Below, piece by piece: positions 1-64,000 of a stretch of DNA of 64,000 nt. Every line of letters starts with the position of its first letter. The stretch's first letter is position 1. The stretch lies in the NCBI RefSeq assembly GCF_000427445.1, contig NZ_KE386496.1, positions 3,154,504 to 3,218,503 on the forward strand, written 5' to 3'. The notes beneath the pieces are model-generated. The model was given only the letters and a program-made list of their open reading frames with translations. It made no database searches and was not told where the DNA came from. A program made the translations under genes and the position numbers. This DNA comes from Methylocapsa acidiphila B2 (GTDB taxonomy: Bacteria; Pseudomonadota; Alphaproteobacteria; Rhizobiales; Beijerinckiaceae).

Positions 1-1
1 C

Positions 2-754
2 TTCTCGGTAGTGCCGCGCATGTGGGGCGGGCTCACGACGCCGGCCGAACTGCACGCCATCGCCTCGGTTGCGGAGAAATTCAACATACCGACCGTTAAG
101 GTGACGGGCGGCCAGCGCATTGACTTGCTCGGCGTCAAGAAGGACGACCTGCCCGCCGTCTGGAGCGATCTCAACAAGGCGGGCCTAGTCTCCGGCCATG
201 CCTACGCCAAGGGCCTACGGACGGTGAAGACTTGCGTCGGCAGCGAATGGTGCCGGTTTGGCACGCAGGACTCGACGGGTCTCGGCGTCAAGCTCGAGAA
301 GATGTGCTGGGGGTCGTGGACGCCGCACAAGGTCAAGCTCGCGGTTTCGGGCTGTCCGCGCAATTGCGCCGAGGCGACGATCAAGGATCTCGGAATCGTT
401 TGCGTCGAGGCGGGCTACGATATCGTGGTCGGCGGCAATGGCGGCGTCGAGGTGCGGGTCTCGGACTCCTTAGCGCGCGTCGCGACGGAAGAGGAAGTGC
501 TGGAATATGCCGGCGCCTTTCTCCAGCTTTATCGTGAGGAGGCGCATTATTTCGAGCGCACGGCGCCCTGGATCGCGCGCGTCGGAATCGCCTATGTGAA
601 GCGACGTCTCGTCGAGGACGGCGAGGGCCGGTGCGGTCTTCATGCGCGCTTCCTGCATTCCCAGACCTTCGTGCAGCACGATCCCTGGGCCGATCGGGCG
701 AAGGGCGCCGACGCGCATGAATTCGCGCCGCTCCTAGCGCTCGCGGAGGCGTGA
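2..754 (+). CDS. nirB: Nitrite reductase [NAD(P)H] large subunit, C-terminal part (5' truncated)
   Basis: This is the siroheme-binding C-terminal part of assimilatory NirB, which reduces nitrite to ammonium in the cytoplasm with NAD(P)H. The reading frame is open from the first bases of the window, so the N-terminal FAD/NAD and BFD-like domains lie outside. Visible hallmarks are the ferredoxin-like repeat (GGLTTPAELHAIASVAEKF), then TCVGSEWCRFG and SGCPRNCAEA, which supply the four cysteines (C-x5-C and C-x3-C) that bind the siroheme-[4Fe-4S] centre in this family. It ends 1 bp before nirD and is followed by nasA, so this is a nitrate assimilation operon. Identification is confident; only the left end is unknown. 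Confidence 0.95.
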   Translation, partial: FSVVPRMWGGLTTPAELHAIASVAEKFNIPTVKVTGGQRIDLLGVKKDDLPAVWSDLNKAGLVSGHAYAKGLRTVKTCVGSEWCRFGTQDSTGLGVKLEKMCWGSWTPHKVKLAVSGCPRNCAEATIKDLGIVCVEAGYDIVVGGNGGVEVRVSDSLARVATEEEVLEYAGAFLQLYREEAHYFERTAPWIARVGIAYVKRRLVEDGEGRCGLHARFLHSQTFVQHDPWADRAKGADAHEFAPLLALAEA

Positions 755-755
755 C

Positions 756-1097
756 ATGGATCTTGTCTGGAAGAACATCGGTGCGCTAAGCAACATCCCG
801 GCGCAGGGAGCGCGGCGACTCTGCATCGGCAAAAGTGGACCGCCGATCGCCGTTTTCCGAACCGGCGAGGACCGTGTCTTTGCGCTTATCGACGAATGTC
901 CGCACCGGCGTGGGCCGCTCTCGGAAGGCATTGTTTCCGGAACGACTGTCGCCTGTCCCCTCCACAATTGGGTGATCGATCTGACGTCGGGCCTCGCCCT
1001 TGGGCTGGACGAGGGCGGCACGCCAATTCTGCCGATTCGGATCGTGGCTGGCGAGGTGCATGTCGGCTTGTCGCTCGCGGCCGGTGAGTCGGCGTGA
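756..1097 (+). CDS. nirD: Nitrite reductase small subunit, Rieske-type
   Basis: NirD is the small Rieske-like subunit that partners NirB. The protein is 113 residues, normal for the family. It has the [2Fe-2S] ligand pattern C48-x-H50 (CPHR) and C67-x2-H70 (CPLH), so it probably still binds a cluster; some enterobacterial NirD proteins have lost these residues. The ATG lies 1 bp after the nirB stop, and its TGA overlaps the GTG of nasA in a GTGA, which indicates translational coupling. Cytoplasmic; role in electron transfer to the siroheme is from the family. Confidence 0.93.
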   Translation: MDLVWKNIGALSNIPAQGARRLCIGKSGPPIAVFRTGEDRVFALIDECPHRRGPLSEGIVSGTTVACPLHNWVIDLTSGLALGLDEGGTPILPIRIVAGEVHVGLSLAAGESA

Positions 1098-3748
1098 CGA
1101 CGCTCCAGACCACCTGCCCATATTGCGGCGTCGGATGCGGCGTTGTGGTGGAGAACGGCGCGCTCGGGGGCGATCGCGGCCATCCGGCGAATTTCGGGCG
1201 GTTATGCTCGAAAGGCGCGGCGCTCGAGCATACGCTTGCGCTGCCCGATCGACTCACCGTGCCGTTGATGCGTGGCCGGGAGGCGAGCTGGGACGAGTCG
1301 CTCGACTTCATCGCGGCGGAGTTCACGCGCATCCGCGAAACGCATGGGCCGGATGCGATCGCCTTTTATGTCTCCGGCCAGTTCCTCACCGAGGATTACT
1401 ATGTCGCCAACAAGCTGATGAAGGGCTTCATCGGCTCGGCCAATATCGACACCAATTCACGCCTTTGCATGGCGTCGTCGGTCGCAGGCCATGTGCGCGC
1501 TTTCGGGGAAGACATTGTGCCCGGCTGTTACGAGGATCTCGAGGAAGCCGATCTTGTCCTCCAGGTCGGCGCCAACATGGCCTGGTGCCATCCGGTGCTC
1601 TACCAACGCCTGATGGTTGCGCGGGACATGCGCGGGACGAAGATCGTCAATATCGATCCGCGCCGCACCGTCACCGCCGAAACTGCCGATTTGCATTTGC
1701 CGCTTGCTCCGGGGACGGACGTGCTGCTGTTCAACGGGCTTCTAACTCATCTCGCCGAAGTGGGCGCGCTGGACCACGATTGGCTCGCAGCACATGTCTC
1801 TGGCTTCGACGAGGCGCTTGATGCGGCGCGGCGCTCGGTGCCGTCGATTGCGTTTGTAGCGGCGGCGGCGGATCTCGCGGCCGAGGATGTGCGCGCCTTT
1901 TACGATCTCTTCGCTCGGACCGAGCGGGTGGTGACGCTCTATTCGCAGGGCGTCAATCAATCCGTGAGCGGCGCCGATAAAGTCAACGCGATCCTCAACT
2001 GCCATCTCGCCGCCGGCCGCATTGGGCGCGCCGGCATGGGGCCATTCTCGTTGACCGGACAACCCAACGCGATGGGGGGGCGCGAAGTCGGCGGTCTCGC
2101 CAACCAGCTCGCAGCGCATATGGCCTTCGCGCCCGCGGACGTCGACCGCGTGCGCCGGTTCTGGAGCGCGCCGAACATTGCAAGCAGACCCGGCCATAAA
2201 GCCGTGGACATGTTCGAAGCCGTTGCGGACGGCCGTGTCAAGGCGATCTGGATCGCCGCGACCAATCCTGCCGACAGCATGCCGCGCGCCGGACGCGTGC
2301 GCGAGGCGCTGGCGAAATGTCCCCTCGTGATCGTCTCCGACGCTTGGCCGACCGACACAACCGCGCTCGCCCACCTCGTTCTCCCCGCCGCGGCATGGGC
2401 CGAAAAAGATGGAACCGTGACAAATTCGGAGCGGCGCATCTCGCGCCAGCGCGCCTTCCGCGCCGCGCCGGGCGCGGCGCGCCCCGATTGGTGGATGTTT
2501 GCGCAAGTGGCGCGCCGCATGGGCTGGGAGAGAGAATTTTCCTATGCGAGCGCCGCCGACATCTTCCGCGAGCACGCCGCGCTCTCGAGTTTCGAAAACG
2601 AGGGTGCCCGCGTCTTCGACATCGGCGCGCTCGCCACGCTCGACGCCGCCGCCTATGACGCGCTTGCCCCCGTGCAATGGCCTTGTCAGAAACTTGGCGG
2701 CGGAAGGTCGGGCCCGCGCCTCTTCGGACAAGGCGGCTTCCCCACGCCTGATCGCCGCGCGCGCATGATTCCGATTGTGGTTAGGTCGGAGGGCAGGCCG
2801 GCTGACAATCTACTTACGCTCAACACGGGCCGCATACGCGACCAGTGGCACACGATGACGAGAACTGGCCGCGTGCCGCATTTGATGACGCATATCGCCG
2901 GCCCGCGCCTTGCGCTGCATCCGCGCGACGCCGCAGCGCGTGGGATCGAAGATGGCGGGCTTGCGCGGATCGCCAGTCCACATGGAACCGCGGTGCTGCG
3001 CGTGACGATCGACGCCGCGATGCGCACGGGCGACGTATTCGCTCCGATGCACTGGACGGACCAATTCTCGTCCGCCGGCCCCATCGATCGACTGGCGCAC
3101 GCCGTGATCGATCCGGTCTCCGGTCAGCCGGACCTTAAGGGGACCAGGGTTCAGGTCGTAGCCGTTGCTGAAAGCTGGCGCGGCCTGCTGTTGCGCCGCT
3201 CCGCTGGCGATCTTGCATTCGGCGAGAACGTGCATTGGTCCAAGGCCCCGATCGCTACCGGCTTCGCCTTTGAGCTATCCGGCCATGCGCCTCTTGCGGA
3301 GCTCGTTGTTTCCGAACAGGCTCTGCGGCGACTTCTTCGGGCGCCGGCCGAGGCCGAGCTCGTCTCCTATTCGGACCCGAAGAGATCTGTGTTCCGCTAT
3401 GCAGCGCTGTTGGACCGTCGTTTGGAGGCTTGTGTGTTCTTTGCGACGCCACGCGCGACTTTCGCGGAGGCCGATCGGGCGGCGCAAATGCTGGGCCGGA
3501 TTCTCGAGCCAACCGCCCGGCTTTCACTGCTGGCCGGCGTCGAAGCGTGCGTCGCGCATGTCGACAAGATCGTCTGCTCCTGTTTCTCGGTTGGCGAGTC
3601 AGCCATTCGCGCCGCGATCCGTGCCGGAAAGTTCATATCCGCCGCCGAGATCGGCGCCGCGCTTCGCGCGGGAACCAATTGTGGATCCTGCGTCCCCGAA
3701 CTGAAGAAGTTGCTGACGGAATCCGCCCAGCTTCACGAGGCAGCATGA
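1094..3748 (+). CDS. nasA: Assimilatory nitrate reductase catalytic subunit
   Basis: An 884-residue molybdopterin-guanine-dinucleotide oxidoreductase that reduces nitrate to nitrite, the substrate of the NirBD encoded just upstream. An N-terminal [4Fe-4S] site reads C8-x2-C11-x3-C15-x22-C38 (TCPYCGVGC...RLCSKG). The central Mo domain has typical motifs such as FSLTGQPNAMGGREVGG, and a C-terminal molydopterin-binding domain begins near LLTLNTGRIRDQWH. The last ~57 residues form a BFD-like [2Fe-2S] module with C828, C830, C863 and C866 (CSCFSV...CGSC), as in Klebsiella-type NasA. The GTG start overlaps the nirD stop by 4 bp. No nitrate transporter or siroheme gene follows; the operon appears to end here. 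Confidence 0.93.
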   Translation: MTTLQTTCPYCGVGCGVVVENGALGGDRGHPANFGRLCSKGAALEHTLALPDRLTVPLMRGREASWDESLDFIAAEFTRIRETHGPDAIAFYVSGQFLTEDYYVANKLMKGFIGSANIDTNSRLCMASSVAGHVRAFGEDIVPGCYEDLEEADLVLQVGANMAWCHPVLYQRLMVARDMRGTKIVNIDPRRTVTAETADLHLPLAPGTDVLLFNGLLTHLAEVGALDHDWLAAHVSGFDEALDAARRSVPSIAFVAAAADLAAEDVRAFYDLFARTERVVTLYSQGVNQSVSGADKVNAILNCHLAAGRIGRAGMGPFSLTGQPNAMGGREVGGLANQLAAHMAFAPADVDRVRRFWSAPNIASRPGHKAVDMFEAVADGRVKAIWIAATNPADSMPRAGRVREALAKCPLVIVSDAWPTDTTALAHLVLPAAAWAEKDGTVTNSERRISRQRAFRAAPGAARPDWWMFAQVARRMGWEREFSYASAADIFREHAALSSFENEGARVFDIGALATLDAAAYDALAPVQWPCQKLGGGRSGPRLFGQGGFPTPDRRARMIPIVVRSEGRPADNLLTLNTGRIRDQWHTMTRTGRVPHLMTHIAGPRLALHPRDAAARGIEDGGLARIASPHGTAVLRVTIDAAMRTGDVFAPMHWTDQFSSAGPIDRLAHAVIDPVSGQPDLKGTRVQVVAVAESWRGLLLRRSAGDLAFGENVHWSKAPIATGFAFELSGHAPLAELVVSEQALRRLLRAPAEAELVSYSDPKRSVFRYAALLDRRLEACVFFATPRATFAEADRAAQMLGRILEPTARLSLLAGVEACVAHVDKIVCSCFSVGESAIRAAIRAGKFISAAEIGAALRAGTNCGSCVPELKKLLTESAQLHEAA

Positions 3749-3910
3749 GGGCGCCGTCAAGCTAACATGCGCTAGGTACATAATGCCTGACATGTGGCAG
3801 GAGAGGAATAAGGCCCCCGCATTTGGAGTGATTTGCTTTGGTGCTGGTGAGCCGCCGGGCGCACAGCCGATATTAAAAGAATCGTCTGGGAGCAGCCGAT
3901 ACGCGCGCCA

Positions 3911-4255
3911 TCATTGGTGAAGCATCGTGATCGTGGCGGACTGGTAGCCGGCGCCGGGCGTCAGGAAGCGGCGAAGCTGCTCCTTGGACTGGTCCTGGGC
4001 GCGCCCTTGCGCGGCGACGGCGGCCGTGAGGTCGGCGAGCTGCTGCGCCTGAAGGGCGAGGATCTGATTGCCCGCCTGGGTCGCTTGAAGCGCGCCGGTC
4101 GCCGACTGGCTCGACGTCACCAGGTTCGACATCTGGGTGCGATTTGTATCGAGATTGCCGACGACGCCCGCCTGCACCCGCATCGCATCCTGCAGAGCCG
4201 CGACGGAATTCTGCCAGCGCTGCTGGCGTTGGCGATCAGCGCCTGATTGGACTGG
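3911..4255 (-). pseudogene. trbJ: Remnant of conjugation protein TrbJ (C-terminal tail)
   Basis: The minus frame ending at 3911 reads QQRWQNSVAALQDAMRVQ..., then GNQILALQAQQLADLTAAVAAQ, ending in LRRFLTPGAGYQSATITMLHQ. This is the coiled-coil, glutamine-rich C-terminus of TrbJ-type P-type conjugation proteins, secreted components of the type IV apparatus. The N-terminal two thirds and the signal peptide are missing. Near 4255 the sequence runs into a serine recombinase in another frame. No other trb genes are nearby, so this is debris from an older conjugative element. The call rests on recalled family sequence. Confidence 0.6.
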
Positions 4256-4770
4256 CCGGCGTTGTTGAGTTCGGCGGCGATGGCGTTCGCAGAGGCTTTG
4301 CCTTGAAGGCGGATGTTGGCGATGATCGGGGCAACCTTGGAGGCGAATGCGTCGGCTTTCTCTCGCACGGACGCCGCCGCTTCCGCGTTCCCCCTGCCCG
4401 CCAAATGCGCCGCTCCATTAGGGTTGCCTAGTCGCGTCCCTCGGGCCTTCGCAATGGCGAGCGCCGCCTTGGTCCGGGCGGAGATGGCCTTCCGCTCTTG
4501 CTCGGCGACCAACGCCAAGATGCCGATGGTTAGACTGTTAGCCGTGGGATTGTCGCAAGCGATGAACTCAACCCCGGCCCGCTCAAGGCCAATCAGGAAA
4601 TGCGCATCGCGGGAGAGGCGGTCAAGCTTGGCGATCGACAAGACGGCGGCATAGGCGCGAGCCTCGGCGATGGCCTTCGCCAAGGCGGGACGGTCATTGC
4701 GTTTGCCGCTCTCAACTTCGACATGCTCGCTCAACAAGGAGTCCCTGGAGGCCGGCCAAGGCCAGCGGAG
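4240..4770 (-). pseudogene. Broken serine resolvase/invertase (Pin/Hin-like)
   Basis: The minus strand encodes SEHVEVESGKRNDRPALAKA..., AVLSIAKLDRLSRDAHFL, GVEFIACDNP, and LALVAEQERKAISARTKAAL, the core of a small serine recombinase catalytic domain. The N-terminus that should hold the catalytic serine (YxRVST) is absent. Upstream of SEHVEVESG the sequence degrades into a frameshifted version of the usual SGLGLxAQR stretch. The C-terminal helix-turn-helix is replaced by the trbJ tail at about 4255. Without the nucleophile and DNA-binding domain it cannot be functional. Confidence 0.7.
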
Positions 4771-5426
4771 GCCGAAGTCTTCATGGCTATGGGGTTGTCG
4801 CCAACCACCTCCACTCATGAAGGCCAGTCTTTGAGGGAAGCCGAAGAGGCCATCGGCGAGGGATGACACCTCCCATTGCCGCAATGGATAAATCGCCGAG
4901 GGGAGGCCTAAGCGGAACTGGCCTATAAGGCGATCTTTCTCGGCTCCTTGAAGGCCAACCTCTCAAGCGGCCCATTGTGGTGGTGGGGGAGGTGGCGACC
5001 TCCATCGTCTCAAAGGCCTAAGCCACCAACGCAAAGACCCTAAGGCTATGGGCGGTTCACCACCAACCCTCCCTCCTTTAAGGCCAACCCACTAGGCAAT
5101 CTCATTTTGAACTGACAAGGCAGCCTTTAAGACTAACCTTAGAGATAGAACCCCCTTGGCCTGTTCGTAAACACTTTCTGTTAGAGATGAACCTTGGGGG
5201 CCTCCAGTTATCTGAGACTTTTGATCTGCCTCGCAGTCGCTTACCTCCAATTCTAAGCCCCGTGCTAGTTATTGCGTCTTGCCTCTGAGACCGTGGGAGT
5301 GCGCAACTCCCCTGATAGAGGCCGACCATAGAGGCTTTCCTTGCGGCTTCCCCGTTTATGCAGAGTTTTGATTCCGGCCCTCTAGGAGACCGCAGGACGG
5401 CCATCAAGCCGCCTGTGATGGGTACC
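4745..5426. repeat. AAGGCC/AGGCCT-rich stretch without a supported gene
   Basis: About 680 bp contain many scattered copies of AAGGCC, GAGGCC and AGGCCT, for example AAGGCCAA near 4954 and 5079 and AAGGCCTAAG near 5012. Spacing is irregular, about 20-60 bp, so this is not a simple tandem array. Open frames here lack recognisable domains or a credible start signal. Composition differs from the flanking genes. It may be degraded mobile DNA; function unknown. Confidence 0.45.
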
Positions 5427-5834
5427 CTAGCGGGAGGCCTCGGCGCGGTCATCCTTCGCGGCTCTCGCGGCCTTGACGTAGGTGTTCGCAGTGCGGGGCT
5501 CCACGATAAGATTATGGCGGCAAAGGTTGAGCGGGTTCTCGTCCAAGTATGTGACTTGCTCCTTGTGGCGCTTATGGATGCGGAGAACGAACCAAGCGGC
5601 TTGTTTGTTGTTACTCCGCTTCCCACTCCTCCAGTTAAAGCGAACGTATTTGTTTCCGCTCTTTCCATCTGAATTGAGCGACCAGTTCAGCGTTGTTCCA
5701 TAAGCCTTGATGCGCTCAAAGTCGTCGGCATAGAGGAAGCACGTCTCTCCGCTCGCCACGGTGACTTCGACAATCTTCCGCTTGAAGGTGAACTCGCGCT
5801 CTATTGGCGCAGAGGGCGGACGCTTAGGCTCCAT
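5427..5834 (-). CDS. HNH/AP2-type homing endonuclease-like protein
   Basis: Read from the ATG at 5834 the product has 135 residues. It begins MEPKRPPSAPIEREF and contains GETCFLYADDFERIKAYGTTLNWSL, then KQAAWFVLRIHKRHKEQVTYL and DENPLNLCRHNLIVEPRTAN. This arrangement (a short beta domain that opens with a 'decoded' Asp-Asp stretch, then an HNH-like x-LDxNPLNxRxxNLxx region) is typical of small phage and island HNH/AP2 endonucleases. The usual HxxxxxxxHH zinc/catalytic residues look incomplete: the first His is replaced near QVTYLDENP. It may therefore be an inactive or DNA-binding relative. A longer reading frame up to 6050 exists, but its extra N-terminus looks non-coding. It lies among mobile-element debris. 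Confidence 0.6.
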   Translation of the reverse strand: MEPKRPPSAPIEREFTFKRKIVEVTVASGETCFLYADDFERIKAYGTTLNWSLNSDGKSGNKYVRFNWRSGKRSNNKQAAWFVLRIHKRHKEQVTYLDENPLNLCRHNLIVEPRTANTYVKAARAAKDDRAEASR

Positions 5835-6002
5835 AGGCCTTCTCCCACATGATCTCGACAGGACCGGCCCCAACAAAGAGGGTCTTCGCGATGTTGCTTG
5901 CGGGGCGATAGCTCCAGAACCACCCGTCCGCGCGGCTTTTCCAGCAACCGCACCAAGCACTTGACAAGCCGGAAATACATTTGAAATCAGCATATTGCGA
6001 AA

Positions 6003-6049
6003 GTGCCCCAGACGCGATGTGCCCCAAGACCCGCCGTTAATGTGCCCCA
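6003..6049 (+). repeat. Three copies of GTGCCCCA
   Basis: GTGCCCCA occurs at 6003, 6019 and 6042, spaced 16 and 23 bp, just outside the left end of the tRNA-Thr island. Such clustered octamers can be protein-binding sites at transposon ends. No transposase is visible beside them, so the role is unknown. Confidence 0.4.
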
Positions 6050-6239
6050 ACGGGGCCTTGACCGGCCGCCTCCTTTCCGGCCTCCTAAGACTACGCCTTG
6101 ACGGCTATCGAAAGCCGTCATCCCCTCAAAGGCGCGCCTCATTGGAGACCATCGCTCATGTTGAAAATCGAAATTAGGTTGAAACCGCCAGAGCTTGAAA
6201 TCGAGTGCGGACGCCGCACGCTCCGCATCGGGCCAGACT

Positions 6240-6332
6240 CCGGTTGCAGGAACCATATTATCAAATTAAGCCATTGATATTATGTATAAAATTAAAATAC
6301 TAAAAAGTTTATACCAACAAATATACCAACAA
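6240..6332 (+). other. Probable left attachment end (core 6240-6251, arm sites 6312-6330)
   Basis: Core CCGGTTGCAGGA matches the tRNA-Thr 3' end exactly over 12 bp. An AT-rich stretch follows, then TACCAAC at 6312-6318 and 6324-6330. Their spacing and flanks match the pair next to the integrase start at 13999-14017. Confidence 0.55.
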
Positions 6333-6615
6333 AATTTCGTGCTTAACGATGCACTTCCACCCTTCAAAGAGCACCGAGCGCGCCGCGAGCCAGCTTGAGG
6401 ATGAATCCGCCCGCGTGCCGAATACATGGGCATGGGCCGACGAGGCGCGTCAAAGGGCGAACCGCGCTCCTGTTGACGTTTAGGCCGGGCAATCAAGCGG
6501 TCTCTAACGAGCACCCATAGTTTTGGCTTGTTTGCGCGGTGCCGGGGAGAGCATATTCGCGCCATTGAGGACCAAGCACGAATCACTCGATAGTGGAGCA
6601 CTCGAAGAGTTCGAA

Positions 6616-7233
6616 ATGGACGGTTTGGACTATTGGCGTCTATGCGATGAACTTAGCGTAATTCAAGCAGCATTATTGATTGCTGGTTGCGAACCTACGA
6701 GTGATGCTCAATATAGAGCTGAAAAGTTCACTGATAAAAAGCCCACAGGTTACGAGGCGGCACTGACTGCGATTTCAAATGCCCTCAGACGCGGCGCGAT
6801 CACCGGGAAATGTATTCCACTTTATGAATATGACATGAATAGCAACATCTGCGGAGAAGTTGCGCACTCTGTCGATATTTATACATCTCGGATCGAAGTC
6901 GATTCGCTTCGAGCATGGCTAAGCAAACGGGGCTTAAAGACAGGATTTTTCTTTCCAGAGCTAACGTTTTCGCAGGAATATCTTAATCCTAAACATCCGC
7001 GATATGCACCAAAACTTGCTGCTGCGATTTTTGCTTGGTTGGCGACCGACGGTGAATGCGCCACCAAGGGCAAGTCGCCGAAGCAAGCACTCACAAAATG
7101 GCTTCGCGAAAATGCACGTGAGTTCGGATTGACAGACGATGACGGCAAGCCAAATGAAACCGGGATTGAGGAAGCTGCCAAGGTCGCAAACTGGCAATTA
7201 ACAGGTGGAGCGCCCAAGACACCCGTTGGATAA
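6616..7233 (+). CDS. Hypothetical island protein
   Basis: A soluble 205-residue protein from the ATG at 6616 (MDGLDYWRLCDELSVIQAALL). The frame is open further upstream, but that stretch looks non-coding. Recognisable segments are LLIAGCEP, GYEAALTAISNALRRG, DSLRAWLSKRGLKTGFFFP, NPKHPRYAPKLAAAIFAWLA and SPKQALTKWLRENAREFGLTDDDG. I recall proteins with the same order of motifs as common unnamed genes in Hyphomicrobiales islands, but know no function. No signal peptide or membrane segment is visible. It is the first gene inside the left island end and is less GC-rich than the chromosomal genes, as expected for acquired DNA. Confidence 0.7.
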   Translation: MDGLDYWRLCDELSVIQAALLIAGCEPTSDAQYRAEKFTDKKPTGYEAALTAISNALRRGAITGKCIPLYEYDMNSNICGEVAHSVDIYTSRIEVDSLRAWLSKRGLKTGFFFPELTFSQEYLNPKHPRYAPKLAAAIFAWLATDGECATKGKSPKQALTKWLRENAREFGLTDDDGKPNETGIEEAAKVANWQLTGGAPKTPVG

Positions 7234-7428
7234 CCAACCTACTAATTAAGCTATTGTGATTATTGTATTTTCGCAATCGACTCCTGTTAAACCGAGACTT
7301 CGTTCCAGCCAAACCTTCCCCTCCTAACTCAGATTTTCGGCGCGGGTTTTCGTAATCCGTACAGCTATTGCTTGTGGATCGGACGGCCGAGGATCGCTTC
7401 ACCTCACCTTGGACCGGAGCGATCCAAA

Positions 7429-7647
7429 ATGCACAGACTGCCCGAAGTCGGCTACCTTCGCCTTTCCCAAATCATCGGCGATCCAAACCAACAGCCGCCG
7501 ATCCCGGCCATTATTCCCGTCGGCAAATCGACTTGGTGGCAAGGCGTTCGCGACGGTCGCTTTCCTAAGCCGATTAAGATCGGGGCGCGGGCAACGGCCT
7601 GGCGCGTCGAAGATATCCGCGCCCTTATCGACCGCCTGGGGCGCTAA
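7429..7647 (+). CDS. AlpA-family regulator / excisionase-like protein
   Basis: A 72-residue protein starting at ATG 7429 (MHRLPEVGYLRLSQIIG). It has the AlpA/excisionase winged-helix layout: a recognition helix region ending in STWWQGVRDGRFPKPIKIGARATAWRVEDIRALIDRLGR. AlpA proteins activate integrase genes or act as directionality factors for prophages and islands. It lies 3 bp before the HTH-zinc gene and upstream of a tyrosine integrase, which supports that role. The annotated longer frame includes an unneeded N-terminal extension. Confidence 0.8.
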   Translation: MHRLPEVGYLRLSQIIGDPNQQPPIPAIIPVGKSTWWQGVRDGRFPKPIKIGARATAWRVEDIRALIDRLGR

Positions 7648-7650
7648 ACA

Positions 7651-8127
7651 GTGGCGAATCGCCGGCATAGCTCGCGGCACGTCAAACGGCTGCGCACCTA
7701 CAATGTTCGCGAAGCCGCTAAGGCGACCGGCTCGACGCCCGGAACCGTGCGCCATTGGCACAAGAGCGGCCTCGAAGGCGTCGCTGGCGTCTATCCCCTC
7801 ATTTTTCGGGGCGTCGACATCATCGCTTTTCTGAAGCGTCGCGACGATGACCGCAAGCGGCCTTGCGGGCCGGGCCGTATGTATTGCTTTCGCTGCAAGG
7901 TGCCAAAAAGGCCCGCTTTTGGTGAAGTCGAATTTTGGCCGGACGGGCCAAAGCTCGGAACCCTCAGGGGGCTTTGCCCGGATTGCGCCGCAACCATGAA
8001 CAAGCGCGCCTCCCTAGCCAAGCTTCTAGCAGCGACGGGCGATTTGACGGTTTCAATGCGATGCGCGGAGTCGCGCCTAATAGGGACGCCCAAACCCAGT
8101 TCTAATTCGCACTCCGAGAGGGGCTGA
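7651..8127 (+). CDS. HTH and zinc-ribbon protein of integrase module
   Basis: A 158-residue protein with a GTG start directly after the AlpA gene. The N-terminus has a MerR/excisionase-like helix-turn-helix (NVREAAKATGSTPGTVRHWHKSGLEG...FRGVDIIAFLKRR). It is followed by a zinc ribbon formed by CFRCK and CPDC about 35 residues apart. It probably binds DNA. It precedes the integrase by 6 bp, so the three genes look like one transcription unit: a regulator, a DNA-binding zinc protein and a recombinase. The exact role is inferred from context only. Confidence 0.7.
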   Translation: MANRRHSSRHVKRLRTYNVREAAKATGSTPGTVRHWHKSGLEGVAGVYPLIFRGVDIIAFLKRRDDDRKRPCGPGRMYCFRCKVPKRPAFGEVEFWPDGPKLGTLRGLCPDCAATMNKRASLAKLLAATGDLTVSMRCAESRLIGTPKPSSNSHSERG

Positions 8128-8133
8128 AAACCC

Positions 8134-9237
8134 ATGCGAAAGTATTGCCCAGAAAACGAGCGCGTGAAACGCGACTACGCCTTCTTTCTGGAGGCTGCAA
8201 ACGGCAAGCAATGCGCTACGGTCGATGCGGCTTTACGAGCCATCGAACGCTTCGAATTGTCGACCAATCTGAAGCCGTTCCGCAAGTTCCATGTCGAACA
8301 GGCCCGCTCTTTCCGAGCCCGGCTCGGAGAAGAAACCGGCGCTAGCGGAAGACCCCTGAGCGCGGCGACGATCGCTTCAACGCTCAAGCACCTGCGGAAC
8401 TTTTTCCTTTGGCTTTCGCGCGAGCCGGGCTTTCGGTCGGCGCTCAACGCCAATGACGCCAACTATTTCACGCCGTCCGAACAGGATTTGCGCGTCGCCA
8501 CGGCGCGACGGGAAAAGCCTGTTCCGACGCTTGAGGAAATCAAGCACGTCCTGGCGCTCTTGCCCGCCGAGACGGCAATCACGCAGCGCAATCGGGCGCT
8601 GATCGCCTTTGCGATCCTCACCGGAGCGCGCGACGGCGCCCTGGCCTCGTTCCGCTTGAAGCATGTGGACATGAAGGCGCAAACCGTCTTTCAGGACGCG
8701 CGAGAGGTGCGCACAAAAAGCCGCAAGACCTTCACTTCCACATTCTTTCCGGTCGGGCCGGAGCCTGTCGCCATCGTCGCGGATTACATCGCCATGCTAA
8801 AAGGCGAACTCGGCTTCGGGCTGGACGATCCGCTGTTTCCGTCGACGCAAATGGGACGTGGCGCGGACAGGGGATTTGTCGCGGAAGGTCTGTCGCGGGA
8901 GCCATGGAGCGGCGCGGAACCGATACGGCAGATTTTCCGCGCGGCTTTCGAGCGTGCGGGCCTGCCATATGCGAACCCGCATTCCTTTCGCAAGACCCTC
9001 GCCCTTCATGCAGATTCGCTCAATCTCACGCGGGAAGAGGAAAAGGCCTATTCACAAAATTTCGGCCATGAAAGCGTCTGGACGACGCGCGAGAGCTACG
9101 GAACCTTGCCCGCGCATCGGCAGACCGAAATCATGCGCGCGCTCGCAAAGCCGCGCCGTGATATCTTCCCACCCGGATTGAATATCGAGGCCCTCAAGGC
9201 CTTTGTGCGGAGCGTCGAGACGATAGACGGCGCCTAG
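8134..9237 (+). CDS. Tyrosine recombinase/integrase (second integrase of island)
   Basis: A 367-residue site-specific recombinase. An N-terminal SAM-like core-binding domain (about residues 1-120) precedes the catalytic domain. Active-site residues can be placed: Arg in ILTGARDGAL (~165), His-x-x-Arg in NPHSFRKT (~283-286), a second His in FGHESVWTT (~311) and the nucleophilic Tyr in RESYG (~321). It is divergent from the DUF4102-type integrase at the island's right end. Its presence in mid-island with AlpA and zinc-HTH partners suggests a nested element or a module with another task. No attachment site could be assigned to it. Confidence 0.87.
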   Translation: MRKYCPENERVKRDYAFFLEAANGKQCATVDAALRAIERFELSTNLKPFRKFHVEQARSFRARLGEETGASGRPLSAATIASTLKHLRNFFLWLSREPGFRSALNANDANYFTPSEQDLRVATARREKPVPTLEEIKHVLALLPAETAITQRNRALIAFAILTGARDGALASFRLKHVDMKAQTVFQDAREVRTKSRKTFTSTFFPVGPEPVAIVADYIAMLKGELGFGLDDPLFPSTQMGRGADRGFVAEGLSREPWSGAEPIRQIFRAAFERAGLPYANPHSFRKTLALHADSLNLTREEEKAYSQNFGHESVWTTRESYGTLPAHRQTEIMRALAKPRRDIFPPGLNIEALKAFVRSVETIDGA

Positions 9238-9295
9238 CGGAGTGGATCATAGCGCGCGCTCGAATTTTCTTCGCCAGAGGTTAAAAGTAAAGTTA

Positions 9296-12118
9296 TTATC
9301 GCCTTTGCGTCCTTCGACCTTTTGGCATTGCAGTGAGGGGCGCGACAAGTTTTTCATACAGGCTGAACAAATGTTCGACGCGCTCGCGGTCGCTGGCGAA
9401 GGGCGTGGGGCGATAGAGCTTATCCACCGCCGCGTCGAGAGCGCGATGCGCCTTGCGAAGATCGGCAGGCATAACGTCGGGGTCATAGAGATCGGCGAGC
9501 GTTGCGGCCGGATGCGCCCCCCGCGCATCTAGAACGGCTTGCGCAAGAAGGGAGAGGTTCTTCTTCTGCGACTCGCTCAACGGCGGCCACGGAAAGGGAT
9601 TGTAATTGATTCCTGGCGAGTATCGATAGTCGTTTTTTATCCTTCCCCCAACATAGGCTGCCCACGCTACATGCATTTTTGAAGTTATTAGCGCGAAATG
9701 ATAAAGCTGCACATCTGTTGCAACGAGCAGTTGATTGCTCGGCACGGCAGGGGGCGTCAGCCAAGCAACAGGGATATACTCACGTCTGCCTGAGCTCGCT
9801 TCCGGAATACATAGAAATGGCGTGGTTGGTAAAACTGTTACGTGAAACTCAGTGGGTGTATTGGCTAATGAAAGCGACAGGTCGCTCGCTTCCTTATTCT
9901 CTTTTTCAGGGTTGCGACGTGGCGGCAATTGTCCAAGCCGATATCGGCGAACTTTTTCGACCAGTTCCATCACATTTGGCATCGCGCGCAGAGTTTGAGG
10001 TGGCACGTTTTGAAGCGCTAAAATCCAACGGTCTCTGCCGTTGATTAGTTCGTCCGATCCAAAGAAGGGGCGCAGGAGAGCGCCCGCTCTAGGTTCTAAG
10101 GCAAGAAAGTCCTGTCGCTCGGCGCTGTCGAAAATAAAATAGCCGCCATCCACTGGCTTTGAGCCAACGCGAATAGCCGGAAGATAAGCAGGTGGCGCGC
10201 GCCTTCGTGCCACGACCAGATGCCGATTCATAAGCCCAGAGGCGTCGAAGAGATACGGCGATAGTGCGGAATGACGGCTTTCGACCGGATCGCCATTGAT
10301 GTCGTCGTATGAAAACAGCCGTTTGTCTTTTGGCTCATCTCCCCGCTTAGTTAGACCAATCACTACGACGTGTACATGGGCAACACCGCGCGCGTCTGAA
10401 CCCCACGCGAATGTGCGATGCGCGAAAGCAATCTCAACCTTCCAACGGCTAAACAGCGCGGGCCATAGCTGTGCAACTTGCTCACCTTGTGTAATCGAGT
10501 TGGTGGCAACGAAACCGATACGTGCGCGGCCGTCCTGGGCGTATTCACCCGCTTTCAAGAACCACGCGGCGACATAATCCAGGCGACTACCTGTCGCGCC
10601 GAGGTTACGCATCAATGACTTAGTTTGCGCTTGTTTCGCTTTGTCTCGCATGACAAAGCCACTGAACGGCGGGTTCCCTAGCACGTAGGTACAGTCTTCG
10701 GGTGCGAGAACGCATCGCCAATCAATTTCCAGCGCGTCGGAATGATGGATATGCGGTGAGGCCTTGAGCGGAATTCGCGCATAGACTTCGCCAAATTCGA
10801 GGCTTAGCCGATTGTTCATAATGTGATCCATCATCCACAACGCCGTCTCGGCGATGCGCACGGGAAATTCCGCAATCTCGATTCCGTAAAATTGATTCAC
10901 GTCGATTAGCGAGAGGCTGGTCACGTCCAGAACGCGCTTGTCCTTAGGAAAAATCTCTCTCAGTAATTCGATTTCGAGCGTGCGCAATTCGCGATAGGCA
11001 ATAATCAAGAAGTTTCCACAACCGCAAGCCGGATCAAAGAATTTCAGCGTGCTAAGTTTGTCATGAAACGCTTTCAGCGCTTTGGCACGGCCGGTATCGC
11101 GGCGCGCCTTCAGCCGCTCGAATTCGGCGCGAAGATCGTCCAGGAACAAGGGTTGAATGACCTTCATGATGTTCTTTTCGGTCGTGTAATGCGCGCCGGA
11201 CGCTCGCCGCTCCCCGGCGTTCATGACCGATTGAAACAGCGAACCGAAGATGGCCGGCGAAATGGCGTCCCAATTGAACGCGCAGGCTTCGAGGAAGATC
11301 GCGCGCATTTCCGCATCGAATGCAGGAATCGGCAAACGTTCGGCAAAGAGCTCGCCATTCACGTATGGGAAAGCGGCGAGGTCTTCGTCTAGTTTCTTTT
11401 GGCGGCGCGATTCCAGCGTGTTGAGAACGTCGAACAATTCGTTCAGCAAGCGGCCTATGTCCGAACCATCCTCGGCGGTGCGTTGCAAAATCAAATCGTG
11501 AAAAATGCCGCGTGGCTCGAAAATGCCCGTGCTATCCGCAAAGAGGCAAAAAACCAAGCGTACTAGGAGCCGTTCAAGATCGTGACCAACGTAACCGGAC
11601 GCCTTCAGCGCATCGTGCAAGCGCCCCATGAGTTCGGAGGCTTCGATATTAACCGGGTCTTGATCCTTGAACGTGCGCTTTTGCACGCCGAGTATGAAAC
11701 CGAAGTGTTCGACCTTGCGGGGTAGCTCGGCGAGTGTGAAGGGCTCCCTCGTTCCTTCGTCGAGGTCGTGAAGCTCGAACGTCTGAAAATCAGATAGGAG
11801 GATGTAACGGGGAAGCTCGGCGTCCTTCAGGCCAGGGAAGTAATCGAACGCCTGTTTCTTGGCTCGCGCCAGCGAGCGGCCCGCGCTCTTTTGTTCTACA
11901 AGCAAAACGCCTTTCCAGAAAAGATCGATAAAGCCGCGCTTTTCGCCGAGCAACTTGACGGGCTCTTCGAAGCTTGCGACCTTGCGCCGCTTGACACCGA
12001 ACACCTCGAAAAACTCGTTATAGAAGCTTTGCGTCTCCCCTTTTTCATATTTGGCACTTGCCCATTCTTCGGCGAAGCGCGCGGCGCGGGCGCGAATTTC
12101 GTTCCAGGACAACCGCAT
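9296..12118 (-). CDS. MmeI-like type IIL restriction enzyme and DNA methyltransferase
   Basis: A single 940-residue polypeptide with the MmeI plan. Near the N-terminus is a PD-(D/E)XK nuclease motif, D65-x9-E75-x-K77 (FIDLFWKGVLLVEQKS), with the same spacing as the MmeI active site. A helical linker follows, then a gamma-class N6-adenine methyltransferase with motif I FFDPACGCGNFL (~360) and motif IV GNPPF (~481). The C-terminal part (AVPSNQLLVAT...KNDYRYSPGINYNPFPWP) is the target-recognition region of this family. Such enzymes modify one DNA strand and cut about 20 bp away, and need no separate specificity subunit. All key residues are present, so it looks functional. Specificity cannot be read by eye. 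Confidence 0.88.
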   Translation of the reverse strand: MRLSWNEIRARAARFAEEWASAKYEKGETQSFYNEFFEVFGVKRRKVASFEEPVKLLGEKRGFIDLFWKGVLLVEQKSAGRSLARAKKQAFDYFPGLKDAELPRYILLSDFQTFELHDLDEGTREPFTLAELPRKVEHFGFILGVQKRTFKDQDPVNIEASELMGRLHDALKASGYVGHDLERLLVRLVFCLFADSTGIFEPRGIFHDLILQRTAEDGSDIGRLLNELFDVLNTLESRRQKKLDEDLAAFPYVNGELFAERLPIPAFDAEMRAIFLEACAFNWDAISPAIFGSLFQSVMNAGERRASGAHYTTEKNIMKVIQPLFLDDLRAEFERLKARRDTGRAKALKAFHDKLSTLKFFDPACGCGNFLIIAYRELRTLEIELLREIFPKDKRVLDVTSLSLIDVNQFYGIEIAEFPVRIAETALWMMDHIMNNRLSLEFGEVYARIPLKASPHIHHSDALEIDWRCVLAPEDCTYVLGNPPFSGFVMRDKAKQAQTKSLMRNLGATGSRLDYVAAWFLKAGEYAQDGRARIGFVATNSITQGEQVAQLWPALFSRWKVEIAFAHRTFAWGSDARGVAHVHVVVIGLTKRGDEPKDKRLFSYDDINGDPVESRHSALSPYLFDASGLMNRHLVVARRRAPPAYLPAIRVGSKPVDGGYFIFDSAERQDFLALEPRAGALLRPFFGSDELINGRDRWILALQNVPPQTLRAMPNVMELVEKVRRYRLGQLPPRRNPEKENKEASDLSLSLANTPTEFHVTVLPTTPFLCIPEASSGRREYIPVAWLTPPAVPSNQLLVATDVQLYHFALITSKMHVAWAAYVGGRIKNDYRYSPGINYNPFPWPPLSESQKKNLSLLAQAVLDARGAHPAATLADLYDPDVMPADLRKAHRALDAAVDKLYRPTPFASDRERVEHLFSLYEKLVAPLTAMPKGRRTQRR

Positions 12119-12194
12119 GAGGGAGTCGACTCAGGTTGAAGGTGAGTGGCGAGCCTACCAGTTCGGGCAAAGCTGCAACAGTTAGCGCGCTCGA

Positions 12195-12695
12195 TTATCC
12201 CTTGTCTTTCGGATCGCGGTGCTGCGGCATTGGAACGCGAGCGCTAAAACCCCAAGTATCCGCTAATTCTACGCGTTTGTTGATCGGATCGGGCGGAACC
12301 ACAACCTTACCCTTATGTCGCGGGTCCGGCTTGAGTGGCGTTCGCACGATCGGCTTGCTTCCGCCGCCGTCAATCCTCATTACTCGGGTAGCGGATTTTC
12401 CGGCGCGGACCGTCAGCGCCTCGGCGTCGGCGCTCAATTCCAATTCCGTTTCCGGCGGCCAGGTGGCCACAAGCTTTTGCAGCAAAATGCCTTCCACCTG
12501 AACGGGGCTTGGCCAATCGCCGCAGGCGGGAACAGCTTTGGCGAATACGTCGTTTTTGGCTTCAATCACTGAAAATGCCCCGGACACGAAGTCTTGTTCA
12601 AGCGACACAGGAACGGGCTTCGGGCGCTTCTTTAGTGGGTGGGGCCTGGCCGGCTTAAGAGCGTCCGCCAAATCGCCGGCTTTGACTTTAATCAT
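12195..12695 (-). CDS. Hypothetical protein, possible sliding-clamp-like domain
   Basis: From ATG 12695 (MIKVKAGDLADALKPARP) it has 166 residues. The stretch FSVIEAKNDVFAKAVPACGDWPSPVQVEGILLQKLVATWPPETELELSADAEALTVRAGKSATRV resembles one domain of a DNA polymerase III beta clamp: a 'value' phrase, a helix ending in LVATWP, then paired beta strands. This is a visual resemblance only. The remaining C-terminus is proline- and lysine-rich. It lies between the restriction enzyme and the integrase on the same strand; a link with either is unproven. Confidence 0.6.
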   Translation of the reverse strand: MIKVKAGDLADALKPARPHPLKKRPKPVPVSLEQDFVSGAFSVIEAKNDVFAKAVPACGDWPSPVQVEGILLQKLVATWPPETELELSADAEALTVRAGKSATRVMRIDGGGSKPIVRTPLKPDPRHKGKVVVPPDPINKRVELADTWGFSARVPMPQHRDPKDKG

Positions 12696-12755
12696 GGCTC
12701 TCTCGCACGTTAACTTCACGTAACGCAATGTTCGGGCGTTACGGGCGCAATCAAG

Positions 12756-13967
12756 TCACGCCCGCAAGGGAATGACAACCCCGCCGCGCCGCATTTCCTC
12801 GCACCTCTCAGCCCACCACGCCATCATGCGGATACGCTCTTCCCAAAAGTCGGCGCGGGCATAGGCGCGGCGAACGCTATCGTTATCGACATGCGCCAGT
12901 TGGCGTTCGATGGCGTCGGCGTTCCAGAGGCCGCTTTCATTCAGGATCGAAGACGCCGCCGAGCGGAATCCGTGGCCGGTCATTTCATTCTTTTCGAAAC
13001 CGAGCCGGCGCAAAGCCGCGTTGATCGTGTTTTCTGACATGCAACGCGCCGCCGAGCGGACAGAGGGGAAAAGAAATTTCCCGTGGCCAGTTATCGTTTG
13101 AAGCTCCCTCAAGATGGCGATGGCGCGCGGCGCGAGCGGCACGCGATGGGGGCGCTTCATCTTCATTTTTTCGCCCGGTATCGACCAGACGCCCGCGTCC
13201 AGATCGAATTCCGACCATTCCGCCGCGCGAAGCTCGCCGGGGCGGACGAAGGTCAGGGCGAGCAGTTCGAGCGCCGCCCGCGTTTCCGGCGCGCCCTCAT
13301 AGGTCGCGATGGCGCGGAGAAGGCCGCCGAACGCCTTTGTCTCGACGATGGCGGCGCGATGCTGAACCGTCGGCGCGGTCAAGGCCCCCTTCAATGCGCC
13401 GGTCGGATCGGATTCGGCCCGGCCGGTCGCGACCGCGAAACGGAAAACCTCGCCGATGGTCGCTCGCAGCCGCTTCGCAGTTTCATGCCGTCCGCGCGCT
13501 TCGACGCTTCGGAGAACCGCTAGGACTTCAGGGGCGGTTATCTCCGCAATCGGGCGCCCGCCTATGGCAGGGCGGGCGAGGCTTAAAAGCCATTCGAGCT
13601 TTGTCAAAGTGGTTTCTGCCTTCGCCTCGCGCCTTTTCTTTTCCAAAAGTTCGCGGGCAATGGCGTCGAATGTATTGGCGGATGCAGCGGCATTCGCGGC
13701 CTTGGCCAGCTTTTTGACGAGCGACGGGTCATGACCATCGGCCAAAAGGCGCTTGGCCTCTTCCCGCGCGTCGCGGGCTTCGCGAAGCCCGGTCGCTGGA
13801 TAGACGCCGATGGCGAGCAATTTCTGCCCGCCGGCAAAACGATAAGCAAGACGCCAGCGCTTCGCGCCGTCCGGCATGATCCAGAGTTGCAGTCCGCCGC
13901 CGTCCGAAAGCTTGACGAGGCGAGCCTCGGGCTTGGCCGCCCGGATTTCCATGTCGGTGAGTGGCAT
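12756..13967 (-). CDS. DUF4102-type tyrosine integrase of the tRNA-Thr island
   Basis: A 403-residue P4-type integrase read from ATG 13967 (MPLTDMEIRAAKPEARLVKLSDGGGLQLW), the classical arm-binding DUF4102 start; the longer frame to 14045 is only the arm-site repeats translated. The catalytic domain shows Arg in TFVRPGELRAAEW, HGFRSAAS (His-x-x-Arg), LAHVDND (second His) and Tyr in RRAYARADFW. It catalyses insertion and excision at the 3' end of tRNA-Thr, which starts 164 bp away. TACCAAC/GTTGGTA heptamers overlap its start codon and upstream region, which suggests autoregulation by arm binding. Confidence 0.92.
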   Translation of the reverse strand: MPLTDMEIRAAKPEARLVKLSDGGGLQLWIMPDGAKRWRLAYRFAGGQKLLAIGVYPATGLREARDAREEAKRLLADGHDPSLVKKLAKAANAAASANTFDAIARELLEKKRREAKAETTLTKLEWLLSLARPAIGGRPIAEITAPEVLAVLRSVEARGRHETAKRLRATIGEVFRFAVATGRAESDPTGALKGALTAPTVQHRAAIVETKAFGGLLRAIATYEGAPETRAALELLALTFVRPGELRAAEWSEFDLDAGVWSIPGEKMKMKRPHRVPLAPRAIAILRELQTITGHGKFLFPSVRSAARCMSENTINAALRRLGFEKNEMTGHGFRSAASSILNESGLWNADAIERQLAHVDNDSVRRAYARADFWEERIRMMAWWAERCEEMRRGGVVIPLRA

Positions 13968-14036
13968 GTTGGTACCTGATTCGTTGGTATCGACGCTGTA
14001 CCAACGAATATACCAACGATTTTGGCGGATACCAAC
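13968..14036. repeat. TACCAAC arm-site array at integrase start
   Basis: Five heptamers: GTTGGTA at 13968 and 13983, then the inverse TACCAAC at 13999, 14011 and 14030. The 13999/14011 pair with its flanks matches the left-end pair at 6312/6324. They probably bind the integrase N-terminal domain; the first overlaps the start codon region of the integrase. Confidence 0.6.
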
Positions 14037-14130
14037 GCGCGCCAATGGACGTCATCGGACGGTCGCTAAGGAGTTATCTCTTGTTTTTCAGTAAGTTATG
14101 GATGTTCTTGGACGTTGCCGGACGTTGATT

Positions 14131-14206
14131 TGGTGCCGGTTGCAGGAGTCGAACCCGCGACCTACTGATTACAAATCAGTTGCTCTACCAACTGAGCTAA
14201 ACCGGC
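14131..14206 (-). tRNA. tRNA-Thr (anticodon TGT)
   Basis: A 76-nt cloverleaf with encoded CCA. The acceptor stem is GCCGGTT/AACCGGC, the D-arm contains TAGCTCAGTTGGTAGAGC, the anticodon stem-loop is ACTGA-TTTGTAA-TCAGT giving TGT, and the T-arm is CGGGTTCGACTCCTG. Its 3' end (14136-14147) is duplicated at 6240-6251 and serves as island attachment site. The gene remains intact. Confidence 0.95.
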
Positions 14207-14413
14207 ATTGGTTCTTGGCCGTCGCGCTGGTTTCGGCGCGTCGGCAAGCCCGGACAGGCTTGGACCCTCTGTCCCTCTTCGCCAAGGCCGAACCTTGACG
14301 CTGGCGGCCCCTTATACTTTTTCCCGCCGCTCCTGAAAAGAGTGGCGCCGAATGATCCGTTGCGCGACCATGCGGTGAACGCCTTTGCATTTTAGCGGAT
14401 CTTCTCCCGCCGC

Positions 14414-15073
14414 TTATGGCGCCGCCTCGCCTTTCTGCGCACGCGCGCCCAATCGGCCTTCGGCCCGCAGCGCCGTCGAGGAGAGGGGCGAGCGCGGCCC
14501 GTGGAGAAAGACGAAGGCCGGCGGCGGGGCGGTCGCGAGGCTCGCAGCCTGCGTCTCGTCGATCCGATAGGGGGCGAGCGCGAGCCCCGCTCGGGAGGCC
14601 GGCGCCCGCAGCGTCGAGCCTGGACGATCGATGACGCAAATCGGAACGAGATCGATAATGTCGCGCCAGCGCTTCCACAGTGGGAAGCCGGTGAGATTGT
14701 CAGCGCCCATCAGCCAGATGAAATGGACGCCGGGACATCGTCGCTTCAGATAGGAAATCGTGACGAAGCTGTAAGGCGCGCCGAGGCCCGCCTCTAGCGC
14801 CGTGACCACGATGCGGGGATGGGCCGCGAGCTTGCGCGCTGCCTCGACCCGCTTGGCGAGCGGGGCGAGCTCTCGCGCGTCCTTCAGCGGATTGCCGGGG
14901 CTGACCAGCCACCAGATGCGATCGAGCCGCAGCCGCCGCAACGCCAGCAGGCTCGCCGCACGGTGTCCCTCGTGCGGCGGATTAAAGCTGCCGCCGAAAA
15001 GCCCGACGCGAAGCCCCGGGGCATGCGGCGGCGGCTTGGCGGAGAAAGCGCGCGCAACGATCCGCGAAGTCAC
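14414..15073 (-). CDS. nadD: Nicotinate-nucleotide adenylyltransferase
   Basis: NadD joins ATP and nicotinate mononucleotide to form deamido-NAD in NAD biosynthesis. The 219-residue protein has the nucleotidyltransferase motif [19 protein letters not shown] (GxFxPxHxGH) and the C-terminal partner ISSTxLR as [12 protein letters not shown]. It overlaps the end of proA by 4 bp (15070-15073), the usual Hyphomicrobiales order proB-proA-nadD. The next usual gene, rsfS, is not found downstream; tRNA-Thr and the island follow instead. Confidence 0.93.
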
Positions 15074-16356
15074 GGACGAATTTGCCCGGCGCCGCGCACG
15101 CGATATTTGAAAGATGTGAGCTGCTCGAGCCCGACGGGTCCCCGCGCATGCATGCGCCCGGTCGCGATGCCGATCTCGGCGCCGAAGCCAAACTCGCCGC
15201 CATCGGCGAATTGCGTCGAGGCGTTATGGATCACGATGGCGGAATCGACCTCCGTCAAAAAACGTTCGGCGGCGGCCTGGTTTTCGGTCACGATGCAATC
15301 GGTGTGGTGAGAGCCATAGGTCTCGATATGGGCGATCGCCTGGTCCAGCCCGTCGACGATGCGCACGGATATGATCGCGTCGAGATATTCGGTCGACCAA
15401 TCGGCTTCGCTGGCCGGCGCGACCCTCGGATCGACGGCTTGGGTCTCAAGATCGCCGCGCAGAGCGCAGCCGGCGTCGAGCAGCATGGCCGCGAGCGGGC
15501 CGAGATGGGTCGCGGCGCAAGCGCGGTCGACGAGCAGGGTCTCGGCGGCACCGCATACGCCGGTGCGCCGAAGCTTGGCGTTGAGGAGAATGCGTTTCGC
15601 CTTCTCGAGATCCGCGTCGCGATCGACATAGACATGCACGATCCCCTCGAGATGAGCGAAGACCGGGACGCGCGCCTCGGCCTGGACGCGGGCGACGAGG
15701 CTTTTGCCGCCGCGCGGAACGATCACGTCGAGATTGCCATCGAGGCCCGCGAGCATGGCGCCGACGGCGGCGCGGTCGGTCGTCGGAGGGCGGAGAATCG
15801 CCGCCTCGGGCAGGCCCGCCTCGGCGAGGCCGGCGACGAGGCATTCATGAATTTTTAGCGAGGACTGGAAGCTGTCCGAGCCGCCGCGCAGGATCACAGA
15901 ATTGCCGGCCTTGAGGCAGAGCGCGCCGGCGTCGGCGGTCACTGCCGGACGGCTCTCGTAGATCACGCCGATCACGCCGAGCGGGGTCGCGACGCGCTCG
16001 ATGACGAGGCCGTTCGGACGCTCGAAACGCGCCAGAATGCGCCCGATCGGGTCGGGCAGGGCGGCGACGGCCTCGAGGCCCCTGGCCATGGCTTCGATTT
16101 GCTTGGCGTCGAGGCGCAGCCGGTCGAGAAAAGCGCTCGGCGCGCCCTCCGCCGCGGCGACGTCGCGCGCATTGGCGGCGAGGATTTCGTCCGCATGGGC
16201 GCGGATCGCCGCGGCGGCGGCGTGGAGAGCGCGGTTCTTGGCCTCGGTCGAGGCCAGCGACATCGCATGGGCGGCCGCGCGCGCCTCGCGGCCGAGCTCG
16301 GCCATGATCGCGGGGACGTCGGGTCCCGCGGGTTCGATGCGTTTCAGATTTTCCAT
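15070..16356 (-). CDS. proA: Gamma-glutamyl phosphate reductase
   Basis: ProA reduces gamma-glutamyl phosphate to glutamate semialdehyde with NADPH, the second step of proline synthesis. The 428-residue aldehyde-dehydrogenase-fold protein has [36 protein letters not shown], and the catalytic cysteine in [15 protein letters not shown]. It starts [22 protein letters not shown] and overlaps nadD. Its usual upstream neighbour proB lies 7 kb away (23412-24596), separated by an insertion, so proA probably needs a promoter in 16357-16857. Confidence 0.95.
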
Positions 16357-16857
16357 GCGCGCCGCTTCAGCAATGGGGCAATGACCGCGTCCCGGCCAAA
16401 AGGGTCATTCGGCCGACGGACAGAAGCTCGGAGTGTCGGGACCTTGAAGGGCCGCAGCATGTCAGAAGCGAAAATGAGGCGCAACTTTTTGGGGAGGGGG
16501 CGCGCCGCGGCGCCGGTTGGGTTCCGGCGTTAGTCGCCTTCTGAGATAATAGAATTCGCACCCTTGGAGCTATCTGGGCCGAAGCCAGAACGGCGGCTGT
16601 CGGGCGATCGGCGCCAAAGCGGACTTTCAAGGGGCCGGGTCGTAGGCCACTCTCCTTCGTTCGCCCCTTCGGAAGGTCCATTGAATTTCCGTCAGCCTAC
16701 CTCTTTTCCGGGACCTGTTGTCATCGTCGAGGATCTGTTCTGGGCTTCACAAGTCACGCAAAATATCATATACTCTATAGAGTAATTTATGTATTCTTGA
16801 TCTCGTAGAAATTGTCTGGACGTTGCCGTCGCATTTGACCTGATCGAGGAGTCTGCT
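16357..16857. other. Intergenic region proA / prolyl oligopeptidase, no gene seen
   Basis: About 500 bp between divergent genes. A minus frame at 16367-16681 has no recognisable domain or start signal, and its composition looks non-coding. The only clear structure is the 14-bp palindrome at 16771-16784. This stretch is the left border of the DNA that separates proA from proB and may hold the present proA promoter. Confidence 0.5.
16771..16784. promoter_or_regulatory. Perfect 14-bp palindrome, possible operator
   Basis: TACTCTATAGAGTA is perfectly self-complementary and lies 74 bp upstream of the GTG of the prolyl oligopeptidase in an AT-rich patch that could hold a promoter. A repressor site is plausible; the regulator is unknown. 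Confidence 0.4.
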
Positions 16858-18939
16858 GTGTCAATCGTTGATTCCAGACCGACTGTCGAAGCGCCGGACG
16901 ATGACCCGCATCTTTGGCTCGAGGAGACCGAAAGCGCTCAAGCGCTGGCTTGGGTCGAGGCGCAGAATGCCGCGACGATACAAAGGTTTGGGGATAGCCG
17001 CTTCGCAGCCGACCGAGATGCGCTCAAACTCATTTTCGACCGGCCGGACAATATCCCGTTTCCGAATCGGCGAGGCGAAAAGCTTTTTAATCCTTGGCAA
17101 GACGCCGAACATCCGCGCGGCCTATGGCGGACCACATCGTTCGAGAGCTTTCGAAGCGAGTCTCCCGTATGGGACATTCTCATCGATCTGGACGAACTCG
17201 CGGCCAAGGAAGGCGAAGATTGGGTTTGGCGCGGCGGGGTGTCGCTGCCGGGAACACATGATCGGGCCATTGTTCACCTGTCGCGCGGCGGCAAGGACGC
17301 GGTTGTCCTACGCGAGTTCGATCTGATAGCTCGCGAATTCGTGGCGGATGGGTTCAATCTGCCTGAAGCCAGGAGCCAAATTGTCTGGCTTGATCGCGAC
17401 ACCTTGCTGCTCATATCGCCGCTTGGGCCCGGTATGGCGACTAATACAGGCCTTCCACGCACAGTGCGCCTCTGGCGGCGTGGGACTGATCCGCTTGCGG
17501 CCCCGGTGATTTTCGAGACACGAAAAGACTATTTGGGGATTTGGGCAGGAGTCGATCGGAGCGCCCCGGAGGAGCGGATCTGGTTTATTGAAAAGCCGGG
17601 TTTTCTCGATGCCCACTTTTGGATCGGCGATCGGACTGGCGCCGAAATCAGGATTGATATTCCTCCAGACGCGGGAGCGGACGAGTTCCGCGGATGGCTC
17701 GTGGTGAAGCTCCGGTCGGCCTGGACTATTGGCGAGGAGACCTTTGAGCCCGATAGCGTTATCGGCATCTCCTTCGCCGCATTTCTGGCGGGCGATCGCC
17801 ATTTCACAAAATTATTTGAGCCAGAAAAACGGCGCGCTTTACAGGGGTTTTTTTGGTCGGGCGATCGGCTGGTGCTGACGATTTTAGATAATCTCAAGCC
17901 TGTCTTTGAAGTGCTTACCCCGAATGAAGGCGCTTGGACGCGCGAGACACTCACAGGCTTGCCCGAGATCGGCTCTGCCCATGTCTGGCCGTTTGATGCC
18001 GAGAAGTATGAATCCAACGGAGATTTCCTTGCCATCGCTCAGGACCCGCTGACGCCGCCGTCATTGTTCTTTATCGAGCCAAAGGCGTCGGCTGTTTTGT
18101 TGAAGCAAGCACCGCAAGCTTTCAATCCGGCGGGGCTTGTCGTCACAAGGCATGAGGCGGTCTCAACCGATGGAGTCCGCATCCCCTATGTGCAAGCCGG
18201 GCCGCCTGGGGAAACCGGAAATGCGCCGGTCATTCTTTATGGTTATGGCGGGTTCGGAATCTCCGTGTCCCCTTTCTACAATCCAGCGCTCGGAAAGCTT
18301 TGGTTGGAGTGTGGCGGCACCACCGTCCTTGCACATTTGCGCGGAGGCGGCGAGTTCGGGACAGACTGGCACGATGCTGGACGGCGCGAAGGCAAACGGC
18401 TTTCGCATGATGATTTCGCCGCGGTCGCCGCCGATCTTGTAGAGCGTGGCGTAACGCAGCCTGGCCGCATCGCAGCTGAGGGTGGATCGAACGGCGGACT
18501 ACTCATCGCGAATATGCTGACGCGCTATCCCGAGCGCTTCGGAGCGCTGCTTTGCGCCGTGCCAGTAATCGATATGCGCCGCAGCAAGAAGCTTCTCGTG
18601 GGCAATATCGGGATTGACGAGTATGGCGACCCCGACATACCGGAGCACTGGGAGTTTTTGTCGGAGATTTCAGCCTATCATGTTGCCGCTCCGGGCAAGC
18701 ATTATCCGCCGATCCTGCTCACAACAAGCCGTAAGGACGATCGCGTTCATCCCGCACATGCGCGAAAGATGGCGGCTAAGCTACAAGCCATGGGATATGA
18801 AGCTTATTTCTATGAGCCTGCCACCGGAGGCCACAGCGCCGGCAAAGACCATAACGACCAGGCGGCTTTCCTCGCGCTAGGTTATGCCTTCCTTCGCGCA
18901 TCCATTGGTTGGGAAATGGATAATTTCAGTCCGAGGTGA
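16858..18939 (+). CDS. Prolyl oligopeptidase family serine peptidase (S9A)
   Basis: A 693-residue enzyme that cleaves short proline-containing peptides. An N-terminal beta-propeller (about 70-430) opens with DDPHLWLEETESAQALAWVEAQNA, the standard S9A signature. The C-terminal alpha/beta-hydrolase domain holds the triad Ser544 (EGGSNGGLLI), Asp627 or 628 (SRKDDRVHPAHA) and His659 (TGGHSAG). No signal peptide is visible, so it is probably cytoplasmic. The GTG start is preceded by a GAGGAG-like Shine-Dalgarno (gatcgaggagtc). It is part of the segment that interrupts proA-proB and is on the opposite strand to that operon, which suggests acquisition. Confidence 0.92.
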   Translation: MSIVDSRPTVEAPDDDPHLWLEETESAQALAWVEAQNAATIQRFGDSRFAADRDALKLIFDRPDNIPFPNRRGEKLFNPWQDAEHPRGLWRTTSFESFRSESPVWDILIDLDELAAKEGEDWVWRGGVSLPGTHDRAIVHLSRGGKDAVVLREFDLIAREFVADGFNLPEARSQIVWLDRDTLLLISPLGPGMATNTGLPRTVRLWRRGTDPLAAPVIFETRKDYLGIWAGVDRSAPEERIWFIEKPGFLDAHFWIGDRTGAEIRIDIPPDAGADEFRGWLVVKLRSAWTIGEETFEPDSVIGISFAAFLAGDRHFTKLFEPEKRRALQGFFWSGDRLVLTILDNLKPVFEVLTPNEGAWTRETLTGLPEIGSAHVWPFDAEKYESNGDFLAIAQDPLTPPSLFFIEPKASAVLLKQAPQAFNPAGLVVTRHEAVSTDGVRIPYVQAGPPGETGNAPVILYGYGGFGISVSPFYNPALGKLWLECGGTTVLAHLRGGGEFGTDWHDAGRREGKRLSHDDFAAVAADLVERGVTQPGRIAAEGGSNGGLLIANMLTRYPERFGALLCAVPVIDMRRSKKLLVGNIGIDEYGDPDIPEHWEFLSEISAYHVAAPGKHYPPILLTTSRKDDRVHPAHARKMAAKLQAMGYEAYFYEPATGGHSAGKDHNDQAAFLALGYAFLRASIGWEMDNFSPR

Positions 18940-19242
18940 CCCTCGGTCCCGCTCTCGATAGAAGTCAGATGATGGTCGTTCCTTACCGCCATGAGGCGGG
19001 TCTCTCAGGTCAAGAAGATACGGCTTCAGCGAGTGTGGATTTACGCCCCCTGCGATCCGTATAAGTGCGACCGGCGACATTCGTCGAAACCATTCGGTGA
19101 GTGCCTGCCTCGGGGAAGGTCCGCTTACCCACCCATAATAGTCAAAAGGCCCTGCGGATTGAACGGCTGCTTTGGATGGGTGGCTACGATCGGCGCAGCG
19201 ACCAATTTGGGCACGAACCGGACCTTGGTTAGCACCTGCCGG
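18940..19242. other. Intergenic region, no gene seen
   Basis: About 300 bp between the oligopeptidase and the duplicated proB tail. Open frames are short and without recognisable features, and I see no RNA gene or clear terminator. Confidence 0.5.
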
Positions 19243-19545
19243 ACCTCACCTTTGCGCCGAAATGAAGCTCCGCCGGACGAGCCTCAATCCCCGGCGACCG
19301 CCATATCGTCGCGATGGATGAGCGTGGCGCGGCCGGGCTCGCCTAGAAGGCTCTCGATGTCCTGCGAATTGCGTCCGGCGATCAGCACCGCCTCGCTCGC
19401 GTCATAGGCGACGAGGCTGCGGCCGATCTCGCCCCCTTGGGCGTTGCGAATGATGACGCAATCGCCGCGGGCGAAATTGCCCTCGATGCGGGTGACGCCC
19501 GCGGGGAGCAGGCTCTTGCCGCCCATGATCGCCCGCGCGGCGCCG
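19243..19545 (-). repeat. Duplicate of the proB 3' end (copy 1)
   Basis: About 300 bp match 23373-23675 in the same orientation. Over the 262-bp coding part I count about 20 differences (~92% identity), giving only three amino-acid changes, so most are synonymous. Similarity extends about 40 bp past the stop codon (AAGCTCCGCCGG in both). It forms the 3' end of the chimeric methyltransferase gene. Confidence 0.85.
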
Positions 19546-19997
19546 GAGTCGCCCGTGCCCGCCCCGGCGGCGGCGGCGTGATCGACGATGACGTATGACC
19601 CACCGGGCTTCAGCCGCTTGTAGACGGCTCGATTGAAGTCGGCCGCCGTAGCGCCCCTGGCCTGCATCAGCGCGGTGTGGAGATCGTGATAGAACAGGTG
19701 CAGCCACAGGACATCCGCCGGTTGCGTGGCCTTCGGCATCGCTACCAGGTCCGCTGAGACGACTTCGACGTTTTCCCGGCCCGGCTCCTTCGCAAGCGTC
19801 CGCATGCGGCCGAGCGGATCGTTGTTGAAGTGGGCGACTTCGGCCGGCACGAAGCTGTAGACCCGTCCTTCTGGACCCACGACTTCGGAGAACAGACGGG
19901 TCCACTCGCCTTCCCCTGGGTAGACGTCGATGACGGTGGAGCCTGCTTTGACTCGTGCGAACCTGATCAACTCGGATATTTTGGATTGGTCGTACAT
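19284..19997 (-). CDS. Chimeric protein: truncated class I methyltransferase fused to ProB PUA domain
   Basis: From ATG 19997 with Shine-Dalgarno GGGAG six bases upstream, the product has 237 residues. Residues 1-152 are a SAM methyltransferase of the COG4798 type (MYDQSKISELIRFARV, VIDVYPGEGEWTRLF, LKPGGSYVIVDHAA). Its usual last ~80 residues are missing. From about residue 153 (GAARAI) the sequence becomes the C-terminal PUA domain of glutamate 5-kinase, in frame, with three changes from the ProB encoded at 23412. The frame is open throughout, so a fusion protein can be made, but whether it is active is doubtful. The PUA part is not a known partner of this methyltransferase family, so a recombination origin is more likely than a designed fusion. 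Confidence 0.85.
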   Translation of the reverse strand: MYDQSKISELIRFARVKAGSTVIDVYPGEGEWTRLFSEVVGPEGRVYSFVPAEVAHFNNDPLGRMRTLAKEPGRENVEVVSADLVAMPKATQPADVLWLHLFYHDLHTALMQARGATAADFNRAVYKRLKPGGSYVIVDHAAAAGAGTGDSGAARAIMGGKSLLPAGVTRIEGNFARGDCVIIRNAQGGEIGRSLVAYDASEAVLIAGRNSQDIESLLGEPGRATLIHRDDMAVAGD

Positions 19998-20104
19998 CGG
20001 AATCTCCCTTACGGTTGGGCAATCGACGAGCGCCCGGCGCGCGAGGCGGCGATCCACGGCTCATTCAACTTCGACATCGAACCGACGGCCGTAGTCGGCC
20101 AGCG

Positions 20105-20518
20105 CTACGCCGGCCTGGACGCGTCCATCTGCGAGGCCCGGGCCAGTGCTTGCGTATCGACGTACTCCCGGATGTTGGTCAGTCTGCCGTCGCGGACCGT
20201 GATGGCGAAGATCCAGTCGTCCTCGAACGTCTTGTTCGTAGCTTTGATCTTTCCCCTCGCGAAGCCGACTACCAGGACCCGGTCTCCTTGCGCTACAAAC
20301 TCCCGAGGTTCCGTGGACGTTTCTATCGACTTGGATGCCGTCTCAAGCAAATCCGTCAGCCCGGCGTGTCCGTGCCGCGTTCCGGCCAGCGGCCAGTCTT
20401 CGCCCGGAACGATCCACTCGATGTCTTCGGCGGCCAGCGCGAGCAGAGCCTCCCTATCGCCGCGGCCGATCGCGGCGAAGAAGTCCTTCACGGTCTGGAT
20501 GTTCTTCTCAATGCTCAT
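20105..20518 (-). CDS. SnoaL-like / NTF2-fold protein
   Basis: A 137-residue single-domain protein from ATG 20518 (MSIEKNIQTVKDFFAAIGRGDREALLALAAEDIEWIVPG). The pattern of a helical start, then LAAEDIEWIVPGEDWPLAGTRHGHAGL and a beta-sheet end (DDWIFAITVRDGRLTNIREYVDTQAL) fits ketosteroid isomerase-related proteins of the SnoaL family. These small cone-shaped domains bind or isomerise small hydrophobic substrates. It sits between the chimeric methyltransferase and two short-chain dehydrogenases on the same strand, probably as one operon. The substrate is unknown. Confidence 0.82.
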   Translation of the reverse strand: MSIEKNIQTVKDFFAAIGRGDREALLALAAEDIEWIVPGEDWPLAGTRHGHAGLTDLLETASKSIETSTEPREFVAQGDRVLVVGFARGKIKATNKTFEDDWIFAITVRDGRLTNIREYVDTQALARASQMDASRPA

Positions 20519-20594
20519 GGGAATTTCTCCATTTCGCAAGGATGGGATCGCGCTCGTAACTTATGATCTTTCTCCGATATCGTAGAACGCCGGG

Positions 20595-21347
20595 TCAGAC
20601 CTGCGCCATGCCTCCATCGACCGCCAGATCCACGCCGGTGATGTAAGAACTTTCATCGGAGGCGAGGAAGGTGACGGCAGCCGCAATTTCCTCTGGCTTT
20701 CCCCTGCGACCCATTGGGATCTGTGACGCAAACTGGGCGGCCGCTTGCTCGGCTTGCTCAGGGGTAAGGCCTGTCGTTGTCTCTAAGGCGGGGGTCTCGA
20801 TCGGCCCGGGGCTCATCGCATTCACGCGGATTTTGCGGTCTTTCAGCTCCAGTGTCCAAGCGCGCGCAAAGTTGCGCACGGCAGCCTTACTCGCGGCGTA
20901 AGTGCTAAACCCTGGAAGCCCCAACACATTCGACACTGAAGAGTTCAGGATAATCGAACCGCCGTCTTTGAAGAGAGGAAGGGCCTTCTGCACCGTAAAG
21001 AACAGACCCTTCACGTTGACATCGAAGGTCTGGTCAAAATGGGCCTCAGTAGCGACCGCGAGCGGTGCGATTGTCCCTGCGCCCGCGTTCGCGAAGAGAA
21101 TGTCGATATGACCATGTTTCTCTTTCACGACGGCATAGAGGTGGTCCAGATCTTCCAAGCGCGACACGTCGCCGACGACCGTCGTAACGTTTCTCGTGAT
21201 GAAGGCTGCAGCCTCCTTCAGCTCTTTCTCTCTTCGCCCGGTGATCACGACGTGCGCACCTTCTTCCACGAAGCGCTTGGCTGTGGCTAACCCGATCCCG
21301 CTGCTTCCGCCCGTGATGACTGCGATTTTACCTTCGAGTGCTTTCAT
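20595..21347 (-). CDS. SDR-family oxidoreductase
   Basis: A 250-residue classical short-chain dehydrogenase/reductase. The N-terminal NAD(P)-binding motif is ITGGSSGIGLATAKRF (TGxxxGIG), with GRREKEL after strand 2, where the arginines suggest NADPH preference. NAG appears in ILFANAGAGTIAPL. The catalytic set is Ser in LNSSVSNVLG and Tyr-x3-Lys in YAASKAAV. The C-terminus ITGVDLAVDGGMAQV is standard. It is paralogous to the next gene upstream and lies in the same direction. Substrate unknown; divergent LysR-type control is likely. Confidence 0.9.
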   Translation of the reverse strand: MKALEGKIAVITGGSSGIGLATAKRFVEEGAHVVITGRREKELKEAAAFITRNVTTVVGDVSRLEDLDHLYAVVKEKHGHIDILFANAGAGTIAPLAVATEAHFDQTFDVNVKGLFFTVQKALPLFKDGGSIILNSSVSNVLGLPGFSTYAASKAAVRNFARAWTLELKDRKIRVNAMSPGPIETPALETTTGLTPEQAEQAAAQFASQIPMGRRGKPEEIAAAVTFLASDESSYITGVDLAVDGGMAQV

Positions 21348-21397
21348 AATCTTTTGTCTTTCGCTGTGTGTGAGCTAGGCACGGAACCGTGCCGAGG

Positions 21398-22132
21398 TCA
21401 GAGTTGCGCCAGGCCGCCGTCGACGGCGACCTCGCTGGCGGTCATGAAACTGCTGTCCGGCGACGCGAGAAAGGCAGCCACGGCCCCGATCTCTGCCGGA
21501 TCGGCCATGCGCTGGAGCGGAGTCATCGCGCCGTAGGCCTTCTGGCCCTCCTCGCCCAGCGCCTCCTTCGCGAGCTCGGTCGCCGTCGCCCCAGGCGACA
21601 GAACGTTCACACGGATGCCGGCGCCCTTCAGGTCCTCCGCCCAGGTCCGCGCGAGGTTGCGCACCGCCGCCTTGCTCGCGCTGTAGGCGGTGAATGCCGG
21701 GGCGCCCGCGGAGCCGGCGCTCGATCCGGTCAGGATGATCGAACCGCCTTCTCCCATCAGCGGGAGCGCCTTCTGGACCGTGAAGATCGTACCCTTCACA
21801 TTGGTGTCGAAGGTTTCGTCAATGTGCGCGGCGGTGATCTTGCCGAGCGCAAGCTGGCTTCCTAGCCCGGCATTGGCGAAGACGATGTCGAGGCTTCCGC
21901 GCTCGGCCTTAATCGCCGCGTAGAGTTGGTCGAGGTCGGCCTCATTCGAGACCGAGCCCTTCACCGCGCGGGCATTGGGCCCGAGCTCGGCCAGAGCCGC
22001 GTCGAGCGCTCCCTGCCGGCGGCCGAATATGAAGACAAAGGCCCCCTCCTCGATGAATCGCTTTGCCGAGGCGAGGCCGATGCCGGTGGCGCCGCCCGTG
22101 ATGACGGCGGTCTTTCCATTCAATCTGGTCAT
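21398..22132 (-). CDS. SDR-family oxidoreductase (paralogue)
   Basis: A 244-residue classical SDR starting at ATG 22132 (MTRLNGKTAVITGGATGIG). Motifs: TGGATGIG for the dinucleotide, FGRRQGALDAAL suggesting NADP, VFANAGLGSQ, Ser in LTGSSAGSAGAPAF, and Tyr-x3-Lys in YSASKAAVRNLARTW. It ends DSSFMTASEVAVDGGLAQL. Two similar SDRs in tandem point to a local duplication or a two-step alcohol/ketone conversion. The gene is divergent from the LysR regulator at 22361, with 228 bp between starts. Confidence 0.9.
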   Translation of the reverse strand: MTRLNGKTAVITGGATGIGLASAKRFIEEGAFVFIFGRRQGALDAALAELGPNARAVKGSVSNEADLDQLYAAIKAERGSLDIVFANAGLGSQLALGKITAAHIDETFDTNVKGTIFTVQKALPLMGEGGSIILTGSSAGSAGAPAFTAYSASKAAVRNLARTWAEDLKGAGIRVNVLSPGATATELAKEALGEEGQKAYGAMTPLQRMADPAEIGAVAAFLASPDSSFMTASEVAVDGGLAQL

Positions 22133-22360
22133 GTCGTGCAGTCCTTGTTTCACCGTCTCGGGTCTTTGACTGTGCGAAGAGGTCCCCGGACAGCCTCAAC
22201 ATGGGTTCGCCGGAGTGAGGTGATGAGTGCGGAATCGCGCACATCAGCGGTGCGAAAACGATCCAGTTAGACGATTGAACGCCACGGCGTTCGCGCGCGC
22301 CGCGGCTGAGCGTGCTAGAATGAGCTTCGGAAGACGCAGCTTGCGGCGCGGGAATGCACC

Positions 22361-23284
22361 ATGATCGATTGGGATGACGTTCGCTACTTTCTTGCAGCCG
22401 CCCGCGGAGGCTCAGTGCGGGCTGCCGCCGGCCGCCTGGGCGTGAACCACTCGACCGTGCTGCGACGCATCGCCCAGCTCGAGGAACGCCTCGGGGCGCA
22501 GATGTTCGAAAAACTGCCTTCGGGCTACCGCTTGACGGCCGCGGGCGAGGAGGTCCTCGAGCTCGCTACCCAGATGGAAACGTCATCGCACCAGCTGGAG
22601 ACGCGCGTCTTCGGGCGCGACCAAAGCGTGCGCGGGCTTCTGCGGGTGACGTTGACACCGATCCTCGCGACACACCTGCTCATCCCGGACTTCGCCGAGT
22701 TCGCGCGTCTGTATCCAGAGATCGAGATGGAAATTTTATCGTCCGGCGAGCTGGCAAACCTGACCAACCGCGAGGCCGACGTCGCGATCCGCGTCGTCTA
22801 CGACCGCAAAACTCTGCCGCTCAATCTTCACGGCCTGAAGGGACCGGAGCTGTTCGGCGGCGTCTACATATCCCGCGATCGACTCGCCGGGTGGCGTGCG
22901 GGCGCGCCTGATCCCATCCGGTGGATCATCATAAGCATGCACGGCATTCCGGAGTGGGCCAGCGAGGGTGAGGTTCGCACCACGGGGGTTCCGTTCAGGA
23001 CCACGGACGCCGCTGCGGAAATCGTTGCTGTACGGCAAGGGCTCGGGATCACGACGCTGCCGTGCTTCGTCGGAGATGCGGACCCCCTGCTGGTGAGAGT
23101 GCCGGGCGCCGATCTTCACATGTACGGAACGCTCTGGCTTCTCACGCAGGGGGAGACACGCAAGACGAAGCGCGTGCGGCTCTTCACGGAGTTCGTATCC
23201 CGCAGGCTCGTCGCCTACGCGCCGCTTCTCGCGGGGCTGTCCGTATCGCGCGAGGCGACGGTGCAGCCGTCGCCGGCCAGATGA
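22361..23284 (+). CDS. LysR-family transcriptional regulator
   Basis: A 307-residue LysR-type regulator. The N-terminal winged helix (MIDWDDVRYFLAAARGGSVRAAAGRLGVNHSTVLRRIAQLEERLGAQMFEKLPSGYRLTAAGE) has the less common 'NHSTVLRRI' recognition helix seen in AaeR/DmlR-like regulators. A periplasmic-binding-like effector domain follows. It is transcribed divergently from the SDR-SnoaL-methyltransferase genes and so probably controls them. The inducer is unknown. Confidence 0.9.
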   Translation: MIDWDDVRYFLAAARGGSVRAAAGRLGVNHSTVLRRIAQLEERLGAQMFEKLPSGYRLTAAGEEVLELATQMETSSHQLETRVFGRDQSVRGLLRVTLTPILATHLLIPDFAEFARLYPEIEMEILSSGELANLTNREADVAIRVVYDRKTLPLNLHGLKGPELFGGVYISRDRLAGWRAGAPDPIRWIIISMHGIPEWASEGEVRTTGVPFRTTDAAAEIVAVRQGLGITTLPCFVGDADPLLVRVPGADLHMYGTLWLLTQGETRKTKRVRLFTEFVSRRLVAYAPLLAGLSVSREATVQPSPAR

Positions 23285-23411
23285 CCGAATGGCGGCTTTT
23301 AGGAGCAAAGAAACTTTGGCACGAATGACCGAATGTGGCGCAAAGCGGTCGGCGATGAAGGGCCGCCGCACTTCACCTCCGCGCCAAACGAAAGCTCCGC
23401 CGGCATAAACC

Positions 23412-25630
<2,219 letters not shown>

Positions 25631-25654
25631 TCACGTTTTGGGCAGCGGTCGAGT

Positions 25655-26374
25655 TCAAGCTTCGGGGCGCCGCTGTGGCCCGGCTGCAGCGATCAGCTTT
25701 TCGGTCTCACGAATCTGTTGAACCATCGGCCGTTTCGGGCGGCTCCAAACCCGTCCGTCCCAGGCCTCGCCGCTCGAATGGGCCGAAATTTCGGCCGGAG
25801 CCTTCGCTCGGGCCTCGGCGAAAGCCTTGCGATCGAGTTGGAAACGATCGCAAGGGTGCAGGCCGCCGCGAGCCGGAAGCAGGTCGAAGCCCGTATCGAC
25901 ATAGGCAAATCCGCATTTTTCGAGGACCCGGCGCGAGGCCGGATTGATCGTCCGCGAATTGGCCCTGACGCGCTCCGCGTTGGTGAGGCTGAAAACCGCC
26001 TCGACGAGCGCCTGCACCGCTTCGGTGGCGTAGCCCTTGCCGCGCGCATGCGGCGCGACAACATAGCCGAGCTCGACCTCCTGATTTTCGGCCAAGGTCG
26101 CGCTCGCGACGCCGATCGCGGGTCGGAGGCCGCCTTTTTGAACCATGATCAGGACGAGCGCTTTTCCGTTCGCATTGTCGCTGCGCGCCTTCAAGATGAA
26201 CCGCTCCGCCTCTCCCGGCGGATAAGGGTGCGGCAGGGCGGCGGTCATCCGCGCGGTTTCCGCGAGGCTGGCGAATTCGGCGATGGCCTCCGCGTCGCTG
26301 GCGCGCGGCCACCGCAGCCAAAGCCGCTTGGTCTCGAGACGGAAGATATCGTCAGACGTCAAATCCGGAAACAT
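25655..26374 (-). CDS. GNAT-family N-acetyltransferase (RimJ/RimL-like)
   Basis: A 239-residue acetyltransferase of the RimJ/RimL type. It starts MFPDLTSDDIFRLETKRLWLRWPRASDAEAIAEFA. The acetyl-CoA loop is VVAPHARGKGYATEAVQALVEAVF (R/Q-x2-G-x-G/A), followed by RVRANSRTINPASRRVLEKCGFAYV, the usual N-x-S/A-S-x-R-V-L-E-K-x-G-F motif. Such genes commonly sit between rpmA and obgE in Hyphomicrobiales. It may acetylate a protein N-terminus or small molecule; the substrate cannot be read. It is followed by obgE 33 bp downstream. Confidence 0.88.
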   Translation of the reverse strand: MFPDLTSDDIFRLETKRLWLRWPRASDAEAIAEFASLAETARMTAALPHPYPPGEAERFILKARSDNANGKALVLIMVQKGGLRPAIGVASATLAENQEVELGYVVAPHARGKGYATEAVQALVEAVFSLTNAERVRANSRTINPASRRVLEKCGFAYVDTGFDLLPARGGLHPCDRFQLDRKAFAEARAKAPAEISAHSSGEAWDGRVWSRPKRPMVQQIRETEKLIAAAGPQRRPEA

Positions 26375-26569
26375 GCTTGGCTCCAGTCGGGGATCCTGTT
26401 CGAATCCTACGCCAAGAAAAGAGCGGCGGTATGGCTAGCCCACCTCCCTTGCGAACCCTCGCGAGTCTACCGGACTTTTTCCCTTGTATTTTAGGAGCAA
26501 TTCCTGTCGGAAAAGCCAGTCCGCCGGGTCCGTAGGATCAGGCGGAGGGCAATTTCGAGCGCTCTGCCT

Positions 26570-26845
26570 TTATTCCGCTGCCTCAGCTTGCGGCGCGGGA
26601 ATGACCGAGACGTAAGCTCGCCCGTTCCCCTTGGTCTTAAATTCTACCTTGCCTTCGATCAAAGCAAATAACGTGTGATCGGTCCCGATCCCGACATTCG
26701 CGCCGGGATGCCATTTGGTCCCGCGCTGGCGCACAATAATATTGCCGCCGATGACCGATTCGCCGCCGAATTTCTTGACGCCGAGCCGCCGGCCGTCGGA
26801 GTCGCGACCATTGCGGGACGAACCGCCTGCCTTTTTATGCGCCAT
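26570..26845 (-). CDS. rpmA: 50S ribosomal protein L27
   Basis: A 91-residue L27, a ribosomal protein near the peptidyl transferase centre. The sequence [29 protein letters not shown] is the invariant N-terminus, followed by [30 protein letters not shown]. No cleavable N-terminal extension is present. It follows rplU by about 130 bp in the same direction. Confidence 0.97.
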
Positions 26846-26977
26846 AGGACTGGCTCCAAATTGTTCAAAGTGAAACGCGCTTGCGCGTTGAATAATCGCC
26901 TGAGGCGAGATCTGGGCAAGTTGCGGGCCGAGGCGCGCCGCTCCTGGCGGCCCCTCTTCCGCGCGGGCCGGTCAGCC

Positions 26978-27292
26978 TCAGCCGACGAGGACCTCGGTGA
27001 TCTTGACCAGAGTCAAATCCTGCCGATGACCCCGCTTACGCTTCGAGTTTTGCCGCCGGCGCTTCTTGAAGGAAATCGCCTTCGGACCGCGCGTCTGCCT
27101 GACGATCTCGCCGGCGACTCGGGCGCCCTCGACGAAAGGCGCGCCGAAAGACGGCTCGCCGTCTCCCGCGAGCATCAGCACCTTGTCGAAGGTGACCTTA
27201 TCGCCTGGCTCGCCTTCGAGCGTCATCACGGTTATCGTGTCCTCGGCGGCGACGCTATATTGCTTGCCGCCGGTCTTGATGACTGCGAACAT
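26978..27292 (-). CDS. rplU: 50S ribosomal protein L21
   Basis: A 104-residue L21 that binds 23S rRNA. It begins MFAVIKTGGKQYSVAAEDTITV and contains GPKAISFKKRRRQNSKRKRGHRQDLTLVKI, the basic C-terminal signature. It is the first gene of the rplU-rpmA-GNAT-obgE-proB unit. Two hairpins lie in its upstream leader (27361-27384 and 27460-27481). Confidence 0.97.
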   Translation of the reverse strand: MFAVIKTGGKQYSVAAEDTITVMTLEGEPGDKVTFDKVLMLAGDGEPSFGAPFVEGARVAGEIVRQTRGPKAISFKKRRRQNSKRKRGHRQDLTLVKITEVLVG

Positions 27293-27360
27293 TGTAATCC
27301 CTTAGGCTCCCAGGGGCTTCGTCGACGGCGCGGCGAAGTCCATAGGCGGCCCCTCAAAGC

Positions 27361-27481
27361 CGAGCTTGCGTTTATGCAAGCTCGCGCAACCAAAATTCCC
27401 ACCCGCGATTCGGAATGCCGATGATCGAGAGGGCGCGATCCGCGCGGCGCAAACGAAAAGACGCGGCCATGACGCCGCGTC
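27361..27481 (-). promoter_or_regulatory. Structured rplU leader with terminator-like hairpin
   Basis: On the minus strand, reading towards rplU, a perfect 8-bp stem with a 6-nt loop (27481-27460) is followed by TTTTCGTTT, which looks like an intrinsic terminator. About 75 bp later comes a perfect 9-bp stem CGAGCTTGC/GCAAGCTCG with a 6-nt loop (27384-27361), 69 bp before the ATG. No minus-strand gene lies upstream for the terminator to serve, so attenuation of the L21 operon is a reasonable inference. Confidence 0.45.
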
Positions 27482-27859
27482 GAGTAGTTAAGTTCGTATG
27501 AAATCCATCGCTCTTTGTCAACCGATCCGCGCGCCGTTGCGGTCGGAGGAGTCGAGGCGACGCGCCATGCGCCGCAATTGAGCCATTTTCAACGGGTCAT
27601 TTCCTCGGCTAGTGGAGGATCTCAGGCTGCGCGCAAACCCACCCCTTGAAATGCTGTGCGCCGAGCCGGCTTGGACCGGCCGTCCGCTTTTTATGACATT
27701 TCATAGGATTTTTGAAATATTAAGCCATATGCGCAGAATTCATGAGATTGCATCGGGCGTCGGCGGCGGTGGGGGAACCGTCGTCGCTGCGCAGGCCATG
27801 CTCAAGCCCAGGCTTTCTGCGCGGAAGCTGGACGCGGCATGCGGGACTGAAAACACGCC
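27482..27859. other. Divergent intergenic region rplU / M23 peptidase
   Basis: About 380 bp without a supported gene. It must contain promoters for both the rplU operon and the M23 peptidase. The frame 27612-27863 on the plus strand has no recognisable content. Confidence 0.5.
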
Positions 27860-29890
27860 ATGACAATGGAATCGCACTGGCGTGATCGTGAGCACGGCAT
27901 GGGACCGTGGTCCGCCCGATTCATGGGCGTCGTCGATCTTGGCCATGACCCCGGCATCGAGGCCGAGGGTGCGCTCCACGCGGCTTTTGAGGGACGACGG
28001 GTTTCTTTGCGCTGGTTCGTCGGCACGGTCTTGACCGGCTTGTCGGGCGCGGCGCTGATTGCCGCGGCGATCTACGCCGCCCTGGGAAGCCAGCCTTATT
28101 TCGCCGAGCCGCCAGTTCTATCCCAGCGCAAGGAAATCAATATTGATTTCGGCGTCAATCCGCGCAAGGCCGACAGGCTCGTCAAGGCGGTCGACATTGT
28201 GGCGGCGAAGCAGAGCTTTCGCGCCCCCACGGCGATCCGGCAGGGCGACAAGGAAGTCATGAAGGTTCATTCCTTCACCCGCGTCGAGACGACCTTGGTT
28301 TTGGCGAGCGTCGGCTTTGCCGAAGACGTCCCGCCCTATAATCCTTTGAAGGTGCTGGCCGACGCGCGCAACCCGATCGACGTCGCGCCGGAGCCGGTGC
28401 AGGACGACGCCGAGGTTTCATGGTCGACGCGCGATCTCGCCTCGGACAAGCCGTCGCCGCTCATCGCCCTGACGATCGACGAGGTGCGCGCTCAGGTCGC
28501 CGAGCAGATCAAGAACGCCTCGACCATCGGCGCAAAGCCGATCGCCCTGCCGCCGCAACTGCTCCTGATGCGGACGAGCCGGACGAATTTTCCGGGCGTT
28601 CTCGCCTACGCCAATCCGTCGGACCCGGTCGTGACGACCCCGTTCTCGTCGATCGAAGTTCGCATGGTCCCGGAGAATGTGACCAATGTCGAGCGTTCGG
28701 CGCAAGCGCCGCAACCGACCCAGATGGAAGAACGCCTCATCGTCATCCGTCACGGCGAGACGCTCGAGGAGGCGCTGGCCGCGGCGGGCGTCGCAAAGGA
28801 TCGCATTGGGGCCGTCATAGCCGCCTTCGGCCTCAAGCGCGGCGAGGCGGCGGTGGCGGAAGGCCGTCGGGTCAAGCTGCTTTTCGCGGATCTCGACGGT
28901 TCTGGCTCCAAGATGACCCTGGCCCGCCTGTCGATCTATTCCGACGAGACGCTGGAGACCAATATCGCCATCAACGACCTCGGCGATTATGTGCGGGTGA
29001 CGGCCCCGCAGCGTCCGGCTAAAAAGCCGGTTCCGAATGCGGACGACGATGACGACGGCGACGGCATGCGGCTCTATGATTCGCTCTATGAGACTGCGCT
29101 GAAGCAGGAGATTCCCCGCCCGATCATCGACGATCTCGTTCGCGTCTTCGCCAATGACGTCGATTTTCAGCGGCCGGTGACCGGCGGCGATTCCTTCGAA
29201 GCGTTCTATGACGAAAGCGAAGAGGGCGACGCACGCAACCAGCTTCTCTACGCCGCGATTACCGCGCGCAACGAGACCTATCGCTATTACCGTTTCCAGA
29301 CGCCCGACGACGGCGTCGTGGATTATTACGACGCCAATGGCCGTTCGACGCGCAAATTCCTCGTGCGCACGCCGATCGTCTCGGCGCGCTTCACCTCTGG
29401 ATTCGGCATGCGCTTCCATCCGATTCTTGGATATTCGCGGCCGCATACCGGGGTCGACTGGGCGGCGCCGATCGGCACGCCGATCTTCGCGGCGGGCAAT
29501 GGCGTCATCACCAAGGCGGGCTGGGATTCCGGCTATGGCCGGCGGGTCGAGATCCAGCACGCGAACGGCTATATCACGACCTATAATCACATGTCCGGCT
29601 TCGCCCGCGGCGCGAGCGAAGGGGCGCATGTGCGGCAAGGGCAGGTCATCGGCTATCTAGGCCAGACCGGCCTCGCCACCGGCCCGCATCTCCATTATGA
29701 AATCATGGTCAACGGGCATTTCGTCGACCCGATGCGGGTCAAGCTGGCCCGGACGCGCGAGTTCGACGGCCGCATGCTCGGCAATTTCAAGCGCGAGCGC
29801 GACCGCATCGACGGCTTGCTCGCCAAGGCGCCGTCCGCCGCCGACCGTGTTGTCGCCGACCGGCAGGCCAGTGATCGACAGGTCAAGTGA
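27860..29890 (+). CDS. M23 family metallopeptidase, membrane-anchored
   Basis: A 676-residue cell-envelope peptidase of the LytM/M23 type. A cytoplasmic N-terminus of ~50 residues is followed by one membrane segment (about 53-76, WFVGTVLTGLSGAALIAAAIYAAL), so the rest is periplasmic. The middle has a LysM- or OapA-like segment (RHGETLEEALAAAGVAKDRIGAVIAAF). The C-terminal M23 domain has SGFGMRFHPILGYSRPHTGVDWAAPIGTPIFAAG, with the zinc ligands His and Asp of HxxxD, and GPHLHYEIM (HxH). All zinc ligands are present, so it is probably an active peptidoglycan endopeptidase. It ends before a large hairpin at 29903. Confidence 0.92.
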   Translation: MTMESHWRDREHGMGPWSARFMGVVDLGHDPGIEAEGALHAAFEGRRVSLRWFVGTVLTGLSGAALIAAAIYAALGSQPYFAEPPVLSQRKEINIDFGVNPRKADRLVKAVDIVAAKQSFRAPTAIRQGDKEVMKVHSFTRVETTLVLASVGFAEDVPPYNPLKVLADARNPIDVAPEPVQDDAEVSWSTRDLASDKPSPLIALTIDEVRAQVAEQIKNASTIGAKPIALPPQLLLMRTSRTNFPGVLAYANPSDPVVTTPFSSIEVRMVPENVTNVERSAQAPQPTQMEERLIVIRHGETLEEALAAAGVAKDRIGAVIAAFGLKRGEAAVAEGRRVKLLFADLDGSGSKMTLARLSIYSDETLETNIAINDLGDYVRVTAPQRPAKKPVPNADDDDDGDGMRLYDSLYETALKQEIPRPIIDDLVRVFANDVDFQRPVTGGDSFEAFYDESEEGDARNQLLYAAITARNETYRYYRFQTPDDGVVDYYDANGRSTRKFLVRTPIVSARFTSGFGMRFHPILGYSRPHTGVDWAAPIGTPIFAAGNGVITKAGWDSGYGRRVEIQHANGYITTYNHMSGFARGASEGAHVRQGQVIGYLGQTGLATGPHLHYEIMVNGHFVDPMRVKLARTREFDGRMLGNFKRERDRIDGLLAKAPSAADRVVADRQASDRQVK

Positions 29891-29902
29891 ACGATAGGCC
29901 AA

Positions 29903-29973
29903 GCGACTGGCGGGCTGCTCGCCGCCAGTCGCCAAGGGACTCGCTCAGCTAAGACGCCGAATGCGAGCGAGTC
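29903..29973. terminator. Two hairpins between convergent genes
   Basis: A perfect 11-bp stem (29903-29913 with 29922-29932, 8-nt loop) is followed by a perfect 9-bp stem (GACTCGCTC at 29938-29946 with 29965-29973), whose far arm overlaps the stop of the DUF3108 gene. They lie between convergent genes, as bidirectional terminators do, although a long T-tract is missing. Confidence 0.5.
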
Positions 29974-30754
29974 AACGCAGGTCCGAGACGATGGTGGAAT
30001 TGTCGGAGCCGAGCAATTGCATCCGCACGAGAAGTTCGCCTTCATACCAGACGTCGCGGTCGAAGACGCCGGGGGTCTTGTCGGAAATTCGATAATGATG
30101 CGTCTGCCGCTTGACGCCGCGAACGAGCATCGGCTCCTCGCCGAGGTCCTTGACCTTGATCGATAGGCGCTTGCCGCTGTCCGGCTGAAACAGGTCGGTG
30201 CGGGAGACTACATCCTTGTTCCACAGGCTCGCCGGCGCGATCCCCTTGGCGACTTCGCCTTTCTTGCCGTCGATCGTCATGATCAACTTGTCCGGCGCCG
30301 CCGCCGGCGCGACCTCGATCACATGCTTGGTTCCATTGTCGTCGGTCTGCGACTTGTAGCCGACGAGCTGGCCGCCTTTCCAAGTCTCGGTCGCGGCATG
30401 CTCATAGCGATAGGCCTCGATGAACATCACTTTGACCGAGATGCTGGTTCCGACCTTCACTGTCGTCACGTCGCCCTGATGCGCGACGTCGATCGTCGTC
30501 GTTCCGATCTTGCCGCCCTCGCGATCGATTTCAAAGATTTCGTGAAGCTTGCTCGGCGCCGCCGGCGTATCGACAAGCTTGTTTGGAGCTTGAGGAACAT
30601 CGATTCGCGGCAGCGCCTCTGTCTTGGCCGGCGTATTGACGCGCGGGGCCTGTTCGGCGCGCAAGGCGGCAGGCGCAAATCCAGCCGCCGCCAAGCTCGC
30701 GAGAGCTGTGCATGACAAAGTAATGACTTGGAAGCGAAATTTCATTTTTGTCAC
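29972..30754 (-). CDS. DUF3108 domain-containing exported protein
   Basis: A 260-residue periplasmic protein. A signal peptide is visible (MTKMKFRFQVITLSCTALASLAAAGFAPAALRA, cleavage probably near ALRA-EQ); translation may start at the second Met. The mature part has the DUF3108 phrases HEIFEIDREGGKIGTTTID, EAYRYEHAATETWKGGQLVGYKSQTDDNG, SLWNKDVVSRTDLFQPDSGK and DVWYEGELLVRMQLLGSDNS. DUF3108 proteins are beta-rich envelope proteins of unknown function. It converges on the M23 peptidase, so both act at the cell envelope, but no direct link is shown. Confidence 0.85.
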   Translation of the reverse strand: MTKMKFRFQVITLSCTALASLAAAGFAPAALRAEQAPRVNTPAKTEALPRIDVPQAPNKLVDTPAAPSKLHEIFEIDREGGKIGTTTIDVAHQGDVTTVKVGTSISVKVMFIEAYRYEHAATETWKGGQLVGYKSQTDDNGTKHVIEVAPAAAPDKLIMTIDGKKGEVAKGIAPASLWNKDVVSRTDLFQPDSGKRLSIKVKDLGEEPMLVRGVKRQTHHYRISDKTPGVFDRDVWYEGELLVRMQLLGSDNSTIVSDLR

Positions 30755-31120
30755 CGTAAGTGCCCCGAGAATTCAATTCGCGTGGAAACGCGCCCGATTC
30801 GCGCATTTTCGAGTCACGACGACCAGAGATTAAATCAATCCAAGGTCATGAATATGTTCGACGTCCAGAGCATAGCGCGAGCTGCGGGCGAAAGGCCTGT
30901 TTTCACTCGTCCTCGTTTTGCGCCAGATCGACGAGTTGGAGCGTGTTCCCATGAGACATTGGATATATCCGATGTCTCAATATCGAAAAAGCGGATCAAC
31001 TTTTTCGGAACAGGCTCTTGCGGCCTGGCGGCGCGAATCTCCGCTCCCAAACCGCCTAGAGCTTATCCTATTTCAGGCAGTCGTGGACCCCGCCGCGCGC
31101 TGGACTTCACAACGGAGTGA
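30755..31120. other. Intergenic region with 28-bp near-perfect palindrome
   Basis: About 365 bp between the DUF3108 start and the gluQRS end. Open frames here are not convincing. The notable structure is an AT-centred palindrome at 30952-30979 (arms TGAGACATTGGATA and TATCCGATGTCTCA) with a single mismatched pair. A regulator-binding site is possible, but no promoter or regulator can be assigned. Confidence 0.5.
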
Positions 31121-32014
31121 TCACATCGCCGACGTGAGAATAGGCGGCGGCGCCAGGCGCTCGCGGACGGCGGACGGCGAGAGTCCCTCCTGGCGCAGCG
31201 CCCGCAGCGATTTGGCTCTCAGACTTTTCGAGAGTTTTTGCCCGGCCGCATCACGCAGCAAGGCGTGATGATGATAGGAGGGCGGGGGAAGGTCGAGCAA
31301 AGCCTGCAGCAGCCGATGTAGGCTCGTCGCCGCGTAGAGATCCTCGCCGCGCACCACGTCGGTCACGCCTTGAAGCGCATCGTCCAGCACGACGGAGATA
31401 TGATAGCTCGTCTGAATATCCTTGCGAGACAGGACCGCGTCGCCCCAAAGTCCGGGCTCGGCCGCGACGTCCCACCCTTCCGAGTTTGCGCCATATTCGC
31501 GCCAGCTCAGTCTCGCTCCGAACCTGGCAAGCGCCGCCTGCATGTCGATTCGCTGCGTTGCCGCCTGGCCGGCGGCCAATCGCCTACGCCTTTCTTCTGG
31601 AGGAATCAGCTTGCATGCGCCCGGATAGTGAGGCGTGCCGTCGGGATCGCGGGGCCAATTGGGCCTTGCCGCCGCAGCCGTCAAGATCTCGCCGCGCGTG
31701 CAGAAGCAGGGGTAGGTCAGGCCGAGCCGTTCGAGCCTTGCGAGGGCCGCAGCATAATCCGCGAAATGCTCGGATTGGCGGCGCACCGGCTCTTCCCAGG
31801 TCAGGCCAAGCCAGTCTAAATCCTCAAGAATGGCGCGCTCGAATTCGGGTCGGCAGCGCTCCACGTCGATGTCCTCGATGCGCAGCAGAAAACGGCCTCC
31901 GGCCGCGCGCGCCATGTCGAAATTCAGCAGAGCCGAATAGGCGTGGCCGAGATGAAGATGGCCGTTCGACGAAGGCGCGAAGCGGAAAACCTGGTTGCCG
32001 AGAGGCCGGGTCAT
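31121..32014 (-). CDS. gluQRS: Glutamyl-Q tRNA(Asp) synthetase
   Basis: GluQRS attaches glutamate to queuosine in tRNA(Asp) and is a shortened GluRS without anticodon-binding domain. From ATG 32014 (MTRPLGNQVFRFAPSSNGHLHLGHAYS) it has 297 residues, normal for the family. The class I motifs are HLGH (HIGH) and KLSKSL (KMSKS-like). CFCTRGE belongs to the zinc-binding site. A longer frame reaches 32128, but the extra N-terminus is not conserved in the family. No dksA neighbour is present. Confidence 0.92.
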   Translation of the reverse strand: MTRPLGNQVFRFAPSSNGHLHLGHAYSALLNFDMARAAGGRFLLRIEDIDVERCRPEFERAILEDLDWLGLTWEEPVRRQSEHFADYAAALARLERLGLTYPCFCTRGEILTAAAARPNWPRDPDGTPHYPGACKLIPPEERRRRLAAGQAATQRIDMQAALARFGARLSWREYGANSEGWDVAAEPGLWGDAVLSRKDIQTSYHISVVLDDALQGVTDVVRGEDLYAATSLHRLLQALLDLPPPSYHHHALLRDAAGQKLSKSLRAKSLRALRQEGLSPSAVRERLAPPPILTSAM

Positions 32015-32281
32015 GCTTGGGCTCTTTGAGCTAGCTTCGCGCCGCGATCGAACATAACCGCAGCGAAACAGTTTGCGATAGCAGAAATGGGCCTCATTTC
32101 CTCTTGGGGCAAATGAAATTGCAGTCAAATTCCGGCCAGACCCGAACGGGTGAGATCCGGGCTCAATTCATTGTGACGATTGGAGTTCGTCCAATTTGCC
32201 TCCACCAGCGCATTCGCTCGCGCGCCGGCGCGTGGCGAGGCCAGCCTCGCCTTCCTCGACGCCCGGGTCTAGGCTCGACGC

Positions 32282-34105
32282 ATGAGCGAATCACTTTTGG
32301 CGCCTTCGCCTCGGGCCTTTCTCGGCGTCGAACGCTCGGCTCTCGGACGGCCCTGGCGAGATAGGCTCGACGCGGTGGGCCAGGCGAGGGCGCTGGCCAT
32401 CGCCCAATTGCTCGGAGCCGACGATCTGCTCGCCCGCGTTCTCGCTGGACGCGGCGTCGGTCCTGAGGCGGCCGAGCAATTTCTCGATCCGACTTTGCGC
32501 AGCTTGCTGCCCGATCCGTCGTCCTTGCTCGATATGGAAGCGGCGGCGGCTCGGATCGCCGACGCCGTAGAGCGTGGCGATCGAATTGCGATTTTTGGCG
32601 ACTATGACGTCGACGGCGCCGCCGCGTCGGCTCTCCTTGCCGATTATTTCGCAAAGGTCGGAGCGCCTTGCCTCATTCACATTCCTGACCGGATCTTCGA
32701 GGGCTATGGGCCCAATGTCGAGGCAGTGCGAAATCTCGCCGCGGGCGGCGCGAAGCTCCTGATCACCGTAGATTGCGGCACGACGAGCCATGGGCCCTTG
32801 GCCGAGGCTCGCCGGCTCGGCCTCGACCCGATCGTCCTCGACCATCACCAGGCGCCGGAAATCCTGCCCGAGGCGATCCTCGTCAATCCCAATCGGATGG
32901 ACGATCTCTCCGGTCTTGGCCAGATGTGCGCCGCGGGCGTCGTCTTCATGACCCTCATCGCGGTCAACCGCGTCCTGCGCGCGCGCGGCTTCTTTGGATC
33001 CGAGCGAGGGCAGCCGGACCTGCTCGCGGGGCTCGATCTCGTGGCGTTGGCGACGATTGCGGACGTCGCGCCGCTGACCGGCCTCAACCGGGCCTTTGTC
33101 GCCAAGGGGCTTTCGCTCATGCGGGCGCGGGCGCGGCCGGGTCTGAAGGCCTTGTTCGACGTCGCCGGCGCCGACGGGCCGCCGCGGCCCTACCATCTCG
33201 GCTTTTTGATCGGGCCGCGCATCAATGCGGGCGGAAGAATCGGTGACGCCGCCCTCGGCGCGCGGCTGTTGAGCCTCGACGATCCGGTCGAGGCGCGGCG
33301 CATCGCGGAAGAGCTCGACCGGCTTAATCGCGAGCGCCAGGAGATGGAGCGCGCGACGCTCGCGGAGGCCGAAGGCGAGGCGCTGGCGAGCATAGGCCTC
33401 GACGATCGCGGATCCGTGATCGTCGCCGCGGCCGAGGGATGGCATCCGGGCATTGTCGGCCTCGTGGCGTCCCGCCTCAAGGAGAAGTTCCGGCGGCCGG
33501 CTTTCGCCGTCGCCCTCGGCGCCGATGGAATGGGGACGGGGTCCGGTCGCTCCATCGCAGGGGTCGATCTCGGACGCGTCGTGCGCGCTGGGGTCGAGGC
33601 CGGGATCCTTGTCAAGGGCGGGGGGCACGCCATGGCGGCCGGCGTCACGGTCGCGCGCGATCGGCTCGACGATTTCCGGCGGTTTCTGGAAGAAAGGCTC
33701 GCCTCGGAGGTCGAGGCGCGCCGCGCCGGAGAGGCTTTGCTGATCGATGCGGCGCTGACGGCCGCCGCAGCCCGCCCGGAGCTCATGGCGGCCTTGGAGC
33801 GCGCTGGTCCCTTTGGCGCGGGCAATGCGGAGCCTGTCTTCGCCTTGCCGGCGCATCGGCTCGTCGATGTTGCGGATGTCGGCACCGGCCATGTGCGCTT
33901 CAGGGCGCAGTCTGGCGATGGCGCAAGGATCGACGGGATCGCCTTCCGCGTCGCCGGCGAGCCGCTGGGGCGGGCGCTTCACGCCGGCCGCGGCGCGCTG
34001 ATCCATCTCGCCGGAACGCTCGCGCTCGATCATTGGGGCGGACGGGATCGCGTTCAGCTCCGATTGCTCGATGTCGCGCCCGCCGGCGGCGCGCGGAGGG
34101 CGTAG
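32282..34105 (+). CDS. recJ: Single-stranded-DNA-specific exonuclease RecJ
   Basis: RecJ degrades single-stranded DNA 5' to 3' in recombination and mismatch repair. The 607-residue protein has the DHH-family motifs: FGDYDVDGAAASALLADYF (motif I), TVDCGTTS, VLDHHQAP (motif III, DHH) and the DHHA1 motif GGGHAMAAG. A C-terminal OB-like domain covers about 480-600. All metal ligands appear present. The gene is followed by tRNA-Glu about 140 bp later. Confidence 0.95.
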   Translation: MSESLLAPSPRAFLGVERSALGRPWRDRLDAVGQARALAIAQLLGADDLLARVLAGRGVGPEAAEQFLDPTLRSLLPDPSSLLDMEAAAARIADAVERGDRIAIFGDYDVDGAAASALLADYFAKVGAPCLIHIPDRIFEGYGPNVEAVRNLAAGGAKLLITVDCGTTSHGPLAEARRLGLDPIVLDHHQAPEILPEAILVNPNRMDDLSGLGQMCAAGVVFMTLIAVNRVLRARGFFGSERGQPDLLAGLDLVALATIADVAPLTGLNRAFVAKGLSLMRARARPGLKALFDVAGADGPPRPYHLGFLIGPRINAGGRIGDAALGARLLSLDDPVEARRIAEELDRLNRERQEMERATLAEAEGEALASIGLDDRGSVIVAAAEGWHPGIVGLVASRLKEKFRRPAFAVALGADGMGTGSGRSIAGVDLGRVVRAGVEAGILVKGGGHAMAAGVTVARDRLDDFRRFLEERLASEVEARRAGEALLIDAALTAAAARPELMAALERAGPFGAGNAEPVFALPAHRLVDVADVGTGHVRFRAQSGDGARIDGIAFRVAGEPLGRALHAGRGALIHLAGTLALDHWGGRDRVQLRLLDVAPAGGARRA

Positions 34106-34244
34106 CGTTTCCCGCGCCCCACGGCGTCCGACCGCATAGGAGCGTTTTGGCTCGGAACAGCAACTTGCCAGCCTCGTCGCCGCCCTTTATATGTCCGCCG
34201 GCTGAGGTCTTCTCGCCGCCCGCGAGCCAGCTCTCGCGAGTTCC

Positions 34245-34320
34245 GCGCCCATCGTCTAGCGGTCTAGGACGTCGCCCTTTCACGGCGAAAACAGGGGTTC
34301 GATTCCCCTTGGGCGCGCCA
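34245..34320 (+). tRNA. tRNA-Glu (anticodon TTC)
   Basis: A 76-nt cloverleaf with encoded CCA. The acceptor stem is GCGCCCA/TGGGCGC, the anticodon stem-loop is CGCCC-TTTCACG-GCG giving TTC, and the T-arm is GGGGTTCGATTCCCC. The 3' end with CCA lies in the 12-bp attachment core 34311-34322. The serine recombinase on the other strand reads into it, so the gene overlaps its last ~57 bp antisense. Confidence 0.95.
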
Positions 34321-35925
34321 ATTACGAACAAAACTGCGAACACCTGAATGCATAGCCTGGTCGGCGAGGACGGCGCTCTCCAGGACCGTCTTCGAGCCAT
34401 GGATGCGGATGACGCGATCATCGACCTCCACAGCCTCGATCAGCGATCGCAAATAGGCTTTGCGGAAGGGGATTTCTCCAGTCGTTATGTTCTCGCGCAT
34501 GAGCGAGCCGAACCGGGCGATCTTGTCTGCATCCAATCGAACCGCCGGTCCGTGGCTCTTGATCCGGTCGAGGGCTGATGCGGCCTTGTCACGGTCAGTC
34601 TTGAACTTAGCGATTTGCTCCTTCAACAGCTCGTCGAAGTCGGTCATTCCCTCGGCGACGAGCTTATAAAGCCGACGAAGTTTGTCCTCGGCAGTGCCGA
34701 CTTCACGTCGAAGAGCTTCGATTCGCGCCTGAACCTCGGCATCCGTCTTGAGGCGCCGGTCCGCGACGGATTGGAGAAGGGCTTCCAATCGATCTGGAAC
34801 GAGGATGCGGTCAGCGACATGCTCGGTCACGAGCCGGTCGAGCTTGTCCATCGGGATCGAGCGGCCCTTGCAGGCGGTCTCCCCGATGCGCATGGCGGAG
34901 GAGCATGTGTAATACCGATAGATATTACCGCTCTTCGACGTTCCTGTGCGGAGCGTCATCGCGCCGCCGCAGGAAGCGCAATGGGCAAGCCCCGTGAGGA
35001 GGATTGGCCCGGTGACGGCACGTGGCGGATTAACGTGCGGGTTCTTGGCCTGGAGTGTCCTTTGCACCTTGTCGAATGTCTTCCGATCAATGATCGCCGG
35101 AACGCTAATGGGGATGATCTCGTTCTGCGGCTTTGCCTGCCGCGTCTTTGAATTGCGCTTGTTGAAGCTCCAGGCGCCGACATAGACCGGGTTCGTCAAA
35201 ATGCCGTGGACTGGACCAATGCCGAAACGGCCGCCAAGGCGGGTCCGATAGCCCTTGGCATTGAGGTGCTTTGTTACCTCCTTAACGCCCATAGGACCGC
35301 TTTGTCCGTCACCGTGGGCATAGAGCTCGAACATGAGTCGGACAATCTCGGCTTCGACGGGATCGATGATGATTCTCTTCTTGGTGCGATGGCCGCGTTT
35401 CTCGACCTCTTCGAGGGTAAAGCCGAGCGGCAGGCGGGAGCCATTATAGAAGCCCTGGCGGGCATTCTCCTTCATGGCGCGGAGGACATGCTTGGCGTTT
35501 TCCCGCGATTGGTACTCGTCGAAGAGTGCAATGACTTGCCGCATCATGACTTGGGAAGGATCATCTCCGAGTTCCTGGGTGATGGAGATAAGCCGCACGC
35601 CGTGCTTGGCGAGCTTGCGGATGTACATCTCAAGGCCAAAGGCATCCCGAAAGAAGCGGCTGAAACTATGGACGACGATGACGTCGAAGGGACGATCGTC
35701 ATCGCAGGCACGCTCGATCATCCGCTGGAATTCAGGCCGACTATCGTCCATCGCTGACGCGCCAGGCTCGACATATTCGCCGGCAACGGACCAGCCTTGG
35801 CGCTCGCAATAGGCAGCGGTTTGGAGGCGCTGATCGGGGATCGAGAGATCGACCTCGGCCTGCCGGGTCGTTGAAACGCGGAGATAGAGGGCGGCTCGGC
35901 TAGCAATGGGCAGAGTGACGTTCAT
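34264..35925 (-). CDS. Large serine recombinase (integrase of the tRNA-Glu element)
   Basis: A 553-residue large serine recombinase that should integrate and excise the element. The resolvase domain (about 8-150) has the nucleophile in ALYLRVSTTRQ, then IVVHSFSRFFRD and EYQSRENAKHVLRAMKENARQG. The Recombinase domain follows (LPLGFTLEEVEKRGHRTKKRIIIDPVEAEIVRLMFELYA). The zinc-ribbon region has CASCGG ... C-x10-C, and a coiled coil lies near 390-450. The last 15 residues (QGESNPCFRRERATS) are encoded by the antisense of tRNA-Glu, beyond the attachment core. In the excised circle this tail would be replaced by sequence from the other end. The gene starts 57 bp after a small partner gene. Confidence 0.93.
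   Translation of the reverse strand: MNVTLPIASRAALYLRVSTTRQAEVDLSIPDQRLQTAAYCERQGWSVAGEYVEPGASAMDDSRPEFQRMIERACDDDRPFDVIVVHSFSRFFRDAFGLEMYIRKLAKHGVRLISITQELGDDPSQVMMRQVIALFDEYQSRENAKHVLRAMKENARQGFYNGSRLPLGFTLEEVEKRGHRTKKRIIIDPVEAEIVRLMFELYAHGDGQSGPMGVKEVTKHLNAKGYRTRLGGRFGIGPVHGILTNPVYVGAWSFNKRNSKTRQAKPQNEIIPISVPAIIDRKTFDKVQRTLQAKNPHVNPPRAVTGPILLTGLAHCASCGGAMTLRTGTSKSGNIYRYYTCSSAMRIGETACKGRSIPMDKLDRLVTEHVADRILVPDRLEALLQSVADRRLKTDAEVQARIEALRREVGTAEDKLRRLYKLVAEGMTDFDELLKEQIAKFKTDRDKAASALDRIKSHGPAVRLDADKIARFGSLMRENITTGEIPFRKAYLRSLIEAVEVDDRVIRIHGSKTVLESAVLADQAMHSGVRSFVRNWRAQGESNPCFRRERATS
34311..34345 (+). other. attL of the tRNA-Glu element
   Basis: The core GGGCGCGCCAAT overlaps the tRNA-Glu 3' end including CCA. 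The arm AAAACTGCGAACACCT lies at 34330-34345, seven bases inside the core. The arm also encodes the conserved GVRSF of the recombinase C-terminus on the minus strand. Confidence 0.8.
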
Positions 35926-35981
35926 CGCCGGGGACCTCTCTTAAGTTCGGCATCGGGATCACATGGACCGACACTGCGTCG

Positions 35982-36272
35982 TCACTTTAGAAGGTCGTTG
36001 AGGACCTTCCGCAAGAAAGCCTCTATCACTTCGACTTCATCAGAGGTGATAGGAACGATCTCCGGCCAATCGTCGATGACGCCCCAGGCCTCCGAATCAT
36101 GCCCTTGCATGTCATCCGGTGCAAGCAGTTCTGGGGACCTCCCAGATGGTTGCGGACAATAATTTGATTCTTCCGGCCGCGACGTGGCGAAAGCCTCGGC
36201 AGGCGACATCGCCTCTTCGCGAGACTTTAAGCTTTTCGTCTCTTTTGGATGAAAGGCGCGCGGTCGGAGCAT
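35982..36272 (-). CDS. Small hypothetical protein upstream of serine recombinase
   Basis: A 96-residue protein (MLRPRAFHPKETK) or, from an internal Met, about 75 residues (MSPAEAFATSRPEESN). The conserved-looking part is the acidic C-terminus VIDDWPEIVPITSDEVEVIEAFLRKVLNDLLK, a pattern I recall beside recombinases of this type in Hyphomicrobiales. It is on the same strand as the recombinase and 56 bp before it, which suggests co-transcription. It may be a regulator or directionality partner; this is inference from position only. Confidence 0.6.
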   Translation of the reverse strand: MLRPRAFHPKETKSLKSREEAMSPAEAFATSRPEESNYCPQPSGRSPELLAPDDMQGHDSEAWGVIDDWPEIVPITSDEVEVIEAFLRKVLNDLLK

Positions 36273-36588
36273 GTCCGCAGGATCGCGCCAATCTCTCTCA
36301 ACACGAATAGCCCAATTTTACGCCACAGTACGATGCCGCAAAGGAACGTAATAGGTCGCCGAGAAGCGTAAAAATACTTGCCTTGTGCAGGCGGGGAAAG
36401 ATGCGGCGTTATCTGGAGCAGATTAACCGATGTCTATTTAACGTTCGAGCACGCAACTGTCATCCTGCACAATGACGACTGGACGCGGCCCGCGTAGTTT
36501 TTGCCCCCGGCGGACCGCCCGAACCCGCAGCGCCTCATTCATCAGAGCCCGCTTCGAATCGATCGTCGGCGGAAGCGCCAAAACTCAC
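36273..36588. other. Intergenic region, no gene seen
   Basis: About 315 bp between the end of the large nuclease gene and the small recombinase partner. The plus frame 36472-36780 is the antisense of the nuclease gene end with a non-coding start. No RNA or terminator is obvious. Confidence 0.4.
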
Positions 36589-39500
36589 CTAGAGACTGTC
36601 GAGTTCGGAGAAAAGATGCAAGGTAACGCGGGATTCCATTCGTTTCCATGCAAACTTCATTGGTACCGGATTTTTAAATACGAGATGTCCCTCAATTTGT
36701 GGTGTGTTACTAAAGCCAAGATATTTCGCAACTTCCAACGGATGCGCCGAAATGATCTCTATGCGCCGCAAATGGCGTAACAAGTGATCTGGCTTGCTAT
36801 CGGAGCCCAATTCTCCTCGAAAATCGCCGAGTTGTTCTGCGATTTCGCCATCCGTTTTGCGATGCTGGACGTCCTTGCATTCGATTAGGAGGACTCGGTT
36901 TGTATCGTCGCGCCATGCCAGAACATCGACATCCCCGTAATCCTGTTCAAATCCTTTCTGCAAAAGCTTGGTGACGCGTACCTCCGGTTCTGCCTTCCAG
37001 CCGAGGTCTTTCAGCCGTTCCGCGACGGCTATGCTGAACTCGCGACCCATGCGCTTTCGTGATTCACCTGCCCAACGTTTCATCTTTGGCTTCAATTGTC
37101 GTAGCGGATAATCGCCGCGATGATAATTCCCGATCATATAAACTACCGCATCGCGTACGATGCCCGGCGCTACAATGATCGCAGGATCTTGTTCTTCATC
37201 AAGTTCGATCAGTGGCATTCGCAAGACCGAAAGTCGTCGTCGGAACCGCCATGGAAATCGATCTCGTTCCTCATATCCGTCGGGAACGCTGCGCCACTGC
37301 GGTCGACCTTTGAACGTCAGGGCATCAATAAGTGTGGCTGCAGCGTCCGGCTCGATCAAATGTTCTTGTTCTATCGCGTCAAGCAGCTCGCCTTTTTTTA
37401 GCGTAAAAATAGCTCGGCGGCGTTTTATGCCAATGTTTTCCACCGCGTCGACAAATGTTCTTATAGCGTGAAAACTGGCTCCGAACTGTTCCTCCAGTGC
37501 TTCGTTGAATTCGATTCCAAAGGCATTCGCATCAGTGCTTTTAATTTCCGGCTCGTCCAAATTTTTGGCGTAGTTCTTGATGTTATCCGCTACTGTCAAA
37601 TCGATTCCAAGCCGGCCGTACGGACTTATGATTTCGTTATGAAACGCCACGTTGGCGTGAATGTCGCCCAAAGGCGTGATACGAAGCCGGGGCTCCATAG
37701 CATCCCAATGAATGGCGTCAGACCAACCTCCAAAAGCGGGAATCAACAAGACTTTGGCCATCAAGCGCGACACATCCCGTCGACCTGGCTCCTGACCCCC
37801 CGTCATAGGGCACTCACAAATTGCGAATTCAACGAGGAGTCGAGAAGCCTGAAATACCGCATTAAGCTCGGCTTCATGCTCCGCAATGGTTTGAAGAGCT
37901 GCTTCTCTGTCGCTGTGAAGGGCAAGGACGGCACCGGCAGTACGTCGCCAATTGTCACGTTCGTTGACAGCACTTTCATGATTCATTAGCGCGAACATGA
38001 TGACAGATCGTCGGTCAAGTTGCCGTAGATCCTCACATAGTTCATTTTCCAGCATTTGGACTATGTCGCTCAGATAAGCGGTGCAGTTCGCCTTGCCGCG
38101 AATATCCCCACCGAGCTTGCGATCACGCACACACCATCCCAAACCAAGTTTGATAAGCGCTGCATCGTCGGCGTCCACCGTGACCGGAGAGATCCACACG
38201 GAATCACGTACGAAATCCCTGAATCGTCGAGCCATAAATGCATGGCTCTGACGGGCGCTGGTATTCGGTGCGATTCTTTGAACAACCGCCTCTTGCTCAG
38301 TTTTCGACAAGGTGCGGCCTGCAAGCTGTGCAAATCCTTCAATGCTGCGCGTGATCAGCGCCCGTTCCGCGATGTTCTCCGGATGACGAATTGCGTCCTC
38401 AAAAGCCGGCCCAATAACCAAATCGAGGATCGAGCTGCCAGAATGCGCTTCCACGCTTATGGCGGCTATGGCTTCGTCAAATGCCATGAATTCATTTTTA
38501 CCCTCGGCTTTTCGATCTCCCATCTTGCCTTCAAATGTTACGCGCCAAAGTAACGGCTCTAAAGGAAGCTCTGGTAAGACATCTTCCAAAATAGGAACCA
38601 TCCTGCACAGCCAAGTCTTCAGCATTTGCGCGCGTTCAAAAGCCCAATATCCCGCAATTTCCGGAGCCGTATGGAGTTCAACCCACCAAGGCCGCGTTGA
38701 AGATTCATAGACGCAACTCGGCCACTGTTCTCCGATACAGTCTTCCTCAGCCACATAGAAGGGCGTATTGCGGTCTTCTTCGAAGAGCGATTTTCCTTCT
38801 TTTTGAACCTTGACCCACGAGCCTTCGATGTCCCGGATACTGTGAACGTCCGACTGTAGAGCAGCTTCGTGCCGCACACTCCTCAAGGCGTTCTGCTCAA
38901 TCATAATGAAGGTAGAGCGGTCATCCTCGCCATCTGCGAAATCCTCGGGTAAATCTCCATGTGGAACGAGATGACCACCAAGTGATCTGGCCCAACCGAT
39001 CAGATTCAGAAGGCCGTTGACGTTTTGTAACGTCACACCGAGCTGTTCGAGACGAGCTTGCGCCTCAAGAAGGCGCCAAAGGGATATGGCTGTGAAATCG
39101 CGAAGCGAACTAAGCGTCAGCAAATCGGACGCGCTGATGAATTCGAGCTGCCAATTCCTGCGTTCTTTTTCGGATGTGAAATCAATTATGGCCCTGCCAA
39201 TTCCGCATCCCACTAGCACAGTGAGACACTCTCGGAAGCCCGGCATTTTGTGCGCGCCTACATAGGCGTTGTCTATGCAGACATCGACTTGCTCGGCTAG
39301 CTTGACATTATTCTTTGCCGGATAGGCGCCGAGCAATCCGTTATTTTCGAAATCTTCCAGAGTGTCGACGAAGAAAACTAAATTGATATAAAGGCCGTGG
39401 TCTGCTTGCATCATGACGCTGGCAAGAAATCCGCTATCTGTTCTTTGAAATTCGACAGGAGCTCCAGAAGGCAAGCCGAGCAGCGACGTATTAGAGAAAA

Positions 39501-40389
39501 GGTTTGCGTAGGCGATAGCCATCGCCCCCGCGAACATTTCTCGAAGGTTGTACGCCTCCATCTCTTCAACGACGTAGCGGCGAATAGCAGCGCTCACCGC
39601 CGTCGGAAGCATCAGAAACACGTCTCCATTACGGTATGCGACCGGGTTTCTTTCTAAACTGGAATGACCGATCTCTTCTTCGGCGAGATCGAAGCGCGTC
39701 GACGGGTTAAACCCAAACTCACTCAAGAGGCTTAGTGATAAACCTAACGCTTTTAAATCTGCTTCGCTAAATTTGACGGCTCGACGTAACGAACTCAAAG
39801 CGCTTAGAGTCTTCCGGCTCAGCGTGTCTTGAGGTATTTGATTTCCGAGTTCGTAACGTCGGAGTTTGGTGCGTTCGCATACGATATCGGAGAGCGATAG
39901 CAGCGCATATACGGTGTTTCGTATCTGATCAAAGTGGCCGTCTGCGGGTAACAGCTCAAGCGCATCTACGGTGCGTTGAAGATAAAATCCGGCAGACTCC
40001 CAAACTCCCTCAATAATTCGAAAATTGCCACGTGGGGTGCTGATCAACGAAACAAATACATCCTCTGCGGGGTCTTCATGGCGTCCAGTCGTACCTTTCC
40101 CCAATTCGGTAAAAAGGGATGAAACAATTTTGTCGGTCGGCTTTCGGCTGCCGCGGCCCAAGGCAAGGGAAATATACACAAGAGCTTCAAGGCGGATGCA
40201 ATTGCTCTGCAATTCCGGGACCGTCAACAGTCCTGAGAAGGCTGTAGCCAGGCGCAATGGGTCGTATTCATTTAGCGTTGAAAAGAGTTGCTGATGCTCA
40301 TTTATGATCGCCTTCAGCGGCACCTTGCCAAACCCCAATGATGGGAGAATTGAAAAAATATCTTCGGGATTAAATGCTGAGTCATTCAT
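36589..40389 (-). CDS. Large unrecognised protein with C-terminal PD-(D/E)XK nuclease domain
   Basis: From ATG 40389 (MNDSAFNPEDIFSILPSLG), with Shine-Dalgarno GGAG six bases upstream, the product has 1266 residues. I do not recognise the bulk. It has no Walker A motif, signal peptide or clear membrane segment and is mostly alpha-helical with Leu-rich stretches. The N-terminal part has a phrase EDPAEDVFVSLISTPRGNFRIIEGVWESAGFYLQRTVDALE. The last ~130 residues read FSIAVAERLKDLGWKAEPEVRVTKLLQKG, then YGDVDVLAW (Asp ~1150), RVLLIECKDVQ (Glu ~1168, Lys ~1170). This is a restriction-endonuclease-like fold with D...ExK and a following Gln. Lower GC and placement inside a mobile element beside restriction genes suggest an anti-phage or anti-plasmid role, which is inference. 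Confidence 0.8.
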   Translation of the reverse strand: MNDSAFNPEDIFSILPSLGFGKVPLKAIINEHQQLFSTLNEYDPLRLATAFSGLLTVPELQSNCIRLEALVYISLALGRGSRKPTDKIVSSLFTELGKGTTGRHEDPAEDVFVSLISTPRGNFRIIEGVWESAGFYLQRTVDALELLPADGHFDQIRNTVYALLSLSDIVCERTKLRRYELGNQIPQDTLSRKTLSALSSLRRAVKFSEADLKALGLSLSLLSEFGFNPSTRFDLAEEEIGHSSLERNPVAYRNGDVFLMLPTAVSAAIRRYVVEEMEAYNLREMFAGAMAIAYANLFSNTSLLGLPSGAPVEFQRTDSGFLASVMMQADHGLYINLVFFVDTLEDFENNGLLGAYPAKNNVKLAEQVDVCIDNAYVGAHKMPGFRECLTVLVGCGIGRAIIDFTSEKERRNWQLEFISASDLLTLSSLRDFTAISLWRLLEAQARLEQLGVTLQNVNGLLNLIGWARSLGGHLVPHGDLPEDFADGEDDRSTFIMIEQNALRSVRHEAALQSDVHSIRDIEGSWVKVQKEGKSLFEEDRNTPFYVAEEDCIGEQWPSCVYESSTRPWWVELHTAPEIAGYWAFERAQMLKTWLCRMVPILEDVLPELPLEPLLWRVTFEGKMGDRKAEGKNEFMAFDEAIAAISVEAHSGSSILDLVIGPAFEDAIRHPENIAERALITRSIEGFAQLAGRTLSKTEQEAVVQRIAPNTSARQSHAFMARRFRDFVRDSVWISPVTVDADDAALIKLGLGWCVRDRKLGGDIRGKANCTAYLSDIVQMLENELCEDLRQLDRRSVIMFALMNHESAVNERDNWRRTAGAVLALHSDREAALQTIAEHEAELNAVFQASRLLVEFAICECPMTGGQEPGRRDVSRLMAKVLLIPAFGGWSDAIHWDAMEPRLRITPLGDIHANVAFHNEIISPYGRLGIDLTVADNIKNYAKNLDEPEIKSTDANAFGIEFNEALEEQFGASFHAIRTFVDAVENIGIKRRRAIFTLKKGELLDAIEQEHLIEPDAAATLIDALTFKGRPQWRSVPDGYEERDRFPWRFRRRLSVLRMPLIELDEEQDPAIIVAPGIVRDAVVYMIGNYHRGDYPLRQLKPKMKRWAGESRKRMGREFSIAVAERLKDLGWKAEPEVRVTKLLQKGFEQDYGDVDVLAWRDDTNRVLLIECKDVQHRKTDGEIAEQLGDFRGELGSDSKPDHLLRHLRRIEIISAHPLEVAKYLGFSNTPQIEGHLVFKNPVPMKFAWKRMESRVTLHLFSELDSL

Positions 40390-40453
40390 TGCCATCTCCG
40401 TTAGAAAGGGAGCATCCGCTCCCAATTCGCCTTAACCTGCATGGCAGGCCACG

Positions 40454-40539
40454 GCCGGACCGGCGACCGGCGGTCAAGGCCGTGAGCCATCGGGGGCGCG
40501 AAGCGCCCGCCTTGACGGCCGGGAGAAGGTCCGGCTCAC
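40454..40539. other. Multi-stem structured element in intergenic region
   Basis: Nested perfect stems: GCCGGACC (40454-40461) with GGTCCGGC (40528-40535), GTCAAGGC (40473-40480) with GCCTTGAC (40509-40516), and GGGCGC/GCGCCC around a GAA loop (40494-40508). A further pair, GTGAGCC (40482-40488) with GGCTCAC (40533-40539), shares bases with the outer stem, so the two are mutually exclusive. It lies in the 5' region of the large nuclease gene. It could be an RNA switch, an attenuator, or a transposon remnant. Confidence 0.45.
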
Positions 40540-40608
40540 TGCCCCAGCAGGTACAACGGCTCAGCAGATGCTGGACATGGAGTTGTAATGCGCTCAATTG
40601 GTTACAGG

Positions 40609-41304
40609 CTAAGGGGGAGGCGGAAGCGCCGCCAGCAGATCAAGCTTTTTCCAACGAGAATACTGTTCTAGCATTTCATCAGCCCTTGCCAAAACGGGCA
40701 CTCCGTTAGGATGGCTTTTTGCCCAACCCACAACGTGATCCCAAATTCGGCCTGTATGACCAAGGCAATCTGACAACATCAATTGGGCGACTGCTTTGTC
40801 GTCATTGAGCAGGGCCCAAGAGCCAGGCACTGGGTGACCACCTAACTCGCAGTGATACCCGTAATCTACGCTGCGGAAATGGTCACCTGCAGCCGCTCGG
40901 ATTTTCGCTGGAGCAAAAAAGTTTCTTCGTTCGTCACGCGAACTGCGAAGCCAACGCGCTGCTTCCTCGTCTTTAGCTTCGAACGCCCATGCCAGATATT
41001 CTACCTCGACCAACTGACGGATAAGAGCAGAGCCAGCGTAGTGGCGACCATCTGTAATAAGATCGGCACTTGCGGAAGTAAGTTGGCTACCAATTTTCAA
41101 TAGCATGGAAACGGCGACAGTAGCATCGTTGCCGTGCCCGAAAGGCGATAGGCTGTCACGTCGGTCTGTTCCAATGAGGTGCCCGACTACATGAAGTTCT
41201 GTTCCGACTTTTTGGAATACGGTCGAGGTAAAATGCGCAAGACCAATGCGTATTTCGACCAGATCAGCTCTTAGAGCTGCTTTTCGGATATCTTCCTTGT
41301 TCAT
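40609..41304 (-). CDS. DUF5677-like hypothetical protein
   Basis: From ATG 41304 (MNKEDIRKAALRADLVEIRIGLAHFTSTVFQKV) it has 231 residues; the frame is open to 41370. It is helical, with LLKIGSQLTSASADLITDGRHYAGSALIRQLVEVEYLAWAFEAKDEEAARWLRSSRDERRNFF as its core. The 'ALIRQLVEVEYLAWAF' phrase resembles DUF5677 proteins, whose function is not established. Some relatives look HEPN-like, but no R-x4-6-H motif is evident to me. It precedes the large nuclease gene on the same strand, so the two may form a pair, although 220 bp with strong secondary structure separate them. Confidence 0.6.
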   Translation of the reverse strand: MNKEDIRKAALRADLVEIRIGLAHFTSTVFQKVGTELHVVGHLIGTDRRDSLSPFGHGNDATVAVSMLLKIGSQLTSASADLITDGRHYAGSALIRQLVEVEYLAWAFEAKDEEAARWLRSSRDERRNFFAPAKIRAAAGDHFRSVDYGYHCELGGHPVPGSWALLNDDKAVAQLMLSDCLGHTGRIWDHVVGWAKSHPNGVPVLARADEMLEQYSRWKKLDLLAALPPPP

Positions 41305-41630
41305 TAGATTTCCAGGTGATGAACGAACTAGCACGATAGACAGATTGCTCCATTCACAATAAACCTGCAAAACGTTGAAATCGGCCTTTGCGGAAGCATC
41401 CGAAAATCCGGACTGATTAAGTCCGCAACAGAGGTTTTCGCCAACGATCCTCTTTTACAGCCCCTAACCGAAGCGTTCTTTTTCTCTCGAGGCTCCATTC
41501 GATGCCGACGTCGTCGCCGCGGACTTCCGAGATAGCCTAGAGCGTCTCAGGCTGCTCCGGTGCTGTCGGTGGCTTGGTGCGCTGGGGACAGGCCACGATG
41601 CCCACTCATCATCATCCACGTCGCCATCGG
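41305..41630. other. Intergenic region, no gene seen
   Basis: About 325 bp between the DUF5677-like gene and the AlpA gene. A plus frame at 41560-41766 overlaps the AlpA gene antisense and has no domain. No RNA gene visible. Confidence 0.4.
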
Positions 41631-41837
41631 TCATCTAAGCTCCCCTCTCGGACGCCATGCCACGGGATCGGCGATCCAGCGATTGATGTCGGATTCCCTC
41701 CAGCCAGCGCCGTTGACGCTGATCCTAATCTGGGGCGGGAACGTGCCCTCGGCGATCTTGCGGTAGATGGTGGACCGGGACAGGCCGGTCCGGGCGAGAA
41801 CGGTTTTCAGACGGATGATACGGTCGGGTTCGGGCAT
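41631..41837 (-). CDS. AlpA-family transcriptional regulator
   Basis: A 68-residue protein from ATG 41837 (MPEPDRIIRLKTVLARTGLSRSTIYRKIAEGTFPPQIRISVNGAGWRESDINRWIADPVAWRP). This is the classic AlpA/MerR-like winged helix: recognition helix SRSTIYRKIAEGTFP and the W-R-E-S-D-I-x-R-W-I motif. Such proteins activate excision or transfer genes of mobile elements. It lies between the TraA gene and the defence cargo on the same strand. The longer frame to 41969 has an unneeded N-terminus. Confidence 0.85.
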   Translation of the reverse strand: MPEPDRIIRLKTVLARTGLSRSTIYRKIAEGTFPPQIRISVNGAGWRESDINRWIADPVAWRPRGELR

Positions 41838-41965
41838 GGCTGCGCTGCTTCCCGCTGGTTGTTTCTGACGGCTTCTGGGACAGACAGACCAAGTGCTTTT
41901 GGACGCGCAAGAGGGTTTTTCGCATCGTCGTAGCGGGGCGTAGAGGCGGCGAAAAATAGGCGGGG

Positions 41966-44900
41966 TCAAAGTCCAAGGCCCCGACCTCTGCCGAGACCGA
42001 GGCCGTAATGGAAGTCGAGTTCGAGGCCAAGACGCCGCTCCAATTCCATCTGGAGACCAAGCTCTCTCTTGCGATTGGCGAGGAGCGATTCCATCTGCGG
42101 ATCGCGTTCGAGGCTCTTCGCCATGTCGCCCATGGCTGATCGTGTCACTCTGTAGCTGGACATGTCACCCGCCTCATACTGGCGCTGGCTGGCCTGATTG
42201 AGCTTCTGCCAGCGTTCCACAAAGCGGTCGGCGCGCTTGGCAGGGTCGATGCGGAGTTCGGTTTCAAGCTGGAGCGCGCGAATGGCGCGGTTGGGGCTGG
42301 CCGTGGCCGCCTCATGGACAAGGTTCGGGTCTTTGACATAGGCCGCCTCTGCATCGCGCCAGCCGTAGGGGCGTACCGCCTCGAAGGCTTCCCGCGCGTC
42401 GTTCAGTTCGCGCATCTGCTCGGGGCTGCCCTTACCATCTGCATCTCCGGTGGCGAGAATCGCATCCACGGCACGGGCATGGCGGATGAGCGCCCTTGTG
42501 CGGGCATTGCGCAGGGCCTCCGCTGTGTCCCTGGCAACCTCTCTCGCAGGCGACGCAGATTCGTGCCGCGTGCCCATTCCGGCGCTTTCCCTTTCCGGTT
42601 GCTGCACCGCCTCCGGGGCGTATGCGGCGTCTCCGCGGTCGCGCAACCCGTCGAGCAGACCCTCGATCCGGTCGCGCACCTTCTCCGGCACGATCCTGCG
42701 CACGATCTCGGCGACCCGCGCGCGGAAGGTGATCCCGCGCCGCTCGGCATAGGTCTGCGCCGGGTCAAGCTGTTCATAATCCGAGGCCATGTCCTTGGCG
42801 CGTTGTCGCGACAGGGTCTTCACCAGTCTGTCCGGACCGGCGAAGTCGTCACGCCCATAATGCAGCTCCATGCCGTCGCGATGCCGCGACAGGGCGACAT
42901 AGCTGCCATGGGCGTCCAGGCCTGGCGTCACTAGCAAATGGGCGCGGTCGACGGTCATGCCCTGCGCTTTGTGGATGGTCGCCGCATAGCCATGGTCGAT
43001 GCGGTCGTAATCCTTGAGGTCGAAGGGGATGGCGCGTCCGTCATCGGTCCGCACGGACATGGATCGTGCGGTAACCTGCTCGATCGTTCCGAGCGTGCCG
43101 TTCTTGACTCCAAGACCGCGCTCATTCTGAAGGAACATGATGCGGTCGCCGCTGGCGAAGTTGCGCGTGCCGCGTTCGACCGTGAGACGCACGTCATGGC
43201 CCAAATCGCCGGCGGCCCGCATCCGTTCACGTGCGGCTTCGTTGAGGGCATGAACCTCGGCATTGGTGTGGGTCAGGATGATGCGGCTCTTGTCTGCCGC
43301 CGCCTGCCGGTCGCGGTCCCAGCGCTCGATCAGATTGTTCCGCGCGTCCTTCCGTGTCTGGGCGGCATGGACCATGCCGCGACTGTCATAGGCATGGATC
43401 GCATCGCTGGTTCGGCCCGTCGCCAGATCGCGCGTGGCGTCGCGCTGCCAGTCTTCCCGCTGACGTCGCACTTCGCCGATCTCGGCGCCACCATGACGCT
43501 CGTAGATCGAGCGGAAGGCCGCTCCTGCCTCGATGGATTGCAATTGTTGCGGATCGCCGACAAGCACCACCTTGGCCCCGGCATCTGCAGCGTGAGACAG
43601 CACGCGCTCCAATTGCCGCGTGCCGACCATGCCCGCCTCGTCGATCACCAGAACATTGCGCGCCGAGAGCCCGTCGCGGCCCTGTCCCCAGCCATGTTCC
43701 AGGCTGGCAATGGTTCGCGACGCGATGCCGGATCCGCTTTCGAGATTTTCAGCGGCGATACCGGAGAGGGCGACGCCGCGGACCTCGTAGCCCGCCGCTT
43801 CCCAGGCTTCGCGCGCCACGCCCAGCATCGCGCTCTTCCCCGTTCCGGCATGGCCGACCACCAGGCCCAGATCGCGTCCGTCCGTGATATGCGCCAGTGC
43901 GTCGGCCTGCTCAGCTGAAAGGACAAGACCGCGCGCCTCGGCTTGGGCTAGGGCCGCCAGCCTGTCGGCGTGCTCCACCTCATGGCGTTCCCGCTCGGCC
44001 ATGAGTTCGGCGGCGCGGTGCAGGCGCTGTTCAGCCTCAATCATCGCGCCGGTTGTGAACCGATCCTCGCTCTGTCCGTCCTTGCCCAGCTCAACCAGAT
44101 CGGGTGCGCCCCGCATCGCGCCCATCACGGCATTGAACTGCTCGACGCCATCGCTGTGCCGGTTTGCGAACTTCGCCATGTCGCGGCGCGTGAAGGTGGA
44201 TTGCTGATGCGTGATGGCATCCAATGCGATGGAAGGATCGGCGATGATCCTCTCGCCATTGCCGCGCGCGATCTCGCGGTGCATTTTCGCGCGTTCGGCT
44301 TCAAGCCCCTGATTGTCGATGCCACGATCTTCTATACGCTTTGCGTACGCGCCGATCTGGCTTTGCGGCTCCAGCGCGATGCCCTGCGCCTCAAAGCTGC
44401 GATGATCGATCTGCGCATCTATGTCGAGGGCTGCCAGGCGTTCATTGGCAAGCTCCGCCCAGCGCTCCCGCCAGCGCTCGACCATCTCGGTGCGGTTCCA
44501 CTCCCGCACCTTGGGGCCGAAGCCCTTCTCGTCCCCGTTTACCTCTACTTGGCGCATGGTCAGCATGACATGGGCATGAGGCTTCGGCATGCCGTCTTCG
44601 CCGATGTCCCAATGCACATTGAGATCGGCGATCATGCCCCGGTCCACGAATTCGGACTGCACGAAGTCGCGGGCGAGTTCGATGCCTTGGCGCTCGCTCA
44701 TCTCGCGCGGAATGGCGAATTCGACCTCGCGGGCAAGCTGCGCGTCTTTCCTGACCTCGACGGCTTCGACATCGTTCCAGAGCCGTTCGCGATCGCTCCA
44801 CGCCTCGGGTGCATTCTCCGGCAGCATGATCTCGGAATGGACGACGCCGCGCTTGGCCGAGAAGTCGTGACTGCGCTCGATCCGCTCGTCGCGCAGCCGC

Positions 44901-44986
44901 GAGGCCGAGCGGTAGGCGGCGGATGCTACGGCGCTGGAGCCGGACTTGCGGCCAATGACCTTGACGTGAAGATGATAGATCGCCAT
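41966..44986 (-). CDS. traA: Ti-type conjugative relaxase/helicase TraA (MOBQ)
   Basis: A 1006-residue relaxase starting at ATG 44986 (MAIYHLHVKVIGRKSG), the standard TraA start. The MobA/MobL relaxase domain has the likely nicking Tyr25 (ASAAYRSASRL) and the metal-binding HxH in KPHAHVMLT. A RecD-like helicase follows, with Walker A GHAGTGKSAMLG, then VLVIDEAGMVGTRQL and VLVGDPQQLQSIEAG, and the C-terminal YAATIHKAQGMTVDRAHLLV. It nicks oriT (45016-45044) and unwinds the strand to be transferred. The region beyond residue ~700 is a variable C-terminal domain. Functional motifs all look intact. Confidence 0.94.
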   Translation of the reverse strand: MAIYHLHVKVIGRKSGSSAVASAAYRSASRLRDERIERSHDFSAKRGVVHSEIMLPENAPEAWSDRERLWNDVEAVEVRKDAQLAREVEFAIPREMSERQGIELARDFVQSEFVDRGMIADLNVHWDIGEDGMPKPHAHVMLTMRQVEVNGDEKGFGPKVREWNRTEMVERWRERWAELANERLAALDIDAQIDHRSFEAQGIALEPQSQIGAYAKRIEDRGIDNQGLEAERAKMHREIARGNGERIIADPSIALDAITHQQSTFTRRDMAKFANRHSDGVEQFNAVMGAMRGAPDLVELGKDGQSEDRFTTGAMIEAEQRLHRAAELMAERERHEVEHADRLAALAQAEARGLVLSAEQADALAHITDGRDLGLVVGHAGTGKSAMLGVAREAWEAAGYEVRGVALSGIAAENLESGSGIASRTIASLEHGWGQGRDGLSARNVLVIDEAGMVGTRQLERVLSHAADAGAKVVLVGDPQQLQSIEAGAAFRSIYERHGGAEIGEVRRQREDWQRDATRDLATGRTSDAIHAYDSRGMVHAAQTRKDARNNLIERWDRDRQAAADKSRIILTHTNAEVHALNEAARERMRAAGDLGHDVRLTVERGTRNFASGDRIMFLQNERGLGVKNGTLGTIEQVTARSMSVRTDDGRAIPFDLKDYDRIDHGYAATIHKAQGMTVDRAHLLVTPGLDAHGSYVALSRHRDGMELHYGRDDFAGPDRLVKTLSRQRAKDMASDYEQLDPAQTYAERRGITFRARVAEIVRRIVPEKVRDRIEGLLDGLRDRGDAAYAPEAVQQPERESAGMGTRHESASPAREVARDTAEALRNARTRALIRHARAVDAILATGDADGKGSPEQMRELNDAREAFEAVRPYGWRDAEAAYVKDPNLVHEAATASPNRAIRALQLETELRIDPAKRADRFVERWQKLNQASQRQYEAGDMSSYRVTRSAMGDMAKSLERDPQMESLLANRKRELGLQMELERRLGLELDFHYGLGLGRGRGLGL

Positions 44987-45015
44987 CGCGACCAGATCAT
45001 TGCCACGGCAAAAGC

Positions 45016-45044
45016 TACGTCGGAACGACGTATAAGCGCGCCCT
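45016..45044 (+). other. Origin of transfer (MOBQ-type oriT)
   Basis: The 177-bp gap between divergent traA and traC holds the perfect inverted repeat TACGTCG-GAA-CGACGTA (45016-45032), followed directly by TAAGCGCGCCCT (45033-45044). This matches, apart from C for T, the nic core TAARTGCGC|CCT known from RSF1010/R1162 and Ti-type oriTs, where an inverted repeat also precedes the nick. The predicted nick is between C41 and C42 of the plus strand, or one base either side. Confidence 0.75.
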
Positions 45045-45163
45045 CGAAATGAATTTCTCGGGACTGCTCCCGCCGTTCCAGCCCGTCCCGGCAACCTTAC
45101 AGCATTCAGGCCAGCGCTCAACTATCATCCTTGCATCGACACAACTTGCGGAAAGATATGACC

Positions 45164-45493
45164 ATGGTTCGCAAACCGCGGGACTTCGATGCCGAACTGA
45201 AGGCGCTCGAAGATAAGACACGAGACCTCAGAAAGAGTAAGGTGCAACACCTGGGCGAACTGGTGATCGCAACAGGCGCCGACGCCCTCAGTGCCGAGGA
45301 ACTGGCCGGCGCATTGATCGGGCTGACTGAGACTGCGGATACAGCGAAGAAGGAGGCTTGGGCGAAACGCGGGGCCGTATTCTTTCAGGGCCGGTCGCGG
45401 CGAACTGCATCGGCGTCTGACCGCAACACGAGCTACGCTCCTGCACAATCGGTCAGCGCGCAACCGTCATCTGGCGGTACGGGCGCGACGTGA
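45164..45493 (+). CDS. TraC-like conjugal transfer accessory protein
   Basis: A 109-residue protein from ATG 45164 (MVRKPRDFDAELKALEDKTRDLRKSKVQHLGELVIATGADALSAEELAGALIGL). It is charged, helical at the N-terminus, and has a low-complexity tail. GGAAAG lies 8 bp upstream. The family, variously called TraC or TraD, lies divergent from traA in alphaproteobacterial mobile elements and is thought to act at the relaxosome. It is followed by the TraD-like gene after 1 bp, so the two are coupled. Confidence 0.8.
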   Translation: MVRKPRDFDAELKALEDKTRDLRKSKVQHLGELVIATGADALSAEELAGALIGLTETADTAKKEAWAKRGAVFFQGRSRRTASASDRNTSYAPAQSVSAQPSSGGTGAT

Positions 45494-45494
45494 C

Positions 45495-45731
45495 ATGCGC
45501 ACCTGGCAGGTCGAACGCCGCAAGCGCACGCGGCATCTGATCGAACTCGGCGGCCTCGTCGTCAAGGCGGGAATCGTGGACCTCACCGGCGATGACCGAG
45601 CCATGATCTACGGCGCGCTGCTCTGGATAGCTGACAAGCTCAAAAGCGATCAGGCTGAACATGCGCGGGAATTATGGACAAAGAAAGGGAAGCAAGCGTT
45701 CGAAAATGAGCGAACCATCAATAGTGCCTAA
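45495..45731 (+). CDS. TraD-like conjugal transfer accessory protein
   Basis: A 78-residue protein (MRTWQVERRKRTRHLIELGGLVVKAGIVDLTGDDRAMIYGALLWIADKL). The basic N-terminus and RTRHLIELGGLVVKAGI is the signature of Ti-type TraD, a small DNA-binding or relaxosome protein. It follows the TraC-like gene by 1 bp. The usual next gene, traG, coding for the coupling protein, is missing; non-coding debris follows. Confidence 0.85.
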   Translation: MRTWQVERRKRTRHLIELGGLVVKAGIVDLTGDDRAMIYGALLWIADKLKSDQAEHARELWTKKGKQAFENERTINSA

Positions 45732-46564
45732 CGCCAGGGCCCGCTCAACGTGTACCGCGGTTATTGAAAGCAGACGCGCACCAACCCAGGGCCGCTTGAC
45801 ACCGGGCCATTCAGCAAACATTGCAGGCGAACTTCTGGCCTCCGTCTCTCTGCGTCGAAGGGCGCTGAATCAGTCGATCGCGTCTTCAATTCATTTGGTC
45901 AGCGCTAGGACGGTACATGGCAACGGATTGTGCGTTTAAGGAATGCAGCGAGCTGCCAAAGCTCAGTCCGGCTCGGGGGTGGTGGAGAGGTCCGGATGCC
46001 GTGCTGTCATAGGCTTTGTCGGCGAGCAGCTTGCGGGCTGGCTTGGCCTGATGGATCAGGGGTTCAGCAGGCGGACAATCATGTGCCTCTGCGTTGCTCG
46101 GACGGATACACCGCTCCCTCATATGATTCCGCACCGGGCTGGGGCCGCGGCATAGGCCGGCTCGCCGAGCGGCTGATCAAATGGCGCCCAGCGAAAGACG
46201 ATCGTCTGGGGAGCTGCGGCCCCAAAGGAGTCGAGCGCCCGGCGCCCTACTAAAACTGGTGCCGGAGGGGATTCGACGGTCCGGGAAAGTGCGCTGTTTA
46301 GAGAGGATTTGCATTAGGGCATAGTGGACGTCACTATCGGAGAAATGCGGACAGGCAGGTCCAAGCCTTGCGGCCTTTGCCAAACGTGGCCCTGGCGGTG
46401 TTTGGTTTTGCGGCGTACGTGAGTTAACGGGCCTCTGGTTTAAACAAATGGATTAAGCAGCAAGGCTCGCGAATGATTCGGCGATTCCACAAGCGTGTTT
46501 CCTGCTGGTCTACGCAGGGAAATGGGCACCGTGAGCAAAGCGAATATAGGCCGGCGGGGCACTA
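45732..46564. other. Gene-poor stretch with IS5-type fragment
   Basis: About 830 bp without an intact gene, between the transfer genes and the restriction enzyme. A minus-strand fragment at 46003-46086 is recognisable as transposase. The rest has short frames only, and an imperfect dyad near 46360-46420 (GCCAAAC...GTTTGGT). Loss of traG and other transfer genes may have occurred here. Confidence 0.5.
46003..46086 (-). pseudogene. Fragment of IS5-family transposase
   Basis: The minus frame reads DCPPAEPLIHQAKPARKLLADKAYDS, the segment around the second catalytic Asp of IS5-group DDE transposases (LLADKAYDS). Nothing else of the transposase or its inverted repeats is identifiable. A relic. Confidence 0.6.
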
Positions 46565-49500
46565 ATGACTGCGACTTACCAAACTCTCTTATCTGACTCA
46601 TATTTACGTGCGGTTTTTGACAAGGAGTTTCAGGCGTTTCAGGGAAGCGCGGCTGAAAAAGCACTCATTGACAGGTTGAACAAATGGTCAAAGAAGGCCT
46701 TTCAAAAAGAGACCTCTTCGGAAGCGGCTTTCATTAGCGTGTTTTTTGAGGACACCTGGGGCTATTCGCCCAGCGGGAAAACCCACGCCGCAGATGGTTT
46801 CACTTGCTATCCGAGATTTCCGGTTGCGGGAGCTGGCGCAGGCGGAGCGATCGGCCAAGCCGACGCAGCCCTTGGCGTTTTTGGTAGTGACGATGTTCCG
46901 CCCACGCCGCAGGTCATGTGCGAATTCAAAGACGTTCGCTCCAATCTGGACGGCCCGCAGAAGCGAAAGGGTAACAATCGCTCCCCGGTGAAGCAGTGCG
47001 CCGACTATCTGCGCGAGGCAATGAAGCCCTTCTTTGGCAACGAAGCGATCCAACCCACATGGGGCATCGTAACTGACATGAACGAGTTTCGCCTTTATTG
47101 GCGAAACACGATGCCAAGCCAATATCAACGTTTCATTCTCACTAAGAAGACAACCGACGAAGGAATTTCGCTGCTGGCTGAAGGTGAAGCCCCTAGCTTT
47201 CAGCGCTTTCTGTTCATCAAACTTCTGCACGCAGACAGTCTTCTGACAAAAGGTGGGCCATCAAGCCTTCTGAAACTGCTCAAATTTCAGAGACGTAGAG
47301 AGAAGGAGATCGAGACATCGTTTTATTTGGAATACCGGGCCTATCGAGAGCGCCTGGTCGATTTGTTGATTAAGTACAATCCAAAGTTTTCTGGCACAAA
47401 GGGCCGATTGGTTCGTCTCGCTCAAAAATTCATAGATCGCTGTATTTTTGTTATGTTTTGTGAGGATATGGGCGAGCAATTGAGTTTTCCGCCTAACGCT
47501 TTGAGTGATTACCTAAGCGAATTAAGTAAGAGCAGCACCTTTGAACCCGACGAGCAGGATGCGTGGAACAAACTCAAGGAATTGTTCCATGCCATGGATG
47601 CGGGTAAAAGGTTTCGGTCACGAGCGATCAATCGCTTCAACGGTGGTTTGTTCGCGACTGATCCTGAGTTAGACAACCTCATTATTCCAAATGAAGTTTT
47701 TTGCGCCAAGCTTCAAGGGGAGAGCGAGACCCTTCTCAAGGCTCATCCCCTGACATTATTGTATTTCGCGGGAACTTACAATTTTGGCACAGCGGGCAAA
47801 GAGGGGCAGGCCATTACGCTCTACACTCTTGGCCGGATCTTTGAGCAATCGATAACCGAATTAGAGGTGCTCGAGGCAGAAAAGGAAGGGCGTGAATCTC
47901 TCACGAAAGTCACTAAACGTAAGCGTGATGGGGTTTATTACACCCCCGAATGGGTGGTCGAGCGAGTTGTTGCAGAAACTCTCGGACCCCGACTTGATGA
48001 AATCCGAGCGGAGGTTGGGTGGAGTTTTGAGATTGAAAGCGATGAAATCGCAATTGCAAAGCAGACTGCGAAATCTCCATCCGAACGCAGCGAGGTCTTT
48101 AAGAGGCACGTCCAGGGTGTCCGACTCTTTCTTGAGCGTTTGGATTCCTTCACCGTTCTCGATCCGGCTTGCGGGTCTGGGGCATTTCTGATCCATACGC
48201 TCGAATATCTTTTGCGGGAGCGGCGCCGGGCACAGCGCGAGCTGGCGCTAGTGACGGGTGGAAAGCGAGAAGAACTATTTGAGTTCAAAGCCGATGATGA
48301 AATCCGTCAAATTCTTTCAAAAAATATCTTTGGCGTAGATATAAACGCTGCATCTGTCGAGATTGCTCGGCTTGCATTGTGGCTTCACACGGCTAAATCG
48401 GACCAGCCTCTTTCTAATTTGGATACCAATATTGTGGAAGGAAACTCCCTCGTTGGAACCGAAGTTTATGAATTCAAGAAAGATCTTCTTTCGGCAACTG
48501 AAGCAAAAAAAGAAGCGATAAATCCATTCGACTACGAAAAGCGTTTCCGAAGCATTTTTAAGTCAAACAGGCCGGGGGGACCGGGTTTCGATTGTGTCGT
48601 TGGCAATCCACCATATGTGAAGCTTCAAAACTTCAAAAAGGTTTATCCCGAGACTGCGGACTTCCTTCGCAACGCCCGAGGCCATGGCGACGTACCCCGA
48701 TATCAAAGCTGCCAGACTGGCAATTACGATCTCTACCTCCCGTTCATCGAACGTGGGCTAGAGCTTCTTAACTCGCGTGGTCGACTCGGCTTTATTGCAC
48801 CTAGCCTCTGGCGTTATAACGAATATGGCGAGGGACTCCGAAAACTGCTCCACGCGGGGGGGCATCTGGACAGGTGGATCGATTTTGGGTCTTTCCAGGT
48901 CTTCGATGAAGCCATTATTTATACCGCTTTGCAATTCTATACCAAAAGTAAGAATCAGCGAGTGCGTTTCGCTCTTGCACCTACTGGAGAAATCAGCCGC
49001 ATTCACGACTGGGACGACCCGAATTGGTTTGTCACGTATAAGGAGCTTCCCAAGGAAGACACCTGGATTTTGGTGTCCCGTCCTGAACGGGCCGTCATCG
49101 ACAAACTCGGCAAATCGTGCCGTCGGCTCGACGAGATTTCCCAACAAATTTTTCAAGGGCTCATCACAAGCGCTGACCCCATCTATCACTTCGAGCGTGT
49201 AGGAAAGAATCGCTACCTATATCAGCCGCCTAAGTCAGAAGGCGCGAGGACAAAGCCTCCAGCGGAAGAAATCGAAATTGAGGATGCAATTATGCATCCC
49301 TTGGTCTCCGGCCGAGAAGCAAACAGATATCAAGTTCCTAAGACGACGACGTTTATTCTATTTCCATATAGCGTCAGTCCCGGTCAGACATCTTTGCTCT
49401 CGAAGGATGTCATGATTAGAAACTACCCGAAAGCGTGGAAACACCTTAAGGGGTTGGAAAAAAAGCTACGTGCCCGAGAAAGCAACGGCTTTGATGATGA

Positions 49501-50449
49501 CACCTGGTGGCGCTTCGGACGCCACCAAGGCATCGATAAGCAGGAAGAACCAAAACTTATTGTTGCGCAGACTGTAAAGCGCCTTTCGGTTTGTCCCGAT
49601 CACAAAGGAAAATTTTATCTGAACAACGTCCGCGTGAATGGAGTTTTGCTTAAGAGGCCTGCAGACTTTTGGTTTCTTCTCGGCATTTTGAATTCGGAAA
49701 TTGCCAACTGGGTTTTCCAACGCATCGCCAAACCGAAAGAGGGCGGCTACTTCGAAGCCAACAAACAATTCATCGCTCCCCTTCCGATTCCCAAGGCGTC
49801 GACGGCCGAGGCCGAAAAGGTCACGCTACTCGCAGAGAAATTGACGAAGCTCCACACGGCGCGGCGGGACACTTTGGCGAATCTAGAACGCCGATTTGAC
49901 GTTTGTGAAACACAGGAAAGGTCCGCAGAGTGGCTATGGCCTTCGGTTCGCAGCTTGGATGCTTGGAGAGCAAAAGCCCCGAGTGGGCTTTCCACTCGTC
50001 AGACGACTAGTTGGGCGAAGGAACAACAAGTGAAGCAAGTTGAAACCAAAATTGATGAGCTACAGGACCGTTTGCGCCCGGGCGCACGCTTGGAAGTAAA
50101 GTTGGTGAAAGGTGAGCTGCGAGTCCAGGACGACGAAACAATTGTGCTTGATGGGGTTTTCGTAGATGCCGACGAAGCCAGTCAGATTCTTATCGCTTGG
50201 CGAAATTACCTTAACCTCAATCCGCTGCCGGATAACCCTAGCGCGGCGGCATTAGCTACCAACCTGCGCTGTATAAGAATCACTGACAATGCCGCTTTAG
50301 CAAGGCAAATCGCCGACCTGGACTGTGAACTAACTAACATCGAAAAAGAGATTGTTTCTTCCGAGGCTAGCCTGAATAAGCTAGCTAATCGGCTCTATGG
50401 GCTGTCGGTGTCTGAAGTTTCGCTCGTTTATGACCAGGGGTCGGTCTGA
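46565..50449 (+). CDS. Type IIG restriction enzyme / N6-adenine DNA methyltransferase
   Basis: A 1294-residue class I SAM-dependent DNA methyltransferase with fused nuclease, Eco57I-like. A candidate PD-(D/E)XK site is D100 (GQADAALGVF), E120-x-K122 (QVMCEFKDV). Methyltransferase motif I is VLDPACGSGAFLIHTLEYLL (~531) and motif IV is VVGNPPYVKLQNF (~680). The C-terminal half holds the target-recognition region (HPLVSGREANRYQVPKTTTFILFPYS, APLPIPKA) and a final coiled coil. GC is lower than in chromosomal genes. It is followed after 123 bp by an AIPR gene on the same strand, probably a two-gene defence unit. Recognition sequence unknown. Confidence 0.88.
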   Translation: MTATYQTLLSDSYLRAVFDKEFQAFQGSAAEKALIDRLNKWSKKAFQKETSSEAAFISVFFEDTWGYSPSGKTHAADGFTCYPRFPVAGAGAGGAIGQADAALGVFGSDDVPPTPQVMCEFKDVRSNLDGPQKRKGNNRSPVKQCADYLREAMKPFFGNEAIQPTWGIVTDMNEFRLYWRNTMPSQYQRFILTKKTTDEGISLLAEGEAPSFQRFLFIKLLHADSLLTKGGPSSLLKLLKFQRRREKEIETSFYLEYRAYRERLVDLLIKYNPKFSGTKGRLVRLAQKFIDRCIFVMFCEDMGEQLSFPPNALSDYLSELSKSSTFEPDEQDAWNKLKELFHAMDAGKRFRSRAINRFNGGLFATDPELDNLIIPNEVFCAKLQGESETLLKAHPLTLLYFAGTYNFGTAGKEGQAITLYTLGRIFEQSITELEVLEAEKEGRESLTKVTKRKRDGVYYTPEWVVERVVAETLGPRLDEIRAEVGWSFEIESDEIAIAKQTAKSPSERSEVFKRHVQGVRLFLERLDSFTVLDPACGSGAFLIHTLEYLLRERRRAQRELALVTGGKREELFEFKADDEIRQILSKNIFGVDINAASVEIARLALWLHTAKSDQPLSNLDTNIVEGNSLVGTEVYEFKKDLLSATEAKKEAINPFDYEKRFRSIFKSNRPGGPGFDCVVGNPPYVKLQNFKKVYPETADFLRNARGHGDVPRYQSCQTGNYDLYLPFIERGLELLNSRGRLGFIAPSLWRYNEYGEGLRKLLHAGGHLDRWIDFGSFQVFDEAIIYTALQFYTKSKNQRVRFALAPTGEISRIHDWDDPNWFVTYKELPKEDTWILVSRPERAVIDKLGKSCRRLDEISQQIFQGLITSADPIYHFERVGKNRYLYQPPKSEGARTKPPAEEIEIEDAIMHPLVSGREANRYQVPKTTTFILFPYSVSPGQTSLLSKDVMIRNYPKAWKHLKGLEKKLRARESNGFDDDTWWRFGRHQGIDKQEEPKLIVAQTVKRLSVCPDHKGKFYLNNVRVNGVLLKRPADFWFLLGILNSEIANWVFQRIAKPKEGGYFEANKQFIAPLPIPKASTAEAEKVTLLAEKLTKLHTARRDTLANLERRFDVCETQERSAEWLWPSVRSLDAWRAKAPSGLSTRQTTSWAKEQQVKQVETKIDELQDRLRPGARLEVKLVKGELRVQDDETIVLDGVFVDADEASQILIAWRNYLNLNPLPDNPSAAALATNLRCIRITDNAALARQIADLDCELTNIEKEIVSSEASLNKLANRLYGLSVSEVSLVYDQGSV

Positions 50450-50572
50450 TATTTTAGTCTTTGCTGAAGAGGTTTAGGCTGCTCGTTAGGCGGCAGATTA
50501 TTTTGATTTCCTAAGGCCGGACGAAGACAGTCAGGCCAGCGAAAACCGACTGTTAAAAATTGGGGGCTTTTT

Positions 50573-52429
50573 ATGATTCTATTTGAGGAATTTGAAGAGC
50601 AATGGCTTGAGGAAATTCGAGCCGATAACCCCAGTACGACTCAATTAGGCAACCGATTCGCGCAAAAAATCCTTCGGGACTGGCACGAGATCGACGAGGC
50701 CACGGCTGAGATTATTCTGTGCGACGGCGCGGGCGATGGCGGGATTGATGCTGCCGTCTTCGTAAAAGCCGATCCGGCGGAGGGTATCGAAGGCTCCACC
50801 TGGATTCTCGTTCAAAGCAAATATGGGACGGCACTAAGTGGCCCAAATACAATTACGCTAGAAGCGCAAAAGCTGTTTGCTACGCTTGAGGGTAAGAGGG
50901 CATCGTTATCGTCGTTATCGAATGAACTGGTGGGGCGATTGAAAACCTTCCTATCGAACATGGGCGACAGAGATAAACTGGAATACGTTGTGGCCACGAG
51001 CCGAAAGCTTGATGATCAGGAACACGAGTATCTGAACAACGTCCGCGTCCTGGGCCGGAATAAATTCGGCGATTGCTTCGATACAGATTCGGTTTCTGTT
51101 GAGACTATCTATAACAAGGTTCGTGAAGAGGAAGAGAAAGTCGTTGGCCCTCAGCTTTCGGTCAAGCTTACTACCTCAGTAACCGCTTCGACAAAAGAGC
51201 TTCATATCGGTGCAACGACGTTGCCGAATGTTTTTGCGTTTATGCAGGAATACAAAAGCAAGTCCGGCGATCTGGACATGTTATATGAAAAAAATGTTCG
51301 TAAGTTTCTGGGCAACAAACGCAAGGTCAACAAAGGCATTGAGAAGACAATCGAGACAAACCCTGAGCGGTTCGGGCTTTACAACAATGGCATCACCATT
51401 GTCGCCGAGCAGCTCTCGCACAGCACCGGCGGCGAACTTAGTCTCGTAAATCCCTTCATCGTCAATGGTTGTCAGACCACACGCTCGATCTGGTCTGTCT
51501 TACAGCGAAAGCTGAATGCAGGCGGCTCTGCGCCGACCGAAAAACAAAAGGAATGGGAAGAGCGACTTAAGCTAGGCGTGGTCGTTACTAAAATCGTTTT
51601 GGTAGGTGCGGGCGGCGAAGCGCTGCTGACGGAGACGACGCGCTACACCAACATGCAAAATGCGGTCGGTGAGAAGGACTTTATTGCACTAGAAGAAGAT
51701 TTTCGAACATGGGTGCCTGCGTTCAATAACCGCTTTGGCGTGTTTCTAGAGATCCAACGTGGGGCGTGGGAAGCGCGCCGTGCCTTCCAGAAGCAAAATC
51801 CCACGGTGACACCCTTGTATTCGGAGTCTGCAAACGCGTTCGACCTGCTCAAAGCGTATGCCGCTGGCTGGCTGGTCGAGCCCGGTATCGCCTTCGGGAA
51901 AAACCCGCCATTTGCGCCCGGCGGATCGCTCTTCAACAAAATCGTAAACGAGCCAAGTTTCGGAACAGACTCATTGTACGCGGCGTACCAGCTGCAACGC
52001 CTTGCGGGCGGATATGGTTTCGGGCGTGGAGCGCAAAAGCAATCCCGAGGCCAAACCCGCTATTTGTTTATGATGGTGGTGATCGATATCGTGAAAGATT
52101 GCCTGCTCTATCTGGGTAAAAACCGTACGAACATTGATCTTGTGAAAGCAGTCCAATCCCTTGCCGATTCAGATTTGCTTCGGCATGTCGGGGATGCAGC
52201 GATCCAGGTGATCGATGATTATATGACGAGCGGCGCAGAAGACTCTATTTATTTGGAGCCTGAGTTTCAAAAAACCAATGATCTGAATGCTTTCCTAAAG
52301 TCAGAAAAGCTCGGAAAGAGCGATGAGTTCTCGCCAAACCTCCGAACCCAGCTTTCCATGGCAAAGAAAATCTTCCGCAAAGGAGAGCAAGCAATAGCTA
52401 TCAATAAGGCTCTTAACGAAGCGATATGA
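50573..52429 (+). CDS. AIPR-family protein with Mrr-like nuclease N-terminus
   Basis: A 618-residue AIPR (abortive phage infection) protein. The N-terminus has a restriction-endonuclease-like site: DGAGDGGIDAAVF (D55...D59) and WILVQSKYG (Q81-x-K83), a QxK variant as in Mrr-type nucleases. The AIPR domain is clear from RKFLGNKRKVNKGIEKTIETNPERFGLYNNGITIVAEQ and FIVNGCQTTRSIWSVL. AIPR proteins occur in several multi-gene phage-defence systems and next to DNA-modification genes. Here it follows a type IIG enzyme, and I infer joint function. Low-GC composition indicates transfer. No other component (Z1 or MutL-like ATPase) is present. Confidence 0.88.
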   Translation: MILFEEFEEQWLEEIRADNPSTTQLGNRFAQKILRDWHEIDEATAEIILCDGAGDGGIDAAVFVKADPAEGIEGSTWILVQSKYGTALSGPNTITLEAQKLFATLEGKRASLSSLSNELVGRLKTFLSNMGDRDKLEYVVATSRKLDDQEHEYLNNVRVLGRNKFGDCFDTDSVSVETIYNKVREEEEKVVGPQLSVKLTTSVTASTKELHIGATTLPNVFAFMQEYKSKSGDLDMLYEKNVRKFLGNKRKVNKGIEKTIETNPERFGLYNNGITIVAEQLSHSTGGELSLVNPFIVNGCQTTRSIWSVLQRKLNAGGSAPTEKQKEWEERLKLGVVVTKIVLVGAGGEALLTETTRYTNMQNAVGEKDFIALEEDFRTWVPAFNNRFGVFLEIQRGAWEARRAFQKQNPTVTPLYSESANAFDLLKAYAAGWLVEPGIAFGKNPPFAPGGSLFNKIVNEPSFGTDSLYAAYQLQRLAGGYGFGRGAQKQSRGQTRYLFMMVVIDIVKDCLLYLGKNRTNIDLVKAVQSLADSDLLRHVGDAAIQVIDDYMTSGAEDSIYLEPEFQKTNDLNAFLKSEKLGKSDEFSPNLRTQLSMAKKIFRKGEQAIAINKALNEAI

Positions 52430-52839
52430 AATAAACGGTCGGCCGTTGCAGAGCTTTCTTGAGAAAAAAATCGAGATGCCGAAGTTTGGCTAGTGAGTCA
52501 GTTTGAATTTACGAATCGAACACCGCGAAGTCGTGACAACTTTTTCCACTTACACAGAGCGGGCGCGGGAAAAGAACAGAAATTTGGCGGCGGCAAGGCG
52601 GTCAGGGAGATGGCGATTTACGGACTTTCCGTGTCATCCAGTGCTCGAAAGGCGAGTCTAGCACTGGCGCGGCAGCATACCGTTCGGGCGTTCGGGTAAC
52701 TGGGTAGATCCAACTTTCGAGAGGGTGCGGCCGAAAAGTTATGAGTCCGCCTCTGCCAGCTTTATCGCAAGCCTCCTTGCAGACGTTATTGATGACGCCA
52801 AAATAAATACATAAAATTAGATCGTTATTTCAATAATAT
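52430..52839. other. Right end of the element, no gene seen
   Basis: About 410 bp between the AIPR stop and the right attachment arm. Open frames are short and unconvincing (e.g. 52493-52699). The sequence becomes AT-rich near 52800-52840, just inside the arm. Confidence 0.45.
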
Positions 52840-52875
52840 AGGTGTTCGCAGTTTTATCCTGAGGGGCGCGCCAAT
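52840..52875 (+). other. attR of the tRNA-Glu element
   Basis: The arm AGGTGTTCGCAGTTTT (52840-52855), then 8 bp, then the core GGGCGCGCCAAT (52864-52875). The arm is the inverted complement of 34330-34345. On the minus strand it supplies PQDKTANTYIIEITI-stop, the predicted alternative recombinase C-terminus in the excised form. Confidence 0.8.
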
Positions 52876-52994
52876 GAAATGAATAATTTAGAGATAATAT
52901 TTCTGCACGCTCCGGTCGTATGCCGACTCTTCCCCGATAAGGCGTCGCCAAACTTGCTCGAACTCCCGTGCGCGCCAGATAGGCATGTTCAGGC

Positions 52995-53213
52995 GTGTCC
53001 CGCCGAACTGCCCACTTTACGCAAGCCGATATTGCTCGCGCCTTTCGCGCCGCCCAGGGCGCCGTCACCGGTTGGAGCGTCGAAATCAATCCGGACGGGA
53101 CGATTCGGCTGGTGCGGGGAAGATCGGGGCAAGCGAATGCCCGTTTCAAAGGTCGCGCTGGAAAAGGAAGTTGTGCATTGGCGACCGCCGCGTCGCGCCC
53201 GCGCCTTCGTTGA
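52995..53213 (+). CDS. Small island-type hypothetical protein, probably decayed
   Basis: A 72-residue frame (MSRRTAHFTQADIARAFRAAQGAVTGWSVEINPDGTIRLVRG...). The phrase FTQADIARAxRAAxxxG...VEIxPDGTIRLV is one I know from small proteins that precede tyrosine integrases in Hyphomicrobiales islands. Usual length is about 60-75, but the part after LVRG looks altered, and the usual following integrase is missing. It is probably a relic of another island beside the tRNA-Glu element. Function unknown. Confidence 0.5.
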   Translation: MSRRTAHFTQADIARAFRAAQGAVTGWSVEINPDGTIRLVRGRSGQANARFKGRAGKGSCALATAASRPRLR

Positions 53214-53465
53214 CGGCGCCAGCGCTCGATCGAACTTGAGGGAGCGTTGTTTTCGCCGAAATGGTTTGCAAACATTCCAAGCGAACGATTGGAAACCCAA
53301 CTATTTGAACCTTGGCCATTCTGCCAAGAGGATCACAAGCTAAGTTTTCGCTGGTTTCCCCAACGCCTGAAATAAGCGCGGGCGAACCCTTGTCGAACGA
53401 TCAGAAACTGCCCGAAAGATTGCCGCCCTAGAGGCAAAGATCCATCCGATTATTATTGAGACGCC

Positions 53466-53738
53466 TCAGCCATTCATCTGGTTGCGCATAGATTGGTGCA
53501 GAGCGTCGATGGCGTCTTCGAAAGATTCGAATTTTGTGCCGAGATCGCCGCCTCGGTAGCCTCCTTCCCCGTCGGGGAGCAGGACGACATAGGACCAATT
53601 CTCGTCAACCGCGTCGAAGATCAAAACGCCTAGAATTGCGGCGAGCCGAAACCAGCCGCGCTCGTGGGCCCATGGAAAGGACCCGCGGGAGACGTGGTGC
53701 TGGTCGAATTCATCGCGAGTAATCGCTTCGATGCTCAT
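53466..53738 (-). CDS. Small hypothetical protein
   Basis: A 90-residue protein, MSIEAITRDEFDQHHVSRGSFPWAHERGWFRLAAILGVLIFDAVDENWSYVVLLPDGEGGYRGGDLGTKFESFEDAIDALHQSM. Its regular amino-acid use and a plausible alpha-beta layout suggest a real gene, and I recall similar unnamed short proteins in alphaproteobacterial accessory DNA. The stretch RLAAILGVLIF is hydrophobic but probably a buried strand. No partner is apparent. Function unknown. Confidence 0.65.
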   Translation of the reverse strand: MSIEAITRDEFDQHHVSRGSFPWAHERGWFRLAAILGVLIFDAVDENWSYVVLLPDGEGGYRGGDLGTKFESFEDAIDALHQSMRNQMNG

Positions 53739-54204
53739 CGCTGTTGCCCGTAAATGATAGGTTCAAGCCATGTGTTGGCGCTTTACCCAATTTTTCAGCT
53801 GGCCTGAGTTCGTCAAGCTGCATCGCCTGTCCCAGCCGCGCGCAATCTGCGCCCGCGGTACAATATCACGCTGACAACTACGGTCGAGACGATCCGGTCG
53901 ACAGACGTTGGCGCAGAGCTCGTGCCGATGCGATCTGGCGGAAGAAGACAATCAAGGAGCTTCCTCTGACCTTCTATGCGCACGCGGAGACCGTCGTGAC
54001 AATGCTGATGTGAGGCTCCGCGTTCAAGAGAGCTTGCCCGACGAATTTGGACAATAGGATAAGCAGAGTTTCTGCCCGATCGCGGCCAAAATGACTGTCC
54101 CAATAGGAGCGATGATGAGCAAACGACGACGCCGGCCTTCAAGGCGGGCTCTAGCGCAAACTTTCTGAATCAATGCAACGAATTGATAGGGAGCGTGAGT
54201 CGGC
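53739..54204. other. Decayed DNA, no intact gene
   Basis: About 465 bp. Near 54112-54150 the plus strand reads ATGAGCAAACGACGACGC and then a frameshifted resemblance to the start of an IS3-type orfA; this is weak. No other feature stands out. Confidence 0.4.
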
Positions 54205-54897
54205 TCATGCAGCGGGAACTACATTCCAGATTTCGGGCGCGGCTTTGCCTTTGATGAGAGGCTTGACGAGTTTGAATTGACCTTTTCTGATCCGACGCAT
54301 CAGTTCGATGTCAGCTATGGTGATGGAGGCGCTCCGAAAGCGCTTCAATCCAAGCACTGGACCCAATCTAAGTTTAATCGATTGACGGTCCTGCTTGATC
54401 AGACTGTTGAGATATTTCGAGGACCTGATTTTGGTTCGTTTGCCGCGATGATGTTCGCCAAGGATTTCCCGGGCCGCCCGATGCGAAGCCTGACAGCATC
54501 AAGCGTGATGGCGTACGGCAGCTGCCCCTGGCTCTTGAACGCCCGACGAAAAAACGCCCTAGCGGCTGCGAGATCCCGCCTGGCGCGAAAGAGGAAATCC
54601 TCCGTCTTTCCTTGCTTATCGACAGCGCGATAGAGGTAGGTCCAGCAGCCTTTGATCTTCACATAGGTCTCGTCGATGCGCCACGAGTCTCCGGCCCGGC
54701 AGGCGAAGCGGTTCCAGCGCTTTCGAATTCCGGAACATAGCGCCGGATCCAGCGCATGATCGTCGTATGAGCCAGGAACATTCCCCGCTCAGCCATCATT
54801 GCCCACGAGATCTCGAAAGCTAAGCTTAAACCGAAGATGCCACCGGACGCAGAGGATGATGACCTCGCGGCCGAAATGGCGGCCCTTGAACAGATCA
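54205..54897 (-). pseudogene. Frameshifted IS6-family transposase
   Basis: The whole ~230-codon gene is recognisable on the minus strand in at least four frames. In order: LFKGRHFGREVIILCVRWHLRFKLSFRDLV, MAERGMFLAHTTIMRWIRRYVPEFE, MKIKGCWTYLYRAVDKQGKTEDFLFRARRDLAAARAFFRRAF, and IRKGQFKLVKPLIKGKAA near the end. These are typical of IS6/IS26-like DDE transposases. At least three frameshifts break it, so it is inactive. Terminal inverted repeats were not identified. Confidence 0.85.
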
Positions 54898-55062
54898 TCC
54901 AGCGCGGCATAGCCATTCGCTTGCTCCAAAGGCCAGTTCGCGGCGAATATGACCCGCTTCAGCCGTGTGCGCCAGAGTCCTCGCTGCATGAACCGACTCA
55001 CGCTCTCGACATTTCGTCGCGTCGCTTCCAAAAGTTAGCGCCACAACCCTGCAAAGCTCAAC

Positions 55063-56547
55063 TCATTGCTCGGGACCAGGAGGGAGGGAGGCGAGCGGAG
55101 TTCCGGCGTTGCTCCGGCGTTCCCCCCAGCCGCCGCCAAGGGCTTTGAATAGCGCGATGGCGCTCCTGTCCAGGCTGACTTGGCTTTGCACCAGCGTGTC
55201 TTGCGCGCTGGCCAGAGAACGCTGCGCCGTGACCACATTGACATAGTCGCCACGCCCGGCGCGGTAGACCACCATCGCGAGCGATGCGGAGTCTGCATAG
55301 GCCGCGACGGTGCGACGCAGCGCGGCCTCGTGGGCGCGCTCACGGTCGAGATCCGTCAAGGCCTTTTCTACCTCCTCAACCGCAGCGTTCACTTTTCCGC
55401 GCCAGGAGGCGATCAACTCTTCGCGCACCGCCGCCCGCTCCCGCACCACCGCGGCCCGCCGGCCGGCGTCGAAGATGGGCATGTCCACAGTCGGCCCGAG
55501 CGACCAGACGTTCGAGCTGAGCTTGGTGACGCCGCTGAGGCGGCTAGAGTTCAGACCAACGGAACCGGCCAGGGATACGGCGGGCAGTCGGTCGGCTTCC
55601 GCGACGCCGATATTCGCCGTGGCTGCGGCGATCCGGCGTTCGGCGGCGCGAATGTCCGGCCGCCGCGCCAACACCGTCACCGGCGGCTCCGGATTCACGC
55701 CCCCTGCCAAGGACGGCACGGGGCGCACCGGCGCGAGCCGGGTTCGCACCGCAGCCGGGGTCTGCCCGATGAGAACGGCCAGGCGCAGCTCCACTTCGCG
55801 GGCGCCCTGCTCCAGCGGCGGAATTGTCGCGCGGGCGCTTTCCAGTTCAGCCTGCGCCTGCACGGCGTCCAGCCCCGTGCCTGTGCCTGCCTGGGCCTTG
55901 GCCCGCGCCAGGGCCAGGCTGTCCTCACGCAGGGCGACGGTTTGCCGGGCCAGCGCAACCCGCGCCTGATAGCCGCGCAGCTGCACGTAGTAGCTGGCCA
56001 CATCGCCCTGCGTACTCAGCAAGGTGTCCGCCAAGTCCGCCACGTCCGCGTCCGCCGAGGCTATGGCGCGCTCAAGGTCGCGCCGCTTGCCGCCGAAGAT
56101 GTCCAGCTCCCAGCTCGCGTCAAACCCGACGGCGAAGCTGTTGCTAGCGACGTAGCTGCTGCCGAGCGAGTTATCCGTGCCGGTGGTGGCGCCCGCGAAG
56201 GTGCGGGATCGCGTGGCGCTCGCAGAGGCGTCGACGCTCGGGTAAAGCGCCGCATTGGTTTGCGTGGTGGTTTCGCGCGCCTGCCGTAGTCGCGCCACCG
56301 CCTGGGCCACATCCGTGTTGCCCGCCCCCGCTTCCTCGATCAATTCGTCGAGCGCCGGATCCTTGAAGCGACGCCACCAGTTCACGAGCGACTTCCGGCG
56401 TTCCGCCTGGTCCTGCGGCGAAGACCAGGCGGCAGCGACGGCCGGAGTCGGCGCGATGTGGTCGGGGCCAACGGTGCATCCGGATAGGACCGCCCCCAGG
56501 CCGAGCAGAAGCATGCAGGCGCCCCAGGACAGCACGGCGCGCATCAA
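55063..56547 (-). CDS. Outer-membrane efflux lipoprotein (NodT/OprM-like)
   Basis: A 494-residue TolC-family outer-membrane channel. A lipoprotein signal peptide is visible (MMRAVLSWGACMLLLGLGAVLSGCTVGPDH) with lipobox LSGC, so lipid attachment is at about Cys24. The body has two OEP repeats: SLVNWWRRFKDPALDELIEEAGAGNTDVAQAVARLRQAR, and VTVLARRPDIRAAERRIAAATANIGVAEADRLPAVSL. It is the last gene of a four-gene exporter operon and overlaps the HlyD gene by 4 bp. Together they would export a substrate across both membranes. Confidence 0.93.
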   Translation of the reverse strand: MMRAVLSWGACMLLLGLGAVLSGCTVGPDHIAPTPAVAAAWSSPQDQAERRKSLVNWWRRFKDPALDELIEEAGAGNTDVAQAVARLRQARETTTQTNAALYPSVDASASATRSRTFAGATTGTDNSLGSSYVASNSFAVGFDASWELDIFGGKRRDLERAIASADADVADLADTLLSTQGDVASYYVQLRGYQARVALARQTVALREDSLALARAKAQAGTGTGLDAVQAQAELESARATIPPLEQGAREVELRLAVLIGQTPAAVRTRLAPVRPVPSLAGGVNPEPPVTVLARRPDIRAAERRIAAATANIGVAEADRLPAVSLAGSVGLNSSRLSGVTKLSSNVWSLGPTVDMPIFDAGRRAAVVRERAAVREELIASWRGKVNAAVEEVEKALTDLDRERAHEAALRRTVAAYADSASLAMVVYRAGRGDYVNVVTAQRSLASAQDTLVQSQVSLDRSAIALFKALGGGWGERRSNAGTPLASLPPGPEQ

Positions 56548-57518
56548 GGCGTTCCCGTGCTGGCGGCCTTCAGCGTCAGGGGCTCCGCTTCGATGAACAC
56601 GTCCAGGATTTGCCCGACAAAAAGTGGGAGGTCCTCCGCTTCGACCTCCATGACGACCTGGAGGACGCGAGTATCGACGCGCTCGCTGCTGCTGCCGGTA
56701 AGCGAGCTCTTCGGCACGACATAGGGTTCAATTCGGACAAAGCGCAGAGGGGAGAACAGGCCGGCGTTGCCTCGCAGGTAGGCCCGACCGGGCTTGCCCG
56801 GCCGCACGCGCCAGGCATCGTTTTCGTCAATCTCCACCCGCACCTGCAGCTTGCCTTGCCGGCCGAGCACGACCAATGCAGTGCTCAGCGCCGCAGCCGA
56901 GGCGTACTCGCCAACGCGTACATTCACTTGCAGGACGGTAGCGTCGAAGGGCGCCCGTACGATCAGGCGGTCCAGCGTCGCCTCGGCCTGCGCGAGTTGC
57001 GCCTCGGCCGACCCGACGCTCGCCTGGGCCGTGGCGAGCTTGGCCTCGTATAGCCGGACAGCTAGGCGGCGCTTGGATAGATCTTCGGCGCTGATGGCCC
57101 GCCGGTCGGTCACCGCCTCGGCGAAGCGGAGTTGGGCGCGATAATCGTCAAGCTGCGCCGCCGCCTCCGTGACCTGGGCCCGCGCCGAAACGAGCTCGGC
57201 TCGACGCTGATCGCGCGCGCTTCGTTCGGTGCGGTCGTCGAGGCGGAACAACGGCGCATCCTTGGGGACGCGCTGGCCCGCCGTCACTGCCACCTCCGTC
57301 ACCACGCCGGAGGAGAATGCGGCGATGCCGATGGTGCGGCCCGGCGTCTCCGTCAGGCCGCTGCCGCTGACATAGGATGTGAAGGGCGATGCGCCCGGCT
57401 CGCTTACTGGCTGCGCGGGAGGCGCTGCACGCCCCGTGCCGATCACGACGGCGCCGGCCAGGAACAGGCCCACCACGGCCAGGCCGGGCAGAATAAGAGT
57501 TTTGACAATTCGGATCAT
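56544..57518 (-). CDS. HlyD/MacA-type periplasmic adaptor protein
   Basis: A 324-residue membrane-fusion protein. The N-terminal signal anchor is MIRIVKTLILPGLAVVGLFLAGAVVIG. A lipoyl/barrel-sandwich half follows (GIAAFSSGVVTEVAVTAGQRVPKDAPLFRLDDR), then an alpha-helical hairpin (RAQVTEAAAQLDDYRAQL...LAQAEATLDRL), then the second half-motif IVRAPFDATVLQVNVRVGEYA. It connects the ABC permease to the outer-membrane lipoprotein. It overlaps both neighbours by 4 bp (translational coupling). Confidence 0.92.
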   Translation of the reverse strand: MIRIVKTLILPGLAVVGLFLAGAVVIGTGRAAPPAQPVSEPGASPFTSYVSGSGLTETPGRTIGIAAFSSGVVTEVAVTAGQRVPKDAPLFRLDDRTERSARDQRRAELVSARAQVTEAAAQLDDYRAQLRFAEAVTDRRAISAEDLSKRRLAVRLYEAKLATAQASVGSAEAQLAQAEATLDRLIVRAPFDATVLQVNVRVGEYASAAALSTALVVLGRQGKLQVRVEIDENDAWRVRPGKPGRAYLRGNAGLFSPLRFVRIEPYVVPKSSLTGSSSERVDTRVLQVVMEVEAEDLPLFVGQILDVFIEAEPLTLKAASTGTP

Positions 57519-58249
57519 TGGTCGTGCCTTGCAGCCTCGGCCGGGGTGGAAATACGCACCACACGACCGTCATCCATCTCCGCGATGCGGTCGGCGTAGT
57601 CGTAGATGCGATGGTCATGGGTGACGACCACCAGGGTGGAGCCCTTCTCGCGCGCCAGTTGGCGGAGCAGGCGCATGACCTCCTCGCCGTTTTTGTGGTC
57701 AAGCGCGCTGGTGGGCTCGTCGCAAACAATAAGGCGCGGGGCATGAACGATGGCGCGGGCGATGGCGACGCGCTGCTGCTGGCCGCCCGAGAGCCGCGAG
57801 GGAGATTCGTCCGCCTTGTCCGCCAGGCCCACGGAGGCGAGCACCGCCTCCGCGTCCCGCCGCGCTGCGGCCCAGCTGCGACCGTTCAGCAGCAGCGGCA
57901 CGGACACGTTCTCGGCGACGCTCAGCGTGGGGATCAGGTTATAGGCTTGGAACACGAAGCCTATGTTGGCGCGGCGGAAGTCGGCGGCCTGGCCCTTGTC
58001 CATGGCTTCCTGGTCCTCGCCTAGCACGCTGCATTCGCCGCCGTCCCGGCGCAACAGCCCGGCGATGACTGTGAGCAAAGTGGTTTTGCCGCAGCCGGAT
58101 GGACCGACCAGGAACAGCACCTCGCCTTCCCGGGCGTCTAGGTCGATGCCACGGAGCACGGGAACGGGCCCGGCGCTCGACGCGAAGGAGCGCGTCACGC
58201 CGACGCAGCGCAGGGCTGTGGCCGAGGAAGCGGCGGCGGAGGCGCTCAC
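57515..58249 (-). CDS. ABC transporter ATP-binding protein (MacB/LolD-like)
   Basis: A 244-residue ATPase. Walker A GPSGCGKTTLL, the Q-loop in FVFQAYNLIP, the signature LSGGQQQRVAIARAI, Walker B RLIVCDEPTSALD and the H-loop VVTHDHRIYDYADRI are all intact. It drives the FtsX-type permease encoded next (58246-59400) in a mechanotransmission-type exporter, as in MacB or DevA. It overlaps both neighbours by 4 bp. Confidence 0.94.
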   Translation of the reverse strand: MSASAAASSATALRCVGVTRSFASSAGPVPVLRGIDLDAREGEVLFLVGPSGCGKTTLLTVIAGLLRRDGGECSVLGEDQEAMDKGQAADFRRANIGFVFQAYNLIPTLSVAENVSVPLLLNGRSWAAARRDAEAVLASVGLADKADESPSRLSGGQQQRVAIARAIVHAPRLIVCDEPTSALDHKNGEEVMRLLRQLAREKGSTLVVVTHDHRIYDYADRIAEMDDGRVVRISTPAEAARHDQ

Positions 58250-59400
58250 TTGAACACCACCGCTGGGTCCGTGCGCAGGACGCGCAGCAGCCCCATCGTG
58301 CCCGCCACCACGCCCACTAAAACCACGATACTCCCCACCGCAGCCAAAAGCGGCCAGGTGAGCGTGAGGGAGATCTCGCTGTTGGCCAGGACGAATCGGA
58401 GCAGGGCGGCGCCCGCGCCGATGCCCAACCCGAACCCGATCAGGGTGACCCCGGCGGCCTGGAGCGTGACCATGCCTACCATGGTGGCGTCGCGCGTGCC
58501 CATGGCGCGGAGCACGGCGAAATAGCGCTGATTGTCGAGCATGAAGTCGTAGAATGTCATGCCGGCGATGCCGCCTCCGATGACGAAGGCCATCACCGCG
58601 GACAGTCCGACATTCATGATCACGCCGGTGTTCTGTATGAAATAGGCCAGCGAGCTGCTGGAGAATTCCTCGCCGGTATAGGCGCGCAGCCCTGTGCTTT
58701 GGCGAATAAGGGTCTGTACGCTGACCACGTCGGCGCCGGGCTGCAGGCGCACCAGTATGTAGGACAGCAGCTTGCGCTCATTGGGCAGGATCGTCTTGGC
58801 CCGGTTATATGTTGTGTAGACCACAGGCTGGGACTGGAAGTTGCGCTGGCCGCGATAGACTCCGACCACGGTCGCCCGGTGGTCGTTCAGCTCGAAGGTG
58901 GCGCCTACGCCGGCCGCTTGTTGCTGCCCATTTGCGTCGCGCCGCGCCAACTTGTCACGCGCCGCATCCTCGTCGATCAGCACTGCGTCGGCGTTGCGCA
59001 GGTCAGCCAGGCGGCCTGACAGCATCGAAGCCGGCCCACCGATCAGGGTGGCGTCATCCAGGCCGATGAGCTGGCAGTTCTGGGACGTGCCGTCGGGCAG
59101 CCGGGCCTTGATGGAGCCTTTGTAGAGCGGCACCGCCCAGGCGACGCCAGGGACGCTCCTGACCCGGTAAACCTGCGTATCCGTCAGCGCCTTGATGTCG
59201 TCCACGTTCTGCACGCGTGCGTCAACCACCCATAGGTCGACGCCGCCGATGCTGTCGATGAAGCTCGTCGTGCTGGACAGGATGCCCAGCAGGGTCGCCC
59301 CCTGCTGCGTGATCAGCAGGGTGGTGAATGCCAGGGAGAACAGGATGCCGAGGTATTTGGCGGTATCGCCGACCAACATCTTCCAGGACACACGCAGCAT
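58246..59400 (-). CDS. ABC transporter permease, FtsX/DevC-like
   Basis: A 384-residue inner-membrane permease. It has an N-terminal segment (KYLGILFSLAFTTLLITQQGATLLGIL), a large periplasmic domain (about 45-260) with VWVVDARVQNVDDIKAL, and three C-terminal membrane segments (VGLSAVMAFVIGGGIAGMTFYDFM, TLQAAGVTLIGFGLGIGAGAALL, LLAAVGSIVVLVGVVAGTMGLL). This four-segment layout is that of DevC-like FtsX-domain permeases. It is the first gene of the operon. Its start is 174 bp from that of tetR. Confidence 0.92.
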   Translation of the reverse strand: MLRVSWKMLVGDTAKYLGILFSLAFTTLLITQQGATLLGILSSTTSFIDSIGGVDLWVVDARVQNVDDIKALTDTQVYRVRSVPGVAWAVPLYKGSIKARLPDGTSQNCQLIGLDDATLIGGPASMLSGRLADLRNADAVLIDEDAARDKLARRDANGQQQAAGVGATFELNDHRATVVGVYRGQRNFQSQPVVYTTYNRAKTILPNERKLLSYILVRLQPGADVVSVQTLIRQSTGLRAYTGEEFSSSSLAYFIQNTGVIMNVGLSAVMAFVIGGGIAGMTFYDFMLDNQRYFAVLRAMGTRDATMVGMVTLQAAGVTLIGFGLGIGAGAALLRFVLANSEISLTLTWPLLAAVGSIVVLVGVVAGTMGLLRVLRTDPAVVFK

Positions 59401-59505
59401 CGGAACTCTTTTTGACGTTCAACCGAACTGCGAAGCAGCGCGACCATTTGTCTGAGCGTCGGGGGTTCGAAGCCCGGCGCTGGCGGCTTAGGCATCCATA
59501 ATAGC

Positions 59506-59529
59506 GAATTGAAATTTTAATTTCAATTC
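59506..59529. promoter_or_regulatory. Palindromic operator between exporter and tetR
   Basis: A perfect 10-bp inverted repeat, GAATTGAAAT (59506-59515) and ATTTCAATTC (59520-59529), with a 4-bp spacer. It lies in the divergent promoter region, AT-rich unlike the surroundings. Size and position fit a TetR-family dimer site that controls both directions. A smaller CAATT...AATTG dyad (59524-59542) overlaps it. Confidence 0.7.
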
Positions 59530-59574
59530 CATATTTTAATTGAGCCGTTTGCCCGTCCTGCTATTAGGGACCCC

Positions 59575-60273
59575 ATGCTGATCACCCACTCTGGCCGACG
59601 CACCGACGGCCGCCAAACCGCCGAAGCCGTGTTGCAGGCGGCTGGGCACGTCTTTGCCGTGAAGGGATTCGATCGAGCCACCAGCAAAGAGATTTGCGCC
59701 ATGGCGGAGGCGAACAGCGCCGCCGTCAACTACCATTTCGGCGGCTTTGACGCCCTTTACGACGCCGTTCTGCTACGCGCCCATGAACGGGTCCTGAGCT
59801 CGGAGGATTTGGCGGCGATCGCGGCAAGCGACGTGGCGCCGGCCGACAAGATCAAGCGGATCATCGCGCTTCACCTGGACGCCCTGCTCGGCTTAGGCTC
59901 GCACGCGTGGGAGCTTCGCGTTGTCAGCAGGGAGCTTGTCTCGCCGTCACCAGCCATGCTGCGCCTCCATGCGCAGCAGATGAAGCCGCGCATATCGACG
60001 ATCGACGTCATCGTCGCCGAGATCATGGGCGTGCCGGTTGACGATCCAGTCGTTCGTCAGGCCGCATTTTGCACCATGACCCCAAGCCTCATGCTGCTGA
60101 TTGGATCGCCCGGGATGGTTCATACCATCACCAGTTCCGGCCGGGCGGATGCTGCTGATCTTTCCGCGTTGGTGGAGGCTCTGGCCGCTTATGCCCTTGC
60201 CGGCATTAAAGCTCTCGGCGCCCTGGCCCAGTCTGCCGGCCGGAGCAAAAAGGGTGAGGACACACATACTTAG
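59575..60273 (+). CDS. TetR/AcrR-family transcriptional regulator
   Basis: A 232-residue TetR-type repressor. The N-terminal HTH covers about residues 10-58: RQTAEAVLQAAGHVFAVKGFDRATSKEICAMAEANSAAVNYHFGGFDALYDAVLLRAH. The C-terminal domain begins DLAAIAASDVAPADKIKRIIALHLDALLG and matches the CerR-like group in layout. It is divergent from the exporter operon with a palindrome between, so it very likely represses the operon and itself until a substrate binds. Ligand unknown. Confidence 0.92.
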   Translation: MLITHSGRRTDGRQTAEAVLQAAGHVFAVKGFDRATSKEICAMAEANSAAVNYHFGGFDALYDAVLLRAHERVLSSEDLAAIAASDVAPADKIKRIIALHLDALLGLGSHAWELRVVSRELVSPSPAMLRLHAQQMKPRISTIDVIVAEIMGVPVDDPVVRQAAFCTMTPSLMLLIGSPGMVHTITSSGRADAADLSALVEALAAYALAGIKALGALAQSAGRSKKGEDTHT

Positions 60274-60361
60274 CCGCCACCTGTGAGACTAGGCTCTAGG
60301 TCATGATCTCATAAAGGGGATTTCCGAATCGGCGGGAGGATGATTCCACCTTCGGATCGTG

Positions 60362-60517
60362 GACCGCTATAGAAATCTCGGCGAGCGTTTATTCAACAAA
60401 ATCGAACACTACAGAGGCGTAGCAACGCGCTATGATAAGCGCGCCGACAATTTCCTCGTCGGCGTGCAGCTCGCCTCGATCCGAGTTTGGATGCGCCTTA
60501 ATGAGTCGATGGCCTAG
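60362..60517 (+). pseudogene. C-terminal fragment of IS5-family transposase
   Basis: The plus frame reads DRYRNLGERLFNKIEHYRGVATRYDKRADNFLVGVQLASIRVWMRLNESMA-stop. This is the invariant C-terminus of IS5-group (IS427-type) DDE transposases, including the catalytic Glu in the N-E-R-x-F-x-K-like stretch. The upstream 75% of the gene is missing. A relic inserted after tetR. Confidence 0.85.
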
Positions 60518-60621
60518 AGCCCATTGACGATGTCGTTCGATTCGGTAACATTCACGCATCAGTCAGGCGTGAGGCTCTAATCCATGCGCGTCTCCAGGCC
60601 CTGCTAACCGGTTTAGGGAAC

Positions 60622-61074
60622 TTGAAATTGCCCTATTTCGTGCGTTTGCCCTATGAGTCCATGAACCTGCCGGATGTGATGGCGCCTCCCTTTGACGAGA
60701 TCGACATTGTTGATCTCGCGAAGGACGTCTTGATTTTTGAAACAAGCGGCAGCGCGCAACGCGGCTTCCGCATCCGTGACAACCTTGCCCCCGGCGACGT
60801 CGGCGAAATGGTTTTGAGTCTAACCTCCGAAAGGGAAACCCCGCCCATAACGATTAGCTTGAGGCCGAGCGACCTCGTAGCCGGGGGCTCGCGCATTCCC
60901 GCCAATTCGATTCGAATCCACCCATCGACGGTGACCGTTTCGAGTGGCATTCCCACGGACGTTACGGTGAAGGTGATGGCGCCGCCCGACGCGCGACCCG
61001 GCGTCTACGCCGGGACCATTTCGGCGACCGGCGACGAAACCTTCTCTGTGCCCTTCCAGGCGGAAGTTCGCTGA
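60622..61074 (+). CDS. Hypothetical protein, Ig-like/NEW3-type beta domain
   Basis: About 150 residues from a TTG at 60622, or 137 from ATG 60661 (MNLPDVMAPPFDEIDIVDLAKDVL); the start is uncertain. The C-terminal part IHPSTVTVSSGIPTDVTVKVMAPPDARPGVYAGTISATGDETFSVPFQAEVR is typical of immunoglobulin-like NEW3/NPCBM-associated domains (V-x-V-x-x-P-x-x-x-x-P-G-x-Y-x-G-x-I). There is no signal peptide, which is odd for such a domain. It is convergent with the polyprenyl synthase gene. Role unknown. Confidence 0.65.
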   Translation: MKLPYFVRLPYESMNLPDVMAPPFDEIDIVDLAKDVLIFETSGSAQRGFRIRDNLAPGDVGEMVLSLTSERETPPITISLRPSDLVAGGSRIPANSIRIHPSTVTVSSGIPTDVTVKVMAPPDARPGVYAGTISATGDETFSVPFQAEVR

Positions 61075-61096
61075 CCCTGCTCGTTACGAACAGCTC

Positions 61097-62122
61097 TCAG
61101 GCGTCCCGCCCGGTTACGAAATCGAGACAATAGGCGATAAAGTCACGGTCGACGCCAGAGGCGCTGGCAAAGGCCGCAGGAAAGACGGCTCGGGCTCCCT
61201 CGACCAATTTTGCCGCCGCCTTGCCCGCATAGCCGACGCAGTCATGCCGCTCCATTGCATTAAAAACCCATGCAACCTCCGCTTCCTTGCGCGCGTTTCG
61301 GGGCGTGGCGAGAAAGCGTGAAAGTCGCCCTCGCTCGGTAGGATCGACGACGGCTGCCAGCCGGGAGAGCATCAGGGTCCTCTTGCCTTCATAGATGTCG
61401 CCGAAAATCTCCTTGCCGTAACGATCGTGCGAGCCGACCAGGTTGAGTACGTCGTCCTGAATTTGAAAGGCGGCGCCGAGATAGAAGCCGAATGCGTTGA
61501 AAGCGTCGAGATTCGGCTCGTGCGGGCGTGCAATTAGGGAACCGATGCGGCAGGGATGCATGAAGCTGTACCAGCAGGTCTTCTTCAGAGTCATCCGCAG
61601 ATAGTCTTCAGGTCTGATTGATAGTTCGTTGTCCCGAATCCAGCCGAGCTCCATCGCCTGTCCTTCGAGCGACTCCGAAACCAAATGATCGAACTCGTCG
61701 AACACCCGCCAAGCGGTCTCCGGGCCAAGGCGTGAGAAGTTGCTGCGCAATAAGCGAAAGGCGTTCGCCAGCATCGAGTCTCCGATATTGATGGCGAGTG
61801 GGGCGCCCAGTTGAGCATGGAGGCAAGGAATGCCTCGCCGACTTTCGCTCTGGTCCTGAATATCGTCGTGGATCAGAAAGGCGTTGTGGAGAAGTTCAAG
61901 CGCAGCCGCAGATGTCAGAGCGTCCTCAAGTCTGCCGCCGAACGCTCGGCACGAGGCGATGAGAAGCGCCGGACGAATTCCCTTGCCAGACCTCGCGCAG
62001 AACTCGCGCATTGGCTGGTAGAGATACGCCCGCGGCTCGCCGTCGGGCAGACGTTCGAGCAGCGTTGCGCGAGCCAAGCCGCCGTATTCGCCAAGTCGCT
62101 CGAGAAACGCCTTCCTGTCCAT
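61097..62122 (-). CDS. Polyprenyl diphosphate synthase family protein
   Basis: A 341-residue isoprenyl diphosphate synthase. The first aspartate-rich motif is HDDIQDQSESRRG (DDxxD, ~86-90), and the second is FQIQDDVLNLVG (DDxxN instead of the usual DDxxD, ~226). Other family signatures are RPALLIASCRAFGG and KTCWYSFMHPCRIG. The N-in-second-motif variant is unusual and could alter activity. It condenses isopentenyl diphosphate with allylic diphosphates. It lies 6 bp after the FAD oxidoreductase on the same strand, suggesting a terpenoid or carotenoid-like pathway. Product length unknown. Confidence 0.9.
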   Translation of the reverse strand: MDRKAFLERLGEYGGLARATLLERLPDGEPRAYLYQPMREFCARSGKGIRPALLIASCRAFGGRLEDALTSAAALELLHNAFLIHDDIQDQSESRRGIPCLHAQLGAPLAINIGDSMLANAFRLLRSNFSRLGPETAWRVFDEFDHLVSESLEGQAMELGWIRDNELSIRPEDYLRMTLKKTCWYSFMHPCRIGSLIARPHEPNLDAFNAFGFYLGAAFQIQDDVLNLVGSHDRYGKEIFGDIYEGKRTLMLSRLAAVVDPTERGRLSRFLATPRNARKEAEVAWVFNAMERHDCVGYAGKAAAKLVEGARAVFPAAFASASGVDRDFIAYCLDFVTGRDA

Positions 62123-62128
62123 CGCCGG

Positions 62129-64000
62129 TCAGGCTTTCTGCGTGATTCGGATGCGCGACTGCGCCCGAGTGGCGTCTGCGCTGGTCGTATTTAAGACCGT
62201 CGCCATGTCCGGCGACGACGCGCCCGCGAGCCATGGCTCCGCAGTCACCGCGGCCTTCGAGACCGCGTCCATGAGTGGTTTCGGCGCGCCGAAATCGGTG
62301 ACAGTGTCAATTGGGTCGCGAAGCACGCCTGCCGGTAGACCGATCATGGACAGCGCCTGAGCTGCAATGGGGTGGGACAGCGGCGCACTCGCGGCGAGGA
62401 GCGCTTCGACAAACGGCGTCACGGCGGCCAGCGGCCCGGCGCCGCCCGCCGTGACGCCGGTCGTCGCTTGGCCAATCGCGAGCGCCGCCTCAGCCGCCTT
62501 GGCAAAGCGGTCGTCCCAGGGCAGACCGGACTGATAGCGAGCCCGATCATAGGCGCGGAACGGCGCGAGCGCCTCTGGCTCGTGCAGATTCCACAGTTGG
62601 CACTGCGGGCGGTCGGAGCCGCTTCGCTCTAGAATTGCGTTGACGGCGCGCCGGGCCGCCTCGTTAGCACCCTCCATCGTCGCAAGATCGGTGAATGTTC
62701 GGACGTAATCGGACGCAAGAAAAAAATTAGGGATCGCGGTCGCCGCCTCAGGCCTCAGACGCCAAGTGTTCTTGTTGTTGACCAGCAACGGCTCGCCGTC
62801 CGATCTCCGGCTGGGATCAGACGGATCGTCCCCGATGTCCGGATCGAGGAACCAGAAGTGCAGATCCTCATCGCGGAGCACTTCGGCGTCGCCAACATTC
62901 AGGCTGCGCTTCAGCTGAAGCCATGTCTCGTCTGCGATCTCTTGGCGCGTGCACTCGACCGCCGCCTTGCCATTAAATCCAGGCGTATCCCACTGCGAGA
63001 TGTCGACGGAAAGCACCCCTCGCGTTTTGCCGTCGCCCCAGTCGGCAAAGTCGATGGTATTCCAGAACTGCCGTTGGGAGACGGCGGTCAATGCCCAGGG
63101 ACTGTCGATGAAGATGATGTGGCCGTGAATGATCGGCGCGTCGTGCAACAAGTAAAACTGGATGCCGTTCATCCACTCCACGCTGTTCGACAGCGGCCCC
63201 AGGTTCGCGAGCGAGGGGTCGATCGCCTTCATCGCCGGCGTGACGAGGGGCGCCATGCGCTCGACGGGCAGGGCGCCAATGAACCAGTCGGCGGACGCGT
63301 GCCGCGTTTTGCCGGCGGTTTGCACCGTTGCGCCGGTAATCCGGCCGCCGCCAACCTGAATCTCCATCACTTCAGAGTCGAGATGATAGACTAGGCCCAT
63401 GGTTTTCAGATATGCGAGCCATGGGAGGATCCAGACCTGATTGGTCGGCCCGTTCAGCAGTCGGTCCGATGCGACTCCAGGCGTCAGGATGCCGAAGAGC
63501 AGCTGTACAAAGATGTCGCCGATCGTCTTGACGCTCGCCGACCTCGCCTTTGCGGCGACGAGCGAACGCGTGATGCCTATCGCCAGCAGCTTCTGGTAGG
63601 CGGCTGAGCGGCTCTCGGCTCCAACGAAATCCCACCAGTCCATTTTTTCGTATTCGTCAAAACGCCGATCTTCGCACGAGGTGATGATCCGCCAAACGCA
63701 ACCGGAAAAATGCTCGATCTCGGCGTAAGGGATCTCGTTGTGCGGCGAAATGCTCCACAAGAACGTCTTCAGCGTTGTCGCGAGTTCGTAGGCGTTTGCG
63801 GGAAAGCGCGAGGGCAGTTCGATCCCAGCCTTGTCGTAGCGCGCGACGAGTACTTGCGTCGTCTCCACGAGACTGTCGAAGACCGTCCCGCTTCCTGACG
63901 GAATGCGAGACAGGGTGTCGGTGATGTGGCGGTAGAAGTTCGGGAAAAAGCGAAAACCGTGCTCCCCCGGCACAAACTGCTGATAATTCCCCTTGGGCAA
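62129..64000 (-). CDS. FAD-dependent desaturase/hydroxysqualene dehydroxylase-like protein (5' truncated)
   Basis: The last 623 residues of an amine-oxidase/phytoene-desaturase-type flavoprotein; the N-terminal Rossmann FAD motif lies beyond the window's right edge. Family phrases seen: NYQQFVPGEHGFRFFPNFYRHITDTLSRIP, TLKTFLWSIS, then VMEIQVGGGRITGATVQTAGK and ADWFIGALPVERM, and the C-terminal FAD motif FFLASDYVRTFTDLATMEGANEAARRAVNAIL. The sequence most resembles HpnE/hydroxysqualene dehydroxylase relatives. It forms a unit with the polyprenyl synthase (6-bp gap), so isoprenoid metabolism is likely. A ~100-residue C-terminal extension beyond ILERSGSDRPQ is Ala/Pro-rich and variable. Confidence 0.85.
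   Translation of the reverse strand: MPKGNYQQFVPGEHGFRFFPNFYRHITDTLSRIPSGSGTVFDSLVETTQVLVARYDKAGIELPSRFPANAYELATTLKTFLWSISPHNEIPYAEIEHFSGCVWRIITSCEDRRFDEYEKMDWWDFVGAESRSAAYQKLLAIGITRSLVAAKARSASVKTIGDIFVQLLFGILTPGVASDRLLNGPTNQVWILPWLAYLKTMGLVYHLDSEVMEIQVGGGRITGATVQTAGKTRHASADWFIGALPVERMAPLVTPAMKAIDPSLANLGPLSNSVEWMNGIQFYLLHDAPIIHGHIIFIDSPWALTAVSQRQFWNTIDFADWGDGKTRGVLSVDISQWDTPGFNGKAAVECTRQEIADETWLQLKRSLNVGDAEVLRDEDLHFWFLDPDIGDDPSDPSRRSDGEPLLVNNKNTWRLRPEAATAIPNFFLASDYVRTFTDLATMEGANEAARRAVNAILERSGSDRPQCQLWNLHEPEALAPFRAYDRARYQSGLPWDDRFAKAAEAALAIGQATTGVTAGGAGPLAAVTPFVEALLAASAPLSHPIAAQALSMIGLPAGVLRDPIDTVTDFGAPKPLMDAVSKAAVTAEPWLAGASSPDMATVLNTTSADATRAQSRIRITQKA

Follow-up and report, generated by a model that had tools for sequence, protein, structure and literature searches.

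A mobilizable element of Methylocapsa acidiphila with a putative attachment site inside its own serine integrase gene, targeting the 3' end of tRNA-Glu

Background

Elements that carry their attachment site within the gene of their own integrase have been described, and the statements given here follow the accessible parts of the cited articles. In the rumA ICEs of streptococci, which encode a single serine integrase, the site lies inside the integrase gene, and the C terminus of the enzyme is said to differ between the excised and the integrated form (Ambroset 2016, PMC4701971). IME_Spy2096_SNF2 also has the attachment site in its own serine integrase gene and uses snf2 as its target (PMC5357655). 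The Myxococcus phage Mx8 has attP in its integrase gene, and its integration replaces the C terminus and leaves a changed enzyme that is reported to be less active (as told in PMC4701971 and PMC4383910). Islands in tRNA genes with tyrosine integrases are already known, while the available part of a 2014 paper describes serine integrases as not known to target tRNA genes.

The window analysed here is a stretch of 64,000 nucleotides from Methylocapsa acidiphila B2. An earlier note, made from its sequence alone, had proposed an 18.6-kb serine-integrase element at tRNA-Glu. This element is real, as the 12-bp repeat, the inverted arms and the integrase were all confirmed. The interpretation as a serine-integrase element with these ends was sound, but it missed that the attachment site lies within the integrase gene, which is severed on integration. 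It also missed that tRNA ends are the usual target of this integrase family.

Results

The ends of the element, the host gene and the two parts of the integrase gene are located as follows.

34245..34320, + strand: host tRNA-Glu(ttc) (ARAGORN; Rfam RF00005)
34264..35925, - strand: large serine integrase (Pfam Resolvase, Recombinase and Zn_ribbon_recom; translation)
34311..34322, strand not applicable: attL copy of the 12-bp repeat (sequence match)
34330..34345, strand not applicable: integrase-side attP arm, within the integrase coding sequence (codons 527-532)
52817..52873, - strand: severed C-terminal tail of the integrase, WRAPQDKTANTYIIEITI and a stop codon, which joining of the ends puts in the integrase frame
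52840..52855, strand not applicable: tail-side attP arm, within the tail codons
52864..52875, strand not applicable: attR copy of the 12-bp repeat, with crossover limits 52868-52873

In the window, searched on both strands, the direct repeat GGGCGCGCCAAT has only two copies, at 34311 and 52864. The 16-bp inverted arms are exact, with AGGTGTTCGCAGTTTT at 52840 and its reverse complement at 34330, and each occurs once in the window. Joining the ends yields the 59 bp that had been predicted (16 + 8 + 12 + 7 + 16), but the dyad symmetry claimed about the core is imperfect. The dyad centre of the arms falls on a base and misses the centre of GGCGCGCC by 0.5 bp, and self-complementarity is limited to 40 of the 59 positions, 32 of them within the arms. 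Since exact 16-bp inverted pairs more than 500 bp apart are not rare in this GC-rich window (five, counting the arm pair), the arm pair alone could be due to chance. The case for a candidate attP rests on the fact that each arm lies just inside a copy of the 12-mer and, most of all, on the recurrence of this layout in relatives. The GC content is 0.549 in the element versus 0.642 and 0.624 in the flanks.

As integrated, the integrase has 553 aa, and its stop codon (34264-34266) lies inside tRNA-Glu. The open reading frame thereby extends beyond the element: it crosses attL and stops within the host tRNA gene, so that about 18 codons, W536 (34320-34318) and those after it, are read from the antisense strand of the tRNA. 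The Trp536 codon TGG is the antisense of the tRNA-encoded CCA, and judging from the sequence the last bases of tRNA-Glu, CCA included, are rebuilt by the element. W536 does not vary among 38 aligned sequences, that of the window being one of them, and R10 and S18, the catalytic serine, are likewise invariant in this alignment. The domain set of a large serine integrase is present, with Resolvase, Recombinase and zinc ribbon domains detected by Pfam and, for the coiled coil, long helices at residues 377-424 and 432-455 in an AlphaFold model. This model of the integrated form has a mean pLDDT of 72, with values below 50 for residues 523-553. The closest NCBIfam models are CcrB and CcrC, and although the CcrB match has an E-value of 1.5e-54, its score of 185.6 bits does not reach the model cut-off of 900 bits.

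Once the ends are joined, the integrase continues from W536 (W included) as WRAPQDKTANTYIIEITI, a tail of 18 codons followed by a stop. Comparable far ends were sought in 17 relatives, in the 20-40 kb upstream of their integrases. Ends with arm and tail were found in seven of them, five being top-scoring and two picked by eye from lower rows, and no clear far end was seen in this range in the other ten. One contig among the five top-scoring relatives carried three tails. A scan within 10 kb of the relatives' integrases failed because the elements are longer, and apart from the window's own end none was convincing by score; the far end of L080, recognised later, sits within this distance of its integrase.

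Two groups of tails were distinguished. Group A comprises eight far ends, one from the window and the other seven from five relatives, and the selection was made with codons up to 15 in view. All eight have a stop at codon 19, and the mean pairwise differences over codons 12-16 are 0.34, 0.00 and 0.35 at codon positions 1, 2 and 3. A degenerate 15-codon tail pattern had 53 matching sites, that of the window among them, distributed over 36 of the 397 genomes of the order, and its reversed control had no match in these 397 genomes. For 31 of the 53 sites, one of them the window's, the DNA was available, and 27 of these have the stop at codon 19, a position that the pattern does not cover. Group B tails have the form WRAxPGEDDNYVYxIAL, and the far ends of L080, L167 and L175, identified by eye, stop at codon 18. 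The corresponding pattern B was found in five of 385 genomes of the class, among them the window's genome; the stop present in all five is no evidence because the pattern contains the stop codon. The tail peptide is similar in the two groups (N-Y-V/I-x-x-I), whose integrases are ~50% identical. Two natural uncut junctions were found. In L251, integrase residues 488-538 (54.9%) run in frame into the tail, and L223 is the second case; both integrases are truncated and could be hybrids of two elements.

Several tails lie in other arrangements. In L145 (Bradyrhizobium), three tails occur within 9 kb (rc 8069, 10578, 17057), one with an internal stop, and the row looks like several elements of the family piled up at one site. 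The window's own genome has a second tail, of group B (L219, G000:C2:839903-839956, - strand), and the only close integrase listed for this genome is that of the window. Tails located 0.8-1.1 kb from a tRNA in L226, L227, L236, L242 and L243 resembled mini-elements, without an integrase or an integrase-side arm. They were taken as remnants because this arm is absent, and they may be either remnants or unusual short units.

The targeting of tRNA genes was assessed in the best 80 of 388 relatives from a genome contig search, with 49-73% identity to the window integrase. A full antisense tRNA called by ARAGORN starts at the Trp codon in 64 of these 80 (46 Arg, 11 Ser, 6 Glu and 1 Met), and ten have the T-arm only. 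In the remaining six, three contigs stop there, two continue into other sequence and one is without the codon. A further set of 79 rows outside the 80, with at least 35% identity and a few places included twice (e.g. L139/L268, L293/L298, L056/L285), gave 51 antisense tRNAs, 10 T-arms, 6 early ends and 12 with neither. Eight of these 12 come from viral contigs and plasmids, so in the chromosomes examined a tRNA is the regular target, with exceptions elsewhere. In the family of G056, the integrase ends examined are all at a tRNA, at a T-arm or cut short.

Family integrases (~50%) with non-tRNA C-terminal ends were observed in four viral contigs (L185, L186, L187, L192) and two plasmids (L211, L212), which apparently are at other sites or rearranged. 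A 4.3-kb scaffold from a faecal phage collection (L213) encodes a family integrase (48%) that ends antisense in tRNA-Asn, a target absent from the 80 relatives. Three metagenome contigs (L049, L050, L091) break off at TGGCGC or TGGCGCG of the attachment site, as happens in assemblies where more than one form of the junction is present.

A full-length integrase with its own tail was not found among the loci examined. Two junction patterns had no match in viral contigs, and at 15 viral loci with more than 35% identity (of 27) no uncut integrase was present, all being integrated, cut short or otherwise ended. The same was seen in six plasmid and phage records (of 1,334 with a match). Of the 38 plasmid records matched by the junction peptides, six were covered.

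A more distant clade shows a related arrangement. The serine integrases L266 and L267, 24% identical to that of the window, end in tRNA-Met antisense in another reading frame, which in this clade (L266, L267, L317-L346) reads ..MVAGAGFEPTTFRL. In the 30 of 46 matches listed for L266, 20 overlap an antisense tRNA-Met, one lies within 300 bases of it and for nine none was called. Four distant serine integrases outside this clade (L259, L263, L264, L265) have no tRNA at the ends reached.

The crossover was delimited with nine attL/attR pairs, a pair being an integrase end and a tail on the same contig. In every pair the common block includes TGGCGN, N being identical at the two ends, and it is delimited by mismatches at both edges.

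34315..34320, strand not applicable: crossover stretch, read as TGGCGN on the strand of the integrase (bounded by the identity within nine attL/attR pairs)

In the tRNA, these six base pairs correspond to CCA, the discriminator and the two positions preceding it. Because the centre of the arms falls on the last G of TGGCG, the exchanged dinucleotide would be CG or GN. The comparison leans towards GN, as in the two pairs where N is unusual (A in L061, G in L089) both sides carry the same base. A palindromic crossover dinucleotide permits both orientations. In the window, the core GGCGCGCC is palindromic, and both candidates, GC and CG, are palindromic as well. The remark in the earlier note that the core would not fix the orientation was therefore fair, yet 74 of the 80 loci are in one orientation and no inverted one was seen. 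An inverted tRNA at the integrase end does not occur among the 80 relatives, the six without tRNA or T-arm being judged at the integrase end only. Loss of CCA would not be the whole reason for this single orientation, because in elements with the core TGGCGCGCCA an inverted product would also rebuild CCA.

The empty site was reconstructed from the flank beyond the right end.

52874..52893, + strand: native tRNA-Glu flank, right half of attB (similarity to the flank in relatives lacking this element)

At the right end, the 20-mer following GGGCGCGCCA agrees with the flank of tRNA-Glu in 11 relatives of the same genus that lack this element, at a mean of 12.55 of 20 positions, the highest value among 127,960 window 20-mers, and the bases at the left end score 7.09. 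Per relative, the match ranges from 7 (L006) to 15 of 20 in the same genus (n=11) and is only 2 to 6 of 20 in other genera (n=5). The proposed attB, the tRNA-Glu end plus the bases after 52875, is thus supported by the relatives that lack this element. Upstream of tRNA-Glu in the window lies recJ, and similarity extends over the recJ side at 16 of the 19 loci compared in relatives. In 17 of these 19, loci without this element, similarity to the window stops at 34320-34323; in the other two (L013 and L021) the sequence past the tRNA runs on into an integrase. One genome of the same genus has a related element at the same tRNA (L013/L270). Among the relatives compared at tRNA-Glu, neither of the outcomes named beforehand as contradictory was seen, namely the 12-mer with its flank away from tRNA-Glu in element-free genomes or sequence continuous across the proposed ends. 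A 1.5-kb right-flank query matched the relatives only elsewhere, mostly at dispersed repeats, and the short-flank comparison was used instead. Overall, the relatives support a putative empty site.

The longer genes between the ends are listed below.

36589..40425, - strand: Upx-like anti-phage protein (PADLOC Upx E 3.5e-254; NCBIfam Upx_antiphage E 1.2e-284, below cut-off)
40609..41370, - strand: 253-aa ORF with no family match in profile scans
41966..45121, - strand: MobQ/TraA-type relaxase-helicase (Pfam MobA_MobL and AAA_30; NCBIfam TraA and MobQ above cut-off)
46565..50449, + strand: type IIG restriction-modification enzyme (PADLOC REase_MTase_IIG, 1107 bits; Pfam Eco57I)
50573..52429, + strand: AIPR/AbiU-like defence protein (Pfam AIPR E 2.6e-40; PADLOC AbiU E 2.8e-31)

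Since the element has its own integrase and relaxase and no conjugation pore gene was found among the longer ORFs scanned, it reads as a probable integrative mobilizable element carrying anti-phage cargo. Three unlike anti-phage genes (Upx, type IIG and AIPR/AbiU) lie between 36589 and 52429 in this one small mobilizable element.

Discussion

The locus is very probably a mobilizable element that has attP in its own integrase gene, targets and rebuilds a tRNA end and has its integrase tail cut off on integration. The structure of this system is well supported by the element ends, the gene layout and reading frame, the conservation of the tail, the tRNA targeting in most relatives examined and the empty site in relatives, all of them read from sequence comparison. 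The attP of the large serine integrase would sit inside the 3' end of its own gene, and in the presumed circle, reconstructed by joining the ends, the gene would be whole and end in the conserved 18-codon tail. The integrase would recombine attP with the 3' end of the tRNA gene inside the six crossover base pairs. The Trp codon TGG of the element would supply the antisense of the new CCA end, so that the tRNA stays whole. The same crossover would remove the tail and fuse the integrase gene to the antisense tRNA, and the integrated copy would consequently encode an integrase with a different C terminus. The element is probably mobile in this way, and the exchange of the tail may affect the enzyme.

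How the tail acts is a matter of conjecture. By analogy with Mx8, our guess is that it favours integration and that its loss alters the activity or direction of the settled enzyme. The direction of serine integrases is normally ascribed to separate directionality factors. A bolder and rather doubtful extension is that tRNA-targeting serine integrases, as a large family in Alphaproteobacteria, control direction by editing their own C terminus. The tail found only in the circle would license integration, the peptide from the tRNA T-arm (mostly xDSNx) would block re-integration or enable excision, and the tRNA gene would serve as a state sensor. In this view, the distant tRNA-Met clade, with its other reading frame, would suggest more than one origin of such a mechanism.

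It is quite possible that the gene spans attP and is cut by integration but that the exchange of tails has no regulatory role. The tail would then be a folding aid or a safe stop, and either end would work. The predicted disorder of residues 523-553 in the integrated form fits this, and so do the long integrase ORFs that integrated copies retain with varied tRNA-derived ends. A dispensable peptide is harder to reconcile with the similarity of the tails (N-Y-V/I-x-x-I) between two groups with integrases ~50% identical and with the invariant second positions of codons 12-16 in the eight tails, even though these were chosen on sight of codons to 15. It is very unlikely that the tail owes its conservation solely to a role as DNA, namely as the other half-site of attP, with the open frame as a by-product. 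Part of the tail does lie within an inverted arm that is presumably bound by the integrase, but the stop falls at codon 19 in all eight group A far ends and in 27 of the 31 group A pattern sites with DNA, outside both the arm and the search pattern. Moreover, on the tail side the conserved region is longer than the arm and shows synonymous changes, and the group B far ends (L080, L167, L175) encode the same kind of peptide although their arm symmetry looks weak by eye.

The locus could also be an ordinary serine-integrase element whose palindromic core leaves the orientation open, the overlap of ORF and tRNA being chance. The palindromic core with the crossover on GC or CG is compatible with this, and some relatives do end elsewhere (3 of 80 and 12 of 79). 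Such a coincidence is scarcely credible given the same register in 74 of 80 relatives and the lack of any inverted insertion among them, whereas the distant L259, L263, L264 and L265 are without a tRNA at the integrase end. That the element is a dead remnant which no longer moves is improbable. Neither the empty site nor the circle was seen in this particular strain, which would agree with a loss of mobility, but the integrase and relaxase ORFs are long and uninterrupted, the ends are exact, and a related element occupies the same tRNA in a genome of the same genus (L013/L270). The reading of a mobilizable element that cuts the tail of its own integrase is thus preferred here.

A family in which integration swaps the tail of the enzyme would be a natural and directly testable state switch. 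Furthermore, there would be serine integrases directed at tRNA ends, which have been regarded as targets of tyrosine integrases. The arrangement would also explain tRNA-antisense ends such as KWRTRQDSNL in recombinase genes of the family, as these ends would come from the host gene. For annotation, this means that the real C terminus must be read from the other end of the element.

The closest NCBIfam models, CcrB/CcrC of SCC elements, differ from the window integrase in their target. The SCC ccr target is rlmH. What the window element has in common with both the rumA ICEs and IME_Spy2096_SNF2, as far as the available parts of the sources describe them, is the attachment site in a serine integrase gene, and as in the rumA type the C terminus is changed. 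Neither rumA nor snf2 is the target here, which is tRNA-Glu in the window and tRNA-Arg, -Ser, -Glu or -Met in relatives. The rumA and snf2 elements disrupt protein genes, with 3' parts exchanged and a frame change in rumA, whereas the window element rebuilds its tRNA and has a conserved, in-frame tail. With the tRNA-gene genomic islands (Islander, PMC4383910), it shares the tRNA 3' end as attB and its rebuilding by the element. The parts of this combination are known, but in the accessible portions of the open-licence literature no report was found of a tRNA-targeting serine integrase with attP in its own gene. Mx8 differs in its tyrosine integrase and in an exchange of 112 residues for 13, compared with 18 for 18 in the serine integrase of the window. 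The archaeal suicidal integrases of the SSV type also have the target site in the integrase gene and are cut on integration, but according to the available part of PMC8371274 they are tyrosine recombinases split in two, with the catalytic domain in the second part. The window integrase has serine recombinase domains in Pfam and no tyrosine recombinase fold, and in contrast to the SSV type its catalytic, recombinase and zinc-ribbon domains remain whole and only the tail is lost.
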